A DNA stretch of 64,000 nt from Utricularia gibba (lineage: Eukaryota; Streptophyta; Magnoliopsida; Lamiales; Lentibulariaceae): contig NEEC01000015.1 of the NCBI GenBank assembly GCA_002189035.1, positions 310,001 to 374,000 of the forward strand. Direction: 5' to 3'. How positions within the stretch are numbered: the stretch's first letter is position 1; every line of letters begins with the position of its first letter. The notes beneath the pieces were generated by a model. That model was not told the origin of the DNA. It worked only from the letters and a program-made list of their open reading frames with translations, and made no database searches. Of this stretch, positions 1 to 64,000 are shown in pieces. Position numbers and translations under genes: made by a program.

Positions 1-57
1 CAAAACATCGTTTTGTAGTGTTTTCTGTTTTCATGTACATATCCCTTCTACCTCCAG

Positions 58-3000
58 GTGATAAATGATTTGCTAGACCCCACTGGCCAGAATCTGCGTG
101 TGAGAGAGGATGCACAGGTTATTTTCTACTTGCAATTTGTCTTGACATCTAGGCCGTTTTGATTCTGATTCCTATATGTCTACAGGGAACATACGTTGAA
201 GGCATTAAGGAAGAAGTCGTTTTGTCCCCAGGGCATGCTCTATCATTTATTGCTTCAGGGGAAGGTAATATTTCATGAGTTTTGGTTCTTTCGTTCGTTC
301 ATATAAATGTACTCACCGATCCCATAATAAAATAAAACTGAAGTTCTTTGATAGGTGACTGTTCTATGCATTTGCTCTACCATGTTTCATGACCTCTAAA
401 GAATTTTGTAACAACCCTTGATCTTTGCAGAGCATCGGCATGTTGGATCAAATAATTTCAACCTATTCAGCAGCCGTAGCCATACCATATTCACTTTGGT
501 ACGTAGAGCATGTTTTATATATTCACTGATAAATAACAGAGATGGGCATGGTGTGCTTTAGCTTAATTACCATATGCTTGAAATCAGTGGTCCTCATAAA
601 AAATATTTCTTTCATCCTTTTAGCAGTTTTTATGTTGTTGATAAATGTTGGTTGGCTTCGCCATCTGGTGTGTTGCAATTTTTTTCCTCTTTAAAGGGTA
701 TATGTGAAGGGATTGAAAAATAAAGTGAAGATTTTGAAATGAGTTTTATTTCGAATTCCATGATAAAGGCTCATTGGCATTGACATTGCATGCGTGTAAC
801 GTGCTTTTGAGAGGTGAGATTTTGTTGAACCTTGAAATTGCCTTCACACAGGGAGTAATTGTTTTAAATGATGTATTCTTTTCGGTAAACTCATAGCCCT
901 TGGTATTTTCAAGTTTGTTGGTTATCTTGACACATTCTCATTATCTTACTAAAATATCCTATACCACAACCTCCTTTCCTTTTGGAATAATTGCAATCGC
1001 AGCCTTGATTATTCTTGTTGTTTTTAGAGCCCTTCTGACATTTAAACTCGCTTGCTTTAGATGATAGAGAGTAGTGCACATGGGGATGATTATGATGGAG
1101 TGACGTTTTCACAACTGGTAATTATTATTATTATTTTCTCGTCATCTGGAATTGTTGGCAGTGATTGTTAGCAGAATTGCAGAACATAAATTTTTGGCTT
1201 ATACCAGCTCTCTGTATGCAGAACCTGATTGACTTAGCAGGATCCGAAAGTTCTAAAACTGAAACAATTGGCTTGAGAAGAAAGGAAGGATCATACATCA
1301 ATAAAAGTCTGCTGACGCTTGGCACTGTTAGTGATTTGAACATGCTCTGAATGCTCTGCGTTTATTTCCACTCTGCACACTTACGTGATTATATTTTATT
1401 TATATTGTATCCCACCCTCCTGTAACTTGTGAATTGTCTGATAATTAGGTTATTGGGAAGCTTAGTGAAGGAAAAGCATCCCACATTCCTTATCGGGATT
1501 CTAAACTTACACGGCTTTTGCAATCTTCTCTAAGCGGGCATGGTCATGTTTCGGTGAGCAATGAGAGCTCATCTTTCTCTTTGCACAGTTTGTTATTGAG
1601 TTGGCGACTGTCTGTTTGTTGTGTTGCACATATGACTTACCGAAGCAATATTCTTATCCTGTCAGCTTATTTGTACGATTACTCCAGCATCAAGCAACAT
1701 GGAGGAAACGCATAATACTTTAAAATTTGCCAACAGAGCAAAATGCGTGGAAATTTATGCATCACGCAATAGAGTGAGATTCTTTCAATTTTTAATTCAA
1801 GTGTTCAAAACTGTAAAAGGAGCTGCACTGAATGATACTCATTTCAGATAATTGACGAGAAATCATTGATCAAAAAGTATCAAAAGGAAATTTCATGCCT
1901 TAAAGCAGAGCTTGATCAACTCAAAAGGGGAATGCTTGCTGGTGCCAGCCAAGAGGAAATTATGGTCTTGAGGCAGCAGGTTTGGCTCTCTTATTTTGAT
2001 TTTATATGGAAGTTGAAATGCTTGAGAGTGTTCATCAAGAAGCTATGACCGTATTTCCATTCATTGTTGACATATGCGGCGCACATATTGTGAAGGCTGA
2101 CTTAGATTTTGATCTACTTTCCTTAAAGTTGGAAGAAGGGCAAGTAAAAATGCAGTCGAGACTGGAGGAAGAGGAAGAAGCCAAGGCTGCTTTAATGAGC
2201 AGAATTCAAAGATTGACAAAATTGATTCTAGTTTCTTCTAAAAGTAGATTACCTGGATATGGAATCGAGATGTCAGGTCATCAGAGAGGTCACTTAGCCT
2301 CTAAAGATAATGCAAGTTCTTTCTCCTGGTTCTTAATTTATTACCAGTTTGAGTTTCGGTTCTTTTATTCACTACTCCCTTATTATCTCATTAAACAGAA
2401 ATTGGATTCTCTGCACAATGGCTCCTTGACACTGGACAGTGAAAATTTGAAAGATTCTCCTTCTTCTGTGTTAACTGTTACCTCTGAAGCCACTGACTAT
2501 AAACATCGGCGGTCATATAGCAAGTGGAATGATGCCAAATCACAGGCTGGTAGCACCATAACAGAATCTAGTCATGCAGGGGAACGTATTAGTGATTCTT
2601 CCTTTGTGTCAAAGATGCAAATTGTAGGCCCTAGATCTTTTTCCCTCAAAATTTTCTCCCTTAACCTTTTAACATTCTTATTCAGTCATCATTATAGGCT
2701 GGTGGATTCTCAAGTATTTGATTCTATATTTGTTTTTGGGTTGTAGGATTGTGTGTCATTTTCAGATCAGGTGGACCTCCTATCTGAGCAAGTCAAGATG
2801 CTTAATGGTGAAATTGCATTGAGCAATAGCGCAATGAAGCGTTTGCTCGAACAGTCAGTTGATGATCCTGAAAGCTCAAGGCCTCAGGTTCTAGACATGG
2901 CTTCTCTCTGTTTTTGGATATCGAAATCATGCTATGTCAACTTGTTAGTTTTCCAGTTCTCTAGTAACCTAGAAAGGGAAAAAAACTGTAGAGCCTCTTT

Positions 3001-5041
3001 TCTGAATCCTGGCTTATTCATTTAACTTTTGGTGTGCGTAATGTTGCGCTCTTATTCTCTATTTGCTATAATGTTTTAGTTTTCTCCACTATATTACTAG
3101 CATATTCATTACATACGAATATGCATTTGCAGATAGAAAGCTTGGAGTATGAAATAAATGAAAAGAAAAAACAGATGAGTATATTAGAGCAGCGTATAGT
3201 TGAGTGTCGTGAAGCTTCTATTGCGAATGCATCTCTGGTTGAAATGCAACAGGTGATGTTATATTCAAAACGGTTCTCTAGACCTCCCCTTTCTACGTCA
3301 GTATTAGAAGGCTTTTGTACCACGCATTAAGGTTTTCTTTTCTCCTGTCCTGGCAGACTGTCATGAAGTTGATGGCGGAGTGTAGTGAAAAGGACTTCGA
3401 ACTCGAGGTTTCTATATGTGTTCCTTCTTGCAGCATCTTGTCTTTCCATTTCTCAGTTGTTCATGTTCACCATATTGGATTCTATGCTGCAGATTAAAAC
3501 AGCTGACAACCGTATACTTCAGGAGCAACTAGAGAACAAGGTAATTTTCGTAAAAAGAATATTTACAGGCCAATATTCATTTAGTCAAAAGTGCGGTACA
3601 ACACACTTCCTATTTTATATGATTGAAATCCTGGGCAGTGTTCTGAGAACAAGGGGTTACAAGAAAAAGTTGTCTGCCTTGAGCAGCAGCTGGCTTCATC
3701 TTGTGGTGATAAGATGTCAGCTAATCCTGAAACGAGCCTGTCTAGTGAATATGCTGACGAGTTGAGAAGGAAAATTCAGTCTCAGGCAATACTTCCCTTC
3801 TCCCCCTACACGCACGCACGCGCACACACTTCTGTGGAATCCGTACGAATTTGTGGTCTACACTATGAGTCGTGCATTTAAGTTTGATGGAGTAGGGAGA
3901 CTTTGATACAAGTTTTTGCATGCCTGCTGTCTGGAGAGCTGAAACTGTTTCTCTAAGCAGGAATTAGAGAATGAAAAGTTGAAGCAAGAACTTGTTCATG
4001 TTTTGGAGGAGAATAGTGGATTACGTGTACAAAAACAGAAATTATCCGAGGAAGCTTCTTATGCTAAGGAGTTAGCATCTGCAGCTGCAGTCGAGCTGAA
4101 GAATTTGGCTGCTGAAGTTACTAAACTGTCACTTCTGAATAGTAAACTGGAAAAGGAACTGCAGGCTGCCAAGGAAGTGAATTCAAGAAACACCACCATC
4201 CGTAAGCACGTTGACTTCCAAAGGCCCCACCGAGGCTGGGATTCAGGAATGGTCAATGATGAGTTTCACTCTTGGAACCTTGATTATGATGATCTGAAAT
4301 TGGAATTGCAAGCTCGCAAACAACGGGAAGCTATGCTTGAGGCTGCTCTTGCTGAAAAGGACATTTTGGAAGATGATTACCGGAAAAAGTTCGAGGAAGG
4401 AAGGAAGCGGGAGGCTTCACTGGAGAATGATCTGGCGAACATGTGGGTGCTTGTGGCACAACTTAAAAAAGAAGTGAACATAATGCAAGATCAGAAGATC
4501 AACAAGAGATATACAGAGGCTACGGACCAGAAAATCAAGCCATTAGTTGCCAATGGTTCCATGGATCCACTGCCTGAAGATCTTCAAATTTTGAATAATT
4601 CAACACCAACTTCCCATGTTTCAAAAGATGAGCCTTTAGTTGTCCGGCTGAAGGTAAAATCATCGTTCATTGGAGGTTACGCTCGAGCTCTTTCAATATC
4701 TAAAATTGTTTTGGTCCATGTTCTGCTAAAGAAAACCCTTTGCCCTTGTTCTTAGGCAAGGATGCATGAGATGAAGGAGAAAGAACTGAAGCACGCCAAA
4801 AATGGAGATGGAAACTCCCATCATGTTTGCAAAGTATGTTTCGAATCGCCCGCTTCCGCAATGCTTCTTCCATGTCGCCATTTTTGCTGTAAGTCATCAA
4901 GCCTACCCATCTCTTTACTGCCAAGTCATTCCCCAGATTCTTAATCTCTCTCTTTCAGTGTGCAAGTCTTGCTCCCTTGCATGCTCGGAATGCCCACTCT
5001 GCCGAACAGAGATCACAGATCGGATTTTCGCCTTCAGCTGA
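58..5041 (+). CDS. KIN7D-like: Kinesin-7 motor with C-terminal RING finger (5' end missing)
   Basis: Microtubule motor of the plant kinesin-7 group that carries a RING finger (Arabidopsis MKRP2/At4g39050 and At2g21380 type). The window opens inside the motor domain. Exons 58-117, 186-264, 431-498, 1061-1117, 1222-1326, 1449-1553, 1666-1773 and 1848-1979 encode, in order, [16 protein letters not shown] (switch I), DLAGSE (switch II), [23 protein letters not shown] and the neck region [10 protein letters not shown]. Further exons encode long coiled coil (about 2130-4650), including [14 protein letters not shown] and [16 protein letters not shown]. The last exons give [14 protein letters not shown] and [14 protein letters not shown], a C3HC4-type RING that suggests ubiquitin ligase activity. 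All splice sites checked are GT-AG and keep frame. The N-terminal part with the P-loop, and any transit peptide, lies outside the window, so mitochondrial or plastid targeting cannot be judged. Confidence 0.9.
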
Positions 5042-6108
5042 ATCACAGATGAAGATGGTGAGAACGTTTTGGAAAGAGGCCACTCATCACCCATAACTAG
5101 AACTAACAACTACCAAACACGCTGTGTTTATGCGGTTCTTGCAGGGAATAAATCTGCTGCTGGGACCATTCTTTCTGCGAACGCCTGCTTCTCGTTTTCT
5201 GGAGTGGCAGGTGCGCGCCATTCTTTCATATGTTAAGAAGTGAAAGCATAGTTACCTACACTGTACATTCCTGTTCTGTATTAAAGCGTAACCAACCTGT
5301 ACATGGGCTTTCCTGCTCTCCCGGTTTCTGTAGTTTTCAGCAAGGTCCCAAGGACCGTAGAAAAATCTCAACAGGCAGACAGACCAACCAATGAATAATT
5401 AGAGCGGTATTGACGGGAATGGTGAATTATTGGCTATCGGGAACTTTAATAGGCAGGTAAGTGAAGCAATGTGCATTTATATGCAATCGTCCCTTTTAAT
5501 GGTATTATAATTTCTTGAATTATCCATCAATTTAACAGCGCGAGTAATAATACATCAGAATTATTGATTGGCTGTCCGGACACCTTATAAAAAAAAAAGA
5601 AAGAAAACAATAAATGCTAAAAAAGCTACCCGTAGAAACAAATCCAACACATAACCGAAAGTTCAAAGGCCAGCGGGAGGGATTTTTCTTGGAAACGGTG
5701 CTGCATAATTCCGAAATGTGGGACCCAATCTAGCGGTTACCTCCAACCACGGAGCATTTACCAGCTATGATGAAAAGAAGTGAAGTGCTCTTTTCCTTTT
5801 ATGTTCGCCTTCGTCCTTTTCTTCTTCGCCAAGATCTGTTCGACGAGGAAGTGGTCTCTGGAGATCTCCGGTGCTCACATTCCGCTGGTTTCCGAGGTGA
5901 TCTATTTTGAAACCAGAGTGTTGATGAGTGTAACAGTGGGTTCGGGTTGGGTTTGATTGCCTTGATTCATGAGTTCGTGCAGGATTCTGGATTTACAGTC
6001 TTTGATCCGCGTCGATTGTTTTGCATTTTGATTGTTTTTTGATTTGTGTAGGGTTTTGAAATGTACTCAACTTTGTTTCAGGGAGAATAAATTGGTCCTG
6101 ATCGAGGG
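5042..6108. other. Spacer with kinesin 3' UTR and IQD 5' UTR
   Basis: No coding sequence recognised. The left part is probably kinesin 3' UTR. Around 5780-6100 a T-rich leader with possible noncoding first exon precedes the IQD start. Confidence 0.5.
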
Positions 6109-8250
6109 ATGGGTAGAAAAAATGGCGGTTGGTTGTCTAGAGTTAAGAGGGCCTTTACGCGCAGAAGTTTCAGGGATAGGAGAGCTGAGGTTCGTCGATT
6201 TGATAACTTTTTATATCGGTTTTGTTCGTTTTATAATCCACAGAAGGGGCTTCGTTTGTTACAGAAGACGAATAAATCCGATAAAAAATCTGTTGGAAAC
6301 GAAAACGCATCAGTTACACCGACTCCAGATCTGGTCCCTGAACTGCCTAATCCTCCTCGTGTACTACCATTGGAAGAAGTGAATCTGATTGAAACGGAGA
6401 ATGATCGTGCTAATCATGCTTACTCTGTTGCAATAGCAGCAGCAGAAGCTGCGGCTGTTGCTGCACAGGCTGCTTCTATGGCGTCTCAGTATGTTACATT
6501 TACTCACGTCTCGGCGAAATCAAAGGCTGATACCGCTGCAGTCAGAATCCAAACTGCATTCCGTGGTTACCTTGTATGCTCTTACTATACTACAGTGTTC
6601 CTTTATTTTTGCTCCGCATAGAAATATTTTCTAGCCACATTGAGATAAGAATAGTAGTGTCTTGGGTAGTAGCATGTTGGGCGTTTCCGGAATTAGAAGG
6701 TATTTGATAATGCTCTGCATTTAGGTATGCGGACCTTTGGGTCTTACGAATGAACTTTGGGACTTTTGAATAGGAAAAGGTTTTAAATCTAGGTAAACTG
6801 GAAGTTGAATCCGATTATATGAATTTCTTTCATTGATTTCTAAACATCTTTATGTATTAATATTATCAGGCAAGAAGGGCATTTCGAGGTTTAAGGGGGC
6901 TTGTGAGACTGAAGACATTCATTGATGGGCCAATTGTGAAGCGCCAGACGTCAAGCACATTGAAACGCATGCAGGCTCTGTCTCATGTGCAGTCTCAGAT
7001 TCAGTCAAGAAGAGCTCGCGTGTTGGAGGAGAACAGGGCCCTTCAGAGACAGCTCCTGCAGAAACGAGCTCAAGAGATGGAGAGCTTGAGGGTTAGTTCT
7101 ATGCCACATGCACTTTCTCCCCTTCTTTTTCTTTTTTTATGCATGTAGGCATCTGGTTAATAACTGGATTGGGTTTTACTGGCTTTGAACATCAGAAAAC
7201 GTGCATGGATCTTAGGAACTGTAAAAGTTTGAATGAGATTAAATTCATAACAGTTTTTTCCTTGGAGGGCTAAAATATAAAAGTTTGAGATATCTAAACG
7301 AGAACCCTACGGCCAAAAGAGGGTACTTCGACGATGATGTTGCTGTTTACCTGTCTCTCTTTTCCAGATTGGTGAGGAATGGGATGATAGTTTGCAGTCC
7401 AAGGAGAGGATTGAGGAGAACTTGCTGCACAAGTACGAAGCTGCAATGAGGCGTGAAAGGGCTCTTGCTTATTCTTACACCCACCAGGTACATCAAGAGT
7501 TCTCTTTTGTTGCACCTCTGCCCTATAGTTTATAGCAGACATAAATTTCTTATTCTACGAATAAATCAATTTCAGAACAATGTGATGCTTGATCACCTCG
7601 TTTTGCCCCTATTTTGATATGATGTCTTTGGTGAACAGCAAACATGGAAGAAATCTACAAAACAAACCAGCTTGTTGTTCATGGACCCAACGAATCCGCA
7701 GTGGGGCTGGAGTTGGCTTGAAAGATGGATGGCTTCCCAACCAAACGAGACAAGGAAAGATATTCCAGAGAAGGAGCTGAGCGCTGGGGACATCACCAAG
7801 TCTTTTGCTCGTTATCACTTAAACTCCGACAACAACCATCCATCTTCTCCTGCAACTCCGACTACAAAGATAGCTTCTTCATCCTCAAGAAAGGCAAAGA
7901 GTGGCAGCGGCTCAAAAAGCAAACAGACAATTCAAGATGACGACTCAAGAAGCACTTTCAGCGCTCAATCATCTAAGAACACCAGGAGGCACACCATTGC
8001 TGGATCATCCATTGGAGATGATGAAAGTTTAGCTAGCTCTCCTTCCATCCCAAGTTACATGGCCCCGACTCGCTCCACGAAGGCAAAGCTGAGTTCTTCC
8101 AGCCCCCTGGGTCCAGAGGATGGTCACCTAGCATCCACTGCTTCTGCTAAGAAACGGCTGTCCTATCCACCATCACCTGGGCGGCTTCGCCGCAGTGGAA
8201 GTTCCTCCACTCCGAGGAAGGTTGAGGCCGTCGGAGTAGGCGCCAACTGA
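6109..8250 (+). CDS. IQD protein (IQ67 domain, calmodulin binding)
   Basis: Plant IQ67-domain protein: a calmodulin-binding scaffold family often associated with microtubules and the plasma membrane. Exons 6109-6573, 6870-7091, 7368-7487 and 7639-8250 sum to 1419 nt (472 aa). The IQ67 core spans the first splice junction: RIQTAFRGYL joined to ARRAFRGLRGLVRLK, then MQALSHVQSQIQSRRAR. The central intron position is typical of IQD genes. Downstream are TNPQWGWSWLERWMA, a family hallmark, and a Ser-rich basic C-terminus with SYMAPTRSTKAK and RLSYPPSPGRLRR (DUF4005-like). The start ATG is followed by the usual basic MGRKNGGWLSRVKRAF. A 54-nt in-frame GT...AG segment at 6190-6243 may be an ultra-short intron; if removed the protein is 454 aa. 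The exact IQD subclass is not determined. Confidence 0.9.
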
Positions 8251-9154
8251 AGCAGGAATGATTACAACACCAAGGTGAGAGCTTCGATAGAAAATTGGAT
8301 TCTTCTTCTGTTTCAGTGACTGAGGGTTTGTACATGAGATACTTCTTCCCAGGTATTCGTCTCCTCTCCCCTTCCTCTCACAGTGTCTAATGAATTTCAT
8401 TCAGCTTCTGGATATCTGTACTCTTGAAGACTTGCAGTGGTAATTTTTTATTTGTGAATTAAATTTGACAGCTGCATCCATTACTGTGTAAATTAATAAA
8501 CTAAAAAAATGCAATAACTTTGACCAGACGTGTAAAATGTAATTGCCATTATTATAAAATTATTATCGAAATATGGAGTCCCCTTTTTGGTCGCACATGG
8601 CATGGCATCATGGGTTTTCCCCCCATAGGATACTGAGTTCACATGGCATGTGCTGCTAGGCTTGAGATGGAAATAGAAGATGTGTGTGGGCCGCCACGGG
8701 TCAAACCGGCCCACATGGATTCAGCTGGCCCACCCACCTTCAGTCGGATGTGGACGTCAATCTAGCCGTTGGATCTTTATATATTATTATTGTTATTTTA
8801 TTACAAAAAAAACAACAAAATGGCATGGTGGAGTCCCTCTCTCCCCTTCCTCTGCCGGTGGTACAAGGTGCCCTCAGAGGCTGTCCCCTTCTGAATTAAC
8901 TCTGTTGCCGTTACGGGTTCCGATGCATTGAATGCTGTTGGGCCACCCTCGTGATTCGTTTTTATGCCACTGACTTTTCAGGAATCCTTTTTTTCCTTCT
9001 TGTACGCTTCAGAATTCAGAAATTCAGATCAGATCTGCCGAAAGGAAAAGAATTCTCTCGGTTGTTGTGATTTGGATTCCAGCTCCTGTGAATGGGTGAT
9101 GTTTTATTGATTGGATTGAGGTTTTTTGTTGAGTGAAAGGGGGATTTAACTTTT
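8251..9154. promoter_or_regulatory. Spacer and probable SFH promoter/5' UTR
   Basis: No gene seen. GGCCCA/TGGGCC (site II-like, TCP-binding) motifs cluster at about 8687-8733 (GGGCC, CGGCCCAC, TGGCCCAC), about 420 bp upstream of the SFH start codon. Such motifs are frequent in promoters of constitutively expressed plant genes. Confidence 0.4.
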
Positions 9155-12100
9155 ATGGCGGCGCCTGGGCATGTGGATCGATTTGCCAAGGCTTCATTGT
9201 GTAATTTTCTCCGAGTCTGTTTATCTTCATCTTGTTGAGGAGGAGCTATGGATGTTTTAAAAGGTTTTTTGCTTTTTGGATTTGATGTGCGAGTGTAATG
9301 GTGATGAGAAATAGCTAGTTTTGTATACATTTGATGAGGGAGATTGCCTTCATTGATTACTTGTACCTCGTTGTCGTTTTGAAATCGCTGATATTCATTT
9401 TTCTTTCAGAATTTCTGTTCCTTGTTCAGAGAATAGCTTGGCATGTTTAATGTTCCGCTACCTTACCCCCTAATGAAATAGAGAGAAATCTTCATTGGCA
9501 TTGGGGGATGTGGTTCTTCCAGCGCTTTTTACAAGTTGAAATTATCAATCATATGCGTTTTTTCTCCTGCTACCTCATTATGTTTCTCAATGGAGTGAGT
9601 CCTCATGATGATTCACATTACAAACTGCTGCAACAGGCCATGATGGATCCACGAGTAAGGAAGAAAGGAGAGAAAGGAGATCGGATTTTGAGAACTCGGA
9701 AGATGAAAGGAAGACTCGAATTGGTAACTTAAAAAAGAAAGCACTGCATGCGTCATCCAAGTTTAAGCATTCTCTCAAGAAGAAGAATAGGAGAAAGAGC
9801 GACGTGAGAGTAAGCTCGGTTTCCATCGAGGATATCAGGGATGTTGAGGAGCTACAGGCTGTTGACTCATTTCGGCAAGCCTTGATCTTGGATGAACTCC
9901 TCCCTGAAAAGTTTGATGATTACCACATGATGCTGAGGTGAGCAGCCTTAATGCAGTCCTACATTTAATCTTCATTTTTCCTCAACGCTGGGACATATCT
10001 ATGCAGGTTTCTCAAGGCAAGGAGATTCGATATCGAAAGGGCGAAACTCATGTGGGCTGATATGATTCAATGGAGGAAGGATTTTGGCACGGACACCCTT
10101 CCCGAGGTCAAATCCTGGTTTCTTTTTTGTGCTCTATTTTTCTCTTTATTTTCATTATTTGTTCTAAAATTTTATTACTCGTTTCTTTTTTATCATCAGG
10201 AATTTGAATACTCAGAGTTCACTGAGGTTCAGAAGTATTATCCCCATGGCTATCACGGAGTTGATAAAGATGGAAGACCCGTGTACATTGAGAGACTAGG
10301 GAAGTGTGATCCAAACAAACTGATGCAGATCACCACCTTGGACCGTTTTGTGAAATACCATGTCAAGGAATTTGAGAGAACCTTCGCTATTAAGTTTCCT
10401 GCTTGTAGCATTGCTGCCAAGCGACACATTGACTGTAGCCTGACAATCTTGGATGTCCATGGAGTGGTAGGTCATGTTTTTTGATTGCTAAAATCTAAAA
10501 AACTTCTTTTCACTCGATTTCCATGTATGATTAATACTGTCTTGGTTGCATGGTAGGGTTTGAAAAACTTTACGAAGGGTGCACGTGATCTCATTACACA
10601 ACTCCAAAAGATCGATGGAGATAATTATCCTGAAGTGAAGACTTACTCAAATTTGCTTCTTTTTTCCTCTTCCTGTATATGATTTTATGTTTCTAAGGCG
10701 TGTGATTGTGTTACAGACACTCCATCAAATGTACATTGTGAATGCTGGTCCAGGATTCAAGTTTCTATGGAATACGGTTAAGAATTTCATAGATCCCAAG
10801 ACAGCAACTAAGATCCATGTATGTATTTTATTATGTTTCATTCTTAGCCTATTATTTGGAGGAAACACTACTTAAAACTGAACTTGTGCATCAGGTTCTT
10901 GGAACGAAGTACCAAAGCAAGCTACTTGAACTTATTGATGCTAGGTGATGTGCTGGAAGCAATATTATTTTCTTTCATACAACTGGAACATTTTTTTGGT
11001 GCATCTGCTTAATCATGTTGTGTTTGTGTAGTGAACTGCCGGATTTCTTGGGGGGAACATGCACGTGCGCAGAAGAAGGCGGCTGCCTAAGATCTGATAA
11101 AGGACCTTGGAAAAATCAGGAAATCTTAAAGGTTCAGCATTCTCAGCATTCATAAACCCGTGTTATAAAGCATCTTGATGGTTATCAGCCAAGAATGTTG
11201 TTTGTTTGTTTTTTTTTTTTTTTCTAATGAGTTGCTCCACCTCCTGTCATTGCAGTTGGTGCTTAATGGAGAGGCGCGCCATGCCAGGCAGGTTGTTAAG
11301 ATCATCAGCAGTGATGGGAGGATTGTGTATGCCAAGCCTCATTATCCTTTGGTATGTCATTAGTTTCTTTGAGAATTAGTGTGCATATCTTCAGCTTTTG
11401 TGTTTTCTCATGGTTGTTGCTACAGTTAAGAAACAGTGATACATCTACCGCTGAATCTGGTTCTGAAGCTGAAGACATTGTTTCGCCCAAAGCCAGTAGA
11501 AACTACCCTCATTTTCGTTTGACTCCAGTCTGCGAAGAGGTGTTCAATCTTTCAGTTCTATATTTTGATAGGCAGCGTTTGCTGGAATATTGAGCATTTT
11601 TCATCTTCTCCATTGTTTTAGACTCCTATTTGGTTCATGTAGGTTCTCATATACCTACATTTTACTTATTTTTCAGGTGAAATCAATAAACCTATTGGGC
11701 GATTTCCCTGGGTATGATGAGTACGTTCCAATGGTTGACAAACCTGTTGATTCTGTGTGGAAGAAGCGCATGGGACCACAGACACTTGATGCTCCCAAAG
11801 GTTAAGATAACATTGCGCTTATATTTAGTTTGGAAGCTCTGGTTTTTCAAGTTATTTCTGTGTTGTGTCCATTTTTATCAGCAAGGCTCCAGACTCATGT
11901 GTTGCTAACCTAAAAAATTCTTATACTTTTCCGACACAAAGAACAGGACAGTTGTGGTTTCGGTTAGTGAAACTGAAAAAATAAAAGAATCTGTCTTTAC
12001 AATTTGATATTTCCTTCTTCCTGTTGTTGCTGCTGTTTTTTTTTTTTTTTTTTTTTTTTTTTTTGTCTATTCCAAGTGATCTCTGACTTGAGATATCTAA

Positions 12101-12783
12101 GGTGTCTGTATACCATGGCTTTGAACACAGATATGCATGTGTCCCCCAACTCTCAGAAAGCACCAGAAGGGTTGCATGGCCGACTTCTTGCAGCATTCAT
12201 GGCCATTCTCATGACCCTTATGTTGTTTCTCCATTCAATTTTCCAATCCGTTACCGCAAAGCTTCTAGGTTCATCATCAAAGCACAATCAAACAACCAAG
12301 GAGCTTGGTTTTCCAAAGGGCTCGGCCCCTCCCTCCCCATTGCCATCTTTAACTGATAAGGAGATTTTAGCCACGGTTTTGAAACGGTTGAGTGAGCTTG
12401 AAGAGAGGGTGTATACTCTACAAGAAAAGCCACTGCAGATGCCATATGAGAAGGAAGAACTTCTGAATGCTGCAGTTTATAGAGTGGATGCGCTGGAAGC
12501 AGAGTTGATTACCACCAAGAAGGTATGGGATGCATGCCCTGATGAACTTAAGGTGCTGATGATAATCGACTGCTTGCTGACAATTTTAATGACCCCAGGC
12601 GCTACATGAAGCTCTGATGAGGCAGGAAGAGTTGCTCGCTTATATAGACAGTCAAGAAAGCTCTTCATGCCGTGTAAGGCTTCATATGATTCCGTATCAC
12701 TTCTCTCCCATTTGCAATAATACTTTGCTAACGAACTGCGTCCTTCTTTCGATGCACAGAAAAAGAAGTTCTCTTGCTGGTGA
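9155..12783 (+). CDS. Sec14-nodulin phosphatidylinositol transfer protein (SFH family)
   Basis: Sec14-like phosphatidylinositol/phosphatidylcholine transfer protein with a C-terminal nodulin module, a family that organises phosphoinositide signalling in polarised membrane growth. Fourteen exons (9155-9200, 9637-9937, 10007-10106, 10200-10466, 10557-10634, 10717-10818, 10895-10944, 11032-11131, 11256-11351, 11426-11539, 11677-11800, 12131-12522, 12599-12673, 12760-12783) sum to 1869 nt, 622 aa, with all phases consistent. The start [12 protein letters not shown] matches the family N-terminus. Then [11 protein letters not shown], a basic [18 protein letters not shown] patch, the CRAL-TRIO N domain ([16 protein letters not shown]) and the Sec14 core ([39 protein letters not shown]). 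The C-terminal part has a hydrophobic segment around [16 protein letters not shown], a coiled coil, and the basic end RKKKFSCW. Related genes are Arabidopsis SFH1-SFH14. Confidence 0.95.
12036..12064 (+). repeat. Poly(T)29 tract in SFH intron
   Basis: Uninterrupted run of 29 T within the intron upstream of the exon beginning at 12131. Probably a simple mononucleotide repeat. Confidence 0.9.
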
Positions 12784-14518
12784 AACCGTTCGGCCCCTCT
12801 GTTCCTAACCTCTGTACCCACCACGGTTATTGTAAATTTCATGACTAGAAATTTCCTTGAGCTTTCACCATTATGGATCATGATGCTCTAAGCTTACTGA
12901 GCCTCTCTCCCTCTCTCAGCACACAAAAAGGCTTGCGTTCCAATCATTGTTATCCTCCTACTGATTTTACCTCCAAACAACTGCATATAGGCATGAAACG
13001 CAGCATCACCCCAGACAAGCCTTAGCGAGTGCATATACGGAATTCACCTACGGTTGAGGAGACTTGAATATGCTGTTTCTCATAGTTAAAGATTCACTTG
13101 GTGTCTAGTCAAAAGATGCGCGCATCATACTTTTCTTATAGATGCCATTAAGTGGAATCCGATCTTCATGTCACTATTGCTGCCATTGCTGAGTCCTTGC
13201 CTATGCATTAGGGGAATTGGTACCAGCTCTTTGAAGGGAGGCACCCGAAAAAGGGACCGTAGTAGCTTCACATGGCTTACACGAGAATGCATGTCCTTGT
13301 GTGATGCCTGATGGTGACTCCGTATGGACCCATTCTTCGTAAGGGCTTGGTCTACCAAAGAGCTAATGCCGCCTTCTTTTGACCACTGCTCATGAAAGGG
13401 GCATCGCCACGATGTAGCCTTTTCCCATCCAATGCCAGTTTCACCGGAGGATTTCATCTCAATTTCGAACGAAATTCAAGCTCAAGCCAGCAACAACACC
13501 ACCTTAAGGAGATTTTAAAACAAAAAACCAAAAAAATCTGCTGTCATCTCTTCAAGGAAAGTCTCCGATCTATCTACCAGAGAAGAGCGGTAACGAAACC
13601 GCTCATTTTACCTGTCCAGTAATTCAAAGCCTGAGATCTCCCGTCCTGAAAGTTGAATACGCTGCGGAACCAAGAGACCTGATGAGCGACGACGATCGAA
13701 GTAAACGATTCAAGAAAATTCCGGCGGTTTCCACTTCTCAGGTCAACCGGGAGGATACGTGCAATGCAAAGGTGCGTGGGAAAGCAGTACGTCCCCCCTC
13801 CGGTCCGGCGGTACCTGTAACCGCCTCTTCCATTTCTTTTTTATTTTATTTTATTTTTCTAATTCCATGCATTTCCATATCCAAAACTCCGCCGAAATGT
13901 TGGAACACGAAAAGGAAGGAAGCTGTGCCCGTAGGGCCCACCCCTCGTGATCCACTAGGCCACGTTTCACGTGAACCCATGGGTATGCTTTGTCCGCAGT
14001 GGCCGAACATATTGGGCCTTGTCGTGTTTCTTAAAAGCCCATATATGTTTAAAGCCCAATCATCACAGCAGATTATAGTATAAAAAAGATTTGGGCCGGA
14101 GGAATAGCAACGTCACTTTTCGTTCTCTCCTCCGTCTCCTCAAGAACCTGTTCTCTTTGTCGCCGCGGTGTGTTCCGGAGGTATCCCGGCCTTGTTCTTT
14201 CCCTGCTTTCTCCCTTTTGGCTGGGGATTTTTTGCTTGACTGTTGAATTTATTGGTCATGTACTGCTGCAATATGTCTAATGATTCGCCTCTTCTTCTAC
14301 TCAGTGAAAGAGGGTTTCTTCCTTTGGATTCCAGTAGCTGTAGAACCACCAAACCGTGTTCCCAAATTAACTGTCGATCTGGTTAGCTTATTTGATTTCT
14401 AGGTTCAGGGGCGTGATTAGGGTTGATCGAGAAGTTACGGAAAAAAAGATTTTAATTTGTGACTGTTTGCAGGTGTTTATTTCTCGTTGTCTATAGGTAG
14501 GATAGAAAAGAATTATCA
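12784..14518. promoter_or_regulatory. Spacer and hnRNP promoter with site II-like elements
   Basis: No supported coding sequence. From about 13930 to 14097 there are five TGGGCC/GGCCCA-related or AGCCCA boxes: GGGCCCAC near 13934, TTGGGCC at 14012-14018, AAAGCCCAT near 14034, AAAGCCCAAT near 14051 and TTTGGGCC near 14090. This arrangement (site II/UP1 type) is known from promoters of housekeeping RNA-binding and ribosomal genes. An intron in the 5' UTR is likely between about 14180 and 14500. Confidence 0.5.
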
Positions 14519-16385
14519 ATGGATTATGGCTTACCAGAACAAAACCCCGGGTATGGCGAAGAGGAGCCAGAGTATGAAGGGCATTACGAAGCACAAGAGA
14601 GAAATTATGATTCGGTTGATAACGTAGATGATAGTGTAGGCGTGAAGCACGATTCTTCGGCGTCTGCAGGGTTAGTTGTGTTAGTTTAGTTTGTGTCTGC
14701 GGGGTTAGTTGCGTATTATGAGGGGATGAGGTTCAGTGTTCGGGTTCTATCCCCGAAAAAGTGGAGGCATCTGAAAAGGAAATATTGTAACTTTGTGTTT
14801 TTTGTTGTGATAGAAAGCTTTTTGTTGGAGGCATTGCTTGGGATACATCAGAAGGTACTCTTCAGGGTTCTATTTGTTTTCTTGTTTTTTCATGGAATGA
14901 GTTTGAAAACCAGATATTTTCCGACTTTGATGCAACCACCCGTGTGGTTATTTCCCTGTTGAGTATTCAATTCAGTTTTCAGCATTGGATCTTTTTTAAA
15001 ACTTTAGGATGTTTATATTGAAAATTTATACTAGAAATACTGCTGTAAAATTTCACATCTTGTCACATGTATCTGTTTCGTTTTGTGTGCGTGTGTATGT
15101 GTTTTGATTTCATATACTTATAATTGTTCACCCTTCCCCTTTGAAGAGTCATTCCGTAGATACTTTGGAAAATATGGAGAAATTTCTGATTCTGTTATAA
15201 TGATGGATAAGATGACTGGAAGACCAAGAGGATTTGGATTTATAACATTTTCAGACCCAGAAGTTGCTGAAAGGGTTTTACAGGAAGAGCATGTCATCGA
15301 TGGTAGAGGGGTGGGAATTCTTTGTAAAGCTCTGTGTGTTGATGAAATTTTCCCATGACTCTTGTTTTTTTAGCTTCAAGGAGTCATTTAATGAATCTAG
15401 GTTGAAGTAAAGAGAACCGTACCCCGAGAGGACATCCAGGGTAGAGGTGTTTCAAAGACAAAGAAGATATTTGTAGGTGGTTTGCCTTTATCACTGAATG
15501 AAGGTATGGCAAAAAAAATCATAGATGTGATTAGATTAATCTTCTGTGGCTTCACTATGTTTTTATCACAGATGGTTTAAGAGAGTACTTCTCTTCTTAT
15601 GGAAACATTGTGGAGTACCAAATCATGCTGGATCATAAAACTGGCAGGTCTCGGGGTTTCGGATTCGTAACCTTTGAAAATGAAGAAGCTGTTGATAAGA
15701 TATTATCTGATGGTCGAATGCATGAACTCAATGGAAAGCAGGTCAGTTTAGAATGCTCGATACTACTTCTGTTACGTCATAGAAACTTTGTTTACATCGA
15801 CTACACCATGTCCAGGTGGAGATAAAGAGGGCTGAGCCAAAGAGATCCAGCTTTGATTATGCAACTGAAAGTAGGTTTCGTCGTGGTGCTGGTGGTTCAA
15901 GGTCCTCTGGCGCCTTTTCAGGAGCTTTGGAAGGTTTTGGAGGAAGCTACGGTGGTAAAATGGGTAGAGGATATGGTGGTTATGGAAGTTACAACGGATA
16001 TGGTAGCTATGGAAGCTTCCCTGGTAATTATACCGGTGGGCCTTCAGGATTTTACCCAGGCTATGGTGGCTATGGCTATGGTTATGGGTTTGGGAGTGGC
16101 ATGTACAGTGGCGGTGGTGGTGGCGATTATGGAGCAGGAGGTAGTAGTGGGTTTGGCGGTCCTATGGGTTATGGTGGAGGTTCTGGGTATGGTGTTGGCA
16201 GGGGATTCGGAGGCCCAGACGACAGATATGATGATGGCAAAGGATACGGGGGTGGCGGCAGTGGCAGCGGCGGTGGGGGGTTCGGTCCTGTGAAAGGCTA
16301 TGGCACCGGCTCCAGTGGCTATGCCGCCGGTAGAGGGTATGGGGCGGCCGCCATGGGGAGCAGGTTCCATCCATACCGGAAGTGA
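14519..16385 (+). CDS. Two-RRM glycine-rich hnRNP
   Basis: Heterogeneous nuclear ribonucleoprotein of the plant RNP1/DAZAP1-like class, expected in nuclear pre-mRNA processing. Exons 14519-14670, 14814-14854, 15147-15310, 15401-15503, 15572-15741 and 15816-16385 sum to 1200 nt, 399 aa. RRM1 has KLFVGGIAWDTSE (RNP2) and RPRGFGFITF (RNP1); RRM2 has KIFVGGLPLSLNE and RSRGFGFVTF. The linker is VKRTVPREDIQGRGVSKTKK. The C-terminal 170 residues are a Gly/Tyr/Ser low-complexity tail (YGGYGSYNGYGSYGSF) of the type that drives phase separation and binds transportin. The final residues FHPYRK precede TGA. The start MDYGLPEQNPGYGEEE is acidic, usual for this class. Confidence 0.93.
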
Positions 16386-18583
16386 GATCTCTCACCGGGT
16401 AAACTACTAGGTAACTAAGTAGCCCTCTGTGTCGGACAATGCTTCCCTCTTCTGTTGAACAATCTTGGATCAGTTGGGTTGCAACGTGTACTCGTCACTC
16501 CAAAAATGTAGTCTTTTTTTGCTATTCCTGCGTTGTGAAAATGACTCTTTCAAGTGCTGCTTCCCACAATATACAGGCATTACAGGCCATGGGGCGAACC
16601 AGCCCGCAGCCTTGTGTGTTCCGGTGCATCATCATCAGCATGCTGTAATCTGATGTGTCATTTTCCCCAAACTAATTTCGAATAAGAGGAATAGTTAAAC
16701 AAGGAGTTGAGATTTGTGATAAGAATGTGCAGATTTAAAGGGGAAGGTCGTGGTCCCCGTGGTGGACCATGGCGCCATGAGAAAAGAATTTGTCACATTT
16801 ATGGTTCCATCATCACGTACTGGTCTTAATTACAAGATAGGATAGGCGTACAGAGCAACTCACTCACTCCCTAGAAGTATAGGTAAAGGCTATACCACAT
16901 ACTGCCTGCCCTTGTTGTTCCTCGCCCACCATCCCCAACACGCAACGGCCAACGCCTCTGTACATGTACTCCACTCCACACAGAGTGGGAGAGAGAGACT
17001 GCCCTGCCCTACCCTGCCCTTGCGCCCAACTCCTTGGAAAAGAAAAAAATGATAAAAATAAAGGAGTGGATGAGTGAGGGGAAAGATGGGGATGTGAGTC
17101 AGCATCTTCTGATATCACCATCTGGGAGGAGTACTTAGTGTGTGGATTGATGATATTAATGGTCCTTAATCCCTGAATTGATTGATGCCCCCCCTCCCCA
17201 TTAGTCCCGCCCCCATCGTCTCCCGGCTTATTGGTACGACTGTAGTGATCAACATCTCATTCAGTCTCAAAATGTGACTTGTTTTGTAGCCAGGTTTATT
17301 GGGATCAATCCGATCCAATCCAACCCAATCCAGGTGCTCCCTTTTCACCAAGAATGTGAATTGTGAAGAGGCTTCATGAGATGGATGCATAGATATGTGG
17401 GCAGAGGGTGTGTGTATGTGTGTTTGCTCGCCGGAGATATCTTCTAGCAAGCGATGACCAGCTCCATGCTGGGGGTCAAAGACAAGGGAATGGACCAGAG
17501 GCATCATTCCATCTAAGAAGCGTCATTCGAGGAGGGGGCGGAGGAGCATGGTCCAGTCTTTTTCCTCACAAGTCACCACCACCACTGTGGCTCTCTTAGT
17601 ACCACACACAAATTGATCTCTCCATAAAACTAAGTTTTCACCTCTTGTCGCTTCTGTGTTCCCAAGATTATTCCCCCCTCTCCCACCCCAGACCAACCCC
17701 TCTGCTACACCGCCTCCCCGCCAAAACTCATCTCCCTCCTCCAGTTCATCCATCCCCTGGGCTCCGCCTCCTTTTTCCCTGGATTCAAAGTGTCCCCGGG
17801 GTGAGCTTTTTCAAACCCTGGATTCACCAGAAAAGGGGCCAATGTCCGAACCCTAGAAAAACCCTATTACGCGTTTATTTACCTACAAAATAATATTATT
17901 ATTGTTATTTTAGGAGGAGTTAATGAAGCTCGGGAATGGCTTCTGATTTACACTTGAGGGACATAAATGGAAACTTAATTACGTATTAATTAACAAACTA
18001 ACCACCCCCCGGGTAGGAGAGGAGTCGGCATCTGGGTGCGCTAACGGACCGAAACGGCGTCGTTTTCAACATCCAATGATTCCCCCCACGCCTTTGTTTC
18101 CCATCTATGGCCCAAATGTACCGCGATGTTTTGCTTTTAGCGTTTTGCACCCCATGCTTCCCGAAAATGCCATTTGGAACTCCCAACTTTACGAATTAGA
18201 CGGCCGACGTCGGGGTGGTTTTGCTGAGCTCGCTAAAATGTGGGGCGATTCCTGCAATTTTCCAATTCTTAGAAAGTCAAATATGTGGGGTTTTAAGTTT
18301 TAAAATAATAATAATAAAACAAAATTTAGAGACGGATAAAACGGTCATTTCCTTCATTGACTAAAACTCCCCACCCAACGCTCTTCTCCTCTTTCGTTTT
18401 CAGTATTTATAGAGAAGCTCAATCCATGGCTGCAACCTCTTAAGCTTCGAGAATGGCTTCCTCTCGGTCACCACCACCATCTTGTATACTTCGACTAATT
18501 CTTTTGAAGCATATCCAGAGCAGTTAATGCGATTCGCTTGAGGTTTTTTTGAGTGTGTTTTTTTCTTGTTCCGGTGCCGGAAG
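16386..18583. other. Gene-free spacer, 2.2 kb
   Basis: The first 300 bp are probable hnRNP 3' UTR. The remainder has no open frame with recognisable homology. A possible TATA element (TATTTATAG) lies at about 18402, upstream of the receptor kinase. Confidence 0.5.
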
Positions 18584-20751
18584 ATGACGGATGCCGGCGT
18601 GCCGAGGCGTTTTTTAGGCGTCAGGACTCCGATCACAGGGAAAAGGATTTACATTGTGATATTCGTTCCATTGGCGATCGGATTCGTTGTTTTCTTGGTG
18701 ATTTTCTTGTTTCTTCGTGATCGGCGATCCAAGCGGAGATGCGGTGAGATTGGGCGGAGGTTAGGGCGTCTACCGTTCGTGTGCAAGGAGTTCGTTAAGA
18801 GCGCGAACGAGAAGCAGCCGAGTGTTATTGGTTCGACAGAAATGAGCAATGCTTTCGTGATTGGGAATGTGGCGCCTGGGGGACGGCTGAAGCTGGGAGC
18901 AAGGTTGGGAGTTCGGAGAGTAAGGAATCGACTACTACGCGTAGCGACTCTTCATCGGCAATCTCAGCTTCTACTGATGGTTTGGGGAATTTTGGCTGGG
19001 GTAGATGGTATAGCTTAACAGAGCTTCAAATTGCTACAAATCAGTTTTGTAGAGGGAACGTGATTGGCGAAGGAGGGTATGGTATTGTCTATCGTGGAGT
19101 GTTCCCGGATGGCTCGATCGTCGCCGTTAAGCATCTTCTGAACAAGAAGTAAGTTTATGATAAGCTGATCGAAGGTTTAATGTCTGCCTTGATTGGGAAT
19201 TTCTTCTTTCTAATGAAAAACTTGCTTCATCTTTCATCTATCGCGTGTTTGGTGGGATTCTCCGGTTGGATCTGCATGTTGCAAGCTTTATTTTGTAAAA
19301 GGTTCTGTCTTTAAACAAACATTGGCAAACTTTGTACCTTTGAATTAACTCCACTTTAACTGTTTGCAGTTGTGTGTTTGGACCGCGCTCTTATCTTGAA
19401 GAATCTTTTCTTTCCCCCCATGTTTTCTCAGATTAGATGCCCTTTTCCTACAGTGTCTTTATTTCAATAGAGCAGTGCAGTCTCCCTCAAATTCTGTTTT
19501 GTGGTAATTTGATCTGTTAGACTGCTAAGACGTGATGAACTGCAGGGGACAAGCCGAGAAGGAGTTCAAGGTAGAGGTTGAAGCCATTGGAAAAGTTAAA
19601 CACAAAAATCTCGTGAGTCTGCTCGGGTACTGTGCAGAAGGTGCTCAAAGGTTAAAAACCACATGTCCTACCTTTTAGTTTGCTTCATCTGTGTCACCTT
19701 CGCATGATTGATCTTTGGTTTTGCACTACGATCAGATTACTCGTATACGAGTACGTCAACAATGGCAACTTGGAGCAGTGGCTCCACGGTGATGTTGGTC
19801 CTTTGAGCCCCCTAACTTGGGAGATCCGCATGAAAATTGCCATTGGCACAGCCAGGGGGTGAGCTTGATGCCATAATTGTCTGTCCTGCTCCTAGTGTTG
19901 TTCAGGATTATGTTCATTTGAATTACATTGCATTACCCCTGTTTCAGATTAGCATACTTACACGAAGGGCTAGAGCCCAAAGTGGTACACCGTGACGTGA
20001 AATCAAGCAACATTCTTCTAGACAGGAAATGGAATGCCAAGGTCTCAGACTTTGGACTTGCGAAGCTCTTAGGACCAGATAAAGGTTACGTTACAACCCG
20101 AGTAATGGGAACTTTTGGGTAAGTTTACACAGTCGCTTCATCAAATTCAAATCATAATAGCACTCACAGGTTCTGTCACTGCAGATACGTCTCACCGGAT
20201 TATGCTAGCACAGGCATGCTAAATGAAGGGAACGATGTTTACAGCTTCGGAGTTCTCCTTATGGAGATCATCACAGGGAGGCAACCTGTAGATTACTCCA
20301 AACCACCTGGAGAGGTGAACCATTAAGCCCACTACTGATCTCATCCTAATCATCATTTACAATTCTAACCAACCCATTTCGATTTCAGATGAATTTGGTG
20401 GATTGGTTCAAAGGGATGATTTCAAGCCGTAGAAGTGAAGAGCTGGTCGACCCTTTGATGGAGGCCCCCCCTCTCCACGAGCCTTGAAGAGAGTTCTCCT
20501 CATCTGCCTTCGTTGCATCGACATTGACGCCCACAAAAGACCCAAAATGGGCCAGATTGTTCACATGCTCGAGGCTGATGAACTATCCTATCGCTCAGTA
20601 AGCATCACCAATCAACCTTATTTACACCTCCCTCCCTCCCCCTCTCTCTCCTTCCACCTTCTGATCTGTGAGCAATGTTCAGGAAGCTGGGTCACTTCGA
20701 GAGACAGCACCTGTGCATTTCCAGTCCTGCGGCGACCGGTCCGGCCGATAA
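18584..20751 (+). CDS. Receptor-like Ser/Thr kinase, At4g34500 type, with two 1-bp frameshifts
   Basis: Membrane-anchored receptor-like cytoplasmic-type kinase without a large ectodomain, closest to Arabidopsis At4g34500. Exons 18584-19148, 19546-19650, 19736-19858, 19948-20118, 20185-20314, 20389-20597 and 20683-20751. A membrane segment lies near residues 22-46 ([20 protein letters not shown]). The kinase has [11 protein letters not shown] (P-loop), [22 protein letters not shown] (catalytic loop), SDFGLAK, and [16 protein letters not shown] at the end. As written the frame breaks twice: at the G5 run 18878-18882, before [14 protein letters not shown], and at the C7 run 20465-20471, before [12 protein letters not shown]. 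Exon length is 1372 nt; adding two bases gives 1374 nt, 457 aa. The APE motif of subdomain VIII reads SPD, where relatives have SPE. I infer a functional gene with assembly errors; a recent pseudogene is possible. Confidence 0.85.
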
Positions 20752-21310
20752 CCACCGCCTTAGAAGGTGCGTGCATGTACGTATGTTCTCTGTTCATAGT
20801 AAGTACTCCACTCCCCCAAGTAGTCAACACTCATTTATTCGCAAGATCAGATCCCTGACCTTCACTGCTTCCATCCATGGAATGCCATGAAACAAGCAGA
20901 CCAATACAAAAGTGATGCTAATTAGGACACCAACCAACCCAATCATTTAATCCCACGTGTGTTTGTTTGCTTTTCCTTTTACTAACCTTTGCCTTCTTGC
21001 ATCCCAATTCCCATGTGTGTGCCGTTGTACTGCCTATTAATGAAGTACATTCAGAGGGGTGAAAGTGGTGAAACCCAAATGCCGCATCCGCCTTTTCCGG
21101 GACACATAGAAAGATGCCAGTACAGTGCAGTACACTCTACCATGTACTCCACATTAGGTTAAAAACTTAAACTCCAATCTGTCACTATTTACTCCGCGGT
21201 AATCCGGTGAATGAGAATTTACAGTCCATTAACAATGGCGAAGTACAGCAATGAAGTCATTGGGTGCCACAATTTCAATGGGGCGGCGCGCCTCCGCCGC
21301 GGCGCATCAT
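20752..21310. other. Spacer between convergent kinase genes
   Basis: Probable 3' UTRs of the receptor kinase (+) and the PERK gene (-). No other feature seen. Confidence 0.5.
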
Positions 21311-22310
21311 CTACTGGGAGTTCCCGTGAGTGGAGCGCGTGAACTCGCCCGTGGCTCCAAGCTCGCTGCTGGTGTACTCTTGGCTCGAGGTTGTCGTTGT
21401 CCCTCCTCTGTAATGCCTGTACTCGAAATCCGAGCTGCTGCTCGACCCCAGCAACGCGCTCTGCCCCGGCCTCACGCCGTCGTGGAGATCGTCTAACGAC
21501 GCGTCTCCCTCCAGTGCCCGGACTATCTGTTTCCGCATCCGTATAGAATAAATCAGGTGCTGTTGAAATAGGAGATGTGGGTAGTGAGTTACCTGGCTCA
21601 TTTTGGGGCGCCGGCGAGCGGATTGGCGAATGCAGGCGGCGGCGCAAGAGACCATACGAAGCATCTCATGGGGATCGTAGTTTTGGCCGAGCTTGGGGTC
21701 CACCAGTTCCTCGTAGCTTCCTCCTTCTGTGACCCTCATCAAGATCGGCCTCGCCTGCACCACGCACACACTCGAATAACACCGGCAGCAGCAGAAACAA
21801 CTCACTGTAACAGACACGACGGCGCGTACGTACCCAGTCGACCAACGTGTCATCCTCGTCGTCCACACGACTGATGTCGATCGGCCGCCGTCCCGTGATC
21901 AGCTCCAGAAGCATGATTCCGTACGAGTAGACGTCGGACTTCTCAGTCAACTTCCCCGACGATGCGTACTCCGGTGCCAAGTACCTACCCCCGTTCAATA
22001 ATCGTGGCCAATCATTTTCAACAATATTCTTTTTTTCAAAAAATAAAATAAATTCAAATGCAGTATTACCCAAATGTCCCCATTATTCTAGTGGATACGT
22101 GCGTGTTGGTGTCCGAGGACAGCTTCGCCAGTCCGAAGTCAGCTACCTGCATTTTTATTACATTAAAAAATCATTTTTTTCATATAAAAAAAAAGAAAAA
22201 GAAATTTTGCATGCCTTGGCCTCAAAGTTGTCATCTAGTAGAATATTGGCAGCTTTGATATCTCGATGAATGATACGAGGATGGCCTGAATATTATAATA
22301 ATTAGTTATT

Positions 22311-22357
<47 letters not shown>

Positions 22358-23752
22358 TGGGAATAAAAAATAGGTTACAGTCTTCGTGAAGGTATGCGAA
22401 TCCTTTGGCGGACCCGAGAGCAATCCGAAGCCTTGTAGCCCAATCCATTGAAGGAGTACGGCCGCCTGCAATTTCAAATATTTTAGTATTTTTTTAATGA
22501 AAAATATTCTGTTAGTGAAAAGGGGGTGTACCGTGGAGGTGATGCTCGAGGGTATTGTTGGAAACGAATTCGTACACCAGCATTCTTTGATTTCCGGCGA
22601 TGCAATAACCGACGAGGGAGACGAGGTGGCGGTGGTGGACGCGGCTGATGATCTCCACCTCCGCCTGGAACTCCCTTTCGCCTTGCCCGCTGTTGGCCTT
22701 CAGGCTTTTGACCGCGACTTCCTTCCCGTTGGGGAGGACGCCCTTGTGCACGAACCCGAACCCGCCCTGGCCTAATAGATTCGCGGCCGAGAAACCGTTT
22801 GTCGCCGCCGCGAGGTCGTTGTAGGTGAAGCTGCTCTGGTTGAAACCCAGTACGACGGTGGGGTGCGGCGGAGGGAGGGCGGGGTGGTGGGGTCCGGAGA
22901 AACCGGCGGAGCTCATGTCGCTGCTGCACATCATCGGAGGTGGAGGAGGCGGCGGGGCGATCCAGTTCTGCTCCGAGCTGACTCCGGCGCTCCCGGGAGG
23001 TGGTGGGAGTTTGGACATGCCGCTGTTCTGCCAATTTCCAGTGGATTGACCGCCGTAGTAGTCGCCGGCACCGCCGGGGCGAGCAGCTGATCGAAAACTA
23101 CAACGTTTCATTGACTGCCATTTCCGGTAAAATCTTATGAATCACGTAGGTACGTACCCATGTTCGGGTGGGATTCGGGATAGTATTCCATGTGGTTGTC
23201 ACTGGGACGTCGTTTCTTCCTCCGGCAACAGCATACGAAGATGACGATCATGAGTAGGAGGAGGAGTCCTGCGCCAGCAGCCGCACCGGCGATGATTGCT
23301 CTCTCGTGACCTTCATTCGACGAGGAAGACCCGCCGTTTCCCGAGGAATGGTTTCTAGACCGCGGCGGTGCCGGCGCAAGCCGTGAATCACTATCCGGCG
23401 ACCCAGACCTACGTGATGACTCTGGCAGAAGCGGCGGGGGTGGGGAATATGCATCACCGTTGTCCTCACCATCAGGTGGAGGTGGCGAATTATCCGAATC
23501 GGAGTCTGCACTTTCCGGCGGAGGTGGAGGTGGAGAAGCTGCATCATCCGACGTGGGCGGCGGCGGCGACTCATCCGACGACGGAGGAGGTGGTGGCGAA
23601 GATGACTCCGAGTCCGTATCCTCGGGCGGCGGAGGTGTTGCTGACCCTGAAGATTCAGGCGGCGGAGGAGAAGAATCCCCTGACTCCGGCGGTGGCGGAG
23701 ACGAGTCAGATGACCCCGTCGGCGGCGGAGATGAGGCAGAATCGGACGACAT
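21311..23752 (-). CDS. PERK: Proline-rich extensin-like receptor kinase (PERK)
   Basis: PERK family receptor kinase, proposed to monitor the cell wall through its extensin-like ectodomain. Eight exons on the - strand (23158-23752, 22532-23086, 22379-22465, 22215-22285, 22070-22146, 21834-21984, 21593-21754, 21311-21526) sum to 1914 nt, 637 aa. Residues 1-145 are Ser/Pro-rich with repeated SPPPP blocks; then a membrane span ([20 protein letters not shown]) followed by CCCRRKKRR. The kinase shows [76 protein letters not shown] and [10 protein letters not shown]. The C-terminus is Gly/Ser-rich and ends GNSQ. The intron between exons 4 and 5 has a GC donor (AAG|GCATGC). Arabidopsis PERK4/5/6/7 are the likely relatives. 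Confidence 0.93.
22312..22353 (+). repeat. (TAA)14 microsatellite
   Basis: Perfect trinucleotide repeat of about 42 bp within the PERK intron between exons 3 and 4. Likely polymorphic. Confidence 0.95.
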
Positions 23753-24943
23753 CCTGAAAAGCCCCCCTTCCCTTCTCTACAAGGAAACACACAACAGAAC
23801 AGAAACCCAACTACAGAAGAAAATTCACAAGGGCGCGGGCGCTTCCTCCTCACCGTACGGAGAAGGGCAGGCCGAAGAGGAGACTCAACACGCGCATCCC
23901 CAATACTTTCAAAAAATAGAATTAATAAAAATGTAAACAAATATTAGGAGATATATTTGCCCCCTTAATCTCCTCAAAAGGCGCCCAATGAGCTGTTTTA
24001 TTTCCTATTTTTGGGAAAATAAAATTGTTTTATTATTATTGTTATTATTTAGTATATCGACCGTACGATACTCCGTAGCACCTGCAGCAGCGCACCGTCA
24101 ATGTCAGGGGGGGTTTCAGCCGGTTCCTTTTTAGATTATTATCAATCATTTTAATTAATTATAATTTAATTTTGGATGTGTCATGAGGAATACAGGGGTC
24201 ATTTAGAAAATTGAGAATTTGTACTTTTTACCTCACAGATTACAACTTCATTTTTATGGATATAGTTTGTCAGTCACACTTCAAGTTAATGTCATCATAA
24301 ACAGTTTAATCCCTAATTTTCAAAATTATATTATAGAATTTTCAATTTATTTTTTTATAAATAGTTTGATTTCGAATTTATGAAATTTTATATTTAATCC
24401 TTGATGTTGTGGTTTTCTGTTGCACGATTTTGATAATTGTTTGGATATTTATTGTATATTTAATTTCTAATACTTAGGTATTAATTGTATATTTAACTTC
24501 TCATTTTGGTTTATTTTTAAAAATTTTAAAAACTCTTTAGATTATTATTGTACAATTTTGACAACTTGAGATGTTTTTTTTTTACAATTTTGAAACTTGA
24601 GAATCGATTAAATTCAAAACCGATAATTTATATGAATTGATTATAAATTGTTTAGATCCAAATTCAATTTCGTCGAAATCAATTGGGGTTTCGATTCATG
24701 AAGATATTTCCAATTGACTCGTCTATCGACCCGTCCCGGACGAAGGAAGAGAGAAATGTAGTGCGCGGACCGGGGGACATTTACGAACTAACCACACGCT
24801 TTTTGAAAGCGGTAGAAAAAAAAGGGATAGGGTAAATTAGTTTGTTGAGGGATGGTAAAAGTATGCGTGTTCATGTATTTAGACAGTCAGTTTTAGAGAG
24901 AAAACAACACATTCTGTGTATCTCTCTTCCCGAGAGGAGGAAT
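23753..24943. other. Divergent spacer PERK / DUF7086
   Basis: Shared upstream region of two divergent genes. From 24120 to 24700 it is very AT-rich with no coding sequence or clear repeat structure. Confidence 0.5.
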
Positions 24944-25876
24944 ATGGGCAGCGGCACTGATACGCCGTGCAACATTTTTAGGGATGCTCCGCCGCCGCCG
25001 CCGCGTCTGACGGAGGAGGACCAATCCAGGAGGGATTCCCTGAGGTGTGACGGCAGTTTTCTGACGCTCGGCCCGTCCACGGAGTTGAGTCTCAATCTCT
25101 CGTCACTGTCGCAACTCCGGAATCCAGTGCCGGGGAGAAGTGTGAGACCACTGGAGTGGTTAAATCTTAATCTGTCTCCACCGAGGGAGTGGACATCGGG
25201 GAGTCTGTTCGCGTCAACACCCCTACAAAGACCCTCTGACGGTTCCCCCATATTGCGGTCGCGGTCGCGATCCCGGTCACCGGCGGGGCCGCTTCCCTCT
25301 TTCCGTCCGCCCCAGATAATCCCGACAGCCCGCCGCGCCCCTTTAAAACTCATCGCCAAAGGCAAGTCCGAAACCATTGAGCCTCCCTTCCCATGGGCAA
25401 CCAATCGGCGGGCGACGGTGCATGCGCTGTCACATCTTCTCTCCCAAGGCGTGACGTCGATCAGCGGCGAGGTGCAGTGCAGGAAATGCGACCGCGTGTT
25501 CACAATCCAGTACGATCTGCGGACCATGTTCCGGGAGATCGCCACCTTCGTCGCCCTCGAAAAGGACTCGATGCTCCAACGCGCCCCGGAGCATTGGGAG
25601 AATCCCACCCTCCCGCCCTGCGAGTTCTGCAAGACCGAGGACGCCGCCCGCCCCCTGATCGCCCCCAAGAAGCGGAACATCAACTGGCTGTTTCTGTTCC
25701 TGGGTACGCTTCTGGGGTGCTGCACTCTCAGCCAACTCAAGTACCTCTGTAAACACACCTACAACCACCGTACCGGAGCCAAGAACCGGGTACTCTTCTT
25801 GGCGTATCTGGCCATGTGCAATCAGCTTAATCCTGACCCCGCCTTCCAACTCGGTAACGTACTGTGTTTTTCCTGA
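24944..25876 (+). CDS. DUF7086 domain protein
   Basis: Single-exon gene, 310 aa from the ATG at 24944 (an in-frame ATG 34 codons upstream is less likely, lying in probable 5' UTR). Function of the family is unknown. The N-terminal half is low-complexity with an RS-like stretch (RSRSRSRSPAGP) and ELSLNLSSLSQL, which resembles an LxLxL repression motif. The C-terminal half is the conserved domain: PFPWATNRRATVHALSHLL, GEVQCRKCDRVFTIQYDL, PPCEFCKTED, KKRNINWLFLFLGTLLGCC, KYLCKHTYNHRTGAKNRVLF. The paired CxxC motifs (CRKC, CEFC) suggest a zinc-binding fold; this is inference. Codon third positions are notably G/C-rich compared with the flanking AT-rich DNA. Confidence 0.8.
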   Translation: MGSGTDTPCNIFRDAPPPPPRLTEEDQSRRDSLRCDGSFLTLGPSTELSLNLSSLSQLRNPVPGRSVRPLEWLNLNLSPPREWTSGSLFASTPLQRPSDGSPILRSRSRSRSPAGPLPSFRPPQIIPTARRAPLKLIAKGKSETIEPPFPWATNRRATVHALSHLLSQGVTSISGEVQCRKCDRVFTIQYDLRTMFREIATFVALEKDSMLQRAPEHWENPTLPPCEFCKTEDAARPLIAPKKRNINWLFLFLGTLLGCCTLSQLKYLCKHTYNHRTGAKNRVLFLAYLAMCNQLNPDPAFQLGNVLCFS

Positions 25877-27183
25877 TTACTCAACTTCCATGCTGTTTCA
25901 ATCCCACCATCCTTCATCTTCCAGGTTTCCGTTGATCCATCGTTCCGGTTCCTGCTGCATCCTCATCGTTTATGTTAAAACTACTCTAAGCTTCTAGGGT
26001 TTGTCTCAGTCGAGAAGAATGGCTTTCTATCGTGGATCGACTAATGGCGTTTGCGTCTCTTTTCTGGATTGTTCTTTTTTATTGAATTCATTTGAAATTC
26101 ACAATTCAATCCAATATTCACTTGTTCTGGAAGCTTCCGGATTAAATAATTTATCATAAATACTTAATTAAATTGTGAATATTCGGAAACTCCATAGACC
26201 ATGGAAGTCAGGCTGACCAAAGGAGCATAAGACGACGCGTTTCAATCCAAAACACGAATGAATACTCAGGATGATCACAACACATACAACAACGTGATCA
26301 TTGTGTCATTGCTAACTAACCGCCTTCTTGCTTCCTAAACCCGCACTAATAATCATTACTTTGATACCAAATGTTAGAATACATCATCATTTAACATGAT
26401 ATTATTTGATTCGTATTTTCAATCTTCACGATTTTACGTTCTTGCTTTCTAAAAGAAAATCCTCATAAAAGATTAAAGAAGATATCTCAACCCAATGGAT
26501 GTAGTATTCGTCCAAAGGTACTTATAACCTTCTTTGGCCCTGACTCTTCTGTTTCTTTGGAAACTCAACGTCTAGATCATATTGTATGTCTCTCTTACAT
26601 ATTATGAATATTATGGGTGTCAACATTTTTAAATATTAGGGCCTTCGGGCGGTAGGAAACGGGTATTTAGTATTGTGGGGCGGGGCGGGGCCGTGAGGGA
26701 AGGGCGGTGAGATACTTCAGGCCGAAGTTTCTGCAGTGGAGTTGGCTAGGGGTTTTTTTTCTTTTTTTTTTTGGTTTTCACAGCTCTAGGGACACGTGGA
26801 ATGGCGTGTCCGGCTTCCTGGAAGGCCGTTTCTTGAACCCCAGCGCGTTTGCTTTGCCATTTGTGTATTTTATTGTGCTTCTGTCTGCGTGCAAGCGTTT
26901 TCTTGATTTCAACAACGAAGGACACCCATTATCATCTTCAACCGTTTACCCTTTCTCTCCAAGCCTTGTTCTGTCTTCGATTGTCGTTATAAATCTACCC
27001 CATTCCCACGTACAGTGAACCCCATTTCCCGAATCTGAAGCAAAATCCTCAAGTTCCCTCTTCTGGTTCTCGACTAGATTCATCGTTTTCTTTGTTGGGA
27101 TCGGAGTTTTTCCCATCTCGGGAAGTTGAGAGTTTCGATCTTGAAGCAACAGCATTCAGCTTTCTTTGGAAATCGAACCGAAA
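25877..27183. other. Spacer containing an LTR remnant
   Basis: No gene seen. Contains the LTR/primer-binding-site remnant at 26360-26625 and a possible T-rich leader of the next gene from about 26740. Confidence 0.5.
26360..26625 (-). mobile_element. Possible copia-like LTR plus primer-binding site remnant
   Basis: Read on the - strand, 26625-26372 (254 bp) begins TGTTGACACCC and ends TTCTAACA, with matching TGTT/AACA ends. Two bases later comes TGGTATCAAAGT, 10 of 12 matches to the initiator-Met tRNA primer-binding site TGGTATCAGAGC used by many plant Ty1/copia elements. No gag-pol coding sequence follows towards 26000, so only an LTR and the PBS edge survive. Inference from end structure only. 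Confidence 0.4.
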
Positions 27184-28278
27184 ATGGGAAGCAATAGCAG
27201 CAGGGGGAGAGCGGAGACCGACGGAGAAAACAACCTCCATATCTCTACGGAGCTCTGTTCCTACGCGGAAGCCTGCCGCCTCGACGTAGATCTCCACACA
27301 TTCGACACCAGTCTTCGGGATAGAACCAACAGCGTCATTACGGCCCTGGCCGCCGGAGTGGAGGTACGGACGGTGTCTCTGGGTTCGTTGAAGGATGTGA
27401 CGGGATGCTTACTGGAGATGAATCAGGAGGTGGTGAGAGTGATTTTGGATTGCAAGAAAGATATCTGGGACAACGGCGAACTTTTCTCCCTTGTTGAAGA
27501 TTACTTCGACAACAGCCTCCATACGCTTGATTTCTGCTCTGTTCTTGAAAAATCCCTGAAGCGTGCACGCGACACCCAGCTTCTGATCCTGATGGCGATC
27601 CAGGAGTTCGATGAGAAGCAAGACCACTCTAAAATGCTGCAAGATTTGAAGCGCTTCAAGGAAACAGGGAATCCCTTCACAGAGGAGTTCTTCCATCTTT
27701 TTCGGTCTGTTTATCTGAAGCAAATCTCTTTGCTAGAGAAGCTGCAGCAGAAAAAGAAGAAGCTAGATCACAAGCTGAAATCCATCAAGGGGTGGAGAAG
27801 AATTTCGAGTATCATATTCGCAACTATATTCGCCGCGGTGGTGATCTGCTCCGTGGTAGCGGCGGCATTGGCTGCGCCGCCGGTAGCTGCTGCGGTCGCC
27901 GCAGCCACCGTGATTCCTCTGGGTTCAATCGGAAAGTGGGTGGACTCCCTGATGAAGAATCACGAGAAAGAGGTGAAGAGACAGAAGGAGATCCTGAACT
28001 CGATGAAGGTGGGAACGTATATAAGCATCAAGGATCTTGATGGGATCAGAGTTCTTGTTGATAAGCTGGAAATGGAGCTTGAATCCATGATCAAGAACGC
28101 CGATTTCAGTCTTAACGAGAACGCGGTGAAGATTAGCGTGGAGGAGATGAAGAAGCAAGTCACCGTTTTCATGAAGAATGTGGACGACCTCGGGGCGCAG
28201 GCCGAGAATTGCAGCCGGGATATCCGCCGGGCAAGGACGGTAGTTTTGCAGCGGATCATTAAGCCACCGGTTAACTGA
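27184..28278 (+). CDS. UPF0496 (DUF677) membrane protein
   Basis: Single-exon gene, 364 aa, of the UPF0496 family, closest in my memory to Arabidopsis At4g34320/At4g34330. Biochemical role unknown; family members include stress-responsive and integrin-related-like proteins. The start at 27184 (MGSNSSRGR) is preferred over 27166 because relatives begin MGN/MGS, which also allows N-myristoylation at Gly2. Conserved blocks are [55 protein letters not shown] and, at the end, [18 protein letters not shown]. Two hydrophobic stretches form a hairpin around residues 212-250 ([19 protein letters not shown] and [18 protein letters not shown]). The frame is intact. Confidence 0.9.
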
Positions 28279-29014
28279 TGCCAACGTTGACACGTGGAAG
28301 ACAATGATTGGTTAAATGATGCTTCCAACTAGGAAAAAAATGATGCTTGACTAACTGTTCTTGCTATTGCTTCGAAGCATTTTTTTAATCCTTAATAAAC
28401 AAAGATTCTTATTATTCATTCTAAGTATAATTTATAGAAATTATCTATAATAAATTTTTAATGATGATAAATCAATGTTGTTTTATATATCACACTTTAT
28501 GTCATATATAATCGACAAAATGCAAACAATTCAAATAAATTGAATATTTATCATAATAGTTATTAGACAACATATAATTTATTCATTACAAATGATTAAT
28601 GATGACATGTATCAATACATTTGATTTTTCAAATTTATAGGAATACATAGTTTGTTTATTCAATGTTTCAACTAATTATATCTCATTTAAAATTTGTATT
28701 TAAAATTAAATATTTCTAACTATTTTTGTCCTAAGAAAATAATTGTTGGTGTAAAATCCCAAATGATAAGTAGATGATAGTTATGTTCAACATCTCCTAT
28801 TTAATCAAACGTATTTTATTTTATGGTAGAAACCATAAATAAAATTATGAATATTGAATGTTTAAAACAACTAACATGATACAAATAAGATACAAGTCAT
28901 GAAATTCATGGTTGAAAATCATGTATCTGACCAAGTCAATGTGGTGTAATTTAAAATGTGTGACTGATTTCCAAGGAATTATTATTTCCTTTTTCAATTT
29001 AAATGAATAATTTA
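28279..29014. other. AT-rich spacer
   Basis: Strongly AT-rich; 3' flanks of the UPF0496 and DC1 genes. Nothing else seen. Confidence 0.5.
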
Positions 29015-29721
29015 TTATTTGGAAATCAACTGGCCCACTACGCCGGCGATGAGGGTGGTGGGATCCCCTAGAACGGCGGAAACCACCACCTGCAACGCTA
29101 GTGATGCCACGTCGGAATACCTCTGTGCCTTGCCTTTGGTTTTGGAGTGGCACACGTGCGTGTCCAGCGTGGACCTCAAGCTGGGGAGCCGCCCTCCCCC
29201 TCCGCCGTAGATCTCCCGGCAGCTGTCAACCAGGATCTCCTTCGCGCACGCCACGTGGAGGTTATATTTTTTACACGACGACCGGTAACACCAGCCCCTA
29301 CCCTTCCTCCCGCACCTGTTGCAGGCGGCCGTCACGTGGGCGTATAGATAAAGCTTCACATCCCCGCCGTCGATCGCCATCGGCAGTTTAGCGCAGCAAG
29401 GGTGGAGGTCGAAGCCGCAGAGCTTGCAGTGGTACGTGAACCCCCCACGCGCCTCTCGCACGCGTTGCAGTTGCGCGCCTCCGGCCCCGGGGGGCGGCTG
29501 AGGAAGTCGAAGGCGCATTTAGTGTAGAAGGGGTGGGCGACGGAGGCGGAAGGCACGGCGCAGTGGGCGTGGAGATCGAAGTTGCAGGCGGCGTGGACGC
29601 ACCTGTAGACGGCGCCGATGCCGGCTTCCTTGCAGCCGTCGCATTTAAACGGCGCAGTGGCGTGGCCGAGCTTGAGGATGTGGTTGGGGTGGCTGAAGTG
29701 GAGGATATCGGTGAATTTCAT
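29015..29721 (-). CDS. DC1 (cysteine/histidine-rich C1) protein with 1-bp frameshift
   Basis: Plant DC1 zinc-binding protein; family members bind diacylglycerol-like ligands or act in stress and defence, but the substrate here is unknown. Three C1-like units are seen: HPNHILKLGHATAPFKCDGC...CNFDLHAHC, HPFYTKCAFDF...NCNACE...YHCKLCGFDLHPCC, and CNRCGRKGRGWCYRSSC...LHVAC. A hydrophobic C-terminal tail follows (SLALQVVVSAVLGDPTTLIA). The frame breaks inside the second unit at the C6 run 29441-29446 (G6 on the coding strand). The open region is 707 nt; one added base gives 708 nt, 235 aa and restores CERRVGGFTYHCKLCG. I infer an assembly error in a single-exon gene. Confidence 0.82.
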
Positions 29722-30359
29722 TCCCTCTTCTCCGGCTGAGACGGAGAAGGTGAAGGGAGGAGTAGTTATAGAGGGGATTCGGAGGGGATGACCGGATTGG
29801 AAGGAATCAGAATGTCGCTGAAATTATCTGAGGCTCTGGGTCTGTTCAGAGATTCTGGCTTGGGCTTCTTTCTTCACTTTCCCATATTCAATATTCATAT
29901 TCATTTTTGTCCTCTGTGGGGATGCTTGCTGAATAAGAAATACTCTCCTGCTCCATTTTGTTATTTTTTTATTTTTTGGAACGAACAAAATTATTATTAA
30001 AATGATAAATTTATTTTTTATTAGGTAATAAAAATAATATATTTAATCTTGATTCACATAATGATTATTATAATTTGAAATAGTGGAAATGCCTAATTTT
30101 GGAAATAATATATATTATTATTTTTTATTTTTAATAGTGTGGAATAATAATAATAATATTTTGAGGATTATTTATATATTTTGAATAAAGGGATATTATT
30201 GCTTAATTTTCTCTTCTTTGTTTTTCTGAATGTGGTAAAAAATGACGGCCCGTCCGGATTGCGAGCCCATGAGGAGGCTGCCCACTCGCCGTGAATCAGG
30301 CCTGCTGATGATGATGTAGTCGCACTGGGGAGGCACACAAGCTGTTCGATGAAATTCCC
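29722..30359. other. Divergent spacer DC1 / PPR
   Basis: AT-rich from 29940 to 30220. No gene seen. Confidence 0.5.
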
Positions 30360-31808
30360 TTGCGGACAAGGATGGCGTTGTCACGCCCACTTACGAAATT
30401 GTGGTTCTCATCGGTGTCCTTTGCTTGCGGACTGATTCCATACTCGTCTTCTTCAGGATCACTGACTCCCGGAGATACTGTCGTGGACGCCGCCGTTTTG
30501 ATCCTGAAAAATCACCGGTTGAAAAGAACTCGGAGGTCTTATCTCCGGTCTCTCATCGCTCCGCTCCCGGATGGTCGCCTCACTCCATCCCAGTTTTCCC
30601 AGATCGCTGTCCAGATACGCAACAACCCACGCCGGGCTTTGGAGTTCTTCGATTTTACCCTCCGCCATTCTCTTTCGACCCTTTCACTGTCCTCCTATTC
30701 GACGATGATTCACATTCTCTGTCGCTCCAGGATGACAACCCTAGCTCTTTCTATGATAAAATCAGCGATTTGCACGTTTTCTGAGTCCTCAACTCCCACC
30801 CCTCTTGCCCTTCTTCAATCGCTGATCAAAAGTTACAGGGTTTGCGATTCTGCTCCTTTCGTGTTTGATTTACTGGTAAAGGCCTGTATAGAGACAAAAA
30901 AGCTGGATGTTGCAGTAGAAATCTACTCGCTTTTGAAAACTAAGCATGTGTTTCTGAGAACTAGCACTTGTAACGCTTTGATTGAGTTGGTTTCTGAGAG
31001 TAGAGGAGCTTCTGCTGGCTACAGACTGTGTGGAGACATCTTTTTTAGTGATGATCATACTCCTAGTAGAGCTCCCCCGAATTCTAGCACACTGAATATC
31101 GTTATGGCTGGTTTTTACAGAGAAGGATTGGTGGGAAGGGTGGAAGAAGTTTGGGAAGAGTTCAGAACAAAAGGGTGTGAGCCAAATCTCTATAGCTTCT
31201 GTGTTCTGATGTCAGCTTACTGTGATGAGGAAAGAATGGAGGAAGCCATTAGGATCTGGGAAGAAATGACTAGCAAAGATTTCACCCCTGATGCTATCTC
31301 CTATAACACAATCATCGGAGGCTTTTGCAGAGTTGGAGACACAGAGAAGGCCGAGGAGATGTACCGCGAAATGGCCATGAATGGCGTGGACGCAACTTCT
31401 GCTACATTTGATCATCTGATATCAGGACACTGCAGAAATGGGGACTGCCATTCCGCGATGGCTCTGTACACTGACATGGCCAGAAGACGATTCATCCCCA
31501 ACATTTCGACGGTTAACCGGATTGTACAAGCTCTATGCAGCAAGAATAAAGGCTGTCAAGCACTGAATATTTGGAGAGCGGCAAAGAAGACAGGAAATGG
31601 TGGTCTCGATGTGGAGAGCTACAAGGTCTTGATACTAAGTTTGTGTGACAAGGGAGCGATGGAGGAGTGTCTGCAGCTTCAGGCAGAGATGGCTCTGAAA
31701 GGGTACGAACCATGCGCAGATATATACCAAGCTTTCATTGATGGGTACAGCAAAGCAGGGAACGAAGAAATGGTCACAAAGCTGTGGGAAGAAGTGAATG
31801 CCTTGTAG
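30360..31808 (+). CDS. Pentatricopeptide repeat protein (P class)
   Basis: Intronless PPR protein of 482 aa, similar to Arabidopsis At2g15980. PPR proteins bind organellar RNA and control its processing or translation. An in-frame ATG at 30372 (MALSRPLTKLWFSS) gives a better mitochondrial-type presequence than the one at 30360. Repeats of about 35 residues are visible from residue 120: CNALIELVSESRGASAGY, NSSTLNIVMAGFYREGLV, PNLYSFCVLMSAYCDEER, DAISYNTIIGGFCRVGDT, TFDHLISGHCRNGDC, and YQAFIDGYSKAGNEEM at the end. No E or DYW editing domain is present, so an RNA stability or processing role is more likely than C-to-U editing. Frame intact. Confidence 0.88.
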   Translation: MRTRMALSRPLTKLWFSSVSFACGLIPYSSSSGSLTPGDTVVDAAVLILKNHRLKRTRRSYLRSLIAPLPDGRLTPSQFSQIAVQIRNNPRRALEFFDFTLRHSLSTLSLSSYSTMIHILCRSRMTTLALSMIKSAICTFSESSTPTPLALLQSLIKSYRVCDSAPFVFDLLVKACIETKKLDVAVEIYSLLKTKHVFLRTSTCNALIELVSESRGASAGYRLCGDIFFSDDHTPSRAPPNSSTLNIVMAGFYREGLVGRVEEVWEEFRTKGCEPNLYSFCVLMSAYCDEERMEEAIRIWEEMTSKDFTPDAISYNTIIGGFCRVGDTEKAEEMYREMAMNGVDATSATFDHLISGHCRNGDCHSAMALYTDMARRRFIPNISTVNRIVQALCSKNKGCQALNIWRAAKKTGNGGLDVESYKVLILSLCDKGAMEECLQLQAEMALKGYEPCADIYQAFIDGYSKAGNEEMVTKLWEEVNAL

Positions 31809-32649
31809 CCTAAACACCGCTTCTAATCTCTGACTTTGGATTGTTTGTAATTTAGACGTGGGTCTTCTCCGGCGTAACCTAACCGTGGGTACGGGTTCGC
31901 TCCGCCGGATATCGGATTGAACTCATTGACATCGTAAATTAACATTTAACATTTGTGGTATTTGAAATTTAGAAGTACGTTAAACTAATTTCACTTTGAT
32001 TACAGATGTAAAATATAAAGAAATATCATTTAATTTTGTATAATATGTTTTTACAAAAAGTAAAAAAAAAAACGTAAAATTCTAATAATTGAATATACGA
32101 AATCAAGAATATGGGACAAAAACAAAATAGGTAGTTACATTTTTTTCCATTGGACCGATGGTCGCCGTTGGGCCAGACGGGAGCCCACCTGTGTCTGCAA
32201 TTTTTTTGGGGAAATAAAATAATGAAAATGGTGATGTAATTAATATCTTGTTTGGGAAAACATTTAATGAATAAATGAATGAATATTCCTACTATGTATG
32301 TACAAATGTATAAGGCTGGTTAAATGAGGGTCAGAGTTCCAATAATAATAAAGTTGGGGGACCGGAACCCGAAAACAATGAAAGTGACAGCGATGCGGTG
32401 CAAGTTAGTGAGTGAACAGTAACCAGCCGGAAGTCCGCAGCGTTTTTTCTGAATAACCGTGTGAATACTGAAGAAAGGCTCGTGTTGAAAATCGGGAGTT
32501 TTTTTTGGATACATTCATGGCGCGCTTAGGGTTTCTTCCACGTTCTAGCTTCTTGTAGACTCCTATTCTACCAATATATATATATATCTATATTTGCGTA
32601 TACGCGCCGTCGGAGGGCTGTTGTTTTCCTTCATTCTGATTGACGAAGC
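31809..32649. other. Spacer with SQN promoter
   Basis: AT-rich, no coding sequence. A TATA-rich stretch (ATATATATATATC) at about 32574-32588 lies some 60 bp upstream of the cyclophilin-40 start codon and may be its TATA region. Confidence 0.4.
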
Positions 32650-34777
32650 ATGAGGCCGCGCTGCTTTCTTGATATCGCCATTGGGGATGAACTCGAGGGG
32701 AGAATCGTTGTTGAACTCTATAACGATGTCGTTCCAAAAACAGCGGAGAATTTCAGGGCGCTTTGTACTGGAGAAAAAGGGACTGGCCTGAATACCGGGG
32801 CGCACTTACATTACAAGGTTTTGTTCTCTATTCGTTTTTGTTTTTGTTTTTCTTGTCGTTCTTTAGCTATGGAGAGAAACAACTTAAGAATGTAGCCTGC
32901 ATTATTGGTGGGTAGCGTACGGAATTGCTAAAAAGTTTTGATCAAAGTGTACCGGGTTCAACATTTTTCTGACACCTTGGAGTTTGAATGCTTAGTTTAG
33001 GGCTCACCTGAAAATCCCCAAGTAGAGTTGCAATGGTAACGAACATAATGGAGATTCTTGGCTATTTTTGTTGCTGTTGTTTTGCTGCCCACTCTGCATT
33101 GCTTTATCTTAGAGATGAGTGATTTTGTGACTTTACTAGGGAACCCGATTTCATCGGGTGATCAAGAGTTTCATGATACAAGGTGGCGACATTTCTGCCG
33201 GTGACGGAACTGGTGGAGAATCAATCTACGGGATGAAGTTTGATGATGAGAATTTTGAGTTAAAGCATCAAAGGAAGGGCATGTTGTCTATGGCTAATTC
33301 TGGACCTGATACCAATGGTTCACAATTTTTCATCACCACTACTCGGGCTCCTAATCTGGATGGGAAGCATGTTGTGTTTGGGAAGATTATCAAGGGTATA
33401 GGGATTGTTCGCAACATCGAGCATGTTACTACTGGTGAAAATGATCGACCTACTGTCGATGTTGTCATTGTTGATTGCGGAGAAATTCCAGAGGGGGAAG
33501 ATGATGGTACTATTAACTTTTTTAAAGATGGTGATCTGTATGCTGATTGGCCCGCTGATCTGCATAAAAGTTCAAGTGACTTGTCATGGTGGATTGAAGC
33601 TGTTGAATCAGTGAAGGGCTATGGAAATGAGTGCTTTAAGGTACTAGTTTTTCCAAAAGGCTTGTATATGATGCGGTTCATTGTGATTTCGTTCTTTCAC
33701 AGTGTTGGCATTCTGTTTCTTCATTGTAGAAACAAGATTATAAGATGGCTCTGAGGAAGTACAGGAAGGCTCTGCGGTATCTTGATGCCTGTTGGGAGAA
33801 GGAAGGAATTGATGAAGGTGGTTACTTAGCAACCCAGATGGTCATCAACAAAAAATGTTCCTCCCATTATTCACTTTTCTGCTTTTCCGTTGTGCAGAGA
33901 AGAGCAGTTACTTGAGAAAGATGAAGTCACAGATATTCACCAACCGTTCTGTGAGTTTCCTCTGTTCCCGAAGTAGCTTTTGATCTTATCATCCGAGTTC
34001 TTGGTATTTTTGCTCTAACATTATGAGGAACCCCCAGCAATCACTGGACCTACAACCCATTACATTGGACAACCTCATGATCTGATTCCATTTTTTAAAT
34101 ATTCTCATTGAAGTAATATTGTGATAATTGTATCTTTGCCCAGTCGTGCAAGTTGAAACTGGGTGACGCAAGAGGAGCCCTTATGGACACTGAGTTCGCA
34201 ATGCAAGGAGGTGAAAACAATGCAAAGCCATTATTTCGACAAGGCCAGGTTGGTCTCTGTCTGTGTACCTGTAAATGGCTTCTGCTATGCTTTTAAAAAT
34301 TCTTTTGGAAAGCAAGAAACACGATGAAACATATGCTGTAAATGATCTCTTTCCCGGTTATAATAAACGTCCACTGATCCATCTACTTGTGAAACTACCA
34401 GGCACTTATTGCTCTCAATGATATCGATGGTGCTCTCGAGAGTTTCAAGAAGGCGTTATCCTTCGAACCTAATGATGGTTAGTAAGAGATCTCACTTCTT
34501 TCCCGTCTGCCCTCTTTCATAATGTATTTGTAGTAAGAGATCTCTCTTCCTGTCTTCGCCATGACAATTTTTCTCTTCTTCTGCTGTAGGAGCCATAAAG
34601 AAGGAGTTCGCGGCAGCAAAGAAGAAGGTAATGGCAAAGCCTCAAATTCATGACGCCTGATGTGAATTGCCAATGATGCAGAGCCAACCCCCTCACTCCA
34701 CCCCATTTCTTCTTATTTGACAGATCGTTGATCGACGTAACCAGGAACGAAAAGCGTTTTCAAAGATATTCGAATAG
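32650..34777 (+). CDS. SQN: Cyclophilin 40 (SQUINT-type peptidyl-prolyl isomerase)
   Basis: CYP40: a cyclophilin fused to a TPR domain, an HSP90 co-chaperone. In Arabidopsis it promotes AGO1 activity and vegetative phase timing (SQUINT, At2g15790). Exons 32650-32817, 33140-33640, 33730-33817, 33898-33950, 34144-34248, 34402-34477, 34590-34627 and 34724-34777 sum to 1083 nt, 360 aa, the usual size. Cyclophilin domain: [27 protein letters not shown] (catalytic Arg in FHR), [15 protein letters not shown] and LDGKHVVFG. The TPR part has [34 protein letters not shown] and [18 protein letters not shown], with residues that would form the carboxylate clamp for the HSP90 C-terminus. Ends AFSKIFE. Frame intact. 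Confidence 0.95.
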
Positions 34778-34998
34778 CAGAAGCAGAAGCAAACTAACAG
34801 CATCTTTGCACATTTTTTTGAGACCCTTCACCTGAGTTCATGGTTCATGTATATTTCCTCCCGTTGGCCATTTTGATCAACTGTCGTGTTAAGGCCCTGC
34901 TGCCATTAGCTGCATATATGACAACTGCCTATTCAGAAAAAATGGAAGTTTACTATGAGTTGAGATTGATCGAGGAATGTGAATATTTTGTAAGAATA

Positions 34999-35007
34999 CA
35001 ATAACCG
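34999..35007 (+). promoter_or_regulatory. CAA start motif upstream of tRNA-Arg
   Basis: CAA at 34999-35001, 7 nt before the mature tRNA. A CAA in this position is the usual transcription start context of plant nuclear tRNA genes. Confidence 0.55.
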
Positions 35008-35080
35008 GCGCCTGTAGCTCAGTGGATAGAGCGTCTGTTTCCTAAGCAGAAAGTCGTAGGTTCGACCCCTACCTGGCGCG
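35008..35080 (+). tRNA. tRNA-Arg(CCT)
   Basis: 73-nt cloverleaf: acceptor GCGCCTG/CTGGCGC (one U-U mismatch at pair 6-67), D arm GCTC...GAGC, anticodon stem TCTGT/GCAGA with loop TTCCTAA (anticodon CCT, arginine AGG), variable AAGTC, T arm GTAGG TTCGACC CCTAC, discriminator G. No intron and no encoded CCA. TTTT at 35086-35089 is the expected RNA polymerase III terminator. Confidence 0.97.
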
Positions 35081-36074
35081 CTTGCTTTTCAGGTGGAATG
35101 AAGTCGTTACATTATTTTTTTGGCGGAAAATGGGGAGCATGAATATGGAACGCCGTGGGGGAAAAGGCTCGGTTTGAAGCAGTGCAGATTCTGAATCAAT
35201 GCCACAGGAAGAGGGGAAGAAGAAGATGATGCTGCCGTCGCCGTCGTCTTGAAAGGGCCGTCCTCTTCCCTTCCGTTTCCTCCATGCCTTTGATGTGCAT
35301 TGCAACTTGGGCCTTCCTTGTGTGTATTCTGCGCAGTACTCATTCCTGTTACGTTGATGGCTCTTGTCACCACTCCTTGTGGCTCTGTTGTTCTCCAAAG
35401 TTTTCTCTTCACTTGAGCAGCTGCTACCTACTATCGTCACCTGAATTTCTCATGCTGCGAACGGTGAGCTCTTTCACATGTTCATGTTGATAAATTCATC
35501 ACTTGGTAACTTTGACGTGCTTGCCATCATGATGAGAGGCAGAGCCCCATCTCCTGGTTTAAGTTCTTTACACAGAGTAAGTACGTACTATCTCTTTTGT
35601 GCTGCGGTCTCGCGCTTTCTGGAGAAGAGTACTCCACTCCGGTACCCAATTGGTGTTCCCTTTTGTTCTTCGCCCTCTACGTGAGTACATTTCCGTACTA
35701 CTACTTGAATGTTCTCCAACCGAAGTGGGTGGACGAATCTTCTTTGTGCTCTTTGCCCTTCCAGATTTTTCCTGAATACTTCAGCCGACCACTGTAGATG
35801 CTCCGATAGCCGACACCGGCGTGCCGGAAATTTACATAGATGCTCCGGAGGGGAAATGATTCTTCTAGAAGGTGAGGGAAAAAGGTGTCCAGGTTCAATG
35901 TTTTTGGGAGCGACATGAATGATGGGGGTGCGTTTAGTCCTGAGCAACTAACCCTTTATTTTTTTATTCTCGTTATAAGGGAACCAACAAGTGCGGAATT
36001 CCGATTCGCCATCTTCTCCTCACTGAGCTTTCGCCACCAAACTCCGGTCGGCGCCGCTCCTTCTCCATCGACTC
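35081..36074. other. Spacer, 1 kb
   Basis: Several short open frames on both strands but none with recognisable homology. Probably the MTK promoter and 5' UTR on the right. Confidence 0.5.
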
Positions 36075-37976
36075 ATGGCTACCGATGGTTTCCGGACCCT
36101 GGACGAGAAGTTATTGGTGGAGTACATCAACGCCACTGCGGTTCTTGCAGCGAAATTGGGCGTCGGAGGCCATTCTGACGAGCTTGAGATCAAGGAAATC
36201 GGCGACGGGAATCTCAACTTCGTCTACATCGTTAAAGGACCCACAAGCTCCCTTGTTATCAAACAGGTTTGGAATTTAACTCCTCCTTCTGAGCGATAGT
36301 GTTCTTCACTTTACAGTTTTTAACATTTACTGTTAACCTAGTCGTACTCTGTTTTGATGATTGCTCGCCGAAGTAGTGTTCTTTTTATCCGATTCAATGA
36401 ATTGATCTTTTCAGGCTGTTCCTTATGTTCGCTGCATAGGCGAGTCATGGCCGATGACGAAGGAGCGTGCCTATTTTGAGACCGAAACTTTGCTTGAACA
36501 CGGCCGGTTGTGCCCAGATCATGTACCGGAAGTTTACCATTTTGACAGGAAACTGTGCGTCATCGCAATGCGCTATATAGAGCCACCACATATAATCCTT
36601 AGAAAAGGATTGATCCGAGGGGTTGAATATCCATTACTTGCAGAGCATATCTCGGACTACTTGGCCAGAACACTCTTCTACACTTCTCTGCTGTATTTGA
36701 ACACTGCTGATCATAAAGCTGCCGGTAAAATGAAATCCTACCTGAGTTAGAGTGAAAGTGTGTGCTTCTTTTAAATGCATCTCATTTGCTTGATCTCTTT
36801 ATTTCTTGCAGTTGCAAAATACTGTGCGAATGTGGAATTATGCAGACTTACTGAGCAAGTTGTGTTTTCTGACCCTTACAAAGTTTCCCAATACAACAGA
36901 TGGACATCACCTTACCTCGATGATGATGCGAAGTCCGTTCGGGAAGATCACATTTTGAAGCTTGAAGTCGCAGAACTTAAGTCCAAGTAAAGTGTCACTG
37001 CCCCTCATGCCTTTTATCCCTTTCTTCTTCTGCCATGTTGAATATATCCTTGATTTGTGCTGTTTTTGTTGCGCTCTGAGGAGTCTTTTGTAAAGGGGTG
37101 ATCGCGATTGTTGCAGCATTGAAATTGCGTGTTGGTTATACAGGTTTTGTGAGAAAGCCCAAGCACTTATACATGGCGACTTTCATACCGGATCAGTGAT
37201 GGTCACGGTTGATTCTACACAAGTGATAGATCCTGAGTTCTCTTTCTACGGACCGATGGGGTTCGACATTGGAGCTTTTCTGGGGAACCTTATCTTAGCC
37301 TACTTCTCCCAAGATGGCCATTCGGAAAAAGGAAATGACCGTGAGGTATTCATTTGTACTATGACAGTGTGTTTCTATCTTCTTTGGTTATCTGCCTGTT
37401 CAAAGACCTTTTGTTAACAAAAGATTGCAGAAGTAGGAGTTAATGCATGTACATTGCTATTTACTGAAGCACTGTTTCCTTAAATTTCAAAACTGTGTAG
37501 CTTTACAAAGAATGGATTCTGAACACAATATCAGATACATGGAACCTCTTCCATAAAAAGTTCACAGCGATCTGGGATAAACATAGTGATGGCCCTGGTG
37601 AGGCCTATCTTCCAGAAATTTATGATGATCCACAACTCCGGTCCCTGGTAAAGCAAAGGTACATGGAGGATCTTTTGCATGACAGTTTGGGTTTTGGTGC
37701 AGCCAAAATGATAAGGTTTGCCCACTGCTCCTAGATTTCCCTTTGCTTGTGCTGCCAACTACCGAGGAGTGAACTCTTTTCTACCATGAGTTTTCTTTTG
37801 GTGTTGGCAGGAGAATCGTTGGTGTAGCCCACGTCGAAGATTTCGAGTCGATAGATGACATGAGCAAGCGGGCGGAATGTGAGCGCAAGGCATTGCGGTT
37901 TGCTGTAACTCTCCTCAAGAAGAGGAGGGAGTTCACAGACATAAAGGAAGTCATTTCTGGTATCAGATCTTCCTGA
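36075..37976 (+). CDS. MTK: 5-methylthioribose kinase
   Basis: Phosphorylates 5-methylthioribose with ATP in the Yang (methionine salvage) cycle, which recycles the methylthio group released during ethylene, nicotianamine and polyamine synthesis. Exons 36075-36266, 36415-36724, 36812-36986, 37144-37345, 37501-37715 and 37811-37976 sum to 1260 nt, 419 aa, the normal plant MTK size. Motifs: [13 protein letters not shown] (nucleotide loop), SLVIKQ (ATP-binding Lys), [13 protein letters not shown] (HGD, catalytic Asp), [17 protein letters not shown] (DPE metal site), and [15 protein letters not shown] near the C-terminus. Cytosolic; no targeting peptide is visible. Frame intact. Confidence 0.95.
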
Positions 37977-38372
37977 AGCCGTGATACCCCGTGCCGGCTG
38001 AGCGTGTGTGCTTTCCTTCAGTATTTAGAGTAATATCATTACTCAGTATTGCCTTGTAAGCTCAAATGCTATCAGGAGAATGAGAGTGAGCCAAAATGTA
38101 ATAACAGAATTTGCTTACAGCATCCTACAGACAGGAAGATGATTATCTTGGATGAGAAACTGAAGAAGATTTTCGAATAGAGTCCCCATTCCTCAAGTAA
38201 GCAGCGGCAGCTTTCAGGGGCTGTGGACAGAAAGAATGCCCTGTAACATGCTCGGATTCGTAACATGTTGTTTTGCATTCCTCAGTTTTGCTCATGTGAA
38301 TGTACGTATGCCATGTTTGAAAACTTGATCAGTAGGTATGAGTGATTACCAGTGATGTGGTGCGTGAAACTC
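37977..38372. other. Spacer between convergent MTK and SWS1 genes
   Basis: Probable 3' UTRs from both sides. No other feature. Confidence 0.5.
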
Positions 38373-39103
38373 TCAAAGCTGGTATAGGAGCAAGGCTAAT
38401 ACCTCATCGGAAACCACCATGCCGAGGCATCTCCCGGTCGAAGCAGCGAGTCGGGCGGCTAGCTGATGCTTGCACTGTGATCAATGTGACAGATGATGAA
38501 TCAGGTTACTGAATTGGGGTTCAAAAGCAGAAGCAACAAGCGGTGAGTGAGTTGCTCTGCTCACACACTGGTGTTCCCCTCTGTTCACAACATCGTAGAA
38601 GAATGAGTAGCAGCTACAAAAGTGCCGAGGGAAGCACAGATACTCCTCCTTCCTCCTTGATTCTCCCATAACCTTAAACAGTTCCAACAAGATCGACACT
38701 CAGCTACCGTTATGGTAGAACAAGCCGTTGATTAGATGAAACTGAACCTGGAAAATGGAGCGACCACTAGGATGACCGGAGATCTGCCTAACGCCTCTCT
38801 CGTCGACGATCTTGGCAGCCTTCTCGAAACTCCTCCCGAATATGAAATGCAAACTGAAAGCAGAAGCACCGTGAAATTGTCCTTTTAACCAGAATATGCG
38901 TAAACAACACAACACACTGAAACAACTCACATGGAGAGTTGGTCGTCGGTGACTGCCGCACAACCAAATCTCCGTCGTTAGCACAGATTTCATTAAAAGA
39001 AGAAGACGACCTGAAGACGAGAATAGGAAGGCAAACACGGACCTGACTGTGTGGCCTCGACTGCTTCCCAAACCGATTCCGCGACCAAAAGTGACCGATT
39101 CAT
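38373..39103 (-). CDS. SWS1: SWIM zinc-finger protein 7 homolog (SWS1)
   Basis: Small SWIM-domain protein of the Shu complex (ZSWIM7/SWS1), which promotes RAD51/DMC1-dependent homologous recombination. Exons on the - strand: 39043-39103, 38931-38952, 38748-38853, 38565-38672, 38373-38474; total 399 nt, 132 aa. The spliced protein starts MNRSLLVAESVWEAVE, continues TQSVTDDQLSILHFIFGRS, GVRQISGHPSGRSIF, and GESRRKEEYLCFP. The SWIM motif CxCxnCxH is complete: CSCYSFFYDVVNRGEHQ followed by CCKHQLAARLA across the last splice junction. Exon 2 is only 22 nt. No single open frame covers the gene; homology and splice phases together define it. MTK converges on it from the left. Confidence 0.88.
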
Positions 39104-39960
39104 CGCAATCCCCGCCACTGCACTTTTGTAGCTCCGAGGAGGAAGGAATAGAAAACCCTATTCGGAGGAGTAAGCAAAGTATTTTTCTCTTTTTAATGCT
39201 TTCCATATAATTTTAATTAAATTTAATAAATTATATTAATGAATTCAATCAGGAGAATCTAAAAAACATTAATTTAAATGATTAATAATTTTTTGAATAT
39301 TACATTTAAATTTCATTTTAATAATAATAATTATTATTATTATCCAATTTTTAGAAAAAAATAGTAGTTTATATCTTAATAAATTCTTTGTCATTGTGTT
39401 TGATTATCTCAAGAGATTGAAATTACATAATTGGTATTTCAAATATATAATATTTAAAATAACAAATAGAAAAAAAATATAATCATATTTTTATAAAAAT
39501 AAGTCTTTCCAAAACATTTTGTATTTTACTTTGTTTTTATTCCTCTTTTTCATGTAAAACTACTTGAAAAAAAATATAATTTATAAATAATCAATGGATA
39601 CGAATACAAGTAATTAATGTAATTTTTATTTAAAAAAATTACGGAAAAAATCAAACATATTATTTAAAATGTTTTCCTATTGAATATATTAATTTTCCAT
39701 TTATCATTTTTTATTAAAACATTTTCAATTATATCAATTTTATCCGAGTAAACATACCTTATGTTATGCTAACCATAGACGAAATCGAAGTCAAAAGATT
39801 GTTATTCCGTTTTCTCGTCACGATTCACGATCATCAAATTGACCCCATGGGGGAAGTGTTGCGAAACATCTGATGTATAACTTTTTTTTTATTTGTATAT
39901 AACGTTGTGTTATTTAAATGATATAGTTGACATAGGGGAGTAAGATACTGTTGACTGGTA
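39104..39960. other. AT-rich spacer
   Basis: From 39200 to 39760 more than three-quarters A/T by eye, no coding sequence or obvious repeat. Confidence 0.5.
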
Positions 39961-40385
39961 CTAGTAATAGTAGTAGTGGAGGGGCTTTTCCACGTCCACC
40001 ATGTCGCTGCCCCTGAGCCAGTAGGAGACATCCAGAGAAGCTGCATCCTTGGGGATGCTTTCCATCACCTCCTCCTGTCCCGCCGGGAAGTATATGCCGG
40101 AGACTGGATGCGGCCTCCAGCAGACCACCGCCTCCTCCCCTTCTCCGATCCCCTCGCCTCGCTCTTCCCCTTGTTCTCCCTGGCCAACTTGCTCATGCAG
40201 CGAGCACCCAGGGAAACTCCTCGCCTGCAAGACATAGCACACAACAGGAGACAGCCCATGAGACCCAAGTAAAAGGAAGGGAAGGGGAGAGGGGGGGGGG
40301 GGGTAGAGTACTCCGGGAACGCCTTCTGGATCAGCAACCGGCGGGTGTTGGTGATTGCTTGCATCACCATCAGACGGCTGCTCAT
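39961..40385 (-). CDS. LEA-like small protein with 1-bp frameshift
   Basis: Two exons, 40312-40385 and 39961-40224. Exon 1 encodes MSSRLMVMQAITNTRRLLIQ, a basic organelle-type presequence; exon 2 starts RGVSLGARCMSKLAREN, then after a frame break gives EEAVVCWRPHPVSGIYFP, KDAASLDVSYWLR and VEKP. The W-x-P-H-P-x-S/T-G-x-Y-x-P pattern recalls group 3-type late embryogenesis abundant proteins (LEA_3, and the At5g17165-like set), stress proteins often located in mitochondria. The break is at the C4 run 40137-40140; length is 338 nt as written and 339 nt (112 aa) with one base added. Family assignment is from memory of short motifs and is only moderately secure. Confidence 0.55.
40291..40303 (+). 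repeat. G13 homopolymer in LEA-like intron
   Basis: Thirteen consecutive G (C on the sense strand), lying just after the donor site of the single intron, which is 87 bp long. Confidence 0.9.
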
Positions 40386-41313
40386 GGCCTTGTTTACAAG
40401 ATCACACTCACTAATCTGCGTCTACATATATAGCCGTTGCTTTAGTTGAAGCTGGAATAAGTTCTCTTCATGACCCTTCAGAAGTTTCTGTATTCCGAAT
40501 CCCATTACGGAAAAGGAGTCTGTGTTGTCCTCCCAAGTACACTGTATGAAGCACAGTATCTTACATCATGTCGATGCCTGAAATATTTGTTCGTTTTTAA
40601 TGTTGCATATTCCTCCATCGTGGATCCTTTTTTCATGAAACTGTATAGACACATTATGTAATAAAAAGGTTAAGCTAACTGCCCGAGTTCAGATGGTTGG
40701 ACTCGCGTGTGGATGAGTACAACCCACGTACTTGCTTTTCCTTGGAAAAGTTAAAATTTTATGCCCCACAGTATTAGATGCTTGATGTGTTCTTGAAATT
40801 GTGGAAGTTCCCATCAGTTTGTGTGATCAGCCAATCAGCGAAGAGATTAGTGAGATTAGAGCCCCGTATCAGTAGTTAATCTCCATCTCCTCAGATGCAT
40901 CGGCTAATGAAACACCTGTATACAGCTGATAGCTTCTGTTGCTTTTGTGTGATTTTCTTGCAGGGTTTACCCGCTTGTCTGAAAGTTGGTATGTTCACTG
41001 CGCTTGGGATGTATTGTTTTGCATGTGAGAAGAGATCGAACATTTCAGACAAAAGCTCAGGACATTTTGCTGCAATAAATAACACAGGGACCAGAAAGAT
41101 ACAACAACAATGGCTTTATTCCAGAATCCAGGGAAAATATTAATGCACAGGGGAGATGATAGCCTCACACTCTTAGTAACTATCACAATTTGTACTGAAT
41201 CAAATGGGGGGCACTCTTGAAACTCATGCTTCCAATACTCTGTCAACTACACGTGAGAGGTTGTTAGGGGAGACGAATTCGACCTTATCCATGGCCGGAA
41301 AATGTCACTTGGG
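40386..41313. other. Spacer, 0.9 kb
   Basis: No supported gene. Promoter of the LEA-like gene (left) and 3' UTR of the ADA1-like gene (right). Confidence 0.5.
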
Positions 41314-42357
41314 TCACTGAAATGAGTGGTGACTGATCTTCTCAAGATGTGTAGGCCAATTTTCCCCAAGAACAAAGGGGTTCATCTCCATGGCGACTTG
41401 AAAGTCAAGCATACTCATGTGATTCGGCCGTGTTTGATGAATTCCTGGTAAGCATTCATGGGATTGAGGAATCATTTGGCCATTCTGTTGCCTCAAGAAG
41501 GACTGCTTATCCCTTTGATGCGATCCACGAACAGTAAGGTGACTTTCAGCTTCGAGTATTCTCTTGAGGTAAACATCAAGTCCCTTGTTTAAAGCATTTG
41601 CAGCATCAAGGGAAATGGAAACTCCATCAGATGCAAGCTTTGCCTCCAAACGACGCATCAGAGATGTTGTATCAGGCAACACACCGCTGCTTTGACAGGT
41701 CTCTGTGGCACTCCGACTGGATTCAGCAGACAGAGGTGTTTTAGGATGCCAAAATGACTTAACAGACACTCCATATGGAGCAGTGATGGATCTCCATTCA
41801 CTTGGGATTTCCGTAAACTGTTCAACTTCTTCGCCTTCTTCACCTCTTGGAGGCTTGCTGCAACTAGAATGCAATTCAGCACCACTTTGTTCTTGAATTC
41901 TTGAAACGGTTTCTTCACAAGTAAAACTTGGGCTCTTTCCAAGCGGTCCAAGAGGGCTTGGCCGATCACGGAACTTACGATCCCGGTTAACTGGTGATCG
42001 GCACTTTCGTGGAGATGGGGGCAACCCATCCCCATAGAGAGATTGAAAGCAACTCTTTTGGTAACCATTGACAACTCTGACTCCAAGGCCTTCGACCTTG
42101 CTAGCTTTCTGAGGCGGGATTCTAGCTTGACATGAATTATAAACAATGGCACGAATGAGACGATTATGGAGAGGGATATGCTCCCTCCCCAGCGTCTGTA
42201 AACAGCTCTTGTCCAAGTCGGCCTTGCTAAGCTGATATCCCAAAAACCTCTTTAGCTGCTCGAAGTACTTTTCAGCTCTTTGGCACCCAATCTTTTGGAA
42301 TATAAGATCTTTCAGCTCCTGTGTGTCAATTCGGGTAAAATCACGAGTGGCCACCAT
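41314..42357 (-). CDS. SAGA complex ADA1/TADA1-type subunit
   Basis: Plant homolog of yeast Hfi1/Ada1 and human TADA1, a core structural subunit of the SAGA histone acetyltransferase coactivator. One coding exon, 347 aa from the ATG at 42357; the upstream ATG at 42465 lies in probable leader sequence. The N-terminus TRIDTQELKDLIFQKIGCQR and EKYFEQLKRFLGYQLSK is the conserved SAGA-Tad1 helical region, followed by LGREHIPLHNRLIRAI. The C-terminal half has TTSLMRRLEAKLASDGVSIS, SLDAANALNKGLDVYLKRI and DFQVAMEMNPFVLGENW, the histone-fold-like part that pairs with TAF12. The region between 42480 and 43000 probably carries 5' UTR exons. Frame intact. Confidence 0.82.
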   Translation of the reverse strand: MVATRDFTRIDTQELKDLIFQKIGCQRAEKYFEQLKRFLGYQLSKADLDKSCLQTLGREHIPLHNRLIRAIVYNSCQARIPPQKASKVEGLGVRVVNGYQKSCFQSLYGDGLPPSPRKCRSPVNRDRKFRDRPSPLGPLGKSPSFTCEETVSRIQEQSGAELHSSCSKPPRGEEGEEVEQFTEIPSEWRSITAPYGVSVKSFWHPKTPLSAESSRSATETCQSSGVLPDTTSLMRRLEAKLASDGVSISLDAANALNKGLDVYLKRILEAESHLTVRGSHQRDKQSFLRQQNGQMIPQSHECLPGIHQTRPNHMSMLDFQVAMEMNPFVLGENWPTHLEKISHHSFQ

Positions 42358-43279
42358 TCCGGCTTGATCTCCAGGAAACAGATAAAAAAATATATACACG
42401 CGCGTTACTATGTACAGTTCATCATGTCCTTCAGCAACTGCACAGTTCAATATGGCACCATCCACATCAGGATCTAGAGATCAGATCAGGAAAAAGATTC
42501 AATTTTCAAAGCAACTCAAAACTTCCCAAACGGCCCTGCAATCAGAAACCCTAAGATGAAACCGCATTCAACTTCCGAACTAATGGCAAAGAAACAGAGT
42601 AAAAATACAAGCTTTCAAGAAATTTGCCCCAATCAGCAGCAGGAAACCCATTTCACATTAGTAAGGAATCGCGTCAGAAATCAAGCACATTACTGAACCA
42701 CTCAAGATGAACTCCGATCGCCAAGGACAAAACCAGTTACCCCGAAAAACTCAATCGGAGAACTCAATCAAAATTGACCTGATTTTGAAGACGACGAACG
42801 CGCGTCTACTTCCCCCCTTCTTTCCCAAGTAGCGGCGGCTGATCAACCAACACCCACGGCAAGTTGGCTAATCTTTCAGGTTCCAGCAAACAAACCTGAT
42901 TGCAGAATCTAATTCGTGACACAAAAACCTAAGTCGAATCTTCCCCCAATCCCAGGGTTTGTCCACCACAACCCCAGCTTCGGTGCCCAGTTCACACGTG
43001 CGAATTTCAGGGTAATATTCTTGCATTTATCTTTTCTTTCTAAAACTTATTATCCGTATAATTTTTTTTAATGCAAAAACCTTACAAATAAAAATACAAG
43101 ATATTTAACTTTTTCTTTAAATTGTATTTTTTTTTTTTTTGCATTTCTAATTGTAGCATAATTTTTTACTATTTTAATGTTTGGCGCCGAAAATAGAAAA
43201 TGCCTAAAATTGAATGCTTTCTCTAATTTGGATCGAACCAACTTAATATGTCCTAAAAAAACACAAGAAATAAATAGAA
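42358..43279. other. Spacer between ADA1-like and zinc-finger genes
   Basis: 5' UTR with probable UTR intron(s) of the ADA1-like gene on the left, AT-rich 3' flank of the zinc-finger gene on the right, including a T14-T16 tract near 43125. Confidence 0.45.
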
Positions 43280-43707
43280 TCAGCCAAGGCTAATCTTGAG
43301 TTCAAGGTCAGGGGTCGGCGCCAGGTTAAGGTCAAAATCCTTGCCGACGGCGCCGCCGGAGTAGCTACCATCGCCGCTATACGAAACGGTGCTCGTCCCG
43401 CTGCCGTCGCTGCTCACCTTTCCGCCCACCGCGCGGTCGTAATGCTTCCGTTTGTGGCCGCCCAGCGCCTGACCCGTAGGAAAATCCTTGTGACATATAG
43501 AGCACTCGTGACCACGGCGGCTCTTCCCGGCCGGGTCCACCCCCACGGCGCTCTTCTTCCTGTTGCTGTGACACGTCTTGTGCCCCCCAGCGCCTGATAC
43601 GTCGGAAAGCTCCTACCGCAGACGCCGCACCTGTACTTCTGATCGTCGTAGACGTCGTTCCCGGTTTGGGACGCCCACCACTCCGCCGCCGCTGCGTCGA
43701 CCGCCAT
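43280..43707 (-). CDS. C1-2i C2H2 zinc-finger EAR repressor (ZAT type), 1-bp frameshift
   Basis: Two-finger plant repressor of the ZAT/AZF group, typically induced by abiotic stress. Both fingers have the plant QALGGH signature: YRCGVCGRSFPTYQALGGH and HECSICHKDFPTGQALGGHK. The C-terminal FDLNLAPTPDLELKISLG contains the EAR motif DLNL, which recruits TOPLESS-type corepressors. The protein is short (142 aa) and I do not see the usual N-terminal B-box or L-box. The frame breaks in finger 1 at the C6 run 43583-43588; 428 nt are present and 429 nt would be in frame, giving HKTCHSNRKKSAVGVD between the fingers. Upstream DNA carries five CACGTG boxes. Start chosen at 43707 (MAVDAAAAEWW), followed directly by the first finger. 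Confidence 0.85.
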
Positions 43708-44347
43708 AGATAGGGATTCAGGTACCGGGGAGGATTGCCCCAAGTGATTATAAATACTATGAAGTGTGTGACAGAGTGCCACGACTGCCACCCAAATCAT
43801 GACTCCGAGGATTTTGTGTGATGGCAATAGAGACTTTGGGAGATACGGGCTGGATGCCGTGGGCTGTGATCCTCTGCCACGTGACCCATGGGACCTGGAA
43901 GCGACAGCCGTTGGATCCAAAAGAAAGGGCTTCCTACCCAAACACGTCGCCTTGGGGGTAATATGATCACGTGTTTATGATTTAAAGCAAGGGAGATTAG
44001 AGATTAGCCTTAAATGCATGTGATCTGGATATACGCCACGTGGGCAATGATTGCTCATCCAGTGTTGAAATCTCTCTCTAGAACTATGCTTACATGTCGG
44101 ACTCTGGTACGAAAAAGTAAGGACACGTGTTGCGCGTGCGCGTGTGGATTTACTGTTTAGTCCCTGACAGGTGGAAGAGTTAGCGAGGGGACACGTGTCA
44201 GCATGTGCCGTGGAGCAGGCAGAGGTAGAGGTAGAGGTAGAGGAAGACCCTGATTTTGCCTTCCTTGCTTTTAGATGCCCGAATTGTGTATCTGGGAATG
44301 CCGGTAATGAAGATTTTTAATTTTGGTTGTTTCTCTTGTTCCTGTAG
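43708..44347. promoter_or_regulatory. Zinc-finger gene promoter with five G-boxes
   Basis: CACGTG occurs at 43878-43883, 43968-43973, 44037-44042, 44124-44129 and 44192-44197. Flanks vary (GCCACGTGAC, CCACGTGG, ACACGTGT twice), matching G-box/ABRE cores bound by bZIP (ABF) and bHLH factors. They lie 170-490 bp upstream of the zinc-finger start codon and suggest abscisic-acid or light/stress control. A short AGAGGT hexamer repeat is at 44221-44244. Confidence 0.65.
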
Positions 44348-44575
44348 ATTGAGCCTGCTGTGACTGAGCCTCTTGTTGCTCAGTTTCTGTGGATGGAACC
44401 AAAGAATCTGTACATCATCTCATCCGGCACGCAGGTAACAAGCCTCACGTCATTACAATGGGATCAGCATGTTTTGGACCATCGTTTTCATACGCTCTCT
44501 TAGAATGAGGATGAGGATGTTGGATCTGAAACTGAGGCTTATGCCATTGCAGACATGGTCTCCGCAAGTTCCTGA
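44348..44575 (+). pseudogene. Orphan two-exon C-terminal fragment
   Basis: Two segments with good splice signals, 44348-44434 (…SSGTQ|gtaaca) and 44504-44575, join in phase to give 52 residues including FLWMEPKNLYIISSGTQ and NEDEDVGSETEAYAIADM, then TGA. No upstream coding exons are visible. I do not recognise the family. It may be the 3' remnant of a duplicated gene or a chance arrangement. Confidence 0.3.
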
Positions 44576-45332
44576 TCACATGTTTTTCTTATCTTCACCA
44601 TATAATCCCTCCCTGTCATCGAACAAGGTAGCTGACAGCATGCCAGTTGAAGTCCTATTTGCTGAGATAAATCATGCCCTTTTGATGGTTAATGCCTGAG
44701 TTTGCAAAGCGGAGGATTATAAGGTGAACTGTGGAATGGGATACGGCCAAGCGGCTATGCTTCTGTCTCCTGGAGCTAGAGGCCATGGTGGAGTCCAGCC
44801 AACTCATCCAGTAAGATCCAAAGCATATTCTCAACCCACTTCTTCTTGCTACTGTGGAATCATACTTGGCTTGATCTGATTGATCCCTTGTTTATGTGAA
44901 ATTCATTTTGAAAAATGACATCATTGCATGGTGTTTTAGTTTCTTGGTAACATTTGTTTTAGGTCTGTTTCTTTTTCAGGTTGACGACAGATCAAAAGAC
45001 CATATCCATGGAAAATAACAAGTTCTGTTCTATAGAACCGCACAGTGTGTGGTCTGCGCAGTAAGGTTGAGGCAAGGAATAGCTCATTGTGCATGATCTT
45101 TTGACAGGATAATGATCGGAATGACGATGGGGATCACTTTTTATTGCTATCAGTGTACAAAGGCTGCAGATGCAAAATAACAACATTCACAATGAACAGG
45201 ATTCTTCAACTAAGCCGGGTTTACATGCTTGAGTTCAGTACAGATGTAGTTTGAAAGACCAAACACCACAGAGCAAAGAAAAGTTCTTCAGCATCTGGTG
45301 AAGACCCAGCGTGGAGGAGGAGAGCTCTTTCC
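44576..45332. other. Spacer
   Basis: No supported gene; probable VSR 3' UTR on the right. Confidence 0.4.
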
Positions 45333-48282
45333 TCAGGCATGATCTTCACTTCTGTGATTTTGGATTTCAACTTGGCTATCAAGCGGCATGTATTGCGCCA
45401 TGATCGCACGTATCTCTGAATCCATGTACGACTGGATAAAGAAGAGGAACAGACCAGACAGACATTCAGCTGAGAAAGCAGAGATCTTGGAAATGGAAAG
45501 CTTTCAACTACAAAACCAGATGAAGATGAAGGCTAGAGCAACGAACCCTGATTCGGTATTTGTAGATGAGATATGCACCACAAGCAGCGATGGCTAGACC
45601 AAGTGCGATGACCCAAAAGACTGTCCATGCCGACTTGGCTCTCATAGCGGCGGTTCTACCTGTGTACAATGAGACCAAGAGTGAGCCATCTCTCAAACAT
45701 TGAACAGACAAGAGAGGGTGAGCTGACTTATGCAGGTATCATGCTCCCAGATGTACAACAAGTCTCCGCTGCAACTGCAGTTGTAGCCACCCCATGTGTT
45801 CCTGCATCTGCAATCTGAACACTGACATGCCTTCTTCTCCTTGCATTCATCGATGTCTGCACATGGAATGGAGACCGGTCTCCGGTTAGATCCATGATTT
45901 GGTTTCATTGTTGGTAACAGAAACAGAACTGCATACCTTCACAGCTGTTGACGCCATCACCTCTAAATCCATCGGGGCACATACACTTGCCATCATCGTT
46001 ATCCTGTTGATAACGCACCATGAAATAAGGTTGCAGAGAAGCAGATATGGAGAAAAGTAACACAGCGTTCAGAAACCATGCAAGCAGAAAAGGTGACTCC
46101 ATTTCGGGTGTCATGCCAGCAACCGCCATGGCCGATCGTGCATCTTCCCGGTCCGCTTGCTGAAGACAAAGGGATTTGTATTCTTTGGTGATGAACTGAA
46201 GAGACGAGGCTAAGTAATGTAACTGAATTGCCTTACCAACGCAAGAGCTGTAGCCATCTCCCTTGAACTTCACACCATTAACAACAGGGCATTCGCAGAC
46301 TCTTCCTCTGAATGTATCCTGAACGTTGTTCCATTGAAATGTAAGAACCCAAAAGCGTGATAAATATAAAAAAAGAAAGAAAACACCTTGCATGCTGTAA
46401 TGTTAGCTATCTTGTCTTGCCAGCAACCTCCATTGTTTACCAGGCATTCATTTGTCTCCACATCTGCAGTATTCAATGGAAACAAATATGGTATTTCGGA
46501 AAATTGACCCATACAAAATGAAAAGGATAGCTTTTCTCCGTCTACCTTCACTTAAACAAACAGGAGGTTCTGTAGTTTCTTCAAAACCAGCACAGAGAGC
46601 CTTCAGGACTGCACCCTTCTCCAATTTCCCTACAACACCAAAACATTAAAGATACCAGTATAACAGTCACCAGCAAAATTTATATCTCGGTAGGCAAACC
46701 TCGATATTGCCGGTTGTTTACGACAAGGGTGGGCAGTATGGTAACGTCTCCTCGTGATCCTTTTCCAATCTGTGGATTACGCCATAGAAAACATGATATT
46801 TAGTTACCTATAACCACATACAAAAACACAAATTCATTGAAAAAAAAAAGAACATCTCTTACCTGTGCATCCTGCTCTTCCTTCAAAACAGGGTTGTCTG
46901 CATCAGCCTCAGGGTCACCCATGCATTTTTCAATCTTTTTCAGGTCAAGGTCTAACAAGTGAGTAGCATCAGTATATAATCTTGAAATAAGGAAATTGAA
47001 ATGATATAAAATGGCGGTGTTTTTTGTGATAAAACATGAAGAATGATTACCTAATGATTTGATAACAGACTCCGCACAGTTCTTGTTGTATTTCTTCTCC
47101 TTCATGGGGCACCTGATTTGGAAATCGGTGACATAGTCCCACCAAATCCATGGCCTTTTGGACTCATTGGCCACTTTGAACACACAAAGTTGTCTCAAGT
47201 TTTCTAGTACCACATCTTTGCCTTCATATCCAGTACTGAAATCTTGTTCAGGATCAGGAGCACAGTACCGTCCATGGTTGATACACTGTGACTTGCATTG
47301 CTTGCTCACTGTGAATGCCTGAGGGCAATACCAGGTAATGTAATGAGGGGCAAACTGAGTATAACCGCCTTTCTCGAGAATTTGAGCAGCACCCTTAAAA
47401 TCTTTTACAAACGACATCAACATATCACACTTCACACCGCACTCATCATTGCTGTTGGTCCACAGTTCATATTCTACTCTGTCATCAGGGTGAGGAACAC
47501 TTTCTCTCCAGTCCAGATTAACATTCACCATCTCCCCATCACTCAGTGCTTTCTTTAACTTTTCACCGAAGCTTTTCGTGACTAGTGCAGATGGAATGGT
47601 TATGTTTGCAATATATTTTGCAGATGCAGTATCTTCTTCTGGTGTGTCCATTGTGATCAGAGCTTCATCAAGGTCATCAGCTACAAGGACCGCAGCCGCA
47701 CCAGCAATTTGAGCATTCCAAACCTTTAAAGCGAAAAAACAATCTGCAGAGCAAGAAGCGGAAAATTCACAAAGGTCCATAGAAGCCGCAGTTAAAACAA
47801 CAACAAAAGAAGCATTTAAAGATACAGCCTTGATGCACAATCAAAAAGTAAACTGACAAGTAAACTGAAATGTTATTACATATTTAGCGATTGATCCAAT
47901 TAACCGAAAGAAACATAGACTAATACTCTAGGGTACCATAATTAACTGAAAGAAAGGGAGAAAGACGCCTACCTCCACGATCAAGAAGAACAAAACTAGG
48001 CATCGCTCCAGGTTTAGCCTTGAAGGAAACCCCAGAATCCTCAAAACCATTGCATCCCTTCCTATTGCTCTTTGGGTACACCACCGCTCCAGCCATGGTT
48101 CCTCCATACTGCGGAATCCCAAAGTTACCGATCGCACTATCATGAATCCCCTTTATGCTTTCCGGCGAAGTCACCCTCAAACTATTCTTCTCCACCACAA
48201 ACCGACCCAACACCGACCCAGAATTGATCAGCAGAAAAAAACCCAAAAAAGCCGTCATCTTCAACCTCGCACAAAAACCCAT
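45333..48282 (-). CDS. VSR: Vacuolar sorting receptor
   Basis: Type I membrane receptor (BP-80/AtELP family) that binds NPIR-type vacuolar signals and moves soluble cargo from the trans-Golgi to the vacuole. About a dozen exons on the - strand. Signal peptide at the start ([17 protein letters not shown]), then [18 protein letters not shown] and a PA domain ([37 protein letters not shown]). The central thioredoxin-like region shows [49 protein letters not shown]-like repeats follow ([38 protein letters not shown]). The membrane span is [20 protein letters not shown]. The last exon encodes [20 protein letters not shown], containing the tyrosine sorting signal YMPL that binds AP-1 mu, and ends at TGA 45333-45335. 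Conserved frames are found for every domain. Confidence 0.92.
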
Positions 48283-48970
48283 TTCAACCCAAAACTACAG
48301 GAAAGATTTGCAAATCTCCGGATGCGGGCTTTGGCTTTCCCGCAACCCCCCTTGAAATTCTCGCCGCCGCCTTTCAACTCTTACTCGTCGCCGTGCTCGT
48401 GATCAACAAACGAAGTTGATTTTATACTTGCCTCTGTTGTCCACAATTGACCAGCAGAAGCATCGCGTCAAGTGTCAAACGCTCGGGATCAACAAAAGAA
48501 AGATGATTAAAGGCTAAACACAGGAATATATAAACCCACACACAAACACACACGAAACCCCTTGAGAAGAATGATTTAATTAACTAATCAAGATTACATC
48601 ATAATTAATTAGGTTTATTTTAATAATTTTTATAAAAATTAAATAAAATTCTAAAAATATTGAATTTAAATAACATAATATTTTATATTTTATAATAATC
48701 TAATTAAATAACTGAAAAACGAATTTAACTTATTTTTAAAAGACTCAACACACTCCAACCGAAAAGGCAGTTTTAAATAAAATAATTAAAAAAATGAGGA
48801 AAATGGATGACTACAATGGGGCCCACTTACAACATTGGATAAGATTTGAAGGACACGTGCCATAAATAGACCATCATTACGACACGCAGAGGAAATTGAA
48901 GGGATCACACACCGCCATGGCTGGAGATGCCTCCCCGATCACCTGCGCTGCTGCAATTCACCTTTTTTTC
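48283..48970. other. VSR promoter region
   Basis: AT-rich from 48570 to 48800; one CACGTG-related ACACGTGCC at about 48852. No gene seen. Confidence 0.45.
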
Positions 48971-51900
48971 TCACTTGTATTGTTTCATCAGAGTCTGGTA
49001 CCACCGGCCATGGACAACGACGGACACCTTGGCGGTGATCACTAACGCCGATGCAGCCGCCGCCACGTCGTCGGCGAGGAGAGATGCTTCCACGGTCTGC
49101 AGTGCGGCTTCTGCTGATGCTTTCCCCTGACTTCCTGTTCCTCCGAGCACCATCCCTCTGAAAGCCAGGTACACGGCGTGGGAGACGCGGGTGAGCACTG
49201 CATCATCTTCTTGAAGGCTCTTGCTCAGCATCCTTCCCATTATCTCCTTCATTGGTTGGAGGCTGAGGTTGTTTTCATTGTCCCCGGCGGCGGACACGAG
49301 CGCGTGGATGATCTCTGGGATGCCGGCGTCGGGGATCGAGTCGAGGCACTCAGAGAGTCTTTTGCGGCTGAGCATCAGTATGTTGTCCATCTGGGCCTGG
49401 CTGCGCACGATTCTCTGACTCAATAGAGTTTGCCTCATGACCAACGGGCTGCGTATTCGAAATCCCCAACATCAGTACAGGCCTGAGAGCACATCAGAGG
49501 CAGGCACTCCATTTTTTTGAAGTTTTGCTTACCTTGACGCAATGACAATGATTCTCTGCACTTGCGACTGGAGGCTTCTTGGTCTGTGGAGATTGAGAAT
49601 CATGGTCTCCGGCAGATCGGCTTCTGTCAGACCGGTGATCGTTGTAACGAGCTTCAACAAGCCCAGCCTAACGGAGAGATCCACCTCTTCTCTGAAGATG
49701 GAGCAAGTAAAACTTAATTGTTCTGAAAGTATAGCATTTGAAATTTAAAGCTGTTTACGAAGGCACCAACCTATATAAGTTGTAGCATTTGAGTACGACG
49801 GCGCATCAGCTTGACCTTTAACTAAGAACCCCTCCCGTGCACAGGGTTGTCAAAGGAAGAAAGCTGGAAGAATTAGAGCTTCTAAAAGACTCTGATACTG
49901 AATGCGCGTGTTGACTCCATTCCTTGTCTTTAACATTCTGATCTGATGAAAGCCACTTGACAGTTAATGGCAAAGAAATTGACGCCTTGAAGGGATCCCC
50001 GAAAACGCTGGTAAAAAAGCTTTTTCCAGAAAACAGAGCCTCAGGGCCCCTGAGGACAGGCTCCAACAACCTGCTCCTTGCTTTGCTTATTTCTTGTTGA
50101 AGGAGCTGTCGCAACACAATCTCATACAGTCAGATGAAAATTGCATTTTGGCAAGCATGAACGAAGAAGGAAAAATCTTTCAGACCTGTAACTCTGCTAG
50201 AACATAACGCAACCCCTTTATCAAAGCAACTATTTGTGCATTGGCAAGTTTATCTTGTGCACATGCATCTGGAAGTTGTTCCATGAACTGATGGTGTTTC
50301 TTCATCAATTCGGACTCAAGAGCAGGAGATGAAAGCTTCCGCAGAGTTCTGAGCGAAAATTCAAGGACATTTCCAAGATAAGCAGCATCTAAACTCCCTG
50401 AATTCAGCACCTGGCCCAAATGATAGCTTAAAATAAGCATCTTTGATTTGCAAATTACACCAGAGTTTGTGGAAAAGCAAAAGGTGTACTGTAATTAGAA
50501 CCTGTGTGAGAATCTCCACATCAATAGCTTCACTTATCTCATCTCTCCACCTTAGTGGAGCTACTGCACATATTCCGTCCCTTACCTCCCGCATCAAACA
50601 CACAACACGGCTGTAGTCAGGGACATCTTGCCTAATTGATTCAATGATTCCATCCCAGAAGGCTCCTTCCATGGTTTCTTTAATAATTTCCTGTTGTGAG
50701 CATCATATTTTCAGAGGGAGCATAAAACGTAGAATGCAACAAGGGCAATGAAAACCAGAGGGACAGACTGCATTGCACGAACCATAATGTTGCCTTGATT
50801 TTCAGAAGCTGAACGACATCTATCTTCAAAGAACAGACCATTACCATGAACCTATTCATTGACAACACGTGCATTTTCCAAGTCCAAGTTCTCCCTAGGA
50901 CCATTGCTTGATAAGGAGTCCTCCGGTTCAGCGCTGAATGAGGATCGGACCACTGATTTATGTTTTAAAAAACCACTGTTCATTACAGTGGCATCATTTG
51001 ACATCCCAGGAGAAGGTGATCCAGAACTTGAGGATGACACAAGATGTGTTAAAGGAGTCATAGGGTAACCACTTTGCTGTGCATTAAAGAACTTATCCCG
51101 TGTGCTAGACAGTGCATTTTCCAAACGCTCAATTCCAGCTTTACCACTCAGGTGAAGCACTTTCTCCCTCAAAAGGTTCTGATCTGCAGCTACCTGCAAG
51201 ATGCATAACTAAATAAATATTACTTCTGCATCCAATTTAAAAATTATCGTACAAAAGCTTATGAGAATAACTGAAGCAAAAGCATTCCATTGGCTTCTGC
51301 CTTTTGATATCGCAACTGAACTTTTGTTCCTAATTCAGCACACTGACTTTTCAAGCGCATTTCAGCCTTAAACTTGGTAGCTTGGCATAACTTGTGAAGC
51401 TTTGCCAGGCGCCTGTGAGAAGTTGGGAGGATATTTAACCTGCATGCTCAAATGAAGCATGAAAATATTCAGAAATTAATAACTTCATCCAGAAAGAATA
51501 TGATCAGATGGAGAAGAAATAAAGCATTCCATGGTTTGTTAATGTGAATGAAACTGCATCAGGATATGAAAATCAAAACTCTGTCTTAGCTATGAATTTG
51601 AAAAAATAAAACATAAAACACAACACAATGATTGATAGTCAACCTCTTTTCCTCTGCAGCTAGAAGCTTGGCTGCCAGCCGGCCAAGGTCATCTTGATTA
51701 GGTGAATCAAGGATTGGCCTTCTGGGTCTTGATCTAGCCTTTCTAGAATGATTCTCATTGAATTTCCGCCATTGAATAAGCACACCATCAGATGTCTGAC
51801 GCTTTTCTGAGGTTTAAAATTCGAATTACAAAGCATGAAGTGAAGCAAACGCCAGGCATTATAAAAGCAAAAGAGCAGGAGTCAAGATAAGTTACGCATC

Positions 51901-52515
51901 TCAATCAAAGCTTGTGAGAGTACCATAACATCGCGATGAAGTATACAAAGGAAGGTTTGAAATTCAAAAACCAATTAAAAGAATGGCATTCAAGATAGCT
52001 TTATTTTCTAGCATGATCTTCTCTTCCTTCTCAGTTGGGTGCGGCAATCTATCACACCTTCTCCCAGATTTCAACTACTCATGAAAACTCAAAAGATCCC
52101 CACTTCATCACAAAGACGTTATCTTTAAGACAAAGAAATCCAACGATTGTATCACTTGATAACTTAAGTCATCACTTGATAAAAAGTTGAAAAGGCTAAA
52201 GATGACCATGGAAAACAGAATGGTCGAAAATCGAGAATGCCATGAAATCGAAAATAGGGGAGGGGATGGGTATGCTAAATGAGGAAAAGACAATAAACTT
52301 AATAAATATCAAACAAACACCTGGCGCCGGATATCAGCCTCAAGGAGTTTGGCTTCAATTTCGTCTACACTAGTAAAAGGCGGCGTCTAGGCCTCAGAAA
52401 GCCTCCGACGTAGGCACGAGGGGACGGTCAGCGGCGACCATGACTAAGCACTTTCACTCGCCGGAATTTCCATGCACACAGACTCGACCGATCTCCCCCG
52501 CTCCGGCGACTCCAT
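48971..52515 (-). pseudogene. T-complex protein 11-like gene, internally deleted and with in-frame TAG codons
   Basis: Homolog of plant T-complex-11 domain proteins (Arabidopsis At1g22930/At4g09150), function poorly known. On the - strand from 52515: MESPERGRSVESVCMEIPAS, then SVDEIEAKLLEADIRRQ, LGRLAAKLLAAEEKR (about 51700), HRRLAKLHKLCQATKFKAEM (about 51400), ADQNLLREKVLHLSGKAGIE (about 51180), [20 protein letters not shown] (50672), PALESELMKKHHQFMEQLP (50310), SLPLTVKWLSSDQ (49950), [13 protein letters not shown] (49680) and the C-terminal block RQTLLSQRIV to HGRWYQTL. Two TAG codons lie in the first exon frame. The normally long middle region, several hundred residues, is absent: only about 85 bp separate the exon near 51290 and that at 51195. 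A frame slip lies at the C4 run 49829-49832. The long intact 3' open frames mean expression of a shorter protein cannot be excluded. Confidence 0.65.
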
Positions 52516-54076
52516 TACAAGAAACCAAAAACAAAGAAACCCACAACGACAAACAGATATACAAACACCAAGAACTCAACCCAGTATTCAAAAAAGTACT
52601 CTACGACAAAAACACCACTCGGGATTCACACAGTTAGTTCATCATTTCATCAAATACAAACCAATCACAGGAATGATCCACAAAAATCAGCGGGGTCTGT
52701 ATTCAGATCAACGAGAGAGACTGAAGGAAAAAAAAACGATTAAAAAAAAGCATTGAGAGAAAATGGAGCCAAGGAGGGAAGGAGAAACAGAAGCTCTATA
52801 AAATCGTTCTCAAATTGAAAAATGGAAAGTCGCGGTTCCGTCAGAAGGGAAAACGCCGCACAGCATCGACATCCTCTGTAACGGTACTTTGCGTGACATG
52901 GCACTCCGAGCAATCACCAATTTGCCCCCGCACGGCATCGATCAGTTCGACGGCCACCGCCGCGCACCTTTCAGGACCGTCAAGCATTTACGTTTCCGCC
53001 ATGTGGGAGGAAAAGCGAGGCAGCTGGCCCCACACTCTATTAAATATAATATTTTTACAGAAAATAAACCAAAATAAGCCCATGTAGTGGTACTGGGAAA
53101 GCAAACGTCATAGGGTGGGCCCCCATCCAACGATTGGCGCACAATTTGTATACTATTTTCAAATTAAATTATTATTGTCATTATTCTCATCCGGGCCGGG
53201 TTCCCAAATGAGAGCCAGACCGGCCCACGTTGTGAGAAAGTGGGCTCGGGGCAGGGCTTCAATTGGTGGATTAATTAAATTTAACTGCAAATTAATCATA
53301 AAAAATTAAGAAAGAAACCGTAAAATGATTATAGAATATGGTATATTAGAAATGTGGCCATACTCCGTTGATTGTGTGATAAAAGTAGCCACTTTCATTT
53401 AAAAAAATTTGTCTGAGTGTATGAAAGAGTATGAGAAATTGACCACATTTTTAAATGATACGAATAGAATATGGTTTAGAAATTATATCCAGTACTCGCA
53501 ACCTAAAAATATTTCATACTGAAAAGCTCACATCAAAATTCCAAAAAAAGCTTCAAAATGACATACTGTGAAGTTTATACATTCAAACAATTTAGAAAAT
53601 ATTGTGTTCTAATCAAATGGTAAAACTTATGCATCATTTGTTTGCATAGATCTATTTCGTTTCCATCATCAAATTTTATGGCAACTTCAAAGTTATGTGT
53701 GTTTGAACAAAAATAATATTAAGATGATGATGCATTGGAATCACACAAAAAATGCGTTAAAAAAATAAATATAAAATTATTGGGAATTTTGAAATATATG
53801 AAAAAAAAAGAATTATTGGGGAGAAATATTCCTGTGGTGTTGGATGAATGAGCCATGGGATTTGAAACTTGATGAGGAGTTGGGTGCGAACGTGTGGCTC
53901 CGAGGAGGATAGCAAAGCGATAAAGCGACTAACGAGGAGGCGACACGTGGCAGATAACACTCCCCAACTTGAGCAAACCACACTATTTCCACAAGCCCCC
54001 AACCCTTATCTGCCTGCCTTCCTCGCCATTCACCCATCTCCCAAATTCCCACCTCCGGAGCCCTAAGAGGAAAACC
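52516..54076. other. Spacer, 1.6 kb
   Basis: No supported gene. GGGCC/GGCCCA motifs lie at 53115-53230. AT-rich without coding potential from 53270 to 53800. The last 100 bp are probable ferredoxin 5' UTR. Confidence 0.45.
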
Positions 54077-54940
<864 letters not shown>

Positions 54941-56678
54941 ATGGCTCCGAGGAGGCTGAGACAGGCTATTGGGGCAGTCAAAGATCATACCAGCATAGGT
55001 CTGGCTAAGGTCGGTAGCAGCGTCTTCTCGGACCTGGAAATAGCCGTCGTGAAGGCTACCCGTCACGGGGAAGCTCCGCCGGACGATCGTTACGTCCGAG
55101 AAATCCTCGGCCTGACGAGCCACTCCCGCTCCCTTGTAAATTCGTGCATCGACATCATCGGGAAGAGGCTCAATAAGACCAAGAATTGGGTCGTCGCCTT
55201 GAAGGCTCTCATGCTCGTCCAGCAGCTGCTCTCAGAGGGCGGTTACCCCTACGTGGAGGAGCTTTTCTTTTCGACACGGAAAGGGACTCGCTTCCTCAAC
55301 ATGTCGGAGTTCAGGGACTCGGATGCTTGGGACTTCTCGGCATTCGTTCGCACCTACGCAATGTACTTAGATCACCAACTCGAGTTCACGATGCAGGGGT
55401 GCCGGAGGATGAAGCGACGCCGGAGCTACCACGACGGCGTTTTTGATGTCGGATTCACTGCATCTGCTACCGTTTTGAGGAGAGGCACACCCGTTCGTGA
55501 ATTGGCAGATGAAGTCCTTTTCTCCATGGCACATCATATGAGACAGCTTCTGGAGAGGTTCATAGCCTGCAGACCAACGGGTATGCATCATCATGAATGT
55601 CCATTACAATCTTGCATCACTACAAGTGAACAAGAATCATGAATCCGTTTGCTGAGTTTCAGGTGCAGCAAAACACAACAAGCTTATTGCAGCAGCTCTG
55701 CATCCAATCGTACTGGAGAGTTTCAAGCTGTGTGATGGGATGAATGAATTAATGGCGACACTGACTGAGAGATTTTCTGACCTTCAACCGCATGATATGG
55801 CTGAGGTTTTCGACATTTTCTGCCGTGCTTCGATTCAGTACGAGGAGCTAGGTGCTTTCTACAAGTGGTGCAAGGTTGCTGGGATTGGGGGGAGTTTCTC
55901 AGAGTACCCTGAAGTTGAGAAAATCCCAAACAAGAAACTTGATATGATGGAAGATATTATTCGCCAGAAGTCAGCTATGTTGAGAAACAAGAAAGGTTGC
56001 ACCCCAGAATCAAAGCTGAAAAGCGGAGAAGAGAAGAAAGAAACAGAGGAAGAAGATAACTTATTTTCAATCAGGGCATTGCCACCACCACCACCGCAAG
56101 AAGTTATTGAGATAGAAGAAGAAAAGCCGCAAGAAAACAACAAAGATTTCCAGGAGGTAGGCGATTTGTTAAACTTCAGGGACGATGTACCGATCAAAGA
56201 GCAAGCAGAAGACCAAATGGCTCTTGCTTTATTTGATGGTGAACAGGGAACATCTGCCCCTAAAAGTGCAAAGAATCCATGGGAAGCTTTGAAGGAATTA
56301 GGTGATGATTGGGAAACAGCTTTAGTTCAATCTGCAAGCCATCTATCAAGTCAGCCAACGTCATTTGCAGAAGGTTTTGATAAGCACCTACTTGATAGAA
56401 TGTACATCCAGCAGGCAATGGCAAAGACCAGTTCTTATACCCGACCAGAGTCCATCGAAAAGGGGATCGATCCATTTGCTGCTTCCCTTTACATAGCACC
56501 ACCAGCATATGTTCAGATGGCTGAAATGGAGAAGAAGCAGAAATTGATGTTAGAAGAGCAATTTATGTGGCAGCAGTATGCCAGAGATGGGATGCAAGGG
56601 CTGACTGGAATTTCGAAACTGCAACAACAGTATCCTCATGGATATATCACAGGAGTTTACACAAGAACAACATGGTGA
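54941..56678 (+). CDS. ANTH-domain clathrin assembly protein (AP180/CALM family)
   Basis: Clathrin adaptor of the plant PICALM/AP180 group that recruits clathrin and cargo SNAREs to PtdIns(4,5)P2 membranes. Exons 54941-55580 and 55663-56678 sum to 1656 nt, 551 aa. ANTH domain: LRQAIGAVKDHTSIGLAKV, the ATRHGEAPPDDRYVREI block, KTKNWVVALKALMLVQQLL, GTRFLNMSEFRD and FVRTYAMYLDHQLEF. An acidic, low-complexity middle follows with LPPPPPQEVIEIEEE, DLLNF and NPWEALKELGDDWETAL; the C-terminus has DPFAASLYIAPPAYVQMAEM and MWQQYARDGMQG. DPF is an AP-2 appendage-binding motif and DLL[N]F resembles a clathrin-box. The start at 54941 is preferred because MAPRRLRQAIGAVKD is the family N-terminus. Frame intact. 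Confidence 0.93.
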
Positions 56679-57266
56679 AAAATTGATCAAAAGAATTGCT
56701 TTCTGGGTTCAAAATACAACCATAAATGAAGAAACTTGTAAAAATCCAAAAGCACCCACAGAGAGTAAAACCCAAAACTAGCGGATTTCAGGGTATCCTC
56801 GAAGATTGCCATTGTTTCATACATAAAGCTTCAAAAGGTTTACGAGATTACCTTCAATTTCTCTACTTTCCCGTGTTTGAGAGCGAAACACTAATCAAAT
56901 ACACAGTGAAGCAAAAAAGGAAAGAAGATGGCATCACCAACGGTCGGCCCAACCCGTGTGCTCAAGTTTGGGCTGGGTCGGGTTCATGGTTGAAGGAAAC
57001 CTAGGTCGACTTTCTAAAGAATACCAAAAAGGAAGCCAATTTCCGGGTTTTTCATCCAAATAAAGACACGAAGTCAGAAAACCAAAGGAAGTGATATCGG
57101 AGTAACCGGAAAATACTTCGATCACAACCGAAAAGGGCTTCAATTTTGAGGGTATGTGTTGACATTTTTGGTTTGATGCTCAATGCTATCCGCATTTGTA
57201 GGGGTTTGGTAGTTAAAGGTAACCGATGGCGCATTCATTAGTTCCAGAGGCTTCACGGTGAGGCAG
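56679..57266. other. Spacer and carrier 5' UTR
   Basis: No gene seen. Contains a short upstream ORF at 57226-57261. Confidence 0.45.
57226..57261 (+). promoter_or_regulatory. Upstream ORF before mitochondrial carrier
   Basis: ATG to TGA of 11 codons (MAHSLVPEASR) ending 5 nt before the main start at 57267. If in the mRNA it could lower translation of the carrier. Presence in the transcript is not shown. Confidence 0.4.
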
Positions 57267-59200
57267 ATGGACGAGTTGTCGAAGAATAAAATATTCGCAA
57301 TCCATGCGGGCGCGGGCAGCGCCGCCGTTGCTCTGGGAACTGCTGTAACATACCCTTTTGATACTCTTAAAGTTCTGATTCAGGTTTGAATACTGATTGA
57401 AATCCTGCTTTGTGTGTGCATTTCTTTTGGCCTTGTGCTTAACGGGAAACTGAAAACAGGTTGGTTCCAGTGCTAAACAGAAACTTTTGGCGGCTGATGT
57501 TACTTACAGGGTTCTATTTTTATCAGGTGTATCAGGTAACTTAGATTAATGCTGTGGATTGATCGTGATTTCCATTTCCATATGAGAGTGATACTGTAAT
57601 GTGACATTGCACGTGCTCTCTGGTTCTAAATTCTCATAATGAGTTGAGGAATTCAGCTTGTCAGTCATCTTTGGCCTTGTATTTTTGTGAACCTTGTGTC
57701 CTTCAGGGTTGTCCCGGTTTCCTGTGTATAGCCATGTAAATGCATTCTAGTTGATTAGGATGACACCTTTAAGGCAAGTTTTGCTATTTCATAAACTTAT
57801 AAACCCTTGTAGGTTTATATAATGGTGTGGGATATTCGGCCTTGGGAAGGACTCTGGGCATTGGGACTCGGTTTGGCGTTTATGAGATGTTAACTGCATT
57901 CTTCAAAGGCAAGTTCATTTTTTGTGATTGCCATGGTATCAATGTTCTCATCTCCTTACTTCATGATTAGGCTGAAATAGAATTCAAAAAACTCATCAGT
58001 GCCCATGATATGTAGCACTGTTGTTATGCTTGTTGCCAACCAAGGCCTAGTATTGGATGTTTCAATTTCTGTCTCTTGTATTCCTGTCACTGATGCATTT
58101 TCATGTTCTGTGTGATCTTTGACTGCCGTGCAGGATTTTGATCCACAGATTAGTTTTAAATTTGATATCTTCCTAAAAATGTTTGCTTTTTTTTTTTTTT
58201 TCATCAGATGGTCGTAGAGATGATTACGTGTATGTGTCTGAGGCTCTAATGGCAGGATTCGCTGCTGGTGCAATGGAGTGTCTTGTAACCTCTCCTTTTG
58301 AAATTGCTAAAATTCGTTCTCAGGTGGCTTCTGCTTCTCGCACTGCAAGCCTTCAATCCGTTGTTGAAAAGAATGCTGTTCCTCCCTTAGCTTCAAGGAT
58401 ACTGCCCCGATATTCGGTGGATATGATAGCGATGAGTAACTCTGTGGAGCTCTTGTCTGCCTTGAACACCAGACGTGTAGATTTGCTTGAAGCTTTCAAA
58501 CAGTATCCATGGATGATGACTGGCTCCGGTAAATCACCACCAGTAGAAAATGTCAGGACTTTTAGAGACATTGTTTCTTTAGAAGGATGGGCTGCCTTGT
58601 GGAGAAGTCTCAGGGCGGGCATTGTCCGAGATTCGATTTTCGGTGCCGTTTTTTTCTCCTCCTGGCGAATCTTACAACTAGAGCTTAGAGACTGGAAAAT
58701 CTCAAGAATGAATCCCTTACCAAGGTTGCTCATTTTTCCATTGTTTGCTCTGCATTCAGTCTCAGCCGTGTTTCCTGATCAGAACTCCGGTGGTTCGGTA
58801 CATTCAGGTATTACAGTGAAGTCCCCCCTTGTCTCCTCTAGCTATTAGCCTCACCGCCGGCATTTCTGGAGCAATTGCTGCTGCTGCCTCCCATGCTTTT
58901 GATACAACAAGAACACGCTCACAGTGCTACGTTCTGCCAAGGTATGCTACTTCTACAAGAACACCTTTTATTCTCGTGCTGAGAATGCACATGATTATGC
59001 AGCATGTATCCATGGAGAGGCGATTCCTGAAGTGGCCTCGACGTCCCGGAAAACGATTCGAGCGACTCACCGGTATCCACCCTTCTGATAGAAATCTACT
59101 TCTGAAGGGGATATGGCTGCGGATGGGTCGCTGCGGAGTTGCATCCTCTGTCATTGTTGGGAGTTATCTGTTTGCTGTCCAGCATCTTGTTTCTAGCTGA
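57267..59200 (+). CDS. Mitochondrial substrate carrier family protein with 1-bp frameshift
   Basis: Member of the mitochondrial carrier family (inner-membrane solute exchangers, three repeats of two helices); substrate unknown. Exons 57267-57383, 57460-57535, 57813-57908, 58208-58724 and 58817-59200. Repeat 1: AVTYPFDTLKVLIQ (PxDxxK signature). Repeat 2: LVTSPFEIAKIRSQ. Repeat 3: AASHAFDTTRTRSQC, where the usual Pro of PxD is Ala-Phe-Asp. The end is RFERLTGIHPSDRNLLLKGI and GSYLFAVQHLVSS. The third intron has a GC donor (AAAG|GCAAGT). The frame breaks at the C6 run 58823-58828: 1190 nt present, 1191 nt (396 aa) with one base added, giving EVPPLSPLAISLTAG. A 21-residue stretch after CYVLPR (YATSTRTPFILVLRMHM...) is not recalled from relatives and could be a short unspliced intron. 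Confidence 0.85.
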
Positions 59201-60828
59201 GGACTCTTGATCCGGAGACGGCAGAGAGGCCACACCCGGTAACTGACTCCAGCTGGTGCCTGGTATGCGTTTGGAAGAAGATGAACTTCCTTTGCGCCGT
59301 ACAACTGTATCCTTCCGCCGTGCCGTCCTGAACCAGGAACCGAACCGGGAATAACACCGTAAGGAGATTTTTAGATTAATTCGAATCTATGATTTTTTGG
59401 ATTTTATTTAATAATTTTTATACAAAATATTGAATTTTGAAGTTTTGAAATATTAAATTTAGAGAATTATTTTTATTTGTCTAATATTTTTATAATAAAA
59501 ATGAAATCAGTAAAAGGGATTTAATTTTAAAATATGATTAAATTGAATAATTAATTAAACTCAATTTTAAAATAAATTATGATGGTATTTTATGTAAATC
59601 ATTAAATTAATAAAGATTATTACTTTTTAAGTTATTTTTTAAAAAATAACTTAAAAAGAAATGATAACAATCAAGTTGAGTTTTAAAATAATATATAAAA
59701 GTGGTTTTATATCAAAATTGCTTTAATTAAAATTCATTTATATGTGTATGTGTAAATTTTAAGAATAACTCAATTATGTAAGTTTTGAAAATATTATTCT
59801 AAAGTAATGATAATAAAATTAATATATACTCAAAAAAATTTAATGATAATAATATATATAATTTAATTTTCAATGATATTTGTGGAAATTGAAAGTAATT
59901 GTGTTTTGAATAGTGATAAATAATGTGGAAATAAATACAAATATATTAAATTTTGACTAATTATAGTAGTCATTTATTGGTGAAATTGAATACGTTTTTG
60001 GAAACCCTTGTTCAAAACCTACTAAACTACAACATTTGACGTAAAAGACAGGCGACGGTGGGCCCTACGTAGGAAACCATGACCACTAATCCTACTACTA
60101 ATACTAATTAATTACTAATCAAAGGAATAAACCAATGTGAACAAAGCAACATTATTAAGCCATTGACTATTAAATAAAATTAGGAAAAAAAAAAAATGTA
60201 TTCGTGCTTATGAAATATCTTTAAAATGTAATATTATTAAAAAAAAGATTTTTGTCTTTTTTTCCCCAGAATTTTCAAATGAAAAAAATTCTACAGCAGT
60301 TTGGTTGAGTCAAGGCGTGAAAAGAAAAGGACGAAAAGCAGCAATCGCGTTTGACCGATCCACGTAAATGCAAATGCTTTCATCGTTTTCCGTCAAACGA
60401 GCTGTCTGCGGAATTTACTGGGGAAATAGAAATACAGCTCAACATCATACATACAAAATTGAGGGAGAAAGAGAAATACAGGAGCTCTGTTATTTCATTG
60501 TTTTTTCTCGTCTCTAGAGAGGCCTGCATCCATTCGTCACATAAACTCTGCACCAGTTCAACAAAGACCACTTTTTTGGTCAAGATTCATCTGGGTATTT
60601 TGTTTCTCTTGATTCCTGAGGGTGGGTAAGGTGAACCCAGTTGGGGTGGGTGTTTATCGTACTTGCTTATTGTTGTCTTGCATTTGATATTATTTTGATG
60701 CTTTTTCTTTTTCGGAAAATTGGTGTCTTGTGGATCAGCTTGGCGGCTGGTTACGCTTATGTGGTTGGAGGATCTATTGTAGGCTTGATGGAGAATCTGG
60801 GATTTTAGCGAGTTGGATCCTAAGTTTT
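59201..60828. other. AT-rich spacer and SERK 5' region
   Basis: 59380-60260 is very AT-rich with a perfect palindrome at 59623-59658. The leader of the SERK gene probably starts near 60480. No coding sequence. Confidence 0.5.
59623..59658. repeat. 36-bp perfect palindrome
   Basis: Left arm CTTTTTAAGTTATTTTTT and right arm AAAAAATAACTTAAAAAG are exact reverse complements with no spacer. It could extrude as a cruciform, or be a foldback element core. Confidence 0.9.
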
Positions 60829-63800
60829 ATGGATCGTTGGTCCACAGTTATGATCTTGAGGTCCAGATTTCTCTTCTTGGTTCTGGTGTTCGCAAGATTT
60901 TATCAGGGTTCTTCCAACGGCGAAGGTATTTTTTGCTAATTCGTTATCAAATTTATTTTATTCGTTCTGGTTGATGTGTTATTTCTTGTGCTTCTGGTTC
61001 CTCTGCGAGTATGGTCAATTTTTTGAAAGTTGACCTGGAATTCGTTTTAATCAAATCTGTTGCCTAATTCGGTTAGGATAGAAAGTGATGGATTGGCGGC
61101 ATGCTATTGCTTTAAAGCGGTGTACTGTTGAGAGTACTATGTGTGTAGAAGCACTAGTATCTGTTTCTTTCAACAAGATTCCTAGTTTCTATTTGTATGA
61201 TAGACGCCATTGATGAGTACTAAACTTGAACTGTAGACCTAAATCTCATATGCTATGCTCCCGCTCCCTTACCAGCTGTGCCATCCATCTCTACCGGTCC
61301 TAGTTGAATGAGGCCTTTTTTCTCAACTTTCTGCTTAGTGGAGTTTGGGTTTACATTTAGATGAAAATAAGCTCTTTGCTTGTCTTTGAACAATACCTTA
61401 TATGCTTAGAAGATCACATACATCTTGGAAGGGTTTGATACTATAATGCGAAACATTGATATTCACAGGGGATGCCTTGAATGTACTGAGAAGGAATTTA
61501 GTTGATCCTAACAACGTTCTTCAGAGTTGGGATCCTACTCTTGTCAATCCTTGCACTTGGTTCCATGTAACGTGCAACCAAGATAACTTTGTGACACGAG
61601 TGTAAGTTGTTTTCATGATCTCACATTCTTGTCTGGCTTCTAGCTTCAGATGTCTTTGTATAAGACATTAATTAACATCTTTTTACAGAGATCTCGGTAA
61701 TGCTAATTTATCTGGGCAACTAGTCCCTCAGCTTGGTCAGCTGTTGTATTTGCAGTATTTGTAAGCACCTTTCTTTGAATACAGATTTAATCGACTTGCT
61801 CTTTATTTGGCCTCAGTTGTTGAGAAATATTCTCTTTCCTTTCTGTTTCAGGGAACTTTACAGTAATAATATAAGTGGGAGAATTCCAACTGAGTTGGGT
61901 AACTTGACCAACTTGGTTAGTTTGGATCTTTATCTGAACAGACTAAGTGGGCCAATTCCTGAAACACTGGGAAACCTACGAAACTTGCGCTTCCTGTACG
62001 GTTTACACTTCGTTGTTCTACTCTTTGCCTTTTGTCCCTAGAACTCGTGCTCTATCCTGTATGCTGTTATTTGGAAGTGCTGCTTCCAAAGTTTTATTAT
62101 TATGGATTTGAAAATCCATGACTTCTGTCCCGTTTGCTGTTTCTAAACCCCTTGTTGTGCATTGTGTACAAATATATCGTGACTGAAAATTCTTTTTGTT
62201 TATCCTGAACGTTGTTTTCTCTCTGAAACATGTAGGAGGCTCAACAATAACTCGTTGTCTGGAGAGATTCCCGTGTCTCTAACATCAATCACAACACTTC
62301 AAGTCCTGTATGGATCAATTCAGATGATCATTGATCTTAGTCTTCATTACACTACGAATTCTAATATACGCATGTGTGCATGTCTGTGCTTGTATCTGCA
62401 GTGATCTTTCAAGTAATCTGCTCACAGGAACCATTCCTTTTAATGGATCGTTTCAGCTTTTTACACCTATCAGGTTTATATTTTACATATATTTATCGAA
62501 GATGAGGTGTTTTGAAAATTTTTTAGTTGAGGCAAACGATTCTGTGTTCTTTCAGTTTTGCCGGAAACAACTTGGCACCCCTGCCCGCATCTCCTCCACC
62601 CCCGGCTCAGCCATCCACTCCCTCTCCCTCAGGTAGAGTTCTTGAAATCGTATAAAAGTTGCAGTTTATGATGGTTTCGCTTTTAATGTGTTAGTGCACG
62701 GGCACCAAACACACCGTACAGAATCCTGACTGAATACCCAAGTTTCTTGCTCATGAATGCTGCATTCCAGACTGAGAATCTTCTGCTAGAATAGCATCAG
62801 TTACATATTCTTCATCTTACAAAAAAAAAATGATGGCTTAAAAGGAATTATAATTGCAGTCGGCAACGGAGCCACTGGAGCAATTGCTGGAGGTGTTGCT
62901 GCCGGGCTGCTGTGCTGTTTGCTGCTCCAGCAATTGTGCTGGCTTGGTACCGAAGGAGGAGGCCGCAAGATCATTTCTTTGACGTGCCCGGTTTGTCAAT
63001 TTAACATGATGCATCCCTGTACACTTGCTTTCAGTTATCACTCAGTATGTCTCTCTACTTTCAGCTGAGGAGGATCCTGAAGTTCATTTGGGGCAGCTTA
63101 AACGATTTACTCTGCGTGAACTCCAAGTGGCAACGGATAACTTTAGCAACAAAAACATCCTCGGCAGAGGTGGATTTGGTAAGGTTTATAAAGGGCGACT
63201 AACGGATGGGTCACTAGTTGCAGTCAAAAGATTGAAAGAAGAGCGCACTCAAGGTGGAGAGCTGCAGTTCCAAACAGAGGTCGAAATGATCAGCATGGCT
63301 GTGCACCGGAACTTACTCCGACTGCGCGGCTTTTGCATGACCCCAACAGAAAGGCTGCTTGTATATCCATATATGGCCAATGGAAGTGTTGCCTCGTGCT
63401 TGAGAGGTACCGGTGACCGTAGTCTATGCTGTTATGAGCTCCTACTTACTCTTACTGAGCTGCTTAATTTGCCTTCTCAGAGCGACCGGAATCACAGGAG
63501 CCCCTTGTCTGGCAGAGAAGAACAGGCATAGCACTCGGCTCGGCAAGGGGATTAGCGTATCTTCATGATCACTGTGACCCCAAAATTATTCACCGTGATG
63601 TCAAAGCCGCGAATATACTGTTGGATGAGGACTTTGAAGCCGTGGTTGGCGACTTTGGTTTAGCAAAACTGATGGACTACAAGGACACTCATGTCACTAC
63701 AGCTGTGCGTGGAACGATTGGTCACATAGCTCCGGAGTACCTTTCCACCGGCCGATCATCGGAGAAAACAGATGTGTTTGGCTATGGAGTCATGCTTCTT

Positions 63801-64000
63801 GAACTGATAACAGGACAGAGAGCTTTTGATCTTGCCCGGCTCGCCAACGACGATGATGTCATGTTGCTCGATTGGGTGAGCTTCACTTGTGGTGCCTGAG
63901 CGGCCATCGCTCTACACTCTTTCCACGTAATCATGTGCTTGTTTCCGCTTCAGGTGAAAGGACTCCTGAAGGAAAAGAAACTGGAAACACTGGTTGATGC
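60829..64000 (+). CDS. SERK: SERK-type LRR receptor kinase (co-receptor), 3' end cut, 1-bp frameshift
   Basis: Somatic embryogenesis receptor kinase family (SERK1/2/BAK1), co-receptors for brassinosteroid, peptide and immune receptors at the plasma membrane. Exons 60829-60925, 61469-61601, 61689-61760, 61852-61995, 62236-62307, 62402-62473, 62556-62632, 62860-62990, 63065-63406, 63481-63875 and 63954 onward, the 11-exon SERK layout. Signal peptide, then the LRR cap [14 protein letters not shown] and CTWFHVTC, about five LRRs with one LRR per 72-nt exon, and the Ser-Pro-Pro hinge ([18 protein letters not shown]). Membrane exon: the frame slips at the G3 run 62904-62906; one added G gives [19 protein letters not shown]. 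Kinase: [35 protein letters not shown] (RD type), [27 protein letters not shown]. The window ends in the last kinase exon. Confidence 0.93.

Follow-up and report, generated by a model that had tools for sequence, protein, structure and literature searches.

Single-base reading-frame breaks, mostly at G/C runs, in a window of the Utricularia gibba genome assembly are very likely consensus-sequence errors

Introduction

The closest described case is that of residual indels in PacBio CLR assemblies built with HGAP and Quiver, in which single-base homopolymer deletions split genes and create false pseudogenes (PMC4888979; for long-read assemblies generally, PMC12007338); in one Quiver-polished PacBio assembly, Illumina reads revealed 561 homopolymer deletions (PMC4888979). 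The breaks described here are of the same kind, but they differ from those errors in their bias to G/C runs and in their high rate in coding sequence, which is about one per 3 kb in GRAS genes. The 2017 assembly of Utricularia gibba (Lan et al.) was made with HGAP from 88x SMRT coverage and has an N50 of 3.4 Mb (table in PMC5793159), and the N50 of the assembly used here is also about 3.4 Mb, provided that no larger contig exists.

The window is a stretch of 64,000 nucleotides from the assembly used here (GCA_002189035.1, contig NEEC01000015.1, positions 310,001 to 374,000). A preliminary description had claimed nine coding breaks in it, all at runs of G or C, each needing exactly one more of the same base to restore the sequence of its gene family, and had explained them by homopolymer under-calling. 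All nine runs were found at the positions given there, in the following genes (window coordinates):

18583..20620, plus strand: receptor-like kinase gene with two breaks, near 18878 and at the C7 run 20465-20471 (three-frame reading, paralogs)
20465..20471, plus strand: C7 run in the kinase exon of that gene, one base short, with a 1-nt gap adjoining the run against both paralogs
29015..29721, minus strand: DC1/C1_2 domain gene, single exon, broken at the C6 run 29441-29446, where the C1_2 profile match is split
39961..40385, minus strand: putative LEA_3-type gene, one base short near the C4 run 40137-40140 (frames, LEA_3a profile)
43280..43707, minus strand: C2H2 zinc finger gene with two fingers, interrupted within QALGGHK at the C6 run 43583-43588
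54077..54509, plus strand: leaf-type 2Fe-2S ferredoxin gene, with breaks at 54343 and 54485 (Fer2 profile, PDB ferredoxins, alignments)
58213..59199, plus strand: last exons of a mitochondrial carrier gene, with a break at the C6 run 58823-58828 (frames, Mito_carr pieces)
62854..63018, plus strand: transmembrane exon of a SERK-like receptor kinase, one base short at the G3 run 62904-62906

Results

Placement and sign of the breaks in the window

Three-frame translation has each gene resuming in another frame after the break at all nine sites. The number of bases to add was calculated as (u minus v) modulo 3, with u the codon offset upstream and v the offset downstream, and one base is short at 18878, 20465, 29441, 40137, 43583, 54343, 54485, and 62904. 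The window genes were also aligned to paralogs from the same assembly using a custom local protein-to-DNA aligner that allows frameshifts, and these alignments back a one-base loss at 18878, 20465, 29441, 54343, 54485, and 62904. The one-base call at 43583 rests on the zinc-finger motif, cut between QALGG and HK, together with Pfam pieces, and that at 40137 on Pfam pieces. The paralogs of the receptor-like kinase, DC1, SERK-like, and ferredoxin genes are all uninterrupted where the window genes break, and each break amounts to one codon with a base missing. No further stops or decay were found on either side of the breaks in the window genes by comparison with paralogs and profiles. Several neighboring genes are full-length in a single frame (DUF677 profile matched over 1-336 of 336, DUF7086 over 2-134 of 134).

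Frame reading and paralog alignment thus bear out the existence of the breaks in the given sequence, and the call of one missing base stands at eight sites and fails at 58823, where there is one base too many or two are missing. The runs are present as claimed, and G/C runs of 6 or 7 hold four of the nine breaks, but counting G3 and C2 as runs is weak evidence; runs of 2-3 are common by chance. At 54343, 54485, and 62904 the missing base lies in or beside a wobble position and is not necessarily one more of the run's own. Family sequence is kept on both flanks of the breaks, as claimed; at 58823, however, one added C is followed by a TAG only a few codons on.

Receptor kinase, DC1, and SERK-like genes

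The receptor-like kinase gene, which we take to be At1g01540-like, has paralogs (on contigs C2 and C451) that are uninterrupted at both of its break places. Its first break does leave one base short, but neither frame meets a stop for about 190 nt (18799-18990), so that its siting in the G5 run at 18878 is a choice and the earlier placement there was a guess. The paralog alignments put this break near 18884-18888, in a poorly conserved stretch, and one of the two writes the shift as two extra bases.

Both paralogs of the DC1 gene (on C317 and C1) are continuous at the position of 29441-29446, and those of the SERK-like gene (on C3 and C98) run uninterrupted through the 10-residue stretch at the 62904-62906 break. 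The DC1 paralogs, L066 and L067, also have a gap of about 70-76 bases and a frame change after CLR and before RCGRK, where the window gene (29300-29350) has no intron; to judge from these sequences, an intron was probably lost or gained between the window gene and the paralogs.

LEA-like and zinc finger genes

The LEA-like gene is the weakest case, with only low-scoring LEA_3 matches; the LEA_3a profile crosses the junction only with the two pieces joined, at a score under the curated cut-off. The intron of this gene contains 13 G at 40291-40303 (C13 on the gene strand), a run whose stated length is open to doubt in view of the error pattern. For the zinc finger gene, the zf-C2H2_6 match (2-19 of 27) ends at the break and HK then follows in the other frame, in which the second finger is whole.

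Ferredoxin

The Fer2 profile matches the ferredoxin gene at 2-38 in one frame and at 38-77 in the next, and the two pieces abut directly at the 54343 break. At the second break (54485), TIETHKE becomes TIETTRS, while the corrected frame ends in HKESEVI and a stop; solved ferredoxins in the PDB have THKE at the matching place. Both breaks were recovered in alignments to L031 and L032, the relatives used being root-type (C402 and C412:2268745).

The other Fer2 matches in the assembly are two root-type ferredoxins ending in VIHTHKE, a distant Fer2 protein, a root-type-like fragment, and an unrelated iron-sulphur protein. No second leaf-type ferredoxin was found among the Fer2 matches, which leaves the window copy as the only one. 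The root-type-like fragment (L037, C1:3883054-3883158) lacks the N-terminal half; it may be a genuine pseudogene, or else one exon of a copy that is incomplete.

Mitochondrial carrier

At 58823 the carrier has an upstream frame offset of 0 and a downstream offset of 1, which calls for removing one base or adding two and not for adding one; the previously given length of 1190 plus one base could not be reproduced. No second copy of the carrier was found in the assembly. Further along (58931-59002), a GC-AG boundary (58946-59002) fits the frame rather than a nearby GT donor, the alternative being one more base missing at GG. Since the GC-AG intron keeps the frame, we do not claim an extra break near 58942.

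GRAS and KCS genes outside the window

Because the domain of GRAS genes is as a rule free of introns, a profile match in two pieces suggests that the frame is broken. Across the assembly (100.1 Mb in 516 contigs), the GRAS profile matched at 70 places, with many of the matches being the two halves of a single gene, and 18 of about 42 GRAS loci are split. These 18 were aligned to their nearest intact paralogs, and KCS loci were added. The pooled set was limited to isolated breaks with well-matching flanks (n = 24; 19 outside the window and 5 inside), which left out the tandem KCS locus L079 and non-isolated breaks.

Loss of exactly one base accounts for 21 of the 24. For each break, the interval able to hold the shift was set against equally long intervals placed at random within that sequence (2000 placements). 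G/C runs of at least 3 were touched by 19 of the 24 breaks against 5.5 expected, a number reached in 0 of 2000 random placements, and G/C runs of at least 6 by 6 breaks against 0.2 expected. A/T runs of at least 3 showed no excess (7 breaks, 6.9 expected). Breaks away from runs of at least 3 were seen at 54485 and at L049, L054, and L055.

In the 48 kb of GRAS sequence there are 17 confident breaks, which become more frequent as G/C runs lengthen: the number of breaks per G/C run was 7 of 672 for runs of 3, 2 of 178 for runs of 4, 1 of 32 for runs of 5, and 4 of 9 for runs of 6, while none of the 53 A/T runs of at least 5 in the same sequence was touched by a break. The GRAS loci L045, L052, L053, and L055 carry several breaks each, and some such multi-break loci may be true pseudogenes among the errors.

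Duplicate contigs

Some loci were assembled twice: C316 (38 kb) corresponds to part of C412, and C112 to C127. Over 37 kb of such duplicates, G/C runs of at least 4 are one base apart in 13 of 138 cases, versus 17 of 674 for A/T runs (p = 0.0005). In a GRAS gene shared by C316 and C412, two C runs are one base shorter on C316, and the open frame has 412 codons there as opposed to 615 on C412. The duplicates also differ by 57 substitutions in 17.6 kb, and therefore possibly represent two alleles. The discrepancies within the assembly are of the kind expected, but errors are mixed in them with real allelic differences. No second contig was found for window positions 53900-59300 and 59400-64000.

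Discussion

The breaks in the window are almost certainly errors of the consensus sequence, mostly under-calling of G/C runs, and not biology. What was observed directly is that the breaks exist, that they usually go in one direction, that they favor G/C runs, and that many contigs carry them. Noisy long reads, a technology we infer, are the probable source of the assembly; its consensus step would undercount, and occasionally overcount, the length of G/C runs, and a miscount inside an exon would shift the reading frame and make an intact gene look broken. The genes of the living plant would then be intact. The under-calling interpretation of the preliminary description is supported, breaks of the same type being present on many other contigs, in genes of the GRAS and KCS families; because the same fault occurs in other genes across the assembly, the window breaks are very likely reading errors rather than dead genes. 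Counting against consensus error are the opposite sign at 58823 and the few breaks that lie away from runs of at least 3. About one break per 3 kb is also high for an 88x assembly, and may reflect poor local coverage or polishing, or part of the signal may be something else.

That the genes are true pseudogenes, i.e., that single bases were really deleted in a plant genome that is compact and losing genes, is unlikely. Intact paralogs in several of the gene families could cover the loss, and some GRAS loci do have several breaks, but conserved sequence is kept on the flanks, and the direction and G/C-run bias are the same for unrelated genes spread over many contigs, A/T runs showing no excess. 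For the carrier and the leaf-type ferredoxin no second copy was found; two real frameshifts in the sole leaf-type ferredoxin found would be difficult to square with a plant that is green, though the assembly could be incomplete. We consider it very unlikely that the deletions are real through a mutational bias of the clone to lose single bases from G/C runs (e.g., by weakened mismatch repair), with many genes truly frameshifted or heterozygous. It is highly improbable that the assembly simply took a frameshifted allele at each site, the other allele being intact: alternate contigs differing also by substitutions do exist, yet the indels between duplicates favor G/C runs, as ordinary polymorphism does not, no alternate contig was found for part of the window (53900-59300 and 59400-64000), and so many broken alleles together are not to be expected.

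Mistaken gene models, in which a small intron takes the place of a break at some sites, have just as slight a chance. Spliced out as an intron, a 34-base GT...AG stretch at 58823 (GTATTACAG...CTCTAG) would bring the two frames together. Usual plant introns are longer, and this one, which would remove part of the carrier domain, matched by Pfam from LSPL onward, was rejected as too short and as cutting into that domain; it would also leave the other eight breaks unexplained. Programmed frameshifting or RNA editing that restores the frames is scarcely credible, with nothing except the breaks themselves in its favor, while the paralogs need no shift and the unrelated genes have only the run in common.

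Consensus error, as the preferred reading, makes this finding a data-quality warning, sound as such and ordinary as biology. With 18 of about 42 GRAS loci split, this assembly would yield distorted gene counts and distorted claims of gene loss unless it is corrected with short reads or transcripts. For Utricularia gibba, whose compact genome and gene loss are well known, the distortion matters for conclusions on both.
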